Assembly (NCBI GenBank): GCA_033064195.1
Contig: JARBJD010000289.1
Span: 29,508 to 93,507 of the forward strand
Source of the DNA: Blattamonas nauphoetae
Lineage: Eukaryota > Preaxostyla > Oxymonadida
DNA length: 64,000 nucleotides
Reading direction: 5' to 3'
Shown here: positions 1 through 64,000 of the stretch, one piece after another
Layout: each line of letters begins with the position of its first letter
Numbering within the stretch: position 1 is the stretch's first letter
Program-made: the position numbers and the translations under genes
The notes under the pieces: generated by a model
The model's database searches: none
Told to the model about the DNA's origin: nothing
Seen by the model: only the letters and a program-made list of their open reading frames with translations

Positions 1-564
1 ACCGTTGCTGTATCATCTTCATGGACACAGCTAACTTTGGCTGGCAACCGTTCATCCGATCGTGGGTGGAGCGGAAGGAGATGGACGAGAACAATGGAAG
101 TCAACAACGAGGCAGTCAAACAGGTGTCGCTTGGATCGAAGCCTCGAACCGGAACAGATTCCACATCCGGGCGAGTGGGAGTCCAAGTCATGTTGTTTTA
201 TCTCTTCTTTCATCATTTCTCTTCCTCCCTCTGACCTCTCACATGATCTCAGAGTCTGAAACCGTGAGTTCGAAACACACACAACGATCGTCTAACTTCT
301 CATGGTTATTTTTCACTTCACTCATTTCCAATGTCTGATTTCCAGTTTCGCTTTTCGCCAGAGTTCTATTTACTGATACAGAATGCGTTGGTTGACAATC
401 GGTTCATTGTGAATGTGATCCACCCAAATGAAAAAATAAAACGGATCCAGGTGTTTAACCAATGAAAAACGACATTTTTCCCACCTCTCTCTTCTTGATA
501 AATGTAAAATAATTTGGAATTCGTCAAAAAAAGGGGGTGTTGAGTCTCGAAAAAAAACGCCCAT
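1..564. other. No gene recognised
   Basis: Only short open segments on both strands, none with a recognisable domain. Nothing else is visible up to the left inverted repeat of the neighbouring transposon. Confidence 0.5.
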
Positions 565-2014
565 CAGCCACGGACAAAAGTTTACGGCCAGTCGATATCA
601 GACTTTGTATCGAAACAATCATGAAAGCGAGAAAAATACTGATTCATTGTACTGTTGGAATGAACATTTCCACTGATTTCTTGGATTTAATCTCTCTTTT
701 TTGTGGAAGACGTCAAAAGAAGTTTTGTTGTGGGATCTCACTACTGCCATCGTCTTCGTAATCTGTTTGAATTCTCAACAATTCGCTTTTCTCACTTTTT
801 TTGTTCGTTTAAACAATCTGGAATGGATTTGGCGAAGAGAGGTGCAGCTATAGCTCTAAAACGGACAGGCATCTCCCAACGCGAAATTGGGCGACAGCTT
901 GTGGTACCACACTCGACAATTCAACAATTCTTTAAAGTTCACCGCAACAGTCGTCTTGCCAACGCCGATCTCAAAGACCGCCCCCGATCTGGTCGTCCTC
1001 GATGTACAACACCTCGACAGGACCGATTCATCGTACGGCAAATCACAAATGATCCCAACACCGACACTTCAACAGTTGCATCAGAACTCCCAACGGAGGA
1101 CGGGAGGCAGATTTCTGAGAGGACAATCAGGCGCCGGGCAGCAGAGGCCGGACTCTTTCATCGTGTCAAGAGGAGCGCTCCACTTCTGACTCGGGGTCAT
1201 CGCCAAAACCGTCTCCGATTTGCGGAAGCACACGCCGACTGGTCTGTAGATGAGTGGAGGAAGGTGATGTTCTCCGATGAGTCGTCTGTGGAATGTGGAG
1301 AGAACCACGGTCAACATTGGGTCTGGAGACGGAAAGGAGAGGAGTGGAGAGGAGACAACAGAAAGCTCACAATCAAGTTTGCAGGGCATGTTTCATTCTG
1401 GTGCACGATGTCGGCCGCCGGACCAGGATCAATGGTAGTATTAGATGGAACGCTTAACAGTGATCGATACTTGCACCTTGTGCGAAGACACGTTCAACAG
1501 GATGGAACACGACTCTGTGGTGAGCACTTTGTCTACCAACAAGACAATCATAGTGCTCACAACGCTGAAGAAGTGCTTGATTACATTGATAGACAAGGCA
1601 TACAACTACTCAATTGGCCTGCAAACAGTCCCGACTTGTCTCCCATCGAGAACATGTTTGCTTGCTTGAAGCGAAATGTGGCTGAACGCAACCCAACCGA
1701 CCTTATTCGACTTCGCGAAATTGCACAAGAAGAGTGGAATTCATTCACTCCTGCATACACGGATGCTCTAGTTTCTTCTATGCCACACAGAATACGGGAA
1801 GTGATTCAAAACAGAGGCGGTTCAACTTCATACTAACCCATTCTTTTCAACATTTTTACTAATTCTTCTCTAACTTCACTTCAACATACACTTTTGCTTA
1901 ATCTTTTTCGAAACCATGATCAATCAAAGAAATGAAGTGAATGGTAGTCCTGGTTCGGAGGAAGTTGGTTCTGTGACTAGATCAGAGGTGGCCGTAAACT
2001 TTTGTCCGTGACTG
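565..2014 (+). mobile_element. Complete Tc1/mariner-type transposon (1450 bp)
   Basis: The ends are 26-bp terminal inverted repeats at 565-590 and 1989-2014, identical except for one base near the tip (CAGC versus CAGT). They enclose a single intact transposase, so the element looks autonomous. The family normally duplicates a TA dinucleotide. Here the flanks do not show TA but the trinucleotide CAT on both sides (562-564 and 2015-2017), so the duplication is atypical or the outermost bases have changed. Confidence 0.9.
823..1836 (+). CDS. Tc1/mariner DD34E transposase
   Basis: A 337-residue protein, the usual length for Tc1 transposases, starting at the ATG that opens with MDLAKRGAAIALKRTG. 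An upstream in-frame start at 703 would add 40 residues with no family match. The N-terminal half has paired helix-turn-helix DNA-binding segments (ISQREIGRQL, ISERTIRRRA). The catalytic triad is visible: D in MFSDESSV, D in VYQQDNHSAH and E in SPDLSPIENMF, with 34 residues between the second D and the E. The enzyme would cut at the inverted repeats and reinsert the element. There is no frame break, so recent activity is plausible. Confidence 0.93.
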   Translation: MDLAKRGAAIALKRTGISQREIGRQLVVPHSTIQQFFKVHRNSRLANADLKDRPRSGRPRCTTPRQDRFIVRQITNDPNTDTSTVASELPTEDGRQISERTIRRRAAEAGLFHRVKRSAPLLTRGHRQNRLRFAEAHADWSVDEWRKVMFSDESSVECGENHGQHWVWRRKGEEWRGDNRKLTIKFAGHVSFWCTMSAAGPGSMVVLDGTLNSDRYLHLVRRHVQQDGTRLCGEHFVYQQDNHSAHNAEEVLDYIDRQGIQLLNWPANSPDLSPIENMFACLKRNVAERNPTDLIRLREIAQEEWNSFTPAYTDALVSSMPHRIREVIQNRGGSTSY

Positions 2015-2059
2015 CATATGGATGTGAAATCAAAAAAAGAAAATGAGATTTATTCAGTG

Positions 2060-2986
2060 TTACACGTTCTGGGCATCGAGTGGGACTTCGTCGTTAATGC
2101 ATGCATTGTATTGTTCTTCCGAGAACAAAAATACCATTTGGAGGAAAGTGAGAAATGAAATTCTTTGTATATGGAGGACAGTGAACAGGCTACAGTAGTC
2201 CAGAAGATGATGAGACAGGGTTCCGGAATCTGGCATGAAACGTCTCAGGTGAGACCACATCCCTTCCACATTGTTGATGTGGGTGTGGGTGACGGGATCT
2301 TTGAAAAAATACTGATGGTTCACCGTCTGGTGTGGAAACCCAAGATTTTCTTGAAGTGTGGCGTATGCCGCCCAGCAATCCGATAATACCGTGGTTTGTG
2401 GCTGAATACAAGCTTCCATAATTCCGAACAAGACTGGTTGTGTGCGATTTTGCACAGGGAGGACGAAGCCATTTTGGTCTCCATTCTCCCGTCGTTCTAA
2501 CATCCCAAAAACCCAGTTCTGGCGCCTTGCATTCCCTCTGTTGTTCTTTTTTCGTCCAAAAAGAGCCTCGTCGATTTCGATTACCCGGTTCTCCCCTCCT
2601 AACATCTCTCTGTTCAACCACACCCGAACCGTCGCAGCCTGCCTACACAGCTGGTATATGTTGTTGACAGTTCGTTCGGACTCCCCCGAAAGGCTGATTG
2701 ACTGAACTTGCTTCAGTTTTATAAAGCAATGAAGGACGATCAGCATCAATTTGTTGATTGGGACACGAATTCCATGGAATGGTGTCCCCGAGTATCTCGA
2801 ACGGTTTATATTGTGCTGACGGCTCCTAAATCTGGGCGTTTGTTCATTTGATAGAATCATTGGTTGACCACAGACTGGGCAATTCGGAGTTGGGATGAGC
2901 TGGTGGGTTTCCAAGAATGCAGTGGTATGATCAGCATTGAGAAAGATTGACTGAAGATTGGTGACAGACAAGTCGTTCAAATCCAT
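2060..2986 (-). CDS. Merlin/ISXO2-like (IS1595-type) transposase
   Basis: A 308-residue protein matching the ISXO2-like DDE transposase domain, which in eukaryotes defines the Merlin superfamily. Catalytic features: D in VIEIDEALFG, D in VLSDCWAAY and the conserved INNVEGMWSHLRR block that supplies the third acidic position. The N-terminal zinc ribbon keeps the first knuckle (CPVCGQPM), but the second C-x2-C pair expected about 20 residues later is replaced by RFRSRQHN. Matching terminal repeats were not found on either side, so the element ends are unknown. It lies tail-on to the Tc1 element and just outside the start of the duplicated block. Confidence 0.88.
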   Translation of the reverse strand: MDLNDLSVTNLQSIFLNADHTTAFLETHQLIPTPNCPVCGQPMILSNEQTPRFRSRQHNINRSRYSGTPFHGIRVPINKLMLIVLHCFIKLKQVQSISLSGESERTVNNIYQLCRQAATVRVWLNREMLGGENRVIEIDEALFGRKKNNRGNARRQNWVFGMLERRENGDQNGFVLPVQNRTQPVLFGIMEACIQPQTTVLSDCWAAYATLQENLGFPHQTVNHQYFFKDPVTHTHINNVEGMWSHLRRFMPDSGTLSHHLLDYCSLFTVLHIQRISFLTFLQMVFLFSEEQYNACINDEVPLDAQNV

Positions 2987-3084
2987 TTTGAGATGATTTG
3001 TTCCGATTTAATGAAGGAATTTGAATAAAACGAAGATTTATGGGACGATCAATACTGTGGCCCGTCAAGTGCAGGAACACCGAA

Positions 3085-3751
3085 ATTTATTGTTAGTTCA
3101 AGTGAAAAAAGAGAATTGAAGAGTCTGGGTGAGTTTGGACTGATCCCGCCCATGAAGGATTGAATGATGTTTTGCTTGATTGTGAAGAGCATATATATCG
3201 TGGAAAAAGTGAACAATTCGCCCAAATGGTGTTCGTTTCTCTATTTCTCTATTTTTTCTCTCCTTAGGTTCCCTCAGTCTGTTTTGTTTCATGATCACAA
3301 TCGTGATCGCAGTTCTAAGTGATTCTGATGCTTGAAGACTTGTCATCGTTTCCCTGCTCACTCAATGTTTGTTGTTTTTCTCTTTCTCTCACTTTTATTA
3401 CCAGAAAATCTTCATGGTGATATCAATTGTTCTTGCAGCTTCAAAATTGAGCTCTAGAGGGATCACAGATTGTATCTGAGTTCCTTGTTTTCAGTTATCC
3501 ACCCTTTTGCATCTTATAATCGAACTTCTTTTTATGATAGTCGCTGAAGTCCTCGATCCAACGCTCTTAAATCCCATTGAATCCAAACGTTGTAATGGCT
3601 TCGACTCACATATCAAACACAAATAATGATCATGATATCAATGCTTTTATGACGTTTTCATCTGATTCACAAGATCGTCACATCAAGATATGACACACAT
3701 CAATCTCACATTCACCTCTCTCTCAACACAAAGAATAACGAACAAAATCAC
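3085..3751. other. Noncoding stretch at the duplication edge
   Basis: AT-rich, with no supportable open reading frame on either strand. The equivalent in copy 2 is 32689-33356. The copies differ at about 3531-3538 (cttctttttatg versus cttccttccatg), one of the few substitution clusters outside separase. Confidence 0.6.
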
Positions 3752-6540
3752 CTAATGTGTATTCAACCATTCACAATCCACACTTTCTCCAACTTCTTTC
3801 TCTCCCATTCCGTCAACATCATCCTCCGCACTCCTTCCCATCAGATGCGAAAAGTGTGACATCTCTAGCAGACTCCACTTACTCTCAACCATAAATTCAG
3901 CTCTAAAACCCGAACCACATAAGAATGTTTGGATTTGGAAGCTTGATTTGGAATGGAATCGACAGAACCTGATTGTTTTCTTCACCCGATTCGGAATGGT
4001 CGATAATGAATGGACAATCCCAAAACAGAATGCTGCCTTTGTGAACATTGAAGAGGAGAGTGTTTGTTCTGATTGAATACGCATCGTTCACGTAGCACGA
4101 CAGAACAGCGTCGCCACTTCACCATCTCTCAACTCTTCCCTCACACCAATATCCCCATCTTTCCACCACTCTCTGTCTTCCGCACCCGCTCCAGTCTCTC
4201 TCACAGCTGATTCTGACGTTCTACCTGTTCTCTAGTCACTCTCCGAAGTTGCGATGGCCAGCCATCCGAAGCAACAGAGCCAACTGGACACAGAATGTTT
4301 GGAGTGTTTGGTGGTGGACGAGATTGTCCGCGTCGCAGTTCTCTATGAATGACACGTGTCCCTCTGTGTGCGGGAAGATACTGTGTTTGCCTTCCTCAGA
4401 CTGGACAAACGACGCTCCTGCAAACATCAACTCAGCATTCTCTTCCACAAAGCGTATCCCACTCCTCGGTCCCCACTTGTGCCTCGCATCTTTCCAGCGA
4501 CCACATTCCACTACCTCCTCCAGACGTCAGCGATTCGACTTGTTCTGGAGAAGAGAGAACCAACACTGCTTGTGGACGACAAGGAACATAAAGCGGCAGT
4601 ATGATCGAGGAGGGATTTGAGTGTTGAAGAACTGGAGGGGAGACACAAATGGATGGAAGAGAGCTGAACGAGTGGGAGGAAGAGAAGAGTGGATTGTGGC
4701 GTGTGAGGGATCGTTGCGGAGAGGATGAGCGATGAAATGAAGATGCGGTGGATACCGATAGACGAGTGGCTGGACAGAAACGATCAGCTCTCCTTTCTGC
4801 CCCTGCTCTTCATGGTGAGGGCGTTGTCCTCCAGTCTGGCTGTGATTGTCTCGTTCCTCCGCTGGATGATGACATGCGGATTGTTCAAGATGTCAATCGG
4901 AATAGCGCGTCCCGACTCGAAGAAGACGAAAGACAACGACGGGAACTGTCCTGCGCAGATGGAGGGACAGCGACGCGGGCTTCGTAAATCTGTACACGGG
5001 CGGGATCAAGATGGATGTGAAGAAGACGAGCAGTTTTTGCTGAGATGGTCTGTTGGAGAGGAGGGCAGGTGCGATAGAGGGAGACGAGAGGGGGGACGAG
5101 CTCGATGAAGAAGTGACATTTTGGAGATCGACTGAGATCATCTTCACGCCCATTATGAACGAGAACTGGACTTATCCGATTCTGCGCGGGAAGACTCAAA
5201 ACGTGTTCGAGAACGGAGAATCCTTCGAAGTCGCAGAAGACGAAGACGGACGGAACCCGATCGAGATGAGATGCACGTTGAGAGACAGCGCAACGGACTG
5301 GAGAAGACCAATCCTCACGCTCTCCTCTTCGGGATGATGGTCGAGAATGAAGGGCGTTATGAACGCCAACACATACTGCATCTAATTGTGGATTATGCCT
5401 GGAGACAGTGCGACAGACTCGTCATCATCGTTCGACTCGTCTTCCACGACACCTGGCGAGTCAATGTCGGTTCGTGGGTTGGCGAGAATGGAGATGATCT
5501 GGTTGAGGTAGGAACCAGAAGGGGGAGATACAAAGCGGCGTCCGATGTGGCCGATTATGGGATCGATGGAGACGGCAAACGAGGGCGACAGAAATGGGAT
5601 TACGAACGGCGAATGTGTCGTGAAGGCGAGCGTGAGACTCGGAAGCGAGGTGTGGAACGTGAGGGAGTTTGGGGTGGGCAACCGCACTGTGTCTTGATCA
5701 GCAAATACAGAGCAGTGCGAGAAGCACGACTGCGAGTCTGTTTCGAGGAGAGCGTAAAAACTAGTCAACATTCCATTCGAGAGGATTTTTCTGCGAAGGG
5801 CGACTTCCTCAAGGAAGCACAGTGGGAGAGATAGAAAAGCTGAAACCATCAGAAAAACTGCGGTAGATTCCGATTTCGAGCTGGCGGAGATTGTGGGCAC
5901 TCGCGTTGACGTCGAACGAGCATGTTTTGACAAGAGGAAGCCGACATCTCACAAACGCATTGTCTTGGACGCTAACAATTCGAGCGAGACGCGATGGGTG
6001 CGACGAGGCTGACGTGAACGACGTGAACGGATCGAGGATGGCCTGCGAGATCGGCGTGATGAACGAGTGTGAGGTGTGGAGGAACCGATGCTGCGAGAGA
6101 TGCGAGACAGTTCGGATGAATCCGCTGAAGGATGGATGATATTGGAATCGAGATATCAGTGCTCATGAGCGCTCAACTTATTCGGGGTTCAGTGGACTGT
6201 CTGCGAGCTGGATCCCTCCCAACGAGATCGACTCCGTGCTGATGTGTGTCATGGCTTCGTCGGGTTCCAGAGTGTCGTCGGTGGAGCTGGCTCACGCAGG
6301 AGATGTCGCCCTCTCTTTTTCAGCGCGTCGGTGAACTTCTATTCCACGTCCAACCCGACTGAGCTGAGTAGGGCTGTCTTGAACTTGATGGTGTTGGGAG
6401 CATATGTCGATGTGTCAGCGACGAGTGTGAATGATGACAGCGCGGGGATGAAGGGCGAGAGGAGGAGGAGAGTGGTCACCTTCGATGGAATCAGAGCGAG
6501 GAACGGCATTGAGATGTGTGGCTGGGAGGAATAATACTGA
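3752..6540. other. Unresolved coding region with open segments, copy 1
   Basis: Dense short open segments on both strands, no recognised family. The most protein-like series is on the minus strand: 5382-5933 (183 aa, hydrophobic and beta-rich), a following segment from 5381, one around 6166-5850, and 4236-4511. These could be exons of one intron-rich minus-strand gene. A plus-strand segment at about 3905-4074 (KLDLEW, LIVFFTRFGM) loosely resembles one strand pair of a PCNA/Rad9-type fold, but this is too weak to name. Copy 2 differs by single-base indels (4264 region, G-run near 5086, T-run near 6319), so reading frames cannot be fixed from one copy. Confidence 0.3.
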
Positions 6541-7685
6541 TGGAAGAGCGAGAAGAAATTGATACTACCTTACGATGGATTGTTATATCATCTTGTTTGC
6601 TCTGATCTTTCGGTATGTCGTGTGGACATAGAACCTAAGGAACTCTGAAGAGAAAAAATTGAATAAACAGTGAAATAAGCACACATTGAGTGAATAAAGT
6701 AGTTTTCACGGGTTTTTTGGTTCTCCAGTGTGTAACTTTTCTCTTCACTAATTCTTAATGGGCCGGATCATTGGATCATCACACACCACTTTCCTCAATG
6801 ACTTCTCACTTCAGCAAACAGTGTTTCACGACGAAAAGAATCGTTTCGAGATGGATATATCATAAAAAGTGAACAAAAGGGGATTTGAACCTTGAACTCC
6901 TGGTCGTTCTTTTAGCAACTCTAGTCGTTAAATGCAGCAAAGCCCTTATATTTGCACTGGACCTTTCTCTCAATTAGTTCATCCAACTTCTATACTTATC
7001 TCAAAAGGAGACACATCGGACAGGACAGGACATGTCCGATTGTTCTGATCCTCTCACCCATGTTCCGTTGTTTTCTTTCGACTTTTTCTCTCAGGCCATC
7101 TCATCCCGCGATTTGAAGTCCGTAATCCATTCAACATTTCTTTTGTCCTGTGATAACTCATTTTTATCTCCGTTGAAGTAAAATTTGTGGAGATCTGCTC
7201 GACTCATCATTCGCTCTCATCTTCTCTGTGTATGACTACAAAATCCTTTGATAGATGCAAATCTCACAATATTCGTTTGCGCTTCCATTGTTTTTGCCAT
7301 CTTATCTGTGTTTCCTCTTCATTAGTCTGGAATTGAGAAATGGATCAAAGCCGAATCTGAACTCGACCGAAATAAATGAGATATGGAAGATTCATAATGT
7401 CAGTATGTCTCTCCTTTGTTTTTACCCTCGTATTTTTCTATTTCTCTCTTTTGGTTCGGAATAGATATCTAGATGGCACGCAAGTCTGAAACTGCGATCG
7501 TGAGGATGTGCTACTGAGTCGCTCACACAACAGCTCCATCGAGAAAGCCTACTGTTCGGATTGATTATCTTCATATCACCTCGTTTGTACAGCCCTTTCT
7601 CATACCAATCATCAAAATGGAACCCATCTCTTCTCGATCGTAGTTACACCTCCCCCAGAGCGGAAATGCAACCTTTTTTATCCCA
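6541..7685. other. Noncoding spacer, copy 1
   Basis: AT-rich with T-rich tracts. The 69-aa open frame at 7255-7464 has no recognisable motif. The segment at 6885-6960 carries a B-box-like GGTTCAAATCCCC on the minus strand but does not fold as a tRNA. Confidence 0.5.
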
Positions 7686-9546
7686 ATGAACTCTAATTCC
7701 ACTCTTCAATCTAATTTTCTTCCTGAACGAGCTGATAAACAACCAACGTTACACCTCCAACCGCCATCACCACAAATCCACTCATCTACCAAATATATCC
7801 AAGATTTTGACGTCCTTCCTTCTAATTTTGTCAAAAGTGGAGATTCTTCACGTTTTTCTTCACATTCTTCACCAACTCTCCATTTTCGTCCTACCACAAC
7901 TCAACCATCCGAAAAGCACGCCTTCCAGTGCCACCCACTTCAGCATCTCAACAATCGCGCTCCACATCGCATCCACGCACCACTCCGAATGTATCCCACT
8001 TATCGCAAGTACGCACAGCCACACACTCCACTCACATTGTTGTCACTCTCACCAACACTCGCTCTCTCCTCCGACACAACAGATCACCCCAACACTCACA
8101 ACTCGATGTGTTCCAACAAAAATTGAATCTCTTTCGTCGTTGCAGCATCCTCGTGGTCTTCGTGCCCTTTTAGAGCTTCTCTCACCCACTGATTTCCTTC
8201 CAACACGCCTCCATCTTGAGGGCTGACACCGTTCAATACCACTCTCAAGCCATTTCTTGATCAACATCGCAACCAGCCCGACTCTTTGTCCTGTTCTGAC
8301 ATCACGACAGCAGTTCGATCGGTTGTCTCCCTTTCCACTCCGAAAACTCCACCATTCGAAGAACATGCTCTCTCGTCCACAACGCGCGATTTGTACCAAG
8401 TCACTGATGTCAAAAAGTTACTCGACACACGCCCTGCGGAAATTTCAATAGCCGAAGACCGCAACCGTGTCATCCAAACAGGAGGCACCCCCATCCTGGA
8501 GCAGCGGCAGGCCCGACATCATCCTCCCTCCCATTCCCAGTGCTGGTGGAAGGATGGGCCAAACGAGGAGACAGTGCACCGATGACAGTCTTTTCTCCAA
8601 ACAATCACAAAACCAACTCCGAACACAATCACGATCAACCCCCATCCATCAGAGCCCTCCGCATTATCACCGTCACCTCCACTTCCCACACAAAAACCAA
8701 TTCCTCGCACCTCACATCCTCCAACTCCTCCAGGCCCTATCCGTCTACATCCACTTCACAATTACTAAAATCGTCCAAAAAATGTCTTCTCAGATCGGAG
8801 CGTTGGTTTGAAAAAGCAGAATGGAGACACAAAGCAAAGATGGATATCGGAGAAGAGAAGCAGTTGTTAGACATGGCAACAAGGAGATTGTAGAAAGTGC
8901 GACTGGAACTGACGAAGTGTGGGGCAGGTGGGGAGAATGGGAGTGAAGACTACTTCCACGACAGCGAGGAGAGAGAGGAGTCTCAAAGGCAAGTTGTGAA
9001 GGAGAGATTGAAGAATGAGAAGTCTGCCCAGAAACTCTCCGAAACTCTCTCCAGCCTTCAAACAGAACACAGTCGCCTGCTGAACTCCCACAACACCGTC
9101 TTCCTGAGCCATCTTCCTTCTCAACCCAATGCGGTCACCAACGATGGCCTGTTGCACGACTTCGCCAAACTCTGGACGACTACTGCTGTACAAACAGCAT
9201 GAGACCAAAATTCTCGTTGCAGCGATGCGGGATAGGTCCAGAACGAGACAGCAAACACAAACAATTAAACGACAGAACAGCACAGAGAGCGAACAGGACA
9301 CAGCCCAGTTTGGAGGCATGAGCACAAACGACATCGTCAATACTTTTGTGGTGTAAGATGAAATGAGCGAGCGACTGAGCGGATATTTGGACGAGGTTGA
9401 ACAAAACTGGAAACGGGTCAAAACAGAAAGCAAGCTGCGAGCTGGCCAATCCTTGTTCATCTCCTCAAACCATCTTGTTCACCACCCAATAACACACTGC
9501 TCCATCCTACCAACGGTGAAGACACAATCACCGCGATGCAGCGTTC
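7686..9546 (+). CDS. Low-complexity then coiled-coil protein, frames broken, copy 1
   Basis: A plus-strand series of open segments. The first part (about 7686-8230) is Ser/Thr/His/Pro-rich. The middle (8286-8585) contains a more regular stretch (DLYQVTDVKKLLDTRPAEI). The last part (8540-9202) is strongly coiled-coil, with E/K/L heptads around SQRQVVKERLKNEKSAQKL. An in-frame TAG at 8891-8893 splits the coiled coil and is present in both copies. A-run length differs between copies near 8115 (five versus four A) and 8415, changing which segments join. No family recognised. Whether the segments form one spliced gene or a relic is uncertain. Confidence 0.35.
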
Positions 9547-9730
9547 GATATCGGTTTAAGGTCCAAATCCGATCGAACAATCATCGATCTTTTCACTTCA
9601 ACAGACTCTTTTGGATCTATATTTTAGGAAAAGGCAAGTGCCGACTTGGTGGGTCAAAAGTGCACGAGACGTTGGATCATTTATAAGATCGTTCTTCGCT
9701 TATTTCACTCATCCATTTCAACTACTTTTT
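9547..9730 (+). repeat. Dispersed 183-bp repeat (R183), copy a
   Basis: Near-identical to 23376-23558, directly after separase copy 1, and to 39148-39331 in block 2. It begins gatatcg and ends in a T-run. Here it abuts repeat R216; at 23376 it stands alone. Confidence 0.9.
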
Positions 9731-9941
9731 CAAAATATGTAAGATAGCAAAAAACTGTACGGAAACAAAACTAAACGAAAAAGTCCAACAATTGGGTAGG
9801 ACCTCGCACAAGTTTTTCTGCCGTTCCGAGATAATGGATGTGATATTTGTGGGATTTCCAGAATAAAAGTGGTATTTTGATGGGAGGTGGGTGGGACTGA
9901 CACATGCCTATCATACAGTGCCACCGCTAGAAGCAAAATTA
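9726..9941 (-). repeat. Dispersed 216-bp repeat (R216), copy a
   Basis: Reverse complement of the segment at 32339-32554 downstream of PDS5, with about ten substitutions. Also present at 39327-39542 through the block duplication. It carries a 68-codon open frame that is probably incidental. It separates the coiled-coil gene from the 3' end of RAD21. Confidence 0.9.
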
Positions 9942-11382
9942 AAGTTTAGTCACAGTCGGCAAATTGTGTGTCCTAGTCGACTTTGTTTCGAATTTGACTG
10001 ACAGCAATCGGCTCTAGAACGAGAATTCATCAAAAATCAACGAAAAAGAGTCGCCAAACTGTTATCTTCACGAATATCGGCGCGTACGGAGCAGCCTGTT
10101 TCGACTCCACATACCCGTCCCGCACGAAAGTGAGGAGGGCAGCCATGGCGAGTGCCTTGGACCTTCTCCACTCCCTCTTCTGATGTTCAGGTGCGCTTTT
10201 TTCGGGCTGAGGACATTTGAAAGCTTTTTCGAAGGGAAGCTCTGTTTTGTTCTCCTTGTTGAATTGATAGGCGACAAGCTCCAACATGTCACGGGTCTTG
10301 CTGTCAGAGTAAGGAGGTGGAGGCTCGCTTGTGGGACCAAGAGGGCGAGACGGGGCCATCGTGTGGTGTGGGCTGTTGGTTATCGAGTTGAAGTCTGGCG
10401 AGTTGCATGCGAGAATCCTCGACTGGATGTCGCGAACCGTTTCGTCCGTCAACATTCCCTCCGGCTGCCCTTCCGTGCCTGTGGAGCTCTGCGGTGTCAT
10501 GAACTCGTCCATGGCTCCTTGCCCTTCAAATGGTCCGGGGGACTGGAGTTCTTCAAACACTCCATCAAATCCAGGTGGGGTGGGCGTGCTGTTCGGGATT
10601 GTTTCTTGGTGATGTCCTCTGAAGGGGTAGGGCGAGTCGTTTGAGGAAGTATTTTCGTTGGTTTGGCGTGGTTCCATACCAGCGTCTTCGCCTTCAGCAT
10701 CCGGAGAAGAGAGAAGAATGAATGAAAACATCAAGAAAGAGCAATACCAGTGCGAACAGTTTGAGAGACAGGTGGCTCGATTTGAATGGGGGGCGCGGCA
10801 AGGTATGTTTTGCTCTTGATCGCTTTCAGCCTTTCCAGATAAGCTGATGGGTCGAAGTGAATCTGTTTCTTCCACTCCTCCATAAATGCATCTGTCGGAG
10901 GAACAAGGAGATCATCATCTGACCAGTTGTTGAGTGAGGGGAAGATGATCATTTGGCTCAACTCCATTGTCCTCACGATATCTCGTGTATCGTCTTGGTT
11001 GTCACTCATGGTCTGGTCACTCAGTGTAATGACTTGATCAATTATGACACCCTTATTTTGACTTGAGTCGGATTCAATTTGAGGACCTGATTGTTTTCGC
11101 TTTTTCTTCTTCGTAGAAGATTTGAGAGTCGCCAAATCGTCTTCCAGGAACAATGGAATCTTGTTTGACTGTTCTTGTGCTTGAGGTTCAGGATATTCGA
11201 ATCCTTCTTGCATTCCGGGCGTTGTTGTTGGTTGAAACGCAAGTGACGAGGAATCGGGATGATTATATTCTGATGGACGTTGGTTATAAAACTCAGTCGT
11301 TTCCAAGAATGTATCGAAGTCATGGATCTCTCCTTGTTGGTGAGCATGTTCGATCAGCCATCGAATCTCGTCGGGATCATTA

Positions 11383-11610
11383 CAGCTCGACTAGTTCTGA
11401 ATTGTATTTTAATTATTCAGAAATGAACATAATTGTTCAGAAATGTGTTTTGATTGTTCAGAAATGAACATGATTGTTCAGAAATGAATTTTAATTTTTC
11501 AGAAATGAACATGAATTATTCGTAAATGAACAGTGATTTTTCTGAAATGAACAATGATTATTCGGAAATGAACAGTGATTGTTCAGAAATGAACGGCTCT
11601 TTTTCGGATT
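11383..11610. repeat. Left inverted terminus with tandem iterons
   Basis: About nine imperfect copies of a roughly 24-bp unit with core TTCAGAAATGAACA, mirrored at the right end (13390-13592). Such arrays usually serve as transposase-binding sites; that role is inferred. Confidence 0.8.
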
Positions 11611-11719
11611 TATTTTTGAGACCACTCGTTTTAGAAAAGACTGACAGAACGAAGGGAAACACTCTTGTGTGGTGAATTATTGATGAAGCAGTTTATTCTT
11701 CAGGTTCTTCCACTCGTGG

Positions 11720-13297
11720 TCAGTGGTCTGGTGGCATGATTGCTTGCGGACTTGGAGCATGTGGGCCGTTCGAATCGCGGTTGAACTGTTCTTGTGTTCG
11801 ATTGAGAGCCAAATCACCTCGGCGAGCGATAATTGGATGAAGTCTGAGAGACACAAATCTGATGGCCGCGGATATCTTCCGATGAGGAATTGCACTGAGA
11901 GATTCCGAAAGATGAATCCGCAGTTGATCCTCTGTTCTGACATGAGAAGGAATCGAACTCCCACCTTTCCACATGCCAAAGACGTACTCGATCGGATTCA
12001 ACTCACATGAATTTGGTGGAGTGAACAGAGTTGTGTAATTTTTCGATCTGATGAGCTCTTTCACCTCATCCGTCTTGTGCAAGCCAACATTGTCCATAAT
12101 CAGTGTGCAGCTTTCATTCGTTCTTCTTTGAAGGGACTCAAAAAGTGAGAGGAGGAAATGTTGGAATTCAAGAGCAGACACAGTTCCTTGAACCCACGTC
12201 ACATGAACAACACCCCACGCTTCAGAGATCGCTGTGATTGCAGTGAGATTTTCCGTTTGCAATCGACGAACTCGTTGAAGGCAACGCTGACCGATTGGAG
12301 CACGACCTTGATTTTGGAAGCAGGTCTTGTTGAAGGAAGTTTCGTCGATGTAGACAGCAAATCCACCTTGAGAGAATGTTGTTGCGTATCGCTGAAGATA
12401 GTCGAGTCTCGCGTCCTTTGTTTCCTCCGAATTGCGTTCGTGTTGGAGCAGTTCGACTTTCTTCACAGTGAACTTTGTACACCCGTGTTCCACCATTTTT
12501 GGTGAAGTTAGGTGAGCATTGATTGTCGACACTGCAACCGATGTTCCATGATTCTCCTCGACGAGAGTTTTGAGTTCTTCTCCCTTCAAGAGTGGGTTTT
12601 GAAGAATTGCATCATTCATTGATCGTGAAATTTCTGGAGTGATTTTTCGATAGACTGCTCCCCCACGAGGCTTGGGAGCAGGTTTTCCAGATGCGATGTT
12701 GTTGATTGTTCCTTTCGAGATGTTCCACTTTTCGACAATCAAATCGTACTTCTTCCCTTCCTTCACTTCATCGAGGACCAATTCGCGTTCACGAGGCGTG
12801 AGAATGGTGTATGATCGTCGGGGCTTTGGGGCAGGACGAGAAGTTGGACGACCACGTTTCATCTTCTGAGGAGCTGGTAGTTCAACAAACTCATGAGGAT
12901 CTTGTGGAAGAAGAGGTTCAGGTGGGCTTGCACTATCAACTGCTTCAATTCTTTCTGGCAAGAGTCTTCGAAGTTCATCTTTCGATCGTTTGAGACTTGT
13001 TCGAATAAAATCCTGACTGAATCCGCCTGTGAGAAGCCCATCCTGCTGACTTTCCATCCCAGATTCACAATCAACAACTTCATCACCAAAGAACCATCCA
13101 TCCGATTCGTTGAGAGATTGGTATTGTATTTGTCTTTCGGTGATCGATGAGTTTTGAGACTCGTCAGTCTCAGATTCATCATCGATGAGAGAAAAGGAGC
13201 GTTCCATGAAATTTCGCGATGATTTTCCAGAAAAATCTTCTCCGTTTATCATCTGATGTCGCAATTGGAAATGGCTACGCGTAATTTTTTTAGACAA
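11720..13297 (-). CDS. DDE transposase of the iteron-bearing element
   Basis: A 525-residue protein, longer than typical Tc1 transposases because of an acidic N-terminal region of about 150 residues and a basic Pro-rich linker (KMKRGRPTSRPAPKPRRSY). A helix-turn-helix follows (LTPRERELVLDEV, WNISKGTINNI). The RNase H-like core has D in VYIDETSFNKT, D in LIMDNVGLHKT and E in SCELNPIEYVF, again with 34 residues between the second D and the E. No frame breaks. The gene occupies nearly all of the element between the iteron arrays. Confidence 0.9.
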   Translation of the reverse strand: MSKKITRSHFQLRHQMINGEDFSGKSSRNFMERSFSLIDDESETDESQNSSITERQIQYQSLNESDGWFFGDEVVDCESGMESQQDGLLTGGFSQDFIRTSLKRSKDELRRLLPERIEAVDSASPPEPLLPQDPHEFVELPAPQKMKRGRPTSRPAPKPRRSYTILTPRERELVLDEVKEGKKYDLIVEKWNISKGTINNIASGKPAPKPRGGAVYRKITPEISRSMNDAILQNPLLKGEELKTLVEENHGTSVAVSTINAHLTSPKMVEHGCTKFTVKKVELLQHERNSEETKDARLDYLQRYATTFSQGGFAVYIDETSFNKTCFQNQGRAPIGQRCLQRVRRLQTENLTAITAISEAWGVVHVTWVQGTVSALEFQHFLLSLFESLQRRTNESCTLIMDNVGLHKTDEVKELIRSKNYTTLFTPPNSCELNPIEYVFGMWKGGSSIPSHVRTEDQLRIHLSESLSAIPHRKISAAIRFVSLRLHPIIARRGDLALNRTQEQFNRDSNGPHAPSPQAIMPPDH

Positions 13298-14509
13298 TTT
13301 AAGGGTCCGATCAACCTTTTTTCATTTTTCAGAAGCCTGAATATAGCTTCTAAATTGCATCTGGACAACTCATTTTGATCCTTCATTTATGAAAAATTAG
13401 TATTCATTTCAGAAAAATCACTGTTCATTTGGGAAGAATCACTGTTCATTTCTGAACAATCTCTGTTCATTTCTGAACAATTATGTTCATTTCTGAAAAA
13501 TTAAAGTACATTTCTGAACAAGTATGTTCATTTCTGAATAATTAAAATCTATTTCTGAAAAATTACAATGCATTTCAGAACTAGTCGAGCTGTATTTGGC
13601 GTCACGAAAACCTAACAAGAAGAAGCAGCACAGTCATGGATGAAAAAAGAGACATACCGTAGGAATATCGCTCATTAAATTGTCTGCCGCTCCCGCAAAG
13701 TAATCAGACTCTCTGAAATCGTATCCGTCCTTCATCGGTGTTCTCAGCTGATTCGAGGGGAGTGTGAACGGTGAAAGTGATGAACGAAGAGATTCCGGGT
13801 CGGTCAGCGTCGGGTCCGGCATGAGCAGCGATGGCCGTGGATATCCAAATATGTTTAGAGTTGGATCGCGAGGTGTGGACATATTCAAAGGTGGATCTGG
13901 TATTGTGATGTGTGACCGAGTTGCCTTCTTCCCACCAGGAGGAAGATCGATATTGGATGTGTATAAAGTCTATATAGAGAGAAAAGAAGCAAAAATGTTG
14001 TGAAAAAAGAAACTCACAATAGAAATGTCAACAAAGGTTTGTCAGCGATATAGTCTTGGAAAAAGCATACAGTGTTCAGGCGTGACTGAAACTCATTGAT
14101 GTCATCCGCCAAGTATTTCAGTTTCCGCGTATAAACTCGAATGAGTCCAAGCAGGAGATGCGCTTGATACCGAAGGGGAAGAGGTATCTTTTCTTCGGAT
14201 TCTCTTCTGTTGGAATACCTTCTCTGATGATCTTTACGGCTGCGGGAATGTTTATTTGGAGAATCTTGCCTTTAGACAGATTTCGGTCATAGTTCGCTGC
14301 AATCCATACTTGGCCCAGGGGACTAAGTCAATCAAAAGAAGTCTTAAAGAAGACACAAATATACCCATGCTTAGATATATATCGCGAAAATAATGCCATG
14401 ACGTGTGGCCAAGGTTGATCTAGCCCTTAATTCTCAGTAATCGGTTACTTCTGATTCAGACAAAGACATTGCGAAGTGATAATTCCCGAAGTCGATTTAA
14501 TCCCAATGA

Positions 14510-16191
14510 TTATTCATCTGGGGGATTCCAGACACCTTGTTCGATAAAGTCCAGATGTTTCTCAAAACAACTTGATGCCATCCTCATTTCAGTCACTTGG
14601 ATTTGATATAGGAGATCAAGCTTGGTCGTTCGTTCTGATTGTTCCAATCCTGCCAATTCTTCCTCGTGCTTGAGGTACAAGTCCCGTTTGACCTGCCAAA
14701 ATGAGGATGAATGAATCAGACATCAACTCTGAAGTCTTTCACAAGCTCTGCATTCTTCTGATCGAGAACACGCCATCTGAAAATGAAACGACATCGGCGG
14801 AGTTGTTCCTGAGAGAGTCGGAGAGAATAGAAAGGACCTTGATGATTGGAACTTTGGACTGAATGTCGGAGATGATAAGATTCGAGAAAGGAGCAACGGC
14901 CTCGTTCTGGCGAAACTGAAAAATGTGGTTACGACGAAGGTGGGCCATGTCAACCAAAGTGCGCATCATTTTAAACCTTCATTGGAGAGAGAAACAGTAA
15001 TTGAAAAAGCACACTGAACTGACTGCAGCTCGACGGTAATCAGAGTGACATTGCTCTTCTTTGAGAGTGATTACACCGTATCGGTAAGATAAGTGGCATG
15101 ACCCTGATGGTGGAATGGTGGAAAGACGAGAACTTGACTGAGAAGGATAAACCATGCTAGAGCAGACCTGATTCTCCACAAGGAAGAATTTGGAAAATGG
15201 AAGAAACGGTACACGGTTGCATAGCCAACAATTCTGAAATCAACACGTGGGGGATTTGAACCGTCCCCACGTTTGTTTGTCTTCTTGTACCTGAAATCGG
15301 AGAGTATTGAAGAAGAAAATAGTACATCAAATAGACGTCCCAATTTGCATCGTCTTCATCGAGATAAGATGCATTGTTGACGAAGAAGAATGACATGGCC
15401 ATCAAATTTTTACGAAAGACCTTCATATCTGGGTCTGGAAAGGGTGTCTGGAAAAAAGAACGATGAATCGAATGGAAATGAAGAAAGGGCTCTAAAATAA
15501 CAAACACAATAGATTTGGAAGATCGCATTACCAAGCGGAGTCGAAGAACTTTCATTTGGATTGTGCGGAGGACAAGGCATATACTCGCGAATTGGTTTCC
15601 ATGGGAGGTGAAATTCATCTGTGTTCTCCGATTGTTGGATGATATTCAAGAATGATGTTTTTCAATGAGAATGACAAACATTTGAGAATCAGTTTCTATC
15701 TCTCGAGAGTGTGCAGCGATTCAGATAGGTGAGAATATTTTTCGAGGGGGTCTCGAGCTTAAAATACCAATGAGAGAGATTTTTCGAGATTGCACACAGC
15801 ATCGTGAAGAAAACGGAACGAACAACTTGCGGCGTCGATTCTCCCAACTATTGTTCATAAACACAATTGAATGTGTCTCCTTGGATAAAGCAATCAATGC
15901 GAACTGTTTCATACCCAGGAATGATTTGGGCCTCTCCAAAAAAGGGTACGTTTGCATTGGTGGAAATGATGAGAGAGGCTGATTAAAATATGCTCCATCA
16001 ACTGAAGATCAGTGTTGCAGAGAGAATATGTTGTCACAGGGGGTAAATAAAAGGATGGGCATATTGAAATGGAAGGTTATTGCATCGTTAGCTGGAATTG
16101 GTGGGAATGGTATTGTGAGGGTGCGAGGACGAAACTGAAAGACGACAGAATGCTGAGCGAGTGTTGTCAGAGTCGGAGGGAGCGAAAGCAT
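14510..16191 (-). pseudogene. HAT1 type B histone acetyltransferase, copy 1, frameshifted
   Basis: Same gene as 41900-43580. Copy 1 has six A instead of five at about 15936-15941. That breaks the frame inside the conserved segment reading KRTLFGEAQIIPGYE in copy 2. The remaining exons, including the acetyl-CoA-binding segment and the C-terminal helix, are unchanged. Either a genuine recent mutation or a homopolymer error in the assembly would explain it. Confidence 0.7.
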
Positions 16192-17331
16192 TTGTGCGGA
16201 CGGCCCACTTCATGCGTTCATCGTTGTGGAGGGCGGTGATGATGGCGATGCGGGAGACTGGGCGTGTCACACTCCTCCATCCCTTGTATTTCTGATCCCA
16301 CAAATCCGCTCCTCACATCCGAGACCAGATCTCTTCGCTCACCGACAGTTGCCCGTGCAATTGACTCACATTCGAAAACTGTCTTGCCAGGAGCTTCTGC
16401 CGGGTGTGAACTCAGCGACAGGATGTTGGAACAAGCTGACCTCAGAACTGGGCACTGAATTGTCGATCCAGCGATGTGCGGAGGAACTGCTTCTTCCCCA
16501 TTCAACTCCGATTCCAGACCTCCCGATCGATGTGGATCGCCCCTTCCACGGGCGGGATTGGGGTGAAGTCGTGAGGAGGCAAGGAGCGCAAGTAATGCTG
16601 CCGTGGGAGGTTTCGGGATTCGCCAGCACCATCAAAGGTGTGGAGAGGCCCAGTGCGAGCGTGCCATCACTCCCGACAACTCCGACACAGCTGTTCGTCC
16701 TTTTCCCTCAGCCCCTTCCTCGCTCTTCAACTTCCCTTCCATCCAATCAATCTCTCCACACCCAATCGCCTCCACGTCGCTGTCGACTCGAGCACCTACC
16801 AAGTTGATCCATACAGTTGTCCGTGTGGGTGGCGTGCTCGTTTCCAGCGATCCCTGCGACAGGCGGAACGCCTCCGTGTCTTTACTATCTCCAAAGTCAC
16901 AAAAATATCACCTTGTTTCATCAAGATGAGAAATCTCTCGAATGTGTTGACAAATCAAACAACACGATCGAGTCGAAATCTACGGTGCCAAATCTGACAG
17001 GAGAATCATCGTCTTGCTGTTTGGCCGCGAATGAGTGGCTTCCCACAATCCTGAAGTCGCCATCAGCAATCGTGGAAAGTGTCCATTGTTCGTGAGATCA
17101 GATACCTCAAAATCTGAACTTTTTGTCGGAAATAATCATCCATGTTCTTCAACATCTCCTTCCACTCTGATCTTCAAAAGTGGCTCCATTTCGAAAATAA
17201 CAGGCTCGCTTTCATGAATGTTCTTCACTCGTTCCAACTCGACAGCCAGGATGGTTTCCATCTTATCAACGCTCATTGGCGAGAGTCTGGTTGCGGAGTG
17301 AGAATATAAAGATTCACCAAGAAAGGATAAA
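16192..17331. other. Unresolved region between HAT1 and separase, copy 1
   Basis: Overlapping open segments on both strands (plus 16226-16807, 193 aa; minus 16366-16635 and 16218-16505), none recognised. An 80-bp segment, 16716-16795, closely matches 24077-24156 in the polymerase-delta relic; in the minus frame both read DSDVEAIGCGEI. The divergent promoters of HAT1 (minus) and separase (plus) should lie here, but no motif stands out. Confidence 0.35.
16716..16795. repeat. 80-bp segment shared with the polymerase-delta relic
   Basis: About 90 percent identical to 24077-24156 and present again in block 2 at about 44105-44184. The shared reading frame on the minus strand (DSDVEAIGCGEI) suggests a fragment copied from a gene rather than a mobile repeat. 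Confidence 0.7.
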
Positions 17332-20300
17332 ATGACATCATTCAAGCAAATAATGACTCGATCTTCCCAAAGATTTTTTGACAAGATGTCGTCAAACCAA
17401 TTTCGCTGTCAATCGATTCCAACTCATTGTGCCTCATCAGAAATACGATTTCCTTCTGATCCCAACTCTGAGTCTTCGGAGTCGCCAGAACAGGTTACTT
17501 CCCTGATTCAAACCGAACCATCAGAAATCATGAATTCATCTGTACCACAAATTGAACAGAATAGACAAGGACCAAAATCATCCAACTCGCTTCATTCATC
17601 CCTTCAAATGCGGATTGTACCATCCAAAACGTCTGAAATCACTCTCCCCCACAATTCCTTCAAGAAGTGTTTACGCACTATTTCCTCGCTGAAACGGGGA
17701 TTCGACCTTAGAAACAGGTGGTGGTGGACATATCCAATCAGCACATTCGGTGACGAACGCCACAACGAGTCTGTGAGTGATGTCCGAGAAATGAGAATTG
17801 AACTGGACCAACTCAAAGTTCCCATCCAACAACTTGATGGTACCATTCTTTCTGAACTATGTGAAACCGATCCACGAGCGTGTGACTTACTTTCGTTCTC
17901 TTCTGATGACAACAACGAGAAAATCTGTCCAACACGGTTTGTCAATGAAATACAAAATGGATTCGCACTTTTCACACCAGATGTCCTCCAATCGTGTAAT
18001 GAGTCATCGGATCATCGATATTACCTCGCGTTTCTTTTATACAGCCGAGCATCATTTTACGAAGGCTTTTGTCTACAACAACCACCACAAGCCCCTCTGG
18101 TCGACTTGTCGATCAGAGACTGTAAGACAGCCTTACAAATACTACATTTTCGTGAAGATAAACCCGACGCCACAAACACATTTCCTCTTTTCTTGACATT
18201 GAAGAATTGAAAGCCCTTGTCTTCGGGTTGCTCGGTCAATCTCTTCGGCATTATGACCTCTCTCGCTCAAACAGACTCGATCGAAAGAGTGGGTCGACCA
18301 TTGACGATCCCATCTCCCACTTGCAAGGAAAGGAGATCCAAACTTTATCGAAACAAACCAATCTTGTGCAACACTGTTTTCTGGACGCATTGAAATGTCT
18401 GGATTCAGCTCTCAGTCGAGCCACTCTTCTGAATTTTCAGCATCTCTCGTCCATTTTCGTCCTTTTGACACAAACCATTATTCCATACGGGAAGCTGTGC
18501 GACAATCTCCACCTCTGTCTTTGGGCATGTGAGATCTGGTCTCGCCTCAGTCCGCCTGTCATGATCAACGGACTGCTGCGAAAAACAGAAGCTTGGCAAC
18601 TTCAGGCTCTTCACGAGGCAGACACCGAAGTTGGCGACCCACCAACTCAGCTGGAAATGAAGCCAGCAGAAACGGATGACCGAAATGGTTTGTTGTTCTC
18701 TCATCATTCACATGTTCAGTTGAACTCCATCTTCTTGGACATCTGTCTGCGAAACTGCAAGCAGGATGTCTTCTGGCAGATTCTGAATTCGACACGCTGG
18801 GATTATCTCAATTGGAATCAGTGAAAAGGGAGCTTCCGTTGCATCTTCAACCGTGCTTATCAGCGAGACACCTGAATTCTGTAAACAAACCACCGATCAA
18901 TCCTAATCATCTTTCAACGGATATTCACACACAACGCGACCCTTCACATGTGGATCAGGCATCTCAAGAACTTCGACAAGCACTTCTGAACACGCCACTG
19001 CCACTTCATCTCTCAATGAACTCGCAAAAGAACGAACCAGGGAATGCAAAACAGGATCGGACAAGGAAAGGGGAACAACCCACACCGACTGTCCTTATCA
19101 AGCTCTCCAACAAAGCACCCCGCCTCTTTGTGAGGGGCCTTTGCTTTGTTTGGGGCCAGATGAGAATTCTGGAAGGGAAACTGTGCGCGATGGAAGGAAA
19201 ATGGGAGGAAGCAATCTCATCAACCGAAGAAGCGATCAGGTACTTGGACTTTCTCCTCAGATTCCCACATGTCCATACGACCAGTCAATCGACCACGTCG
19301 TCTCGTCAGGATCAGCGAAAGACTGACACGACTCGTCCTGTGTGGACAGACATCATCGACGTTGCTCTGATCAGATCGATGCTTTGCGAATGCTACTCGT
19401 TCAAAGGGAAGGTGTTCAGACTGAATGGAATGCCGATCGAGGCAGAGTCGGCACTTCAGACGCAGTTGTCACAGATCATCCGGAACGTCATTCCGACGCC
19501 AAAAGAAGAAACCCCACTCCCGCCATCCACATCAGATACATTTTATTCATTGCTCCACGCTTGTTTCTCGGTCGAGGACGACATCAAACTCCTTCTGCCC
19601 TTGCCATCAACCCCTCTCTGCATTGTCAACACAACATTTGACCTCATCATCCAAGTCGGTCGGATCTCAATTGAAACGGCAAACTGGAAGCATCGAGAAT
19701 GGGCACATCAAAACGTTGCGGAAGCCTTTGCTGTGCTTGCTCGACTTCCTGCGAGTAAACTGGCAGCTGTCATTCTGGAGAGGATCGAACTTGCAACGAA
19801 ACGAAATGAATACACAGCTGTTCTTCATCTGATCGAGTATCTGGAGACGATTCTGGAAGTTCAGACTTCAGCTCAGAAAGTCCCGTTTCGAGCAGAACTG
19901 AAGAAGATCACTGCCCTACACGCCTCGCCGATTGATGAGAGCTCTGAAGGGATGGAAGTCATGTCGAAGCTCCCCGATTCCAAAACCGACAAGTCTACCT
20001 TTCAAGCATTCATCACACAATGTCTCAACCCGACCGAGTTCTCCTTCATCCCCATTCACGCCTTTCATTTCCTCCTCGTCTCCACTCTCCACTGCCTTCG
20101 CCGTCCTTTCCCACTTCCTCCGACATTCATGCAATTTGTCCCACATTCTCAATCAGACCATCCTACGCCAACAGAATCACCAGCCCACATTAACACCGAC
20201 CCAACATGCTTCATGAGTCCGAAAACGGACCGAAGACTGATGGTGCGAACACCGAGCAAGAAGACACCAGCTGAAGCGTCACGGACACCGACGTTGATTG

Positions 20301-23300
20301 GATTGATGGATGGACGGCCTGTTGTCGGGGCTTCTCAACAATTTGTCTGTCGACCAGAGTCAGTGTTCGATCAACAGGCTCTGGAGACAGTTTACAGATT
20401 GCTGCTTCATTTTGTGGTGGCGATTTTATCATTCCAACGGAACGACATTCGGAAACTGTTTGTGAAGGACGAAAACAAAGGCAAGTCGACGATGACTGAC
20501 GAACTGTTGATCTTCATTTTTGGCAGGTCACAGAAGAAACCACTTCGGTCGTCGTTCCATCTGCAGCTGTCACCCATCATCGTCTCTCTCTTCAGATGGT
20601 CCATCCATTTAGATGATAAACCAAAATTGATTGACCAAATGCTCCAACAGATGAAATGCAAGACATTGAATCTCTGGTCGATCACAAACAACAAACAGAT
20701 TTGCCTTGCTCCGAAGCAGATGTCTGAATTGTTGATGTTGTTCTCTGTGGGATTGATCAAGCAGCTTCCCAACAGAGACGAATTCGACAAGATCTGGTTG
20801 GCAGAATCCACCCAGCCCGACGAAAGAATACGAGAAATCCGCCGATTTCTGTCATCTGCCTACACGCTGAGCGGGATGAATGGAGGAGGCGATTCTCTGC
20901 ACAGGAACATCAGCGCTTTGAATGCGTTCGTGTGGGGAAAGGACGATCCATGGCGGACATCATTTTTCATGTTTGACTCGATCTCCTCCGCTGATCGTCA
21001 CACGATTCTGACGATGCTGAAGTCGCATCTATCTCAGAATCAATCACAGTCAGAGCCAGGGTTCGCGAGCGACGAATCGAAGAGACATCCGCTGTGGTCC
21101 GAAGTTGGGAAGGAAGATTTGGAAGTGATCTATCAGTTGAACTCGTTCCACGTGGACGACGTGAAACAAAGGCCGTCGAATCAACAAGACTCAGTCCAAT
21201 CTTCTGATTCTCTGATTGAATCCATCGTTGCGCTATTTCGACAGCGAATGCAGAACATCCCTCCAACGTTTGTTCCAACATGTCTGACAGTGGTTCCATT
21301 CTTCCATTCAACTCTCTGCCTGTCGATGATTCCGATTGCGTCGCTTCCTAATCCATTCATCAGTCTTCATCTCATCCAAAAGACCATTTTGAGTGACGCT
21401 ACAGAACTGTCAGAAGAAAGGAATGATGACCACCTCAAAGCGGAAGAAACGGAAGTGACAAATCAAAGTGTGGAAGAAAGACTCTCAATCGCACCCCACC
21501 CACGACGTCTGATTCTTCCGATTCGATCCAATGTGATACCTCTTCAGCTCCGCTCTCGATCCACCCCTCCCCGGAAGTCAAACCCTCCAATCTCCACTCC
21601 AATCGCCACTCGCCGTGTTGTCCACTTCAGTGACCATGTTCCGAGCGCGATCGCAACTCCGCCTCCTCGCACAGCTCAACCAAAACCGGTGAAGAAGCGG
21701 ACCACACAGAAAACACGAAAGAAACCCCCGACTCGAGGAAACGAGAATGGGAAGCAGGTGGTTCTGATGCCTCCTGTTGAATGGCCTCCTTCAGGAGGCC
21801 ACGCGACGAATTTGCTCGTCCCCACTCCTGTTCGTGCTGGTGGCCGTGTTCGATTCGCAACAAGCATCGATCGCGATGACGACCCCTTCAGTTTCAACCC
21901 AGCCCCCAAAACGAACAACGCACTCCTGTCGCCCACGCTCCCCACTCCACAATCAACTTCGAGATTACGGTCGAGATCACAGGCGCGGTCACCAGCTCGA
22001 CCACCTGTGGTTGTGCTCAGAGACGATTCAGATTCAGATTCCGGTTTTGAATTGTTGTCAGCAGAAAGGGGGCTTGCTTCACCAACCGAACTGAGAACGA
22101 ACGCCCAAACCCCGATGGTACCAATGACAGACGATGAGATCTTTGGGTGGAGGAATGATGGGAAGGACCTGGGAATTGATGTGAATCGGAACGGATGGAT
22201 TGGAGAGACAACAAAGGAGCTTCATCGCATTCTGAACGAGAACTATGTCGTCATGAAACATGTCAAGGCGCTTGGGGACGATCAATGGTGGAAGCTTCGC
22301 TCGCAGCTCGACCGAGACATGGAAGTGCTCTGCATCCGACTCAGCCGCGTCCTGAGACGAAGTGGAGTGGAGTTGGATTGGACGAAGCAGAAGTCTTCGG
22401 AGGGAGACGAGGAGTCGGTGATGTTGCGGGATGATGGAGAATGCGATGAGACTGATGAGGTTGTGATTGGGAAGAAGAGGAGCCTGCCTGCAATTCCGAG
22501 AAACGAGACACGAAAAGCCCCTCGACGATCGATCTTCCGTGTTTCGACGCCAAGTCCAGAACTTGAGGTGATTGAGCAGGACGAAGATCTCCCGTTGGTG
22601 CTGCTCTTCCTCTCACCCGAACTCATCTCGTTCCCGTGGGAGAACACGCGGCAACTGCAGCACAGGCCGGTTGCAAGAATGACCAGTCTGTCTGCATTCC
22701 TCACTCGCCTCCAGCAGCTCGAACAGACAACACCGACTCCTCTGTTCTCGTGTCTTCCAACTCATCCACTCATCGAGGGAGTTGATCCGCAAAGTGTCTG
22801 CTGTGTTATCAATCCAGATGGAAATCGGAATGAATGGTCTCAACTCATCCAGACACATTTGATGCCGAGCTGGACATGTCACATCGACGAACGGCCAACT
22901 CGTAAGCAATTCAAATCAAATCTCCAGAGCCACGATGTGTATTTGTGCTGTGGACATGGAGGTGGACAACACCTCTATTCGAAGAATCAGCTCTCGAAGC
23001 ATGCGAGACTGCCGGTCATGTTGATGATGGGTTGCAGCAGTGGACGGAGGGCCTTTGATGGAGAATATGATGCGTGGGGGTACGTGGATGTGTGTGAGCA
23101 GTCGAATGCGTCTGCAATTCTCTGCAATCTTTGGGATGTAACTGATGGAGACGAGAACAGTCTCGTTGTTGATCTTCTGGAAAAGTGGTTGGGAAACGAT
23201 CAAGAAAAAAGGAAGTCCCTCCACCAATGTCTGACTCACGCAAGGCAGAAATGTCGAGCCAAGTATCTTGTTGGGGCAGCGATGGTTGCGTATGGATTCC

Positions 23301-23332
23301 CGATTTTTGCAGCGAGTCCGGAACCAAAATAA
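17332..23332 (+). CDS. Separase (caspase-like cohesin protease), copy 1
   Basis: Separase cleaves the kleisin RAD21 at anaphase onset. The protein is about 2000 residues: a long helical N-terminal array, a Pro/Ser/Thr/Arg-rich linker (about 21540-22060) and the C-terminal peptidase C50 domain. The catalytic dyad is present: His in CCGHGGGQH (codon 22955-22957) and Cys in LMMGCSSGRR (codon 23033-23035). A 32-nt intron at 18688-18719 joins the first part to the second in frame. Copy 1 lacks one C near 18172 that copy 2 has, so as given the frame breaks there. It ends EPK-TAA, two codons after which copy 2's TGA would follow. The conserved block reads LCNLWDVTDGD, with a Cys at a usually Gly position. 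Confidence 0.93.
18688..18719 (+). other. 32-nt intron in separase, copy 1
   Basis: GT...AG, 32 nt (gtttgttg...tgttcag). Removing it moves the frame exactly onto the long downstream frame and gives an uninterrupted helical segment (VELHLLGHLSAKLQAG). The same intron in copy 2 is 46079-46110. Confidence 0.85.
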
Positions 23333-23375
23333 CTTTCTTGATAGAATCTCTTCTTTTGCCTCGTCAGTGGTGGTA

Positions 23376-23558
23376 GATATCGATTTAAGGTCCAAATCCG
23401 ATCGAACAATCATCGATCTTTTCACTTCAACAGACTCTTTTGGATCTATATTTTAGGAAAAGGCAAGTGCCGACTTGGTGGGTCAAAGTGATTGAGACGT
23501 TGGATCATTTATAAGATCGTTCTTCGCTTATTTCACTCATCCATTTCAACTACTTTTT
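23376..23558 (+). repeat. Dispersed 183-bp repeat (R183), copy b
   Basis: Matches 9547-9730 from its first base to the T-run and starts where the similarity between the two duplication blocks stops. The flank after the T-run differs (aaaaagcacg here, caaaatatg at 9731). Confidence 0.9.
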
Positions 23559-23629
23559 AAAAAGCACGAAGGAAATGAAAATTCAATTCCGGAATGGCAA
23601 ACATTCCTCAGCTCGTAGGCGGCAACAAT

Positions 23630-24165
23630 TCAATTTCTGCCTGATGACAAACTTTTCCCGATCCCGAACTGTCCCGATTTCCACGAGTCCATGTCTGTCT
23701 CCAACGTAGCAGTCTTCAAATCATTCTTTGCATTTGGACAGAAATAGAACAGCCGACAATCTCAACTGGAGCACAGGAAGGGCTGGTGCATCCACATCGA
23801 GCACCGCTCGCTCTGTGCATTGACGTCCGAATCCTCCTCCTCCACTCCAGACGCCGAGCACTGAGCGTCCAGAAACAGCTCGGGCTCCTTCGGCTTGCAC
23901 TTCGCGCACACAGCACCTTGCTCGTCCCTCGCCATCCTCGTCTTGCAGTTGATGCACGTCCGCACCATTCCCACAAACTGCAGCATCCCCGTTGCTTGTG
24001 CAGCGACCTTGCTTGGTTTGCGAACCACTCGTGTACGTTCGCCTTTCAGCAGCAATCGGAAGCCATCACTCACCTCTTCCTCGCTCTTCAACTTCACTTT
24101 CATCGAATGAATCTCTCCACACCCAATCGCCTCCACGTCGCTGTCGGCTCGAGCACGTTTGAGTG
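23630..24165 (-). pseudogene. Relic of the DNA polymerase delta catalytic subunit C-terminus
   Basis: The minus frame contains the CysA zinc module of POLD1-type polymerases: TCINCKTRM, then GAVCAKCKPKEPELF. A degraded CysB region follows (SERCSMWMHQPFLCSS, stop, DCRLFYFC). In the family this second module holds four Cys and binds an iron-sulfur cluster. Here the first Cys is Ser, and the Arg position between CTS and DC is a TGA (one step from CGA). After the stop the frame continues for about 35 residues with family-like sequence. The polymerase and exonuclease domains are absent. Upstream, 24077-24156 is shared with 16716-16795. Confidence 0.7.
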
Positions 24166-24169
24166 AGTA

Positions 24170-25010
24170 TTGGTTCGTGGAGAGGTGACGAAGAGAGAAG
24201 AGATTGTCGAGAGAACCAGAGAGGAAAGTAGGGAGAGATGGAAAGCTGATTTGGAGAAGAAGGAGAAAGGTGGGAAGGTGTTGAATGGGATGCCCTGGCG
24301 GTGGAAAGAAGGCTGAGGAGGGGACGAAAAGTGGAGCATGTTGTCGCACGGTTGAGCGGTGACGAACTTGAAAGACGAAGAACAAAGCGAAAAGGAAACA
24401 TACAAACGAAGAGATGGACGGACGGAAGAATGAATACGGGAAAGACTCGTGAAACGAAATGGAAAGACTGTACACATGAGGATCGCGATAGAAATACAGA
24501 TCTGGTGCTAATCAGACAAACATTGTGCACAAACGAATCCATACTTCTGTGAAAAGCGTATTCGACCATCTCACATTGGTTTGAAGGAAGGACAAACGAG
24601 AAAATCACTTATCGAATTAGGTGAGACGATTTCCGACTGAATAACAAGTTGGTAGGCATGAAGTTGGATTAATTCGAATACAGATGGGCCAAAAGCAGTT
24701 CTCAGGGAGCCTTGTTGAGAGGTATTGAAAGATAGAAGAGAAATGATGTTGAAATGTTGGGATTGTAATTCGGCATTTAACAAAAATGTGTCGAACAGAA
24801 GTCGAAAATCGGACGAGAATGGCCCAATTGAATCAATTTAAATAGCACGAATCCTTTGGTTGAGCTGTCAAAATTCTATTTCAGAAGTTTAGGAGATGAA
24901 AATATGAGAAAAAAGTTTGTTGTACATTTCGATAAATAATATGATATACAGAAAAATTCGGCAATTGTGGAAAGTTTTTTTATCAAAACCAGCATGACAG
25001 AGAGTGGTCG
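24170..25010. other. No gene recognised
   Basis: Pyrimidine-rich on the minus strand between 24170 and 24600, then AT-rich. Open segments are short and without motifs. Confidence 0.5.
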
Positions 25011-25012
25011 AC

Positions 25013-25424
25013 TCAGCTTACAGCTGAATGCGATTTTGTGGTTTGGCTGCCAAAACCGACTTGAACGTGAAAACAGATTCCCCAGGCATCTATGGAAAAA
25101 AATAATTTCAGGGATGTTTTATTGAGAACGAGACATACGCATTAAGAAACTTTGGGACCGTATATCGACCATTGTTGACGAAATGACACTTCACAGTTGA
25201 CTTTTCCAGACGAGGATCACCCCGAAATTCGTTTTTGGAACAACTTTCTGCTGAATTTTCGTCCACCGAAGACTTTTTTGATTCTTTTGCCAAAATAAAA
25301 AGATGAGTAGCTCACAATAAGAGAAGAAATGATGATGAGGGAGGTTTGACAAACAACGAGAAGTCAACATCTCCAATGGTGTTGATTTGTCAAACACACT
25401 AAAATGCTGATGGAAGAAGATCAA
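25013..25424 (-). CDS. Possible small two-exon gene, unknown
   Basis: A minus-strand segment at 25293-25140 (KSTVKCHFVNNGRYTVPKFLN) is followed by GTATGT and, about 50 nt later, a polypyrimidine tract with AG, as expected for an intron. The continuation carries either a short frame beginning MPGESVFTFKSVLAAK or a longer alternative frame. No family recognised, and neither start nor end is certain. Confidence 0.25.
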
Positions 25425-26301
25425 TCACAACAATCCTATGTTCATAATCGTCCAAATACAGCGAGCGAGAAAGTGCATGACTGAGATAGCAGAACTGATC
25501 GAGAAAAGGACAAAAAGAAAACTGATGTTGGTGTTCGTCTTGAAAACAGACCATGAAGAGCAGAAGGAGATTCAAGAAGAATAAAGGAGAAATATTAATG
25601 GAAGACAATGCAGGTGAGGTGCCACAGAGTTTCTGAGTTGACTGTATTGTCTCTATTTCCTAAAGTTGCATAATGAAAAACAAGATTGAAGATAACAAAC
25701 TTCTACATTTCTAATCATTTTGCACGTTCTTAGGAGCAGCTATCGTCACCGGTATAGACCGGATCTGCTTATTCATCTGTCAAGGAAGAGATCATTCCCG
25801 CCCAATTTTTTCCGAGGAGCTGCCTACTTGATACGAGACAGATTGAGATGCCTGCAATCGTACGTTCGCTATTTCTGACCATCGCCTACCAGCTTTCTTC
25901 GCACTCACTCTCTTCGCCTTCGCCCACTTCGACGCCAACACAGCCACTCGGAACTTGCTCTGCGAGTCCCACTTTGCCGCGGAGGAGAAGAAATGAGACA
26001 CATACCCGCTCCTGCGTCCTTTCAACACCGAAGACCTCGTTGTCGATCATGGATTGGAGAGCCAGAGTGATGAGGTGTGGAAGGTGCTTCGGACATGGGA
26101 GGAGATAGGGGAAAGCAGAGGGAGTGGAGCGGGAGGAAAGGGGGGGTGTGGGGGGGAAGAATGAGGATGCGTGGGGGGTCTGTCTTGGCGAAAAGGCTGA
26201 AGGAAAGTATGGGATAGAAAGGTTCGTAATTTACGTTCTAATCCCAATAACAAGGAGTTGAATGCAATTTCGTCTCGATGCTGCGCTTCCAGTACCCCTG
26301 A
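25425..26301. other. Unassigned spacer upstream of PDS5
   Basis: Open segments at 25792-26028 (minus, basic) and 25848-26108 (plus, Ser/Thr-rich) overlap and neither is convincing. A G-rich stretch, including the run gggggggtgtggggggg, lies at about 26140-26160. The PDS5 start and any upstream exon should lie near the end of this segment. Confidence 0.4.
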
Positions 26302-29300
26302 ATGGACTTATCCCACACCTTAAAGTTTATCCTTCTCAATCGACCGTTCATTTTGTTTTCTCTCATACAGAAAATCGAAGCATTCCTGACAACTCTAGAA
26401 GAGAGTCCTGATGAAAAGACTCTGAAGAAACTATCAAACAATCTCATTACTCAACTCGGAAGAAGAGAACCAGATGTACAAGTTTACACTCTCAAGTGCA
26501 TCATTCAACTCTTGCGTACCACAGTACCTGATATGCCATTCACCAATGATCAGTCGAAGGTTTCTCATATATGTGTTTCTTTACTGGACCTATTTCTCGC
26601 CAATATATTCAACCATCTCAAGGTAATGTTTCGTGCCCTCTTGTCGACATTTGAACTTCTTGAAAACAATAAAGAGGTTCTCTACCAAGATGCATTTGGT
26701 CTCCTCGAACTGTGCGACCAACTGCGACTCTTTGACGTTGTACTGTTACTTAATGATGCTGAACTCCTTGATGATGTATATTCGACGCTCATTAATATCC
26801 TCAGGTCTCATCTCGTTTCTTTTCATGTTCATGTCTCTTCCAGACCATGGAACACAGTTGGCATCGAAAAATTTGTGGTTCGGATAATTGCAGGTCTCAT
26901 TGAATCAGCTGATGATATTTACCCATCGCAGTTCAATATATTATTCGACTACGTCATCCCAAATGAAAAGGAGTACGCTGAAATTCACCACAAAGCAGCA
27001 TGTAAAGTTTTTCGATCAGCAGCAGAATCCCTCCAGGGACCATTATCGCTCTACTTCAAGCATATTCTTTTTGAGTATCCTTCTCTTCATCTGCATCGTC
27101 TTCTCAGTCCGATCATCCTCTACGACGAAGAAATCCGAAAAAGCCAGTCTGCCTCCCCATCCCACCAAAACAAAACAGCAGGGAAGCAGCCCAAGTCCAA
27201 AGCAAAGAAAGTTTCAAGGACACCGCCGAATCCTGTGGCTGACTCGAAGTATCTTGTCGTCATCGAGACCCTCCACATCCACGCTCCTCTGTGTCTCTTC
27301 TTCACGTATCCCCTCCTCACCAACATGCTCCGAATCGACACCATTGCCATTCGCCTCTCATTTGTGTCGCTTGTCGCCAGGATGATGAAGGGGAATGCCA
27401 CAGCTGTCGTCTCTCTCGCAGACGGTCTCCTGAAGGAGTGGATGAAACGGTTCGCAGACAAGTCTGAAGTCATCCGCGAGCGATTGTGTGCTTCCACGAT
27501 GCCAATTGGGCATGCCCACCCCGATCTTATTCCGCGGTTCATGAGTCTGCTTCTCTGCCACTTTCATTTTCTCAGAGCTTTTGACTGACCCTCTGGAAGA
27601 CGAGAACGGAGCAGTTCGAGTGGCAGCTATTCACTCCATCTCTTCGTTCTTCCCCTATTCGTGCTTCTACAAACAATTCACTCCCAAAATGTTCAGCGAC
27701 TTGTCTTCCCGCCTCCTCGACAAAGACGATCTCGTCAGGCAGACAACTTTCGTCTCGCTCTCCTTCATCTTCCTTCACGCATTCAACGCTGGAGACTTTG
27801 ACCGCTTCACTGTCTTTCCTGTTCCACCGCAGAACGTCACAGAAGTGTCCGACACTCCTCGTGGACAGTCTCAAATGGAAGAACAATCAGGGACGATGGT
27901 TGATCTCTTTCTGGACGGAGATGCCTTTGAGAGCGGGATTGGCGAGGACGATGTGATGTCGATTGTCAACGTCGAGAAGAAGGAGAGAATGAAACAGCTT
28001 CGACACTCTCTTCGAATCGTATGCAATGCGATCATGGGAATGTTCAATGTCAACTCCACTCGGTATTGTATTCATTGTTCTCATCACCCTCAGCTCGTAC
28101 CTCCTCGTCTTCCTCGAGGATCTTCTCCTCCCGCCGACAAGCTCGTCTTCCCTCAGAGCGTACAGCCTTCTCCGCTTCTTCTCGTCTTTGTCTTCGTCAT
28201 CCAAACAGAACTTCCAACACTTTCTACGCGTCCGCTACATCATCTCAGCATCCTTCCTCCGATTTCTCATCGCTTTCAGGAACTCGGCAGTGAACAAACA
28301 GCCAATCGACAATCAACTCTCCACCCCTCAGCACTCTCGGGGGGGCCGACCTTGGACGAATACTCTCGTCGTCTCAAGCTGAGGTTGAGATGAACCTCTC
28401 CAATCAAGTGGGTTCTGACCTGAAGCAAACCTTCGTAGCACTCTGCGAGAAACTCGATCTGGACACCGTCAACGATTGGATCAACCTCATCAAATCGTCG
28501 CACTCCGACCCGACCCATGTCGCCACACGCACTCTCCTGTCCCGCCTCCTCGACCGAATGCGCGGTCTGCTCGACGATATCGATCCGTCCAAATCGACAG
28601 AAAGCCAACACGCACCCAGACTTCTTCTGCTCCTCCGCTGGTCCGTCGTCATGCTTCTGTCCCGAAACGCCGTCAACTGGCTCTGTGCCATTTCCGCATC
28701 GTTCGCGATGACTGTCTCGGACGACTACCTCAACCTGACACTGGGCTCGCTCTTCAACTCAAATGAAGATGAACTGCTCGACGAGGAAGCAGATACCCCA
28801 AACACTCGTCAGACTTTGTTCGAGATGGCCATGAATCCGCACACTCCTCTCCGCCGGACAACAACTCGCGGACTTCAAAGGACGTCAACAGAAATGGCCA
28901 TCGACGACCAGTCGGGAGTCTTCAAGGTTGGGCAAATGGAACGAATTGTCGACATGGTTGCCGAACACGCTCAATGCAATCGAGTGTCACTCAGCCTCTT
29001 CTCCGCAGTCCAGACATTTGCGCTTGTTGGATTCGACAAAGACAGGAACGACGTCCAGACTCCACCGCATTCGATATTCACATCGCAAGTGGCTCTGAGG
29101 TCGCCCGAGTTGGACGACGAGTTGGAAGACAAGTCGGATGATGGGAACGAGCGGGAGGGTCAGCACTCACATTCAGCCGAACTGAAGACAATCACAGACC
29201 CAGCCAAGGAAAGCGTGAGGAAGGAACAAGCAGCCATGAACGGCATGGAGCTTGCTCTCATCTTTGCTGAGGCATCTCCCAGCCTCTTCTTATCTCAAAG

Positions 29301-32300
29301 CAGTGTGAATCCACGCTTGGATGAGTCTTTGATGAAGAGTCTGACATCCCTCACCTCAGAAAAGGCAGAACTCGCCACCACACCTCATCAGAACGACGAA
29401 GGAGTGCCTGTTCAATTCTTTCGCTCACCCCCTCCTCCACAGACAAAGAAGGGCAAGCAAACAGTTCGGCCATCGTACCAACGCTTCCCCTTCAACAACT
29501 CGGTTATGGAACAATTTCCAACACCCAAATCAAAGAAGAAGAGTTCATCAGAAAGCCCGCAAGCAGTTCCTCTGGATCTTTCTTTCTGCCTGTCAACCAG
29601 TCTCATGGAGTCAATCAACGAGATCAAGAATGCAGCAGAGGAAAGTGTCCCTTTCCTTGGTTACGTGCAGCAGAACACGATGAGTGTCTGGCCGCTCACT
29701 CTCGTCACAATCGATTCGCAGGATCCAGTTCGCCTTCATCCCACACATGCCTCCCCGACTGTCAAAGCGAAGGGTGCATCCGCTTCTGACTATCGGATCG
29801 CTCACCTCTCAGTGTCTCTCCCGTCCGAACAGCCGCTCCTCCACCCAACGTCACTCTTCTTCGTCGAACTCCTTCTCTTGTGCAAAAGCAAAAATCACGA
29901 ATTGCGTCGAAGAGCGCTGAAGATCTTGTTGGCAGTCGCCAACACATTCGTTCCATCGAAACTGATCGATGCGGAGGGGATCGAAGAAAGGCCGAAAGAT
30001 GTCGTCCTCGATTCCCGTCAAGAACGCGGGACTCCTCACAGACTCGATCTGAGAACAGAAAACGACGAACGAACCGATCGTCACTGGGGCCTCAGTGATG
30101 CAAGTGTCTGTGTGTGGAGCATTGAGGTGCTCGTCGGTCTCACTTTCATTCCGGACGACCAAACGAACCGACTCGCATTTCGTGTCGCCGAAAGGATCTG
30201 CGACATCATCGAAGCAGTCTCACCACCACCTCCTCCCCCGCCACCCCCGAAACCATCAAAACCAAAGAAAGGGAAGAAGGCACAAGCAGAAGCTCCACCA
30301 TCTGAAATGCTCATCGACCAAGCGACACCGACTCCCCGTCCAGCCCTCTATCAGAAATTGACGTTCATGACACTCACTGTGCCTGTCCTCGCTGAACACG
30401 ATCGAATACGGCGACTCTCTGTCAACACAACACGCCACACCCATCGACGCCGACAAACTCATCGACGCCGACAAAATCATCGACGCCGACAAAATCATCG
30501 ACGCCGACAAAATCATCGACGCAAGCGAAGTGTTGCGAGTGCTTGGAGTTGTTCTCAGCGAAGGTGATGCTGTCGTGAACATGATATGTTCGAAGAGGAT
30601 GATCCAAAGGATACTTCAGCTGATCTGCGCAGTCGCGTGGGTGGATGAACGAGGTCCAGCTCCCAACTCCACTCCTGTTGAGCAAAAGGGGAAAGGAAAG
30701 TCAAAAGCAAAAGCTCAACAAGTCCAGCCGGTCTCCGACGAATCTGAAGCAGAGAAACTCCGCCAATCACTCATCGATTCTGCACAGACAACCCCGCGCG
30801 GGTTTGCCAGACTGTCTGCCCAATGTGTCCTCATCTGCAGCGTCTTTCGTGTTCTCTGTGCCGTTTTTGTCTCTCGCAGGGTCAACCGAGGGATCCTGAC
30901 GACGGCTGAGGAGCAACTCCAAGCAGCGGAGCATGGGATCCTTCCACTTCTGTTCAGCGAAGAGAACTCCTTCACATCAGACTCCGACTGGAGGTGTGAA
31001 CGGAATGCCCTTCGACCGTTTTTGTTCAAATATCAGTGTCTCCTGACCGCCCATCTTCTCTTCCTCTCCCAACAACAACTTCTCACTGTCAACTTGCTCA
31101 TCACCCCAAGTCTGTTTGACCACTTCCAGGTTCGTCCTTCGCTTCCAACCGTCACACTCAACACCCTCACCCGAGACTGGGTGAGCCTCACCGCGTTGAT
31201 GAACCTGTGGCTCTTCCAGCGTGTGACACCAGTACCACTCTTCACAACGTCACATTCGTACAAACAGCAGCTCAGTTTTGATCCAATCGCCCCGACCACT
31301 CCGTCGAGAGATTGTTCTGTCACCACTCACTCCGGGATGTCCACAGACAACGATTCGTTTGGCCGAAGCGTCCTGATCACTCCCCGACAGGACGAAAAGA
31401 TCATCTTTGCTACACTGCAACACACTTCCCTCAACGTAAGAAATGAACTCTTCAGATTCCTCAGTTCTCTCTTATATCATCGCCGCCTCCCGCCCCGGAC
31501 TCTCTCTGTCCTCTTCCTCTTCCTCCTTTGTGAACCGAAACCACCACACTTTGAAACAGAACTTCGCCGATGTTTTGACGTTTGGATTCAGAGCGCTCTC
31601 GCTGCGAGTCGATCGATTCGAAGCCAACCCGAAATCCACCGTCTGCAATCCATGAACCGTCTCTGGCCTCTCAGACCCGAATCCTCATTCGGATATCTTG
31701 TGCATCAGCTTGCCCACCACCCCAAAGTCTCGACGGATCTGATCTCGGAGATCAGTTGCAGGAATTTCGGGTTCAATCATGTGGACAGCGTGAAGGCTGT
31801 TGTCGACAACTTCGTCCAAGTTTGTGACGAGTCACAAATCGACCTACAAATCGTGCAAGAACAACTTGATCTCATCGAAAAGTCCACAGACAGGTTCGAC
31901 AAAGATGCGATGACCAACCAGAGAAATAATTCCATCACAGGGTCGCAACGAGTAGAGTTCGTGGTGATCAGCTCCCGTCGTATTGTCAAGGACAAAATGT
32001 CGAAGCAGAAGAAGCGTGACGACAAAGTTGGACGGACACAGCTTGACTTTCATGTCAGTGTGCCGAATACACTCTTCGAGAACAAACCAGAACTCCGGCC
32101 GAGCTTGGTCGCCGGACTGGCTCGACCGATCCTCAACGCGGGAGAGGGCATGGAAGGCGATTATGGAAGGCCGGTATCGCAAGTCGTCGTTCCAGAAGTG
32201 AAGAAGGTGAAGAGGACAGTCATGACCATTCCCGACGGATCAGATGAAGACGACATTGTCGAACGCGTCGCCAAGCATAATGATCATCATCCCAAACCGA

Positions 32301-32332
32301 AAAAAAAACACAGGAAACTCCTTCCTTCATAG
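26302..32332 (+). CDS. PDS5 cohesin regulator
   Basis: A HEAT-repeat protein of about 1970 residues that binds the cohesin kleisin and controls its maintenance and release. Family blocks in order: EPDVQVYTLKCIIQLL, FELLENNKEVLYQDAFGLLE, RMMKGNATAVVSLADGLL, LTDPLEDENGAVRVAA, SYLLVFLEDLLLPP, VLRVLGVVLSEGDAV, RNELFRFLSSLLYHRRLP and GYLVHQLAHHP. Three short GT-AG introns restore the frame or the family spacing: 26805-26843, 27545-27575 and 28063-28093. Two frame changes stay unexplained, near 28290-28385 (G7 run) and at 30372-30450 before a DADKII repeat. The tail is basic (KPKKKHRKLLPS). The start is uncertain; 26302 may lie inside or just after an intron. Single copy, between the two duplicated blocks. 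Confidence 0.9.
26805..26843 (+). other. 39-nt in-frame intron in PDS5
   Basis: gtctcatc...cttccag. It is a multiple of three and contains no stop, so translation reads through it. Removing its 13 codons gives the spacing seen in PDS5 proteins between INILR and PWNTVGIEKF. Confidence 0.65.
27545..27575 (+). other. 31-nt intron in PDS5
   Basis: gtctgctt...ttctcag. Removal joins RFM to KLLTDPLEDENG and switches from frame 1 to frame 2, as the PDS5 family sequence requires. Confidence 0.85.
28063..28093 (+). other. 31-nt intron in PDS5
   Basis: gtattgta...accctcag. Removal joins NVNSTR to SYLLVFLEDLL and moves to the third frame, which then carries PDS5-like helices. Confidence 0.85.
30437..30516 (+). 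repeat. 18-bp tandem repeat in PDS5 coding DNA
   Basis: About four copies of gacgccgacaaaatcatc. In the frame continuous with the downstream PDS5 blocks it reads DADKII repeats; in the upstream frame it reads HRRRQN repeats. Both frames stay open through it. Confidence 0.85.
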
Positions 32333-32338
32333 CCATCT

Positions 32339-32554
32339 TAATTTTGCTTCGAGCGGTGGCACTGTATCATAGGCATGTTTCAGTCCCACCCACCTCCCAT
32401 CAAAATACCACTTTTATTCTGGAAATCCCACAAATATCCCATCCACCATATCGGAACGGCAGAAAAACTTGTGCGAGGTCCTACCCAATTGTTGGACTTT
32501 TTCGTTTAGTTTTGTTTCCGTACAGTTTTTTGCTATATTACATATTTTGAAAAA
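32339..32554 (+). repeat. Dispersed 216-bp repeat (R216), copy b
   Basis: Inverted relative to 9726-9941 and 39327-39542. It starts 7 bp after the PDS5 stop codon and so probably forms its 3' untranslated region. Block 2 of the duplication begins 135 bp further on. Confidence 0.9.
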
Positions 32555-32688
32555 ACACCAAGTACAAAAGTCATAGTGTCCTAATGGGTGAGAACGGTGC
32601 TAAATGGATGTCTGGACATCGAAAGTTCAAATCCCTTCGTGTTAATATTTTGTTTCTGCTCCGTTTAGTAAAGTGTTCCTTGTATTGA

Positions 32689-33356
32689 AATTTATTGTTA
32701 GTTCAAGTGAAAAAAGAGAATTGAAGAGTCTGGGTGAGTTTGGACTGATCCCGCCCATGAAGGATTGAATGATGTTTTGCTTGATTGTGAAGAGCATATA
32801 TATCGTGGAAAAAGTGAACAATTCGCCCAAATGGTGTTCGTTTCTCTATTTCTCTATTTTTTCTCTCCTTAGGTTCCCTCAGTCTGTTTTGTTTCATGAT
32901 CACAATCGTGATCGCAGTTCTAAGTGATTCTGATGCTTGAAGACTTGTCATCGTTTCCCTGCTCACTCAATGTTTGTTGTTTTTCTCTTTCTCTCACTTT
33001 TATTACCAGAAAATCTTCATGGTGATATCAATTGTTCTTGCAGCTTCAAAATTGAGCTCTAGAGGGATCACAGATTGTATCTGAGTTCCTTGTTTTCAGT
33101 TATCCACCCTTTTGCATCTTATAATCGAACTTCCTTCCATGATAGTCGCTGAAGTCCTCGATCCAACGCTCTTAAATCCCATTGAATCCAAACGTTGTAA
33201 TGGCTTCGACTCACATATCAAACACAAATAATGATCATGATATCAATGCTTTTATGACGTTTTCATCTGATTCACAAGATCGTCACATCAAGATATGACA
33301 CACATCAATCTCACATTCACCTCTCTCTCAACACAAAGAATAACGAACAAAATCAC
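32689..33356. other. Noncoding stretch at the duplication edge, copy 2
   Basis: Counterpart of 3085-3751, AT-rich, no gene seen. Confidence 0.6.
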
Positions 33357-36143
33357 CTAATGTGTATTCAACCATTCACAATCCACACTTTCTCCAACTT
33401 CTTTCTCTCCCATTCCGTCAACATCATCCTCCGCACTCCTTCCCATCAGATGCGAAAAGTGTGACATCTCTAGCAGACTCCACTTACTCTCAACCATAAA
33501 TTCAGCTCTAAAACCCGAACCACATAAGAATGTTTGGATTTGGAAGCTTGATTTGGAATGGAATCGACAGAACCTGATTGTTTTCTTCACCCGATTCGGA
33601 ATGGTCGATAATGAATGGACAATCCCAAAACAGAATGCTGCCTTTGTGAACATTGAAGAGGAGAGTGTTTGTTCTGATTGAATACGCATCGTTCACGTAG
33701 CACGACAGAACAGCGTCGCCACTTCACCATCTCTCAACTCTTCCCTCACACCAATATCCCCATCTTTCCACCACTCTCTGTCTTCCGCACCCGCTCCAGT
33801 CTCTCTCACAGCTGATTCTGACGTTCTACCTGTTCTCTAGTCACTCTCCGAAGTTGCGATGGCCAGCCATCCGGAAGCAACAGAGCCAACTGGACACAGA
33901 ATGTTTGGAGTGTTTGGTGGTGGACGAGATTGTCCGCGTCGCAGTTCTCTATGAATGACACGTGTCCCTCTGTGTGCGGGAAGATACTGTGTTTGCCTTC
34001 CTCAGACTGGACAAACGACGCTCCTGCAAACATCAACTCAGCATTCTCTTCCACAAAGCGTATCCCACTCCTCGGTCCCCACTTGTGCCTCGCATCTTTC
34101 CAGCGACCACATTCCACTACCTCCTCCAGACGTCAGCGATTCGACTTGTTCTGGAGAAGAGAGAACCAACACTGCTTGTGGACGACAAGGAACATAAAGC
34201 GGCAGTATGATCGAGGAGGGATTTGAGTGTTGAAGAACTGGAGGGGAGACACAAATGGATGGAAGAGAGCTGAACGAGTGGGAGGAAGAGAAGAGTGGAT
34301 TGTGGCGTGTGAGGGATCGTTGCGGAGAGGATGAGCGATGAAATGAAGATGCGGTGGATACCGATAGACGAGTGGCTGGACAGAAACGATCAGCTCTCCT
34401 TTCTGCCCCTGCTCTTCATGGTGAGGGCGTTGTCCTCCAGTCTGGCTGTGATTGTCTCGTTCCTCCGCTGGATGATGACATGCGGATTGTTCGAGATGTC
34501 AATCGGAATAGCGCGTCCCGACTCGAAGAAGACGAAAGACAACGACGGGAACTGTCCTGCGCAGATGGAGGGACAGCGACGCGGGCTTCGTAAATCTGTA
34601 CACGGGCGGGATCAAGATGGATGTGAAGAAGACGAGCAGTTTTTGCTGAGATGGTCTGTTGGAGAGGAGGGCAGGTGCGATAGAGGGAGACGAGAGGGGA
34701 CGAGCTCGATGAAGAAGTGACATTTTGGAGATCGACTGAGATCATCTTCACGCCCATTATGAACGAGAACTGGACTTATCCGATTCTGCGCGGGAAGACT
34801 CAAAACGTGTTCGAGAACGGAGAATCCTTCGAAGTCGCAGAAGACGAAGACGGACGGAACCCGATCGAGATGAGATGCACGTTGAGAGACAGCGCAACGG
34901 ACTGGAGAAGACCAATCCTCACGCTCTCCTCTTCGGGATGATGGTCGAGAATGAAGGGCGTTATGAACGCCAACACATACTGCATCTAATTGTGGATTAT
35001 GCCTGGAGACAGTGCGACAGACTCGTCATCATCGTTCGACTCGTCTTCCACGACACCTGGCGAGTCAATGTCGGTTCGTGGGTTGGCGAGAATGGAGATG
35101 ATCTGGTTGAGGTAGGAACCAGAAGGGGGAGATACAAAGCGGCGTCCGATGTGGCCGATTATGGGATCGATGGAGACGGCAAACGAGGGCGACAGAAATG
35201 GGATTACGAACGGCGAATGTGTCGTGAAGGCGAGCGTGAGACTCGGAAGCGAGGTGTGGAACGTGAGGGAGTTTGGGGTGGGCAACCGCACTGTGTCTTG
35301 ATCAGCAAATACAGAGCAGTGCGAGAAGCACGACTGCGAGTCTGTTTCGAGGAGAGCGTAAAAACTAGTCAACATTCCATTCGAGAGGATTTTTCTGCGA
35401 AGGGCGACTTCCTCAAGGAAGCACAGTGGGAGAGATAGAAAAGCTGAAACCATCAGAAAAACTGCGGTAGATTCCGATTTCGAGCTGGCGGAGATTGTGG
35501 GCACTCGCGTTGACGTCGAACGAGCATGTTTTGACAAGAGGAAGCCGACATCTCACAAACGCATTGTCTTGGACGCTAACAATTCGAGCGAGACGCGATG
35601 GGTGCGACGAGGCTGACGTGAACGACGTGAACGGATCGAGGATGGCCTGCGAGATCGGCGTGATGAACGAGTGTGAGGTGTGGAGGAACCGATGCTGCGA
35701 GAGATGCGAGACAGTTCGGATGAATCCGCTGAAGGATGGATGATATTGGAATCGAGATATCAGTGCTCATGAGCGCTCAACTTATTCGGGGTTCAGTGGA
35801 CTGTCTGCGAGCTGGATCCCTCCCAACGAGATCGACTCCGTGCTGATGTGTGTCATGGCTTCGTCGGGTTCCAGAGTGTCGTCGGTGGAGCTGGCTCACG
35901 CAGGAGATGTCGCCCTCTCTTTTCAGCGCGTCGGTGAACTTCTATTCCACGTCCAACCCGACTGAGCTGAGTAGGGCTGTCTTGAACTTGATGGTGTTGG
36001 GAGCATATGTCGATGTGTCAGCGACGAGTGTGAATGATGACAGCGCGGGGATGAAGGGCGAGAGGAGGAGGAGAGTGGTCACCTTCGATGGAATCAGAGC
36101 GAGGAACGGCATTGAGATGTGTGGCTGGGAGGAATAATACTGA
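33357..36143. other. Unresolved coding region, copy 2
   Basis: Counterpart of 3752-6540. It has an extra G near 33872, two G fewer near 34693 and one T fewer near 35920 than copy 1. The longest minus-strand segment, 34986-35537 (183 aa), is identical in both copies. Confidence 0.3.
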
Positions 36144-37288
36144 TGGAAGAGCGAGAAGAAATTGATACTACCTTACGATGGATTGTTATATCATCTTGTT
36201 TGCTCTGATCTTTCGGTATGTCGTGTGGACATAGAACCTAAGGAACTCTGAAGAGAAAAAATTGAATAAACAGTGAAATAAGCACACATTGAGTGAATAA
36301 AGTAGTTTTCACGGGTTTTTTGGTTCTCCAGTGTGTAACTTTTCTCTTCACTAATTCTTAATGGGCCGGATCATTGGATCATCACACACCACTTTCCTCA
36401 ATGACTTCTCACTTCAGCAAACAGTGTTTCACGACGAAAAGAATCGTTTCGAGATGGATATATCATAAAAAGTGAACAAAAGGGGATTTGAACCTTGAAC
36501 TCCTGGTCGTTCTTTTAGCAACTCTAGTCGTTAAATGCAGCAAAGCCCTTATATTTGCACTGGACCTTTCTCTCAATTAGTTCATCCAACTTCTATACTT
36601 ATCTCAAAAGGAGACACATCGGACAGGACAGGACATGTCCGATTGTTCTGATCCTCTCACCCATGTTCCGTTGTTTTCTTTCGACTTTTTCTCTCAGGCC
36701 ATCTCATCCCGCGATTTGAAGTCCGTAATCCATTCAACATTTCTTTTGTCCTGTGATAACTCATTTTTATCTCCGTTGAAGTAAAATTTGTGGAGATCTG
36801 CTCGACTCATCATTCGCTCTCATCTTCTCTGTGTATGACTACAAAATCCTTTGATAGATGCAAATCTCACAATATTCGTTTGCGCTTCCATTGTTTTTGC
36901 CATCTTATCTGTGTTTCCTCTTCATTAGTCTGGAATTGAGAAATGGATCAAAGCCGAATCTGAACTCGACCGAAATAAATGAGATATGGAAGATTCATAA
37001 TGTCAGTATGTCTCTCCTTTGTTTTTACCCTCGTATTTTTCTATTTCTCTCTTTTGGTTCGGAATAGATATCTAGATGGCACGCAAGTCTGAAACTGCGA
37101 TCGTGAGGATGTGCTACTGAGTCGCTCACACAACAGCTCCATCGAGAAAGCCTACTGTTCGGATTGATTATCTTCATATCACCTCGTTTGTACAGCCCTT
37201 TCTCATACCAATCATCAAAATGGAACCCATCTCTTCTCGATCGTAGTTACACCTCCCCCAGAGCGGAAATGCAACCTTTTTTATCCCA
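36144..37288. other. Noncoding spacer, copy 2
   Basis: Counterpart of 6541-7685, with no gene seen. Confidence 0.5.
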
Positions 37289-39147
37289 ATGAACTCTAAT
37301 TCCACTCTTCAATCTAATTTTCTTCCTGAACGAGCTGATAAACAACCAACGTTACACCTCCAACCGCCATCACCACAAATCCACTCATCTACCAAATATA
37401 TCCAAGATTTTGACGTCCTTCCTTCTAATTTTGTCAAAAGTGGAGATTCTTCACGTTTTTCTTCACATTCTTCACCAACTCTCCATTTTCGTCCTACCAC
37501 AACTCAACCATCCGAAAAGCACGCCTTCCAGTGCCACCCACTTCAGCATCTCAACAATCGCGCTCCACATCGCATCCACGCACCACTCCGAATGTATCCC
37601 ACTTATCGCAAGTACGCACAGCCACACACTCCACTCACATTGTTGTCACTCTCACCAACACTCGCTCTCTCCTCCGACACAACAGATCACCCCAACACTC
37701 ACAACTCGATGTGTTCCAACAAAATTGAATCTCTTTCGTCGTTGCAGCATCCTCGTGGTCTTCGTGCCCTTTTAGAGCTTCTCTCACCCACTGATTTCCT
37801 TCCAACACGCCTCCATCTTGAGGGCTGACACCGTTCAATACCACTCTCAAGCCATTTCTTGATCAACATCGCAACCAGCCCGACTCTTTGTCCTGTTCTG
37901 ACATCACGACAGCAGTTCGATCGGTTGTCTCCCTTTCCACTCCGAAAACTCCACCATTCGAAGAACATGCTCTCTCGTCCACAACGCGCGATTTGTACCA
38001 AGTCACTGATGTCAAAAGTTACTCGACACACGCCCTGCGGAAATTTCAATAGCCGAAGACCGCAACCGTGTCATCCAAACAGGAGGCACCCCCATCCTGG
38101 AGCAGCGGCAGGCCCGACATCATCCTCCCTCCCATTCCCAGTGCTGGTGGAAGGATGGGCCAAACGAGGAGACAGTGCACCGATGACAGTCTTTTCTCCA
38201 AACAATCACAAAACCAACTCCGAACACAATCACGATCAACCCCCATCCATCAGAGCCCTCCGCATTATCACCGTCACCTCCACTTCCCACACAAAAACCA
38301 ATTCCTCGCACCTCACATCCTCCAACTCCTCCAGGCCCTATCCGTCTACATCCACTTCACAATTACTAAAATCGTCCAAAAAATGTCTTCTCAGATCGGA
38401 GCGTTGGTTTGAAAAAGCAGAATGGAGACACAAAGCAAAGATGGATATCGGAGAAGAGAAGCAGTTGTTAGACATGGCAACAAGGAGATTGTAGAAAGTG
38501 CGACTGGAACTGACGAAGTGTGGGGCAGGTGGGGAGAATGGGAGTGAAGACTACTTCCACGACAACGAGGAGAGAGAGGAGTCTCAAAGGCAAGTTGTGA
38601 AGGAGAGATTGAAGAATGAGAAGTCTGCCCAGAAACTCTCCGAAACTCTCTCCAGCCTTCAAACAGAACACAGTCGCCTGCTGAACTCCCACAACACCGT
38701 CTTCCTGAGCCATCTTCCTTCTCAACCCAATGCGGTCACCAACGATGGCCTGTTGCACGACTTCGCCAAACTCTGGACGACTACTGCTGTACAAACAGCA
38801 TGAGACCAAAATTCTCGTTGCAGCGATGCGGGATAGGTCCAGAACGAGACAGCAAACACAAACAATTAAACGACAGAACAGCACAGAGAGCGAACAGGAC
38901 ACAGCCCAGTTTGGAGGCATGAGCACAAACGACATCGTCAATACTTTTGTGGTGTAAGATGAAATGAGCGAGCGACTGAGCGGATATTTGGACGAGGTTG
39001 AACAAAACTGGAAACGGGTCAAAACAGAAAGCAAGCTGCGAGCTGGCCAATCCTTGTTCATCTCCTCAAACCATCTTGTTCACCACCCAATAACACACTG
39101 CTCCATCCTACCAACGGTGAAGACACAATCACCGCGATGCAGCGTTC
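37289..39147 (+). CDS. Low-complexity then coiled-coil protein, copy 2
   Basis: Counterpart of 7686-9546. With four rather than five A near 37724 the Ser/His-rich first segment reads on for 179 codons to the end of the LLELLSPTDFLPTRL block. With one A fewer near 38016, a 211-codon frame (37859-38494) runs into the coiled-coil part. The in-frame TAG before KVRLELTK is retained. Confidence 0.35.
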
Positions 39148-39331
39148 GATATCGGTTTAAGGTCCAAATCCGATCGAACAATCATCGATCTTTTCACTTC
39201 AACAGACTCTTTTGGATCTATATTTTAGGAAAAGGCAAGTGCCGACTTGGTGGGTCAAAAGTGCACGAGACGTTGGATCATTTATAAGATCGTTCTTCGC
39301 TTATTTCACTCATCCATTTCAACTACTTTTT
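39148..39331 (+). repeat. R183, copy c
   Basis: Block-2 counterpart of 9547-9730. Confidence 0.9.
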
Positions 39332-39542
39332 CAAAATATGTAAGATAGCAAAAAACTGTACGGAAACAAAACTAAACGAAAAAGTCCAACAATTGGGTAG
39401 GACCTCGCACAAGTTTTTCTGCCGTTCCGAGATAATGGATGTGATATTTGTGGGATTTCCAGAATAAAAGTGGTATTTTGATGGGAGGTGGGTGGGACTG
39501 ACACATGCCTATCATACAGTGCCACCGCTAGAAGCAAAATTA
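39327..39542 (-). repeat. R216, copy c
   Basis: Block-2 counterpart of 9726-9941. Confidence 0.9.
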
Positions 39543-39630
39543 AAGTTTAGTCACAGTCGGCAAATTGTGTGTCCTAGTCGACTTTGTTTCGAATTTGACT
39601 GACAGCAATCGGCTCTAGAACGAGAATTCA

Positions 39631-41789
39631 TCAAAAATCAACGAAAAAGAGTCGCCAAACTGTTATCTTCACGAATATCGGCGCGTACGGAGCAGCCTGT
39701 TTCGACTCCACATACCCGTCCCGCACGAAAGTGAGGAGGGCAGCCATGGCGAGTGCCTTGGACCTTCTCCACTCCCTCTTCTGATGTTCAGGTGCGCTTT
39801 TTTCGGGCTGAGGACATTTGAAAGCTTTTTCGAAGGGAAGCTCTGTTTTGTTCTCCTTGTTGAATTGATAGGCGACAAGCTCCAACATGTCACGGGTCTT
39901 GCTGTCAGAGTAAGGAGGTGGAGGCTCGCTTGTGGGACCAAGAGGGCGAGACGGGGCCATCGTGTGGTGTGGGCTGTTGGTTATCGAGTTGAAGTCTGGC
40001 GAGTTGCATGCGAGAATCCTCGACTGGATGTCGCGAACCGTTTCGTCCGTCAACATTCCCTCCGGCTGCCCTTCCGTGCCTGTGGAGCTCTGCGGTGTCA
40101 TGAACTCGTCCATGGCTCCTTGCCCTTCAAATGGTCCGGGGGACTGGAGTTCTTCAAACACTCCATCAAATCCAGGTGGGGTGGGCGTGCTGTTCGGGAT
40201 TGTTTCTTGGTGATGTCCTCTGAAGGGGTAGGGCGAGTCGTTTGAGGAAGTATTTTCGTTGGTTTGGCGTGGTTCCATACCAGCGTCTTCGCCTTCAGCA
40301 TCCGGAGAAGAGAGAAGAATGAGTGAAAACATCAAGAAAGAGCAATACCAGTGCGAACAGTTTGAGAGACAGGTGGCTCGATTTGAATGGGGGGCGCGGC
40401 AAGGTATGTTTTGCTCTTGATCGCTTTCAGCCTTTCCAGATAAGCTGATGGGTCGAAGTGAATCTGTTTCTTCCACTCCTCCATAAATGCATCTGTCGGA
40501 GGAACAAGGAGATCATCATCTGACCAGTTGTTGAGTGAGGGGAAGATGATCATTTGGCTCAACTCCATTGTCCTCACGATATCTCGTGTATCGTCTTGGT
40601 TGTCACTCATGGTCTGGTCACTCAGTGTAATGACTTGATCAATTATGACACCCTTATTTTGACTTGAGTCGGATTCAATTTGAGGACCTGATTGTTTTCG
40701 CTTTTTCTTCTTCGTAGAAGATTTGAGAGTCGCCAAATCGTCTTCCAGGAACAATGGAATCTTGTTTGACTGTTCTTGTGCTTGAGGTTCAGGATATTCG
40801 AATCCTTCTTGCATTCCGGGCGTTGTTGTTGGTTGAAACGCAAGTGACGAGGAATCGGGATGATTATATTCTGATGGACGTTGGTTATAAAACTCAGTCG
40901 TTTCCAAGAATGTATCGAAGTCATGGATCTCTCCTTGTTGGTGAGCATGTTCGATCAGCCATCGAATCTCGTCGGGATCATTATTTGGCGTCACGAAAAC
41001 CTAACAAGAAGAAGCAGCACAGTCATGGATGAAAAAAGAGACATACCGTAGGAATATCGCTCATTAAATTGTCTGCCGCTCCCGCAAAGTAATCAGACTC
41101 TCTGAAATCGTATCCGTCCTTCATCGGTGTTCTCAGCTGATTCGAGGGGAGTGTGAACGGTGAAAGTGATGAACGAAGAGATTCCGGGTCGGTCAGCGTC
41201 GGGTCCGGCATGAGCAGCGATGGCCGTGGATATCCAAATATGTTTAGAGTTGGATCGCGAGGTGTGGACATATTCAAAGGTGGATCTGGTATTGTGATGT
41301 GTGACCGAGTTGCCTTCTTCCCACCAGGAGGAAGATCGATATTGGATGTGTATAAAGTCTATATAGAGAGAAAAGAAGCAAAAATGTTGTGAAAAAAGAA
41401 ACTCACAATAGAAATGTCAACAAAGGTTTGTCAGCGATATAGTCTTGGAAAAAGCATACAGTGTTCAGGCGTGACTGAAACTCATTGATGTCATCCGCCA
41501 AGTATTTCAGTTTCCGCGTATAAACTCGAATGAGTCCAAGCAGGAGATGCGCTTGATACCGAAGGGGAAGAGGTATCTTTTTCTTCGGATTCTCTTCTGT
41601 TGGAATACCTTCTCTGATGATCTTTACGGCTGCGGGAATGTTTATTTGGAGAATCTTGCCTTTAGACAGATTTCGGTCATAGTTCGCTGCAATCCATACT
41701 TGGCCCAGGGGACTAAGTCAATCAAAAGAAGTCTTAAAGAAGACACAAATATACCCATGCTTAGATATATATCGCGAAAATAATGCCAT
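39631..41789 (-). CDS. RAD21/SCC1 cohesin kleisin, copy 2 (intact-looking)
   Basis: The alpha-kleisin that closes the SMC ring and is cut by separase. The start exon (41755-41789) reads MALFSRYISKHG. A 42-nt intron (41713-41754) joins it to PLGQVWIAANYDRNLSKGK, the family N-terminus. Then come HLLLGLIRVYTRKLKYL, a 101-nt intron (41359-41459) leading to NIDLPPGG and ITIPD, and a 46-nt intron (41001-41046). The central block has KKKKRK followed by VIIDQVITLSDQTM and DDTRDIVRTMELS. A 56-nt intron (40293-40348) precedes an acidic Pro-rich stretch. The C-terminus starts like the winged helix (EWRRSKALAMAALLTF) but ends early, so it is short compared with the family. Two separase-type motifs, DPESLR and TDETVR, are present. 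It starts 110 bp after the HAT1 stop on the same strand. REC8 identity is not excluded. Confidence 0.9.
40033..40050 (-). other. Second candidate separase cleavage motif in RAD21
   Basis: Encodes TDETVR followed by D, matching the ExxR core, in the disordered stretch before the C-terminal domain. Counterpart in copy 1: 10432-10449. Confidence 0.45.
41173..41190 (-). other. Candidate separase cleavage motif in RAD21
   Basis: Encodes DPESLR followed by S, which fits the separase consensus (acidic, x, E, x, x, R). It lies between the N-terminal domain and the central block, as in known kleisins. Counterpart in copy 1: 13784-13801. Confidence 0.55.
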
Positions 41790-41899
41790 GACGTGTGGCC
41801 AAGGTTGATCTAGCCCTTAATTCTCAGTAATCGGTTACTTCTGATTCAGACAAAGACATTGCGAAGTGATAATTCCCGAAGTCGATTTAATCCCAATGA

Positions 41900-43580
41900 T
41901 TATTCATCTGGGGGATTCCAGACACCTTGTTCGATAAAGTCCAGATGTTTCTCAAAACAACTTGATGCCATCCTCATTTCAGTCACTTGGATTTGATATA
42001 GGAGATCAAGCTTGGTCGTTCGTTCTGATTGTTCCAATCCTGCCAATTCTTCCTCGTGCTTGAGGTACAAGTCCCGTTTGACCTGCCAAAATGAGGATGA
42101 ATGAATCAGACATCAACTCTGAAGTCTTTCACAAGCTCTGCATTCTTCTGATCGAGAACACGCCATCTGAAAATGAAACGACATCGGCGGAGTTGTTCCT
42201 GAGAGAGTCGGAGAGAATAGAAAGGACCTTGATGATTGGAACTTTGGACTGAATGTCGGAGATGATAAGATTCGAGAAAGGAGCAACGGCCTCGTTCTGG
42301 CGAAACTGAAAAATGTGGTTACGACGAAGGTGGGCCATGTCAACCAAAGTGCGCATCATTTTAAACCTTCATTGGAGAGAGAAACAGTAATTGAAAAAGC
42401 ACACTGAACTGACTGCAGCTCGACGGTAATCAGAGTGACATTGCTCTTCTTTGAGAGTGATTACACCGTATCGGTAAGATAAGTGGCATGACCCTGATGG
42501 TGGAATGGTGGAAAGACGAGAACTTGACTGAGAAGGATAAACCATGCTAGAGCAGACCTGATTCTCCACAAGGAAGAATTTGGAAAATGGAAGAAACGGT
42601 ACACGGTTGCATAGCCAACAATTCTGAAATCAACACGTGGGGGATTTGAACCGTCCCCACGTTTGTTTGTCTTCTTGTACCTGAAATCGGAGAGTATTGA
42701 AGAAGAAAATAGTACATCAAATAGACGTCCCAATTTGCATCGTCTTCATCGAGATAAGATGCATTGTTGACGAAGAAGAATGACATGGCCATCAAATTTT
42801 TACGAAAGACCTTCATATCTGGGTCTGGAAAGGGTGTCTGGAAAAAAGAACGATGAATCGAATGGAAATGAAGAAAGGGCTCTAAAATAACAAACACAAT
42901 AGATTTGGAAGATCGCATTACCAAGCGGAGTCGAAGAACTTTCATTTGGATTGTGCGGAGGACAAGGCATATACTCGCGAATTGGTTTCCATGGGAGGTG
43001 AAATTCATCTGTGTTCTCCGATTGTTGGATGATATTCAAGAATGATGTTTTTCAATGAGAATGACAAACATTTGAGAATCAGTTTCTATCTCTCGAGAGT
43101 GTGCAGCGATTCAGATAGGTGAGAATATTTTTCGAGGGGGTCTCGAGCTTAAAATACCAATGAGAGAGATTTTTCGAGATTGCACACAGCATCGTGAAGA
43201 AAACGGAACGAACAACTTGCGGCGTCGATTCTCCCAACTATTGTTCATAAACACAATTGAATGTGTCTCCTTGGATAAAGCAATCAATGCGAACTGTTTC
43301 ATACCCAGGAATGATTTGGGCCTCTCCAAAAAGGGTACGTTTGCATTGGTGGAAATGATGAGAGAGGCTGATTAAAATATGCTCCATCAACTGAAGATCA
43401 GTGTTGCAGAGAGAATATGTTGTCACAGGGGGTAAATAAAAGGATGGGCATATTGAAATGGAAGGTTATTGCATCGTTAGCTGGAATTGGTGGGAATGGT
43501 ATTGTGAGGGTGCGAGGACGAAACTGAAAGACGACAGAATGCTGAGCGAGTGTTGTCAGAGTCGGAGGGAGCGAAAGCAT
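41900..43580 (-). CDS. HAT1 type B histone acetyltransferase, copy 2
   Basis: HAT1 acetylates newly made histone H4 before chromatin assembly. Exon-like segments in order: PANDAITFHFNM; KRTLFGEAQIIPGYETVRID; WKPIREYMPCPP with NAIFQIY; KNLMAMSFFFVNNASYLDED; IVGYATVYRFFHFP; QVLVFPPFHHQGHATYL, the GNAT acetyl-CoA-binding motif A (here HHQGHA); and a C-terminal helix VKRDLYLKHEEELAGLEQ ending at a TAA at 41900-41902. Frame changes between segments imply several short introns whose ends I could not all fix. The exact start is uncertain (43580 or downstream). It precedes RAD21 on the same strand. Confidence 0.82.
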
Positions 43581-44721
43581 TTGTGCGGACGGCCCACTTC
43601 ATGCGTTCATCGTTGTGGAGGGCGGTGATGATGGCGATGCGGGAGACTGGGCGTGTCACACTCCTCCATCCCTTGTATTTCTGATCCCACAAATCCGCTC
43701 CTCACATCCGAGACCAGATCTCTTCGCTCACCGACAGTTGCCCGTGCAATTGACTCACATTCGAAAACTGTCTTGCCAGGAGCTTCTGCCGGGTGTGAAC
43801 TCAGCGACAGGATGTTGGAACAAGCTGACCTCAGAACTGGGCACTGAATTGTCGATCCAGCGATGTGCGGAGGAACTGCTTCTTCCCCATTCAACTCCGA
43901 TTCCAGACCTCCCGATCGATGTGGATCGCCCCTTCCACGGGCGGGATTGGGGTGAAGTCGTGAGGAGGCAAGGAGCGCAAGTAATGCTGCCGTGGGAGGT
44001 TTCGGGATTCGCCAGCACCATCAAAGGTGTGGAGAGGCCCAGTGCGAGCGTGCCATCACTCCCGACAACTCCGACACAGCTGTTCGTCCTTTTCCCTCAG
44101 CCCCTTCCTCGCTCTTCAACTTCCCTTCCATCCAATCAATCTCTCCACACCCAATCGCCTCCACGTCGCTGTCGACTCGAGCACCTACCAAGTTGATCCA
44201 TACAGTTGTCCGTGTGGGTGGCGTGCTCGTTTCCAGCGATCCCTGCGACAGGCGGAACGCCTCCGTGTCTTTACTATCTCCAAAGTCACAAAAATATCAC
44301 CTTGTTTCATCAAGATGAGAAATCTCTCGAATGTGTTGACAAATCAAACAACACGATCGAGTCGAAATCTTACGGTGCCAAATCTGACAGGAGAATCATC
44401 GTCTTGCTGTTTGGCCGCGAATGAGTGGCTTCCCACAATCCTGAAGTCGCCATCAGCAATCGTGGAAAGTGTCCATTGTTCGTGAGATCAGATACCTCAA
44501 AATCTGAACTTTTTGTCGGAAATAATCATCCATGTTCTTCAACATCTCCTTCCACTCTGATCTTCAAAAGTGGCTCCATTTCGAAAATAACAGGCTCGCT
44601 TTCATGAATGTTCTTCACTCGTTCCAACTCGACAGCCAGGATGGTTTCCATCTTATCAACGCTCATTGGCGAGAGTCTGGTTGCGGAGTGAGAATATAAA
44701 GATTCACCAAGAAAGGATAAA
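43581..44721. other. Unresolved region between HAT1 and separase, copy 2
   Basis: Counterpart of 16192-17331, with one extra T near 44370. No gene assigned. Confidence 0.35.
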
Positions 44722-47700
44722 ATGACATCATTCAAGCAAATAATGACTCGATCTTCCCAAAGATTTTTTGACAAGATGTCGTCAAACCAATTTCGCTGTC
44801 AATCGATTCCAACTCATTGTGCCTCATCAGAAATACGATTTCCTTCTGATCCCAACTCTGAGTCTTCGGAGTCGCCAGAACAGGTTACTTCCCTGATTCA
44901 AACCGAACCATCAGAAATCATGAATTCATCTGTACCACAAATTGAACAGAATAGACAAGGACCAAAATCATCCAACTCGCTTCATTCATCCCTTCGAATG
45001 CGGATTGTACCATCCAAAACGTCTGAAATCACTCTCCCCCACAATTCCTTCAAGAAGTGTTTACGCACTATTTCCTCGCTGAAACGGGGATTCGACCTTA
45101 GAAACAGGTGGTGGTGGACATATCCAATCAGCACATTCGGTGACGAACGCCACAACGAGTCTGTGAGTGATGTCCGAGAAATGAGAATTGAACTGGACCA
45201 ACTCAAAGTTCCCATCCAACAACTTGATGGTACCATTCTTTCTGAACTATGTGAAACCGATCCACGAGCGTGTGACTTACTTTCGTTCTCTTCTGATGAC
45301 AACAACGAGAAAATCTGTCCAACACGGTTTGTCAATGAAATACAAAATGGATTCGCACTTTTCACACCAGATGTCCTCCAATCGTGTAATGAGTCATCGG
45401 ATCATCGATATTACCTCGCGTTTCTTTTATACAGCCGAGCATCATTTTACGAAGGCTTTTGTCTACAACAACCACCACAAGCCCCTCTGGTCGACTTGTC
45501 GATCAGAGACTGTAAGACAGCCTTACAAATACTACATTTTCGTGAAGATAAACCCGACGCCACCAAACACATTTCCTCTTTTCTTGACATTGAAGAATTG
45601 AAAGCCCTTGTCTTCGGGTTGCTCGGTCAATCTCTTCGGCATTATGACCTCTCTCGCTCAAACAGACTCGATCGAAAGAGTGGGTCGACCATTGACGATC
45701 CCATCTCCCACTTGCAAGGAAAGGAGATCCAAACTTTATCGAAACAAACCAATCTTGTGCAACACTGTTTTCTGGACGCATTGAAATGTCTGGATTCAGC
45801 TCTCAGTCGAGCCACTCTTCTGAATTTTCAGCATCTCTCGTCCATTTTCGTCCTTTTGACACAAACCATTATTCCATACGGGAAGCTGTGCGACAATCTC
45901 CACCTCTGTCTTTGGGCATGTGAGATCTGGTCTCGCCTCAGTCCGCCTGTCATGATCAACGGACTGCTGCGAAAAACAGAAGCTTGGCAACTTCAGGCTC
46001 TTCACGAGGCAGACACCGAAGTTGGCGACCCACCAACTCAGCTGGAAATGAAGCCAGCAGAAACGGATGACCGAAATGGTTTGTTGTTCTCTCATCATTC
46101 ACATGTTCAGTTGAACTCCATCTTCTTGGACATCTGTCTGCGAAACTGCAAGCAGGATGTCTTCTGGCAGATTCTGAATTCGACACGCTGGGATTATCTC
46201 AATTGGAATCAGTGAAAGGGAGCTTCCGTTGCATCTTCAACCGTGCTTATCAGCGAGACACCTGAATTCTGTAAACAAACCACCGATCAATCCTAATCAT
46301 CTTTCAACGGATATTCACACACAACGCGACCCTTCACATGTGGATCAGGCATCTCAAGAACTTCGACAAGCACTTCTGAACACGCCACTGCCACTTCATC
46401 TCTCAATGAACTCGCAAAAGAACGAACCAGGGAATGCAAAACAGGATCGGACAAGGAAAGGGGAACAACCCACACCGACTGTCCTTATCAAGCTCTCCAA
46501 CAAAGCACCCCGCCTCTTTGTGAGGGGCCTTTGCTTTGTTTGGGGCCAGATGAGAATTCTGGAAGGGAAACTGTGCGCGATGGAAGGAAAATGGGAGGAA
46601 GCAATCTCATCAACCGAAGAAGCGATCAGGTACTTGGACTTTCTCCTCAGATTCCCACATGTCCATACGACCAGTCAATCGACCACGTCGTCTCGTCAGG
46701 ATCAGCGAAAGACTGACACGACTCGTCCTGTGTGGACAGACATCATCGACGTTGCTCTGATCAGATCGATGCTTTGCGAATGCTACTCGTTCAAAGGGAA
46801 GGTGTTCAGACTGAATGGAATGCCGATCGAGGCAGAGTCGGCACTTCAGACGCAGTTGTCACAGATCATCCGGAACGTCATTCCGACGCCAAAAGAAGAA
46901 ACCCCACTCCCGCCATCCACATCAGATACATTTTATTCATTGCTCCACGCTTGTTTCTCGGTCGAGGACGACATCAAACTCCTTCTGCCCTTGCCATCAA
47001 CCCCTCTCTGCATTGTCAACACAACATTTGACCTCATCATCCAAGTCGGTCGGATCTCAATTGAAACGGCAAACTGGAAGCATCGAGAATGGGCACATCA
47101 AAACGTTGCGGAAGCCTTTGCTGTGCTTGCTCGACTTCCTGCGAGTAAACTGGCAGCTGTCATTCTGGAGAGGATCGAACTTGCAACGAAACGAAATGAA
47201 TACACAGCTGTTCTTCATCTGATCGAGTATCTGGAGACGATTCTGGAAGTTCAGACTTCAGCTCAGAAAGTCCCGTTTCGAGCAGAACTGAAGAAGATCA
47301 CTGCCCTACACGCCTCGCCGATTGATGAGAGCTCTGAAGGGATGGAAGTCATGTCGAAGCTCCCCGATTCCAAAACCGACAAGTCTACCTTTCAAGCATT
47401 CATCACACAATGTCTCAACCCGACCGAGTTCTCCTTCATCCCCATTCACGCCTTTCATTTCCTCCTCGTCTCCACTCTCCACTGCCTTCGCCGTCCTTTC
47501 CCACTTCCTCCGACATTCATGCAATTTGTCCCACATTCTCAATCAGACCATCCTACGCCAACAGAATCACCAGCCCACATTAACACCGACCCAACATGCT
47601 TCATGAGTCCGAAAACGGACCGAAGACTGATGGTGCGAACACCGAGCAAGAAGACACCAGCTGAAGCGTCACGGACACCGACGTTGATTGGATTGATGGA

Positions 47701-50700
47701 TGGACGGCCTGTTGTCGGGGCTTCTCAACAATTTGTCTGTCGACCAGAGTCAGTGTTCGATCAACAGGCTCTGGAGACAGTTTACAGATTGCTGCTTCAT
47801 TTTGTGGTGGCGATTTTATCATTCCAACGGAACGACATTCGGAAACTGTTTGTGAAGGACGAAAACAAAGGCAAGTCGACGATGACTGACGAACTGTTGA
47901 TCTTCATTTTTGGCAGGTCACAGAAGAAACCACTTCGGTCGTCGTTCCATCTGCAGCTGTCACCCATCATCGTCTCTCTCTTCAGATGGTCCATCCATTT
48001 AGATGATAAACCAAAATTGATTGACCAAATGCTCCAACAGATGAAATGCAAGACATTGAATCTCTGGTCGATCACAAACAACAAACAGATTTGCCTTGCT
48101 CCGAAGCAGATGTCTGAATTGTTGATGTTGTTCTCTGTGGGATTGATCAAGCAGCTTCCCAACAGAGACGAATTCGACAAGATCTGGTTGGCAGAATCCA
48201 CCCAGCCCGACGAAAGAATACGAGAAATCCGCCGATTTCTGTCATCTGCCTACACGCTGAGCGGGATGAATGGAGGAGGCGATTCTCTGCACAGGAACAT
48301 CAGCGCTTTGAATGCGTTCGTGTGGGGAAAGGACGATCCATGGCGGACATCATTTTTCATGTTTGACTCGATCTCCTCCGCTGATCGTCACACGATTCTG
48401 ACGATGCTGAAGTCGCATCTATCTCAGAATCAATCACAGTCAGAGCCAGGGTTCGCGAGCGACGAATCGAAGAGACATCCGCTGTGGTCCGAAGTTGGGA
48501 AGGAAGATTTGGAAGTGATCTATCAGTTGAACTCGTTCCACGTGGACGACGTGAAACAAAGGCCGTCGAATCAACAAGACTCAGTCCAATCTTCTGATTC
48601 TCTGATTGAATCCATCGTTGCGCTATTTCGACAGCGAATGCAGAACATCCCTCCAACGTTTGTTCCAACATGTCTGACAGTGGTTCCATTCTTCCATTCA
48701 ACTCTCTGCCTGTCGATGATTCCGATTGCGTCGCTTCCTAATCCATTCATCAGTCTTCATCTCATCCAAAAGACCATTTTGAGTGACGCTACAGAACTGT
48801 CAGAAGAAAGGAATGATGACCACCTCAAAGCGGAAGAAACGGAAGTGACAAATCAAAGTGTGGAAGAAAGACTCTCAATCGCACCCCACCCACGACGTCT
48901 GATTCTTCCGATTCGATCCAATGTGATACCTCTTCAGCTCCGCTCTCGATCCACCCCTCCCCGGAAGTCAAACCCTCCAATCTCCACTCCAATCGCCACT
49001 CGCCGTGTTGTCCACTTCAGTGACCATGTTCCGAGCGCGATCGCAACTCCGCCTCCTCGCACAGCTCAACCAAAACCGGTGAAGAAGCGGACCACACAGA
49101 AAACACGAAAGAAACCCCCGACTCGAGGAAACGAGAATGGGAAGCAGGTGGTTCTGATGCCTCCTGTTGAATGGCCTCCTTCAGGAGGCCACGCGACGAA
49201 TTTGCTCGTCCCCACTCCTGTTCGTGCTGGTGGCCGTGTTCGATTCGCAACAAGCATCGATCGCGATGACGACCCCTTCAGTTTCAACCCAGCCCCCAAA
49301 ACGAACAACGCACTCCTGTCGCCCACGCTCCCCACTCCACAATCAACTCCGAGATTACGGTCGAGATCACAGGCGCGGTCACCAGCTCGACCACCTGTGG
49401 TTGTGCTCAGAGACGATTCAGATTCAGATTCCGGTTTTGAATTGTTGTCAGCAGAAAGGGGGCTTGCTTCACCAACCGAACTGAGAACGAACGCCCAAAC
49501 CCCGATGGTACCAATGACAGACGATGAGATCTTTGGGTGGAGGAATGATGGGAAGGACCTGGGAATTGATGTGAATCGGAACGGATGGATTGGAGAGACA
49601 ACAAAGGAGCTTCATCGCATTCTGAACGAAGACCACGTCGTCACGAAGCGTATCATGGTGCTAGGGGGCGATCAATGGTGGAAGCTTCGCTCGCAGCTCG
49701 ACCGAGACATGGAAGTGCTCTGCATCCGACTCAGCCGCGTCCTGAGACGAAGTGGAGTGGAGTTGGATTGGACGAAGCAGAAGTCTTCGGAGGGAGACGA
49801 GGAGTCGGTGATGTTGCGGGATGATGGAGAATGCGATGAGACTGACGAGGTTGTGATTGGGAAGAAGAGGAGCCTGCCTGCAATTCCGAGAAACGAGACA
49901 CGAAAAGCCCCTCGACGATCGATCTTCCGTGTTTCGACGCCAAGTCCAGAACTTGAGGTGATTGAGCAGGACGAAGATCTCCCGTTGGTGCTGCTCTTCC
50001 TCTCACCCGAACTCATCTCGTTCCCGTGGGAGAACACGCGGCAACTGCAGCACAGGCCGGTTGCAAGAATGACCAGTCTGTCTGCATTCCTCACTCGCCT
50101 CCAGCAGCTCGAACAGACAACACCGACTCCTCTGTTCTCGTGTCTTCCAACTCATCCACTCATCGAGGGAGTTGATCCGCAAAGTGTCTGCTGCGTTATC
50201 AATCCAGATGGAAATCTGAATAACTGGTCTCAACTCATCCAGCCACATTTGCTGCCGAGCTGGACACGTCACATCGACGAACGGCCAACTCGTGAGCAAT
50301 TCAAATCAAATCTCCAGAGCCACGATGTGTATTTGTGCTGTGGACATGGAGGTGGACAACACCTCTATTCGAAGAATCAGCTCTCGAAGCATGCGAGACT
50401 GCCGGTCATGTTGATGATGGGTTGCAGCAGTGGACGGAGGGCCTTTGATGGAGAATATGATGCGTGGGGGTACGTGGATGTGTGTGAGCAGTCGAATGCG
50501 TCTGCAATTCTCGGCAATCTTTGGGATGTACTTGATGGAGACGAGAACAGTCTCGTTGTTGATCTTCTGGAAAAGTGGTTGGGAAACGATCAAGAAAAAA
50601 GGAAGTCCCTCCACCAATGTCTGACTCACGCAAGGCAGAAATGTCGAGCCAAGTATCTTGTTGGGGCAGCGATGGTTGCGTATGGATTCCCGATTTTTGC

Positions 50701-50731
50701 AGCGAGTCCGGAACCGAAACATCTTTCTTGA
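44722..50731 (+). CDS. Separase, copy 2
   Basis: Same architecture as copy 1. The first 497 codons are continuous here because the C missing in copy 1 is present at about 45562. The 32-nt intron is 46079-46110. After it, the A-run at about 46215 has three A where copy 1 has four, so the frame closes within 18 codons and resumes from 46229. The catalytic His (50345-50347) and Cys (50423-50425) are intact. The conserved block reads LGNLWDVLDGD: the Gly is standard but a Leu replaces the usual Thr. The end is EPKHLS then TGA. Substitutions relative to copy 1 are concentrated after 49620. Confidence 0.93.
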
Positions 50732-50760
50732 TGGGATGTCTTCATTTGCCTCGTCACTGG

Positions 50761-51636
50761 TAGGCTTCCTCTCTCATCGTCCTGTTCTTCGTTGTTGGGT
50801 GAGGGATGATCCATCCATCCAACCCTTCCAACACGTTGCTGCATTTCATGAATGTCGAGTGTGTGCTCATGCGACGGCTAGTCTCCCCACACATGTTCGA
50901 CTGGACGATACGGAATGCACAACAGCTATCAACAGAGTTTGTCTCGGAGCATTTTTTCACCTTTTATCTTTGAAGCAACAGTACACCCTGTCACCTATTC
51001 CGCCAGAATTCCCTGTTCGAGTTACAACACGAATGGGCCTGTCGTATTGCCCCAATTGCTACCGACTGCTCAACAAAGATTATGTATGTCAGACTCATCT
51101 CTCACTCTCCTGACTCCCACTTCCCAATATTCAGAACTATATAATGATACGTGGAACGGGTGTCAAGGTTGGGTGATCCAAAACGGGATTATCCTCACCA
51201 ATTGACGTTCATTCTCTCGCATTCTTCGTTTCTCGCCACGTCGAGATTCTTATCACCTCACTCGCTCTGTCCTCTTGTTTTTCTTCATGAGCTGTTTTTA
51301 TTATTGTTGGTCTGAAAATGCAGTTATAGTTGTCTGACATGACATGACATCCCTGTTTTTTCCAGAAAGTCGTTGACAGTCAAGACATCGAGAGTACCAA
51401 TGATGGGTCTAAGATCTTTTTCGAAATCCTGATAGAATGCGAATATGATGATGCCCAGTTATGAATCTGAATGTAAAGATTCTGTAACACTGTTGTGAGA
51501 AGGAATTGTTCCATGTTTCCGCTTTCTTCGGAATTTTGGTCTCAGTTTCTCAACTTCATGGCATGATCAGGATCCTCCAACTCATCAGGCTATTTTTGTG
51601 TCACCTTCAGATTTAATCGACTCTTCATTGTCCGTC
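50761..51636. other. Unassigned region after separase copy 2
   Basis: Plus-strand open segments at 50658-51113 and 50915-51205 overlap in different frames. Segments such as FMNVECVLMRRLVSPHMFDW and YNDTWNGCQGWVIQNGIIL look protein-like, and an intron could join them, but no family is recognised. 51210-51636 shows nothing. Confidence 0.3.
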
Positions 51637-51644
51637 AGTGTGAC
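51637..51644. repeat. 8-bp target-site duplication, left
   Basis: AGTGTGAC, repeated exactly at 55185-55192 on the other side of the element. Confidence 0.8.
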
Positions 51645-54600
51645 TAGGGGTGGGCAGCGGTCGGTCCGACTGCTCGTCGACCGACCGACTGCTTTTCAGG
51701 AGGATCGTCCCCTTTCTGACATTTTGGCAGATTGTTCTTGTAAGATCACTGATTTCACATTTAAACGGTAAATTTTCAACAATTTATTGGATAATTGAGG
51801 GATTAGTGGTCTATTCTCATCGAAGGTCATTGTCATGTGATCAACAGTGTGTGATTTGGGATGATCACAGAATCAACGAGAATTGACACAAATTGCACGT
51901 GCATAAATAAGAACGAGTTCAGCGAGATGTGATTGGATCAATGGAGAGTATGAACAAGTTTTTCAACAAGGTCATCGCGTGGTCACAAGGTGCCTTCCTC
52001 TCTTCTTTTCTTTGTCCACTCGTCAAATGATGTTGCTCTCCCCTGCTCTCCGTCTGCTCGATTTGCATTTCTCTTCCATCTTACCCACTCATTGTCCGCA
52101 TCTTGTGCAATGATCGTTCTCCATCCTGTTCAGTTTCCATTCATTGCATTTCTTCCTTCTATTCATCGGCGTGTTGTATTCCGACTTCCGATCGCACAAT
52201 TTCATTCTTCTGTCTGATTTATTGCTGATTTCATTCGTGTTACTTCTCTCTTCTTCCCTTCGACGTTGTTCTGCTTTCACTTTCAATCATCTCTCTTCCT
52301 CCTTTGTTTTCTCCGTCGCTCGTCACTCCCACTGAATCCAACTCCTTCTTTCCCATTGTTCTCGGTTGTCTCCTGAATCAATCACTTTTCCTGCGTCACA
52401 CGTTGAAGATCGTCATTCGTGAGGGCTTCCAATTCTCTGCACTTCTTCCTTTCTTTGATTGGATATATTCACTCTTCGGTTTTCGAATGTGTCTTCTTAA
52501 TCGTTTCATCGGGTGTTTGCCGATTATGCTGCTCATTTTGTGAATGGACTAGTGTCTCCCGTCTGAGATGCTTGATTCGTGCTTTCGGTTCGTCTGAATG
52601 ATTTCCGAGGCATTGTCGTTCTTCAATTCAACTTTCTTCGGTTTCGTTCTTTCATTCCTCTTTCTTCTTTTCATTGGAGATCAAATGGAAATCGGCCAAA
52701 TTGTTCTTCTTCCTGTCCAAGTTTGTTCGCAATGTTCTCTCGGATCGCTCATACTCGAACTCTGTCTCTCTTCCCCACTCAGATTTTAGTTGTTGTTCTC
52801 TTCCTGTTGCCTAGGAATTCTTTTTCCGTTTGTTTTCGTCAAGATCTTTCTTCTCTTCTTCTGACTTCATCTCTTCGTCGATTATTTTCCATAATTCTGG
52901 AATAATCGTGATGTCTTCCGCTTTTGGCCAGATTTCATCTGATCGTTTGAGTTTTTCATCGGGGATCGTTGGATCTTGGTGACCATTCGCTGTTGGGAGG
53001 AGCAAAGTGGGTTGAAAAGGAGGGAATGCAAGTAATGATCAATAGACAATGGACTAGAGTGATAGAGAAGGGCAAGGATGAGGACAAAGAAAAGAAGTGT
53101 TCTGAAGATGATGATTGAGTCAAGGAACTTAAAAGAAGAAGAATAGAAGAATGGAACAGAAGAAGAAGGAGAGATTATGCAATGAAGTGATGAGAGACAT
53201 ACTTCGATTTCCAAACATTCGTAGAACCGTACCAGCATCGGCACAGATGATCGACTCTTGCGTGAAGTCGAAGTAAACGCTGAGATGATCGAGGAAAGAG
53301 AAAGATTAGGCATCAACGAAAGAGAGGAGTGAAAAGAGAAGTTCGAATGAAACAAAAGGATAAAAACAAGTGAGCAAACAGAGTCAGATTTCCACGTGTG
53401 GTGGTTTGCATCTCCGTCCAATGCACCTTCAAAAAATACCTTCAATCTGTGTTCTAGCTCCATCAATCTAACCTTCCTGTCTTTCCACTCTTTTTCATTC
53501 CATCTCTCGCTGTCTCTTCTTGTCTTTTCTTGTCTTCGAGTCTTTTCCTCTCTTCTGTCTTTCTCTTCCTCTCTTCTTCTTCATTTCTCTCATCTCTCCA
53601 ACTATTGTTGTTTTCCTCGAGTGTGATGTTCTCACGATCGATTCTTCATTTCGGTCGTTGAGATCGGTTCGAATATCACGTTGACCACATGTTCTATTGG
53701 CAGAGAATGAAGAGAAGAATAGTAAAAAGAGTGGAATAACTGTGGAAATGCATACTAATGTTGTGAATCGTCTTTTTCTCTTCTCATTCTGACCACTTCA
53801 GACTTGGGCTTGATCAAGACTTCTTTGGCTGAAAAATGAAGGGAAAGTGACTGTTAAGAACTGAGAAGAAAAAGAATACCATCTTGGATTTATTTAGATC
53901 TGTGTAAAAGCAGTCAGAACCAAAAGGAAGAGTCGGTGTCGGTCGGACAGGTCGACTTTTAGTCCAATGTTGGGGAAGGACTGACCGACTCAGGGACTCT
54001 TGATCCGCAACATTTTCAGCACTAATTTTGTAATAAATGAGATGAACAAATTGTAGAGATGTTGTGAATCAAAAATGAGAAAAAAGTGGACAATAAAGTG
54101 ACTCTGGCGGGATTCGATCCTGGGTCCGGAGAGCAAAAAGCTGGCACGCGACCACTCCACTAAAGGGCATTTCAATAGTCTGTCAAATACCCGGACCTTG
54201 TCAAAAACCCGGTCCTTCCGGCAGAAGGGGATTTATGATCGAGCGATCTTGGATATGATCACTTTTTATGTTCTATTAGTGTCACGACAACAACAACGAT
54301 TTTTCAAAGAAGCTGAAAAGAGAGTAAAAACGGTGAAATGCGTCTTAGAAGGGAGATTTTGACAAAACAATGTTTCGAAAATCCGTCACACATATTGTCT
54401 CGAAAACAGAAATCAGTTCGGGAAAGTGTCGGAAAGAGTGTTCCGAGTCAGAATAGTTCCCAAGGTCCGGGTTTCTGTTGACTTCCTGAAAAGTTATCAG
54501 ACAGACGAACAAACCATTCAATTTTGGTTGATCTTGTTTCAATTTGTGTCAAAATTTGAGGAAACCTGTCAAGGAGAGAGAAGAAAGAGATTCAAGTCAT

Positions 54601-55184
54601 AAAAAAGACAAACCAGTTGATAAAACATGAGTTTGTCTCATGTCGATCTTGACAAAATGTCTTGTCCGAGTTGATGTGTGTTTGACCTGAAATATACGAA
54701 GAAGAAGAGGTTGCATCCTGAAGAAGAATGACAAACCTTTCTTAATCGAGAATAGAACTTTGGTCAAAACATCACATTTCATGTCCCTTAAAACGCCTTT
54801 CACCTTATCTCAGTCTACCAGTGATGCTCATACAGAGTTTTATTTTCACAGATGATAGTAACTTGTCCTGAAATGAAAGAAGCTCACAAAGGAGAAGTGA
54901 AAATCGGTGAAACAGTCGACTCAGTATCTGATTCTGGTTCTGATCGAGCCGAAATCAGATTCTGAAAGTTTTGTCAGACGTCACGAGATCGCAAAACGAT
55001 TCACAGTGATGGCTTAATCGTTCCAACCGACTTTCAAACTTAATTATTCCAAAAAGTGAAAAGCTCTTTTGACCCAAAAAAACTTCCTAGGGTCCGGTTT
55101 TTTGACAGACTAAAAAAAGTCGCCGACTCTTTTATTTTTAGGGACTGGACTCGATATTCTCAGACCGACCACTGCCCATGCCTA
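51645..55184. mobile_element. hAT-like element, 3.54 kb, apparently non-autonomous
   Basis: Terminal inverted repeats of 22 bp (taggggtgggcagcggtcgg... at the left; the right end read inward gives taggcatgggcagtggtcgg...) carry the GGTGGGCA-type signature of hAT transposons. Perfect 8-bp direct duplications (AGTGTGAC) flank them. No hAT dimerisation domain or transposase is seen in any frame. The interior is pyrimidine-rich with short open segments. A further subterminal-like motif (ggtcggtcggacag... gactgaccgactc) lies at about 53936-53992. Confidence 0.78.
52811..53466 (-). CDS. Possible spliced cargo gene inside the hAT-like element
   Basis: Three minus-strand segments look protein-coding and are separated by AT-rich stretches that could be introns: MMELEHRLKVFFEGALDG (near 53466), VYFDFTQESIICADAGTVL (about 53280-53220) and EDITIIPELWKIIDEEM (near 52900), which ends in a Lys/Glu-rich tail at 52811. 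Function unknown. It could be a captured host gene fragment. Exon ends are not fixed. Confidence 0.35.
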
Positions 55185-55198
55185 AGTGTGACATTATG

Positions 55199-55418
55199 TA
55201 CATGGGTGACTAGGCCAAAAGCCGTGTCAGTCGTCAGTCCATTTTTTGACATCTCACTTTTGGTCTGATCAATCCATCATGATGTATTCCATCACTTATG
55301 TTTCACTGTATGTATCACTCTTGTTTTCACTCTATTTCCTATACATGGGTGACTAGGAGAAAAGGCGTGTCAGTAGTCAGTCACTTTTTTGACCTTTCAC
55401 TGTGGGTCAGATCAACTT
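55199..55418. repeat. Two direct copies of a 75-bp motif
   Basis: Segments at 55199-55273 and 55343-55418 share tacatgggtgactagg, a following cgtgtcagt-gtcagtc and a tttttgac-ctttcac tail, about 143 bp apart. They lie just outside the right end of the hAT-like element. Confidence 0.75.
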
Positions 55419-55539
55419 CCTGATCTCCACCACAGCACCATCAATCAACAGTAGGGAATATTATTGTTTATTATATCAGTTTAACCTTCAGGTCGTCGTT
55501 TTTGTGTGAATGGAGATCTCGATAAGACTGTATGGTGAA

Positions 55540-57170
55540 GTGACCAAAATCAGCTACAAATCCATGATCGTGTTCAAATGATGAGCAATAACAATCACTG
55601 TCTTGTCTCCGAACTTCTCCCGAATCGTCCGCTGTATCTTCGCGTCTGTATCCACATCCACATTCGCTGTCACTTCGTCCATCACAACCACTCGGCAGTT
55701 GTTCAGAATCGCTCGCCTAACACACAACAGTTGTCGCTGGCCAGCCGAGAAGTTGCTTCCTCCCTCCGCCACATGTGAGTCCAGCTCAAGCGGAAGACCC
55801 GCCACAATCTCCGGTCGTCCGATGCTTGACTCTTCGTTCGGGTCTGCATCAACTGGGAATCCTGTCTTCATGTTAATCATCATCAGCGCCAACTTCGGGT
55901 CCAGCTCAACAATTCGGAACAGAACCAACAGAAGCGACGACTTTCCTGCTCCTGTCCGCCCACACACCCCAATCGTCTCCCCTCCTGTGATGTCGAAGAT
56001 CACCCCCTTCAGCACGAACGGTAGACCGGGACGGTATTTGTTTTGTACGTCTTCAAATCGGCTTCTCCCTTCGCTGGCCTAGTTGCAGGCACTTCCATTT
56101 CCACTTCGTGCGTCGATGGTTCCTGAGGCAGTTTCAGCGATGAGAAGTCAACTCGCTCGAACGACGTCATCTTCGACTCCTGATCCACTATTTATTGGAT
56201 CACCTGCACACCCAGATTGGAAAGCGTGATTCGCAGCATAATCGCAACCGACAGCTTCGACACGTCCATGAAGAACCATCCAATGATCATCATCCTGCAG
56301 CACAAAACGAACGGCACAGACGTGTCGTCGTTCACCTCAAAGAACTTCTCCTTCCATTCGTCTTCCCGTCCATGGCTTCGGATCGTCGTCAGACCTGCTC
56401 CCGAAATCGTTTCCGAAAAGTGCGACAGAACAAGAGAACGAGCAATCGACTCGATTCGTTGGAAGTTCCGAGACACACGCGAGTACAGTATCAGCAGGAT
56501 CACGTACAGCACAATCACTTGAATCCCAATGTGCAGGAACCAAGGCGTGTCCACCCCGACAATCACAGCCTACCCAATCAGTCCAACCCACATGGAAATC
56601 ACTGACAGGAATCGTGGAAGCAGGAACTGGTACACTTGTGGGATGTCTCCCGTGAATCTGTTCAGAATGCGGCCCATCGGCGTCGTGTCGAAGAGCGACG
56701 ACAGGTAGCTCATCACGTGGTCCATCAACTTTTTGTGGTCCACGCGAGCCGAACGCCCAACTGCTCCTGCAGTCATCGCAGAACGAAGCATTAGCAGAAC
56801 CAGAAGACCCAGCACTAGAAATCCATCCACTCCAATCTTCCACCAAAAGCCCATCCCTCCCATCGCCATCTGGTTGCTGATATTGCCCAACCAGCACGTG
56901 GACACGAGGCTGACAGCTTCGGCGGCCACATCATTATGCAAGAATAGGATCACGACGTCAAGCGGCATGAAAATGCGAAGATACTTCCCAAACGACATGA
57001 ATTTGATCCCGCCTGCTTCCTGTTCTTCTGTAATGATCTGCTTCGCGTTGTCATCGTCTGTCTTCTCCGCTTCTTTGACTTCGACCTTCTTCTGTTTCTA
57101 TTTCGCGTCTTTTCTGTCGGATTTGATGGTGAAGTCGTCGAAGTTCACTCCTTGCGCGCTTATCTCGGCG
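55540..57170 (-). pseudogene. Decayed ABCC (MRP-type) transporter, second half
   Basis: Keeps transmembrane domain 2 (TTPMGRILNRFTGDI; RIESIARSLVLSHFSETISG), the linker (MTSFERV) and nucleotide-binding domain 2: Walker [10 protein letters not shown], signature [11 protein letters not shown], Walker [13 protein letters not shown] and the H-loop IAHHLNTI. About 55 residues between Walker A and the signature, including the Q-loop, are missing. In-frame stops TAG, TAG, TAA and TAG occur after DAK, LIG, VIQ and MDL. A frame change lies between PATRPAKG and [12 protein letters not shown]. The first half of the transporter is absent, replaced by a minisatellite. Confidence 0.85.
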
Positions 57171-57179
57171 AATGTTAGA

Positions 57180-57700
57180 GATATAGGGTGGTGGGTGAGT
57201 AGTTGATAAGGATAAGTGTAGGGAAATAGGTGGCATAGGCAAGGGTGATTGGGCATAGGTGAAAAGATAGGTGAGGGAAAATAAGTGATGATACAAGGAT
57301 GATTGGGGATGTGTGAAGAGATTGGGAGGGGTGAAGGAGGCATTGATGAGGGGCATTGATGTGTGATATTGATGTTGGGATATTGATGAGGTGGCATTGA
57401 TGAGGAGATATTGATGAGTGGCATTGATGAGGAGATATTGATGAGTGGCATTGATGAGGAGACATGGATGTTGAAATACGTGACATGAGTGATGATGAGG
57501 TGGTGAAGAGACATTGATGAGTGGCATTGTTGATGAGACATTGTTGAGTGGACATTGTTGTGTGGACATTGTTGAGTGGCATTGTTGAGTGGCATTGATG
57601 TTGAAATACGTGTCATGAGTGATATGTAGGTTGGTGAAGAGACATTGTTGAGTGGACATTGTTGTGTGGGCATTGATTGGTGGACATTGATGGGAGATGC
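57180..57700. repeat. Minisatellite of GACATTGATGAGTG-type units
   Basis: Degenerate tandem array, mainly 12-bp-phased units such as ggcattgatgag and gacattgttgagt. The ORFs that cross it are a by-product of its periodicity. Confidence 0.85.
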
Positions 57701-57742
57701 ATTGGTGTTGGGAATTGATGGTTGATCATTAGTGGAATGAGG

Positions 57743-59815
57743 TGCCCCAGGTGCCCCAGGTGGATCGGGTTTTTAAATTGGTTTTTATTTTGGCAGGTCC
57801 ACAGGTCCACAAGTCCACAAGTCCACATGGCCACGAGTGCAGAGGCATGTTTAGAATTCATAAAAATGATAGGAACATTGATGATGGTGGATTTGGTGGA
57901 TTTTTCATTGGTGTTGTATTTCATGAATGTTTTCCTAAGACGATTGAAAGTCCAAAAGTGCCCCAGGTGCCCCAGGTGGATCGGGTTTTTAAATTGGTTT
58001 TTATTTTGGCAGGTCCACAGGTCCACAAGTCCACAAGTCCACATGGCCACGAGTGCAGAGGCATGTTTAGAATTCATAAAAATGATAGGAACATTGATGA
58101 TGGTGGATTTGGTGGATTTTTCATTGGTGTTGTATTTCATGAATGTTTTCCTAAGACGATTGAAAGTCCAAAAGTGCCCCAGGTGCCCCAGGTGGATCGG
58201 GTTTTTAAATTGGTTTTTATTTTTGGAGGTCCACAGGTCCACAAGTCCACATGTCCACAATCTAGTTAGAAACAATTAAAAAGTATGTTATGGTTTGCTC
58301 ATTGCTGTTTTATTACATGAATCATGTTTTGTGGATTTTTTATTTTGATGCTACAATTTTCTCCATTTGACTTAGGTCAGTAAAAAAAAAGAAGAGCAAT
58401 ATTGAAAATGTCATTTATGGGATTTTCTTTTTGCTCATTGCTGTCATATTACAAATTATTATGGATTTGGTGGATTTTTCATTGGTGTTGGATTTCATGA
58501 GTGTTTTCCTAAGACTATTGACTGTCCAAAAGTGCCCCAGGTGGATCGGGTTTTTAAATTGGTTTTAATTTTTGGAGGTCCACGGTCCACAAGTCCACAT
58601 GGCCACGAGTGCAGAGGCATGTTTAGAATTCATAAAAATGATAGGAACATTGGCGATGGTGGATTTGGTGGATTTTTCATTGGTGTTGTATTTCATGAGT
58701 GTTTTCCTAAGACTATTGACTGTCCAAAAGTGCCCCAGGTGCCCCAGGTGGATCGGGTTTTTAAATTGGTTTTTATTTTTGGAGGTCCACAGGTCCACAA
58801 GTCCACATGTCCACAATCTAGTTAGAAACAATTAAAAAGTATGTTATGGTTTGCTCATTGCTGTTTTATTACATGAATCATGTTTTGTGGATTTTTTATT
58901 TTGATGCTACAATTTTCTCCATTTGACTTAGGTCAGTAAAAAAAAAGAAGAGCAATATTGAAAATGTCATTTATGGGATTTTCTTTTTGCTCATTGCTGT
59001 CATATTACAAATTATTATGGATTTGGTGGATTTTTCATTGGTGTTGGATTTCATGAATGTTTTCCTAAGACGATTGAAAGTCCAAAAGTGCCCCAGGTGC
59101 CCCAGGTGGATCGGGTTTTTGAATTGGTTTGTATTTTGGCAGGTCCACAGGTCCACAAGTCCACATGGCCACAATCTAGTTAGAAACATTTAAAAATGTC
59201 ATTTATGGGTTTTCTATTCTTTTTGCTCATTGCCGTCATATTACATTGATTATATGTTTTGTGGACTTTTATATTTTGATGCTACAATTTTCTTCATTTG
59301 AATCAGGTCAGTATATAAAAGAGAAGAGCAGTATAGAAAATGTCATCTGTGGTTTGTTCTCTGCTCATTGCTGTCATATTACAGTTTTCAGATAATGTGG
59401 ACTTTTATATTTTGATGCAACAATTATCTCTAAAAGACTCAGGTCAGTATACAAAAGAAAAGATAAAGACTGTATATAGCCATCAGTATAAGACCATTTC
59501 TGAGCTCCTGTGGACTTGTGGACTTGTGGACCTGCCAAAATAAAAACCAATTTAAAAACCCGATCCACCTGGGGCACCTGGGGCACTTTTGGACAGTCAA
59601 TAGTCTTAGGAAAACACTCATGAAATCCAACACCAATGAAAAATCCACCAAATCCACCATCATCAATGTTCCTATCATTTTTATGAATTCTAAACATGCC
59701 TCTGCATCTGTGGCCATGTGGACTTGTGGACCGTGGACCTCCAAAAATAAAAACCAATTTAAAATGGCGATCCACCTGGGGCACCTGGGGCACTTTTGGA
59801 CTTTCAATAGTTCTT
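57743..59815. repeat. 216-bp satellite with higher-order and inverted copies
   Basis: Monomers start at tgccccaggtgccccaggtgg at 57743, 57959 and 58175, exactly 216 bp apart, and the first two appear identical. A longer 556-bp period (58175 to 58731, with block 58262-58500 recurring at 58818-59040) adds a higher-order level. An inverted copy occupies 59516-59800. Because 216 is a multiple of three, long open frames appear on both strands; I do not regard them as genes. Confidence 0.9.
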
Positions 59816-59843
59816 CAAAAAAAATAAATCTACATTGCTGTGC

Positions 59844-61457
59844 TTATTCTATATTGTCTTCTTCATCGATTTCTGACTCAAGAGCAGACCTTCTAAGCAG
59901 TTCTGCATACTTTGGATCGATCACGTAGCACCATACTCTTGCTTTATTCACTGTGACTTTCTTTCTGGTACAATGCTCATTTAAATCCATCTGGAACGTC
60001 TTTAGTTTTTTGTAATATTCAGGCATGAGTTCAGCCGCATATGAGCATGGCATTCCTTTCTCCAATTCGTCAATGTGTTCCAGACAAAAGTCTCCAATTG
60101 TTGATCTAGAAACTTCTTGGAGTAGACATCTGGCATCTGTGTTTGGCAATTGTCTTGGATTGAATTTAGAAATGTCCCTTTGTCTGAAAGAGGTCAACAA
60201 ATGTGAGTAGAATTCAGGAGAGAATGAGCGAATGAGGTTTAGGAAATAGTTGGCATCATCCTTACGTTTATTGGACACTTTGCCCACGCAGTAACGTCTG
60301 TCGTCGACTTCAATCTTTACTGGATATGCATTGTTTGTACAGAAGATTAGGTTGGCTGCATTCTCGGCATCACAACGGGCGATTCCTTTCTCGTTTGCTC
60401 TGAAACTTGTATCTGATATGATGGATTTGAGAGCATCAAAATTGGACATTCTTTCTTCACCAGCATTCTTCAGTTCATTGCAGACAATCAGCATCTTTCC
60501 TTCAATCACTGTATTGAATGTACCACATAGTTCCTGAATATCTGTGACGTTTGGAGCAGAGTATCCACGCATTAGTTCACAGAGCACATTGGTCCACATA
60601 TTCTTGCCAATTCCTTGCATTCCCTTCAAGATTATGACAGACGCTGTCTTCTGACCTGGATTCTGAATGACAAAAGAAATCCAATTCAAGATGAAGTTGT
60701 ACAATTCGTCACTGTTGTCGGAAATTATCTCTTTGGTGAAATCTAAGAATGGTTGAATAAGCTCATTGTTTACTTCATCAACGAATGGGTATTTGTATCC
60801 TTGAAATAGTGAGAACATTTCTGGATTGTCACTGATGAATCGAATGCCATTGACCATGAAACGATTGCGATTGTCCTCGAATAGGCTTTGGCAATTGAAT
60901 ACTTTCACTTTCTTTGGATCCTCGTTTGGTATGGTCACTTTGATTGATTTCAATAATCTTAGGACATTGCTTTCTTTCTGAACATTGACGCAGTAGCAGA
61001 GATCAAGGGAACTGTATTCTTTCACAATGCATAGCAATGATACTTCAATGCAACGAAGAACTTTCAGCAGATCTCTCAGAACTTCCTTTTCTGATTTGTA
61101 TTCTTTATTTGTGGCCTTTTTCCTGATTGTAGAGAAGTCAAATGGAGACAGAAGATCAATTTTTTCTTTGTATGGCTCATCAATGCTTTGTTCAAGGCAT
61201 TGGTGCTCCTCGGATTCATCAATGCTGTCAAATACATCTGAGACATCGTAGTCTGTGAGAGGAATAACTAGTTCGTCATTGTAGTATTTTTCATTGTGGA
61301 TTCGAATGATTTTGACGAGTACTCCTGGATGCGAAATATTGGATGCGTATCTGATTCTTTGAGCATTAGGGTTAGGGTTAGGGTTAGGGTTAGGGTTAGG
61401 GCAACCTACTCCTAAACCTAAACCCAACCTTTTCACCAACCTCAATCGATTCAGCAT
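59844..61457 (-). CDS. SF3 (D5-type) helicase protein
   Basis: A 537-residue frame with a superfamily 3 helicase core: Walker A KGMQGIGKN (Lys about 285), motif B with hydrophobic run then NEL (KMLIVCNEL, about 321-329), motif C LIFCTNN (about 370-376) and a following basic segment (DDRRYCVGK). This is the replicative helicase type of large DNA viruses, polinton-like and other mobile elements, usually fused to a primase. No primase domain precedes it. The first about 45 residues come from telomeric repeat DNA (PNPN repeats), so the natural start is probably downstream or lost. It is flanked by satellite on one side and a telomere-like tract on the other. Probably a remnant of an integrated element. 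Confidence 0.85.
   Translation of the reverse strand: MLNRLRLVKRLGLGLGVGCPNPNPNPNPNPNAQRIRYASNISHPGVLVKIIRIHNEKYYNDELVIPLTDYDVSDVFDSIDESEEHQCLEQSIDEPYKEKIDLLSPFDFSTIRKKATNKEYKSEKEVLRDLLKVLRCIEVSLLCIVKEYSSLDLCYCVNVQKESNVLRLLKSIKVTIPNEDPKKVKVFNCQSLFEDNRNRFMVNGIRFISDNPEMFSLFQGYKYPFVDEVNNELIQPFLDFTKEIISDNSDELYNFILNWISFVIQNPGQKTASVIILKGMQGIGKNMWTNVLCELMRGYSAPNVTDIQELCGTFNTVIEGKMLIVCNELKNAGEERMSNFDALKSIISDTSFRANEKGIARCDAENAANLIFCTNNAYPVKIEVDDRRYCVGKVSNKRKDDANYFLNLIRSFSPEFYSHLLTSFRQRDISKFNPRQLPNTDARCLLQEVSRSTIGDFCLEHIDELEKGMPCSYAAELMPEYYKKLKTFQMDLNEHCTRKKVTVNKARVWCYVIDPKYAELLRRSALESEIDEEDNIE
61366..61431. repeat. Interstitial telomeric repeats, head-to-head
   Basis: Six perfect TTAGGG units (61366-61401), then caacctact, then a degenerate C-rich tract (cctaaacctaaacccaacc, 61412-61430) of the opposite orientation. 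This is the layout expected where two chromosome ends were joined. Confidence 0.85.
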
Positions 61458-63060
61458 CTAAAAACGTATTTTTCCAAAATTTTTTGGGAAATTCCGGAAT
61501 ATTTTCTACTGAACACTTAAGCATACACTTTCGAAACTGTATTTTGAGCTTTGCTCCCCAACGAAGACTCGAATCATGATGAAATTTTGTATGAACAACA
61601 ATCGTTGATGATTACGTGTTCACACAAAAGTTTTGAAATCGGTTGACTGTGAAGAAAGTTATGACCAAAATACACTTTTGCCCACTTTTCAGCCAAGCCG
61701 GCATGCGACCCATACCCGACCCTGAACATAACCTTTCAAAATTTTTAAAATTTAGATCTTGCCGGGATATGATCATGGTTGAAATGTTTTGAAATATAAC
61801 ATTGGGATAGGAGATATGGGCCTTTCAAAATCCAAAAATCCTAAAATCTGCTAAGTCGGCACCGACCCCGAAAAACTCTAAGTAAAAAAAATTCAAAAAT
61901 ATCAAAAATCATCCAAAATTGGTGTCTTTCGTTCTATCACGAACAAAAACATATTTTTAACAAATTTTGCAAAAGTCCAAATGGACACTCCGCATGGTAT
62001 GGACATGAAGATAACAAGACCGGTTCAAAAACAACTTACTCAAAAATACCATTCAACAAATCACCTATTTTTGAAAATGCGGAGACCTCATTGATCAACG
62101 ATCATGGTTGCGTTTTATTTGAACAGAATTCAGTCTTTGTGACGATGTAGGACTCACAAGTTCGGATATTTGGTTGACGAAAATCAACATAGTTGGCACC
62201 ATATTGCGAAAAACTCCAAGTATAAAAAATCCAAAAAAAATCGAAAAACACTCCAAACTGAGCTTTATCGTTCCTTTTGAACCCAAACACATCTTTTATC
62301 ATTTCATTGAATGTCAACATCGATCAATATCATTCCACTGACATGAAAAAAGCCACCTAATGATAATTACACCAAATATCAATAACAACAATGGACCAAA
62401 AATAAAAGACATTTGTCTTCCCCACAGAGGATTACGCTCGCTCGAGTCGAGCTTGATTAACAGTTTCTGACTAGCGCAGCGACGGCAGAAACTGCTAATC
62501 AAGCCGAAGACAAGTGCGAAGGGGTTGAAGGGACTTGTCCCCTTCGAAGCTCGCGCAGCGAAAGTCTACAAAACATAACAAATGCAATCTCAACACCAGG
62601 AACAGAATATCAAAACTATTGGATTTCAACAATCCTCCAGATATCTTCAATAGAATAAATACCTCTTCTCAATTTTACGATCAACATTGAACAATCACTT
62701 CTATCAAAACACTCATGTCAACTTTAAGTAAACCTGAAATTACAACACGGAAATATCTGAAGCTGAAAGCTAGTCTCCGCATCATCATATATCCCTGCAA
62801 ATTGACAATATCAATACAATACTGATCATATCAAGATCACTTTATCTTTTCCACCCTTCTTTCTAACTTCGTCAAATCAATTGATAATCCCTAATGTACC
62901 ATTCAATCAATCTACAAAAGATATTTTTTCTTTAAAGGTAACATGAAGTAAGGAGATTTTCTACAGATCGTAACGTTAAGCTACTCTACCATATCGAATC
63001 CCCACTCATCTCAAGATTATCTATATCAATCACCACAAATGCTCACATGAGCTACCCACA
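61458..63060. other. Noncoding, AT-rich
   Basis: No supportable gene. Contains two strong hairpins (62452-62503, 62517-62546). Two stretches (about 61855-61960 and 62165-62300) share the wording of a degenerate repeat: ggcacc, aaaaactc-aagta and ccaaa-tcttt-gttc. Confidence 0.6.
62452..62546. other. Pair of adjacent hairpins
   Basis: First: an 18-bp stem with one mismatch, cttgattaacagtttctg pairing with cagaaactgctaatcaag (62452-62469 / 62486-62503). Second: cgaagggg pairing with ccccttcg (62517-62524 / 62539-62546). They are locally GC-rich within AT-rich DNA. RNA or palindromic DNA role unknown. Confidence 0.7.
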
Positions 63061-63080
63061 CATATTCCTTACATGTCACA

Positions 63081-63957
63081 TCATTCAAAACTCAACATTA
63101 TGCTCGTTCGGATCAGTGACACGTAAGAGAAGAACGAGAAAGAAACTCTTACCAATAATAATAATAAAAAGAAGAAGAAGAATAACAATAATCCAAAATG
63201 CAACAAATTACTTCTTTTCCTCCTTGTTTTATACCGGCATCCAAAAGCTTCCAAATGGATTAAGTTCTTGACTTTATCGTTCACTTGCTGAGTCGTAAAA
63301 CCCATCATGTTTCCAATCTGGTTGTTCAGGTAATTCTTCTTCTTCAACCCAATAAGCCTCTTGACCTGCTTTGGTGTCCATCGTTTTGGATTGGTTCTTG
63401 TGTTTCTTTCAGGAGAACTATCCAACCTTTCTTGAACATCTTCATACGGACGATCATTCTCACCCCATTCACATGGTCGTGGTCTTTGAACTTCTCGATT
63501 GGGACCTCTTTTCCGAACTTGAAGACACTTCGATCATTCCATTTTCCGTCTCTTGTTCGGGATGCTTCCGGGCTTCCTTGGAGAAAAGCGAATAAACTCA
63601 ACTGAACTATCTTCACAGTCCAGCTTTCTTTGATCAATCCTTCTGCGATTGTGTGGTTTGTTCAGACCTTCGAAGCCAACCACACCAAATGATTCACAAC
63701 TTCGTCCAGATTTTCCATGTTCCCAGACAGATTGTTGCAAATATCCTCTCGTCCCATCTTGATCCTAATCTCACGACTGTGAGATGAAAATTGTCGATGG
63801 TCGGTATACGCTTTTCTCCGTTCGGCCCTCTGATGCACCCCTTGCACAATGCATCATCTGCTGGTCCAGTATGTATCAGCATTGCTTCTCCATCCCAATG
63901 CTTATACGAAATTTTTTTCCTCATCGGTCCAATCCCCTCTTGTGATTTCTTTCTCAA
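63081..63957 (-). CDS. Myb/SANT-like DNA-binding gene, partly resolved
   Basis: The minus frame at 63425-63200 holds RWTPKQVKRLIGLKKKNYL and QIGNMMGFTTQQVNDKVKNL, a Myb/SANT-like helix-turn-helix. Upstream segments (63637-63430: SVFKFGKEVPIEKFKDHDHV; 63957-63700: KISYKHWDGEAMLIHTGP and DALCKGCIRGPNGEKR) lie in other frames and look like earlier exons. Joins are not fixed. Possibly a domesticated or mobile-element DNA-binding protein; function unknown. Confidence 0.5.
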
Positions 63958-63976
63958 ACCGATGTCTGAGGAGCCT

Positions 63977-64000
63977 GATTAGGCTAGGCTTAGGCTAGGC
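63977..64000 (+). repeat. Short ttaggc-like repeat at the window edge
   Basis: The last bases read ttaggctaggcttaggctaggc, two imperfect copies of an 11-bp unit (taggctaggct). The array is cut by the window end, so its extent is unknown. Confidence 0.5.

Follow-up and report, generated by a model that had tools for sequence, protein, structure and literature searches.

The stretch of DNA analyzed here (the window, 64 kb) makes up one end of a contig from Blattamonas nauphoetae, an oxymonad, and contains a PDS5 gene flanked on both sides by near-identical blocks, copies A and B, each carrying RAD21, HAT1, and separase (Table 1). Self-comparison of the window shows that the blocks are 99.86% identical over 8.3 kb and 99.60% identical over 9.8 kb. 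Halves of the 396-bp repeat next to RAD21 B recur at 23376-23563 and, inverted, at 32338-32554. An initial annotation had recognized RAD21, HAT1, PDS5, and two separases, and these identities are borne out by Pfam and PDB matches. It had also described RAD21 and separase as divergently transcribed, about 2.9 kb apart, with HAT1 between. The spacing (2.93 kb, 41789 to 44722) and the intervening HAT1 hold, but HAT1 sits head-to-tail upstream of RAD21 and reads the same way, so the divergent pair is HAT1/separase rather than RAD21/separase.

Table 1. Features of the window, with the basis for each assignment
Feature	Position	Strand	Basis
Block copy A (RAD21-HAT1-separase plus ~6.5 kb of flank)	3082..23371		Identity to B; transposon interrupts at 11383-13592
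RAD21-type kleisin copy A, broken	10030..14399	-	Upper limit derived by hand from copy B
Tc1/mariner-like transposon, 2.2 kb, in RAD21 A	11383..13592		Inverted ends, TA target duplication
HAT1 copy A	14510..16123	-	Second HAT1 copy of the window
Separase copy A	17332..23332	+	Peptidase_C50 E 6.9e-40; GHG, GCSS motifs
POLD1 (DNA polymerase delta) C-terminal remnant	23714..24061	-	67% identity, residues 712-827 of the C801 POLD1 ORF
Separase leader remnant, joined to POLD1 remnant	24066..24156	+	91% to 44093-44184
PDS5, several exons	26302..32332	+	PF20168 in three ORFs
Block copy B	32687..50761		Identity to A and listed A/B differences
396-bp repeat directly 3' of RAD21 B	39148..39543		Second copy at 9547-9942 (self-comparison)
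RAD21-type kleisin copy B, intact	39631..41789	-	Gene model, Pfam and PDB matches
HAT1 (histone acetyltransferase type B) copy B	41900..43512	-	PDB HAT1 match, hand-spliced piece
Separase copy B	44722..50731	+	Peptidase_C50 E 2e-40; PDB separin 7nj1 E 2.9e-33; GHG, GCSS motifs

RAD21 B is modeled as a 637-residue protein encoded by five exons (41789-41755, 41712-41460, 41358-41047, 41000-40349, and 40292-39631) with four GT-AG introns. The initial annotation had named both terminal RAD21 domains as a check. The N-terminal, SMC3-binding domain is clear (Rad21_Rec8_N, E 2.5e-22, 79.6 bits against a Pfam cut-off of 23.1), and the protein matches the PDB RAD21 chain 7zjs (E 1.8e-15); the PDB chains matched by RAD21, HAT1, and separase (separin) are presumably human. 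The C-terminal, SMC1-binding winged helix (Rad21_Rec8) is less so: the C-terminal piece scores 11.7 bits, below the cut-off of 22.7, Pfam does not list the domain for the full-length protein up to E 1, and a genome search with it returned three matches, all on other contigs. The middle segment and the C terminus align to 7zjs in the correct order, each non-significant alone (-0.1 and 2.3 bits). The middle segment aligns with residues 317-354 of 7zjs, which we take to be STAG-binding, and DDTRDI[VM]R, which lies inside this non-significantly aligned segment, was dropped as a separase site. Candidate sites are DPESLR, in six of the nine RAD21 copies listed, and D-E-x-x-R, at about residue 500 in the full-length form and present in five of the nine. 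ExxR, the minimal separase cleavage site, is frequent in proteins generally, according to PMC6858450. RAD21 A, initially noted as a broken twin, is indeed disrupted, both by the transposon, which sits within the fourth exon, and by a 1-nt difference that falls in the N-terminal domain. The element, presumably of the Tc1/mariner class, carries a transposase ORF (11720-13297, minus strand) that matches DDE_3 (E 4.9e-21).

In separase B, annotated proteins place an intron at about 46079-46110, and the frame is shifted by a 1-nt difference to A at 46214; the frame of separase A is shifted by a 1-nt difference to B at 18172. Upstream of the peptidase domain there is weak similarity to separin (14.6 bits). 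Catalytic His and Cys motifs are both present in seven of the nine separase pieces examined (a set that leaves out C578, C214, and the C2 fragment), and the two shortest have one each. For HAT1, a 100-residue hand-spliced piece matches PDB HAT1 chains 9mjg and 2p0w (E 9.3e-15), a 137-residue piece gives just Acetyltransf_1 (E 0.1) and DUF3122 (E 0.18) in Pfam, and a genome search with Hat1_N has the C2 paralogue as its sole match (E 1.8e-5). Within the PDS5 region, PF20168 is matched by three ORFs with E values of 1.8e-38 (132.5 bits), 1.3e-5, and 6.1e-9 (34.7 bits), the second of which is below the cut-off of 27, and the ORF at 28390-30567 has no PF20168 match.

PDS5 had been regarded as single copy, which is true inside the window only. 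DNA similarity reveals PDS5-like DNA on 11 other contigs, or at least 12 loci with the window; copies on C824 (89%) and C235 (85%) are near full length, and nine further contigs have collinear partial matches. Genome searches found a RAD21 or separase match on none of these 11 contigs, although some of the copies are close to the beginning of their contig (e.g. C5:2-4 kb), where contig breaks could hide linkage. The placement of PDS5 near RAD21 and separase does not convincingly exceed chance, and it looks like coincidence.

Could blocks A and B be two alleles that were placed end to end in the assembly? Because their neighbors differ on the left (other DNA versus the PDS5 end) as well as on the right, A and B do not qualify as simple alleles; the transposon, moreover, is present in A only. 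We consider such an artefact unlikely, even though an identity of 99.6-99.86% is in the range that alleles can show and the two separases carry different 1-nt frameshifts, like poorly polished repeats, in an assembly polished with Nanopore and Illumina reads (as described in PMC10703272). A/B is the youngest separase-bearing copy pair found in the genome, and among the loci counted below the possible alleles are A/B, the C261 pair, and C431/C578.

RAD21 of this type is found at 12 loci (nine counting near-identical pairs once), five of them disrupted as assembled, and is distinct from two further kleisins in the genome. Separase is also found at 12 loci, 10 from the genome search plus C578 and C214 (10 counting near-identical pairs once), and several are truncated. 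With five SMC-hinge, three NIPBL, and three STAG loci in all, whole-genome duplication was rejected. A separase lies within 10 kb at six of the 12 RAD21 loci, on five contigs, and a RAD21 within 10 kb at seven of the 12 separase loci, compared with 0.027 such pairs expected for scattered sets of 12 and 10 loci. This linkage is above chance, yet it is explained by shared descent. The recurring neighbors of RAD21 are HAT1 and POLD1, with HAT1 DNA directly upstream at 11 of 12 loci. Separase lies on the opposite side of RAD21 on C324, and a second separase lies beyond RAD21 on C2. Linkage is kept at six of the 12 RAD21 loci despite rearrangement, which counts against the origin proposed below and could also be explained by selection. 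The RAD21 and separase trees of four linked contigs give the same split (C211 and C2 versus C324 and C431), an agreement that for four taxa has a one-in-three chance of arising randomly. At many loci, homology on the RAD21 side stops ~100 bp beyond the stop codon. A mobile cassette with fixed ends was considered and dropped, as C833 and C261 share ~1.5 kb of flank 3' of RAD21 (95% identical); flank decay therefore suffices.

The POLD1 remnant between separase A and PDS5 bears on how the linkage arose. This remnant matches zf-C4pol with an E of 0.00035, below the cut-off, or 1.2e-7 with one TGA inside, and DNA common to the window and the C235 PDS5 locus starts at 24159, past the separase leader remnant. 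On C431 and in the window (24061/24066), the junction between the separase leader and POLD1 coincides to within one base, and the POLD1 of C2 is uncut at that point. POLD1 precedes HAT1-RAD21 on C2 and RAD21 on C801; of nine POLD1 zinc-finger matches, six have HAT1 or RAD21 directly downstream of them, and the window remnant accounts for one more. The junction was read at two loci only, with the POLD1 piece missing in blocks A and B themselves, and its identity at both suggests that the linkage probably goes back to one rearrangement and was spread by duplication.

Given the observed gene identities, copy numbers, recurring order, and junction at two loci, we think that the arrangement probably arose by lineage-specific segmental amplification, with one rearrangement and then block copying. 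The older neighborhood was probably POLD1, HAT1, and RAD21, all in the same direction. A single rearrangement would have cut POLD1 and set the separase leader head-to-head against the POLD1 3' piece, thereby putting separase beside HAT1 and RAD21. The block of separase, (POLD1 piece) HAT1, and RAD21 would then have been copied across the genome, accompanied by losses, truncations, and transposon insertions, and PDS5, one of many PDS5-like copies, would have landed after the leftover separase/POLD1 junction. The encoded proteins would be ordinary cohesin parts, RAD21 closing the SMC ring and separase cutting RAD21, and the extra copies of both may be redundant or diverging. As in other segmental duplications of linked genes, there are a common gene order, decaying flanks, and pseudogenes; unlike in those, the copied set happens to include a protease and its presumed substrate.

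The initial annotation had noted a three-gene cluster that might reflect either co-regulation or chance linkage kept by duplication. The latter agrees with the duplicated block and the POLD1 scar, nothing points to co-regulation, and a selected functional cluster is unsupported, with the RAD21-HAT1-separase block duplicated and PDS5 linked at one of the 12 PDS5-like loci found. Linkage of RAD21 and separase (plus PDS5 and SCC3) could still have been selected because it balances ring against cutter in dose or timing, for instance through the divergent HAT1/separase promoter region. The seven linked separase loci, the linkage kept on C324 and C2 where the order is altered, the constraint on the SMC3-binding domain of RAD21, and the position of an SCC3/STAG gene (C2:141 kb), with a RAD21 locus on either side, are consistent with such selection, which we nevertheless judge quite improbable. 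No partner was found within 10 kb of five of the 12 separase and six of the 12 RAD21 loci, including the intact RAD21 of C1; the five SMC-hinge and three NIPBL loci lie elsewhere (at the closest, an SMC hinge is 57 kb away from the RAD21 of C1); at several loci the intervening HAT1 has been truncated or has lost internal sequence; and the junction is a POLD1 scar.

RAD21 itself evolves unevenly, with a dN/dS of 0.19 in the N-terminal domain and of 1.20 (bootstrap 0.87-1.69) in residues 421-637, the latter not significantly above 1. Relaxed constraint yields the same pattern, and the five of 12 copies disrupted as assembled also speak against conflict-driven amplification, in which RAD21-separase pairs would multiply and diverge through transmission gain or mutual suppression as in drive systems. 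We regard such conflict as highly improbable, although the fast-evolving region fits it, as does the multiplication of RAD21 and separase while the SMC hinge remains at five loci. A further, very unlikely, possibility is that the blocks are co-duplicating substrate-protease pairs, in which each separase would prefer the RAD21 it travels with, the linker and C terminus would diversify between pairs, and several partly insulated circuits of cohesin release would result. Were this so, the circuits might serve different chromosomes, divisions, or stages.

A search of titles and abstracts found no publication describing a RAD21-separase-PDS5 arrangement, and cohesin, separase, kleisin, and Rad21 all go unmentioned in the main text of PMC10703272. 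The genes combine familiar and unusual features: RAD21 resembles RAD21/SCC1 kleisins in its N-terminal domain but has a C-terminal domain that scores below threshold and 12 loci in one genome, separase has the C50 peptidase domain with its His and Cys motifs but also 12 loci, several truncated, and PDS5 has PF20168 but belongs, by DNA similarity, to a multi-copy family. To our knowledge, most eukaryotes have one or few RAD21-type kleisins and one separase. An apparent functional cluster can arise from one rearrangement and duplication, and comparing paralogous loci inside one genome can help to tell the two readings apart. Of most interest are the specific expansion of RAD21 and separase, the conserved SMC3-binding domain, and the fast-evolving rest of RAD21. 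With a dozen loci each of RAD21 and separase against five SMC-hinge loci, this oxymonad offers a natural case for studying dose and pairing in the cutting of the cohesin ring.

The initial annotation read RAD21, separase and PDS5 in the window as a possible functional cluster of cohesin genes, with chance linkage preserved by duplication as the alternative. The rest of the genome does not support the first reading and backs the second, and the linkage of RAD21 with separase is likely explained by segmental amplification after one rearrangement that broke POLD1.

The gene naming itself was good gene-finding, with RAD21, separase, PDS5 and HAT1 all recognised by Pfam or PDB matches. RAD21 copy B has a 637-residue gene model of five exons and four GT-AG introns; its N-terminus matches Rad21_Rec8_N (Pfam, E 2.5e-22), and its top PDB match is RAD21 7zjs (E 1.8e-15). 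Its C-terminal domain scores under the Pfam cut-off, searching the genome with that domain yielded three matches, all outside C211, the contig carrying the window, and a profile of eight RAD21 copies aligned to the RAD21 middle and C-terminal segments in the correct order at insignificant scores (−0.1 and 2.3 bits). The C50 domain is present in separase of both blocks, and the alignment of separase B to PDB separin spans the GHG and GCSS motifs, both kept in copy A. Of four consecutive ORFs, three are recognised as PDS5. Compared with the PDB, a hand-spliced piece of 100 residues identifies HAT1 (E 9.3e-15); a longer piece is unrecognised by Pfam, and the Hat1_N genome search found a paralogue on contig C2 as its only match and not the window HAT1.

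The window (C211:29508-93507) is the terminal 64 kb of its contig, which is 93,507 bp long. Protein searches match BLNAU_20421 and BLNAU_20410 of the oxymonad Blattamonas nauphoetae. The assembly examined comprises 88.3 Mb in 837 contigs; the genome paper of this species gives 88.54 Mb, 879 contigs, 44.96% GC and 25,221 genes (PMC10703272). Near the contig end lie complex tandem and inverted repeats with units of 216 and 358 bp (57742-59815), and beside them an ORF (59844-61457) with DUF5906, VapE-like and weak bromodomain matches that contains six TTAGGG units (61366-61401). Two transposase ORFs lie left of block A, at 703-1836 (HTH_Tnp_Tc3_2 and DDE_3) and 2060-2986 (DDE_Tnp_IS1595).

Duplicated blocks of the window and the stretch in which they differ most
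Feature	Window position	Comparison
Block copy A	3082-23371	99.86% (8.3 kb) and 99.60% (9.8 kb) identity to B
Block copy B	32687-50761	99.86% (8.3 kb) and 99.60% (9.8 kb) identity to A
A/B difference-rich stretch	21959-23367 (A), 49349-50757 (B)	31 of 37 right-part events

The blocks differ by 10 events in the left part and 37 in the right, the latter concentrated in the final 1.4 kb, in and just past the separase end. At 32 A/B-differing sites in the 3′ part of separase, all eight other separase copies mix A-like and B-like bases; judged from sequence, this suggests gene conversion, which would give such a mixture. Exon 4 of RAD21 copy A is split by a Tc1/mariner-like transposon with a TA duplication. 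Each separase copy carries one single-base frameshift absent from the other (18172 in A, 46214 in B), and these are equally likely to be real mutations or repeat-polishing errors.

Genome-wide, Rad21_Rec8_N gave 16 matches grouped into 14 loci, 12 of them RAD21 loci like those of the window and the other two, at C801:90.7 kb and C1:194.7 kb, distinct kleisins. RAD21 is intact at full length at five of the 12 (C211B, C1, C261a, C2 at 160 kb and C578), shortened at two (C324, whose projected frame has one stop close to its end, and C801) and disrupted as assembled at five (C211A, C833, C261b, C2 at 118 kb and C431), by single bases only at C833 and C261b. The separase peptidase domain gave 11 matches at 10 loci, and a 5′ search added C578 (truncated where its contig begins) and a C214 fragment for a total of 12, a count that excludes short matches to the leader alone on C826, C90 and C445. 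Some pairs may be allelic or very young; collapsing C211A/B, C261a/b and C431/C578 leaves nine RAD21 loci, and collapsing C211A/B and C431/C578 leaves 10 separase loci. C261:20-34 kb holds two near-identical inverted units of POLD1 piece, HAT1 and RAD21, with RAD21 exons alike to two decimals and an open RAD21 frame in one copy only. At C1:196.5-200.6 kb the C-terminal half of a distinct kleisin gene recurs as an inverted copy ~3 kb away, a palindrome-like repeat inside an 853-kb contig.

Separase is divergent from HAT1-RAD21 in both window blocks, on C431 and C578, and, as a fragment, on C2. On C324 it lies tail to tail with RAD21, on the 3′ side, and on C2 a second, long separase lies downstream of RAD21 in the same direction. 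The partner is within 10 kb at 6/12 RAD21 and 7/12 separase loci, on five contigs. HAT1 sequence stands immediately upstream of RAD21 at 11 of 12 loci; at C801, ~100 bp of the region is left. Nucleotide trees of RAD21 (12 copies) and separase (10 copies, excluding C578 and C214, where the part used is absent) share a matching split among the four linked contigs with both genes, an agreement compatible with joint duplication that has a one-in-three chance of arising for four taxa. The region C2:115-170 kb, denser than the window, packs two RAD21 and two separase loci into 55 kb, together with POLD1, HAT1 and one SCC3/STAG locus.

On C801, the ORF upstream of RAD21 encodes DNA polymerase delta, with DNA_pol_B at E 1e-147 and zf-C4pol at E 1.2e-13, and POLD1 precedes HAT1-RAD21 at C2:115.4-116.6 kb. 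Six of nine zf-C4pol matches in the genome lie immediately upstream of HAT1 or RAD21 (C2, C801:37.5 kb, C261 twice, C431 and C578); the others are a window remnant, a C214 match adjoining the separase fragment and C801:181 kb. At window 23714-24156 and on C431, a POLD1 C-terminal piece is fused to the separase leader, and the two junctions coincide give or take one base; at this point on C2, POLD1 coding sequence runs on. In blocks A and B, no POLD1 piece separates HAT1 from separase. The simplest reading of the shared junction is a single rearrangement, then duplication: one event would have broken POLD1 and brought separase in, duplication would have spread the resulting separase/POLD1/HAT1/RAD21 arrangement, and blocks A and B would have lost the intervening POLD1 piece.

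PDS5, described initially as single copy, has related DNA on at least 11 other contigs when the interblock segment serves as DNA query, a lower bound from 40 of 130 candidates scored. The copies on C824 (89%) and C235 (85%) are nearly full length, and at least nine more contigs show partial collinear matches. None of the 11 has a RAD21 or separase match; contig breaks may hide linkage on C5, C649 and C432, where the contig begins no more than 10 kb from the PDS5-like copy. Homology to the C235 locus restarts immediately past the separase-leader remnant, at window 24159, which indicates that PDS5 came to adjoin a leftover junction. Our confidence in amplification is slightly lowered by the limit that contig ends place on the PDS5 test and by the one-base tolerance of the junction.

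Independent scatter of 12 RAD21 and 10 separase loci predicts 0.027 pairs within 10 kb, a test that common descent makes moot. Two other cohesin genes were seen near such loci, the window PDS5 and a STAG gene at C2:141 kb that is separated from the separase fragment by 16 kb and from the nearer RAD21 by 18 kb. For 12 other cohesin loci and 13 regions of ±25 kb, the probability of two or more is 0.004, or ~0.015 by hand arithmetic when PDS5 is counted as 12 PDS5-like loci (23 loci in all), a weak value because it takes no account of the many other combinations of genes that might have caught the eye.

RAD21 dN/dS, estimated from non-independent pairs of the five copies that are intact over full length, rises along the protein: residues 1-100 give 0.19 (bootstrap 0.11-0.32), residues 101-200 0.33 (0.22-0.49), residues 201-420 0.67 (0.49-0.89) and residues 421-637 1.20 (0.87-1.69). 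This gradient indicates that the SMC3-binding end is kept; the C-terminal third is either evolving freely or diversifying, which the method cannot tell apart. Genome searches, giving lower bounds for large families, found five SMC-hinge loci in all, three STAG and three NIPBL C-terminus loci. Set against just five SMC-hinge loci, the expansion of RAD21 and of separase stays notable; it is specific and, given pairwise dS of 0.14-0.47 among seven RAD21 copies, recent-looking.
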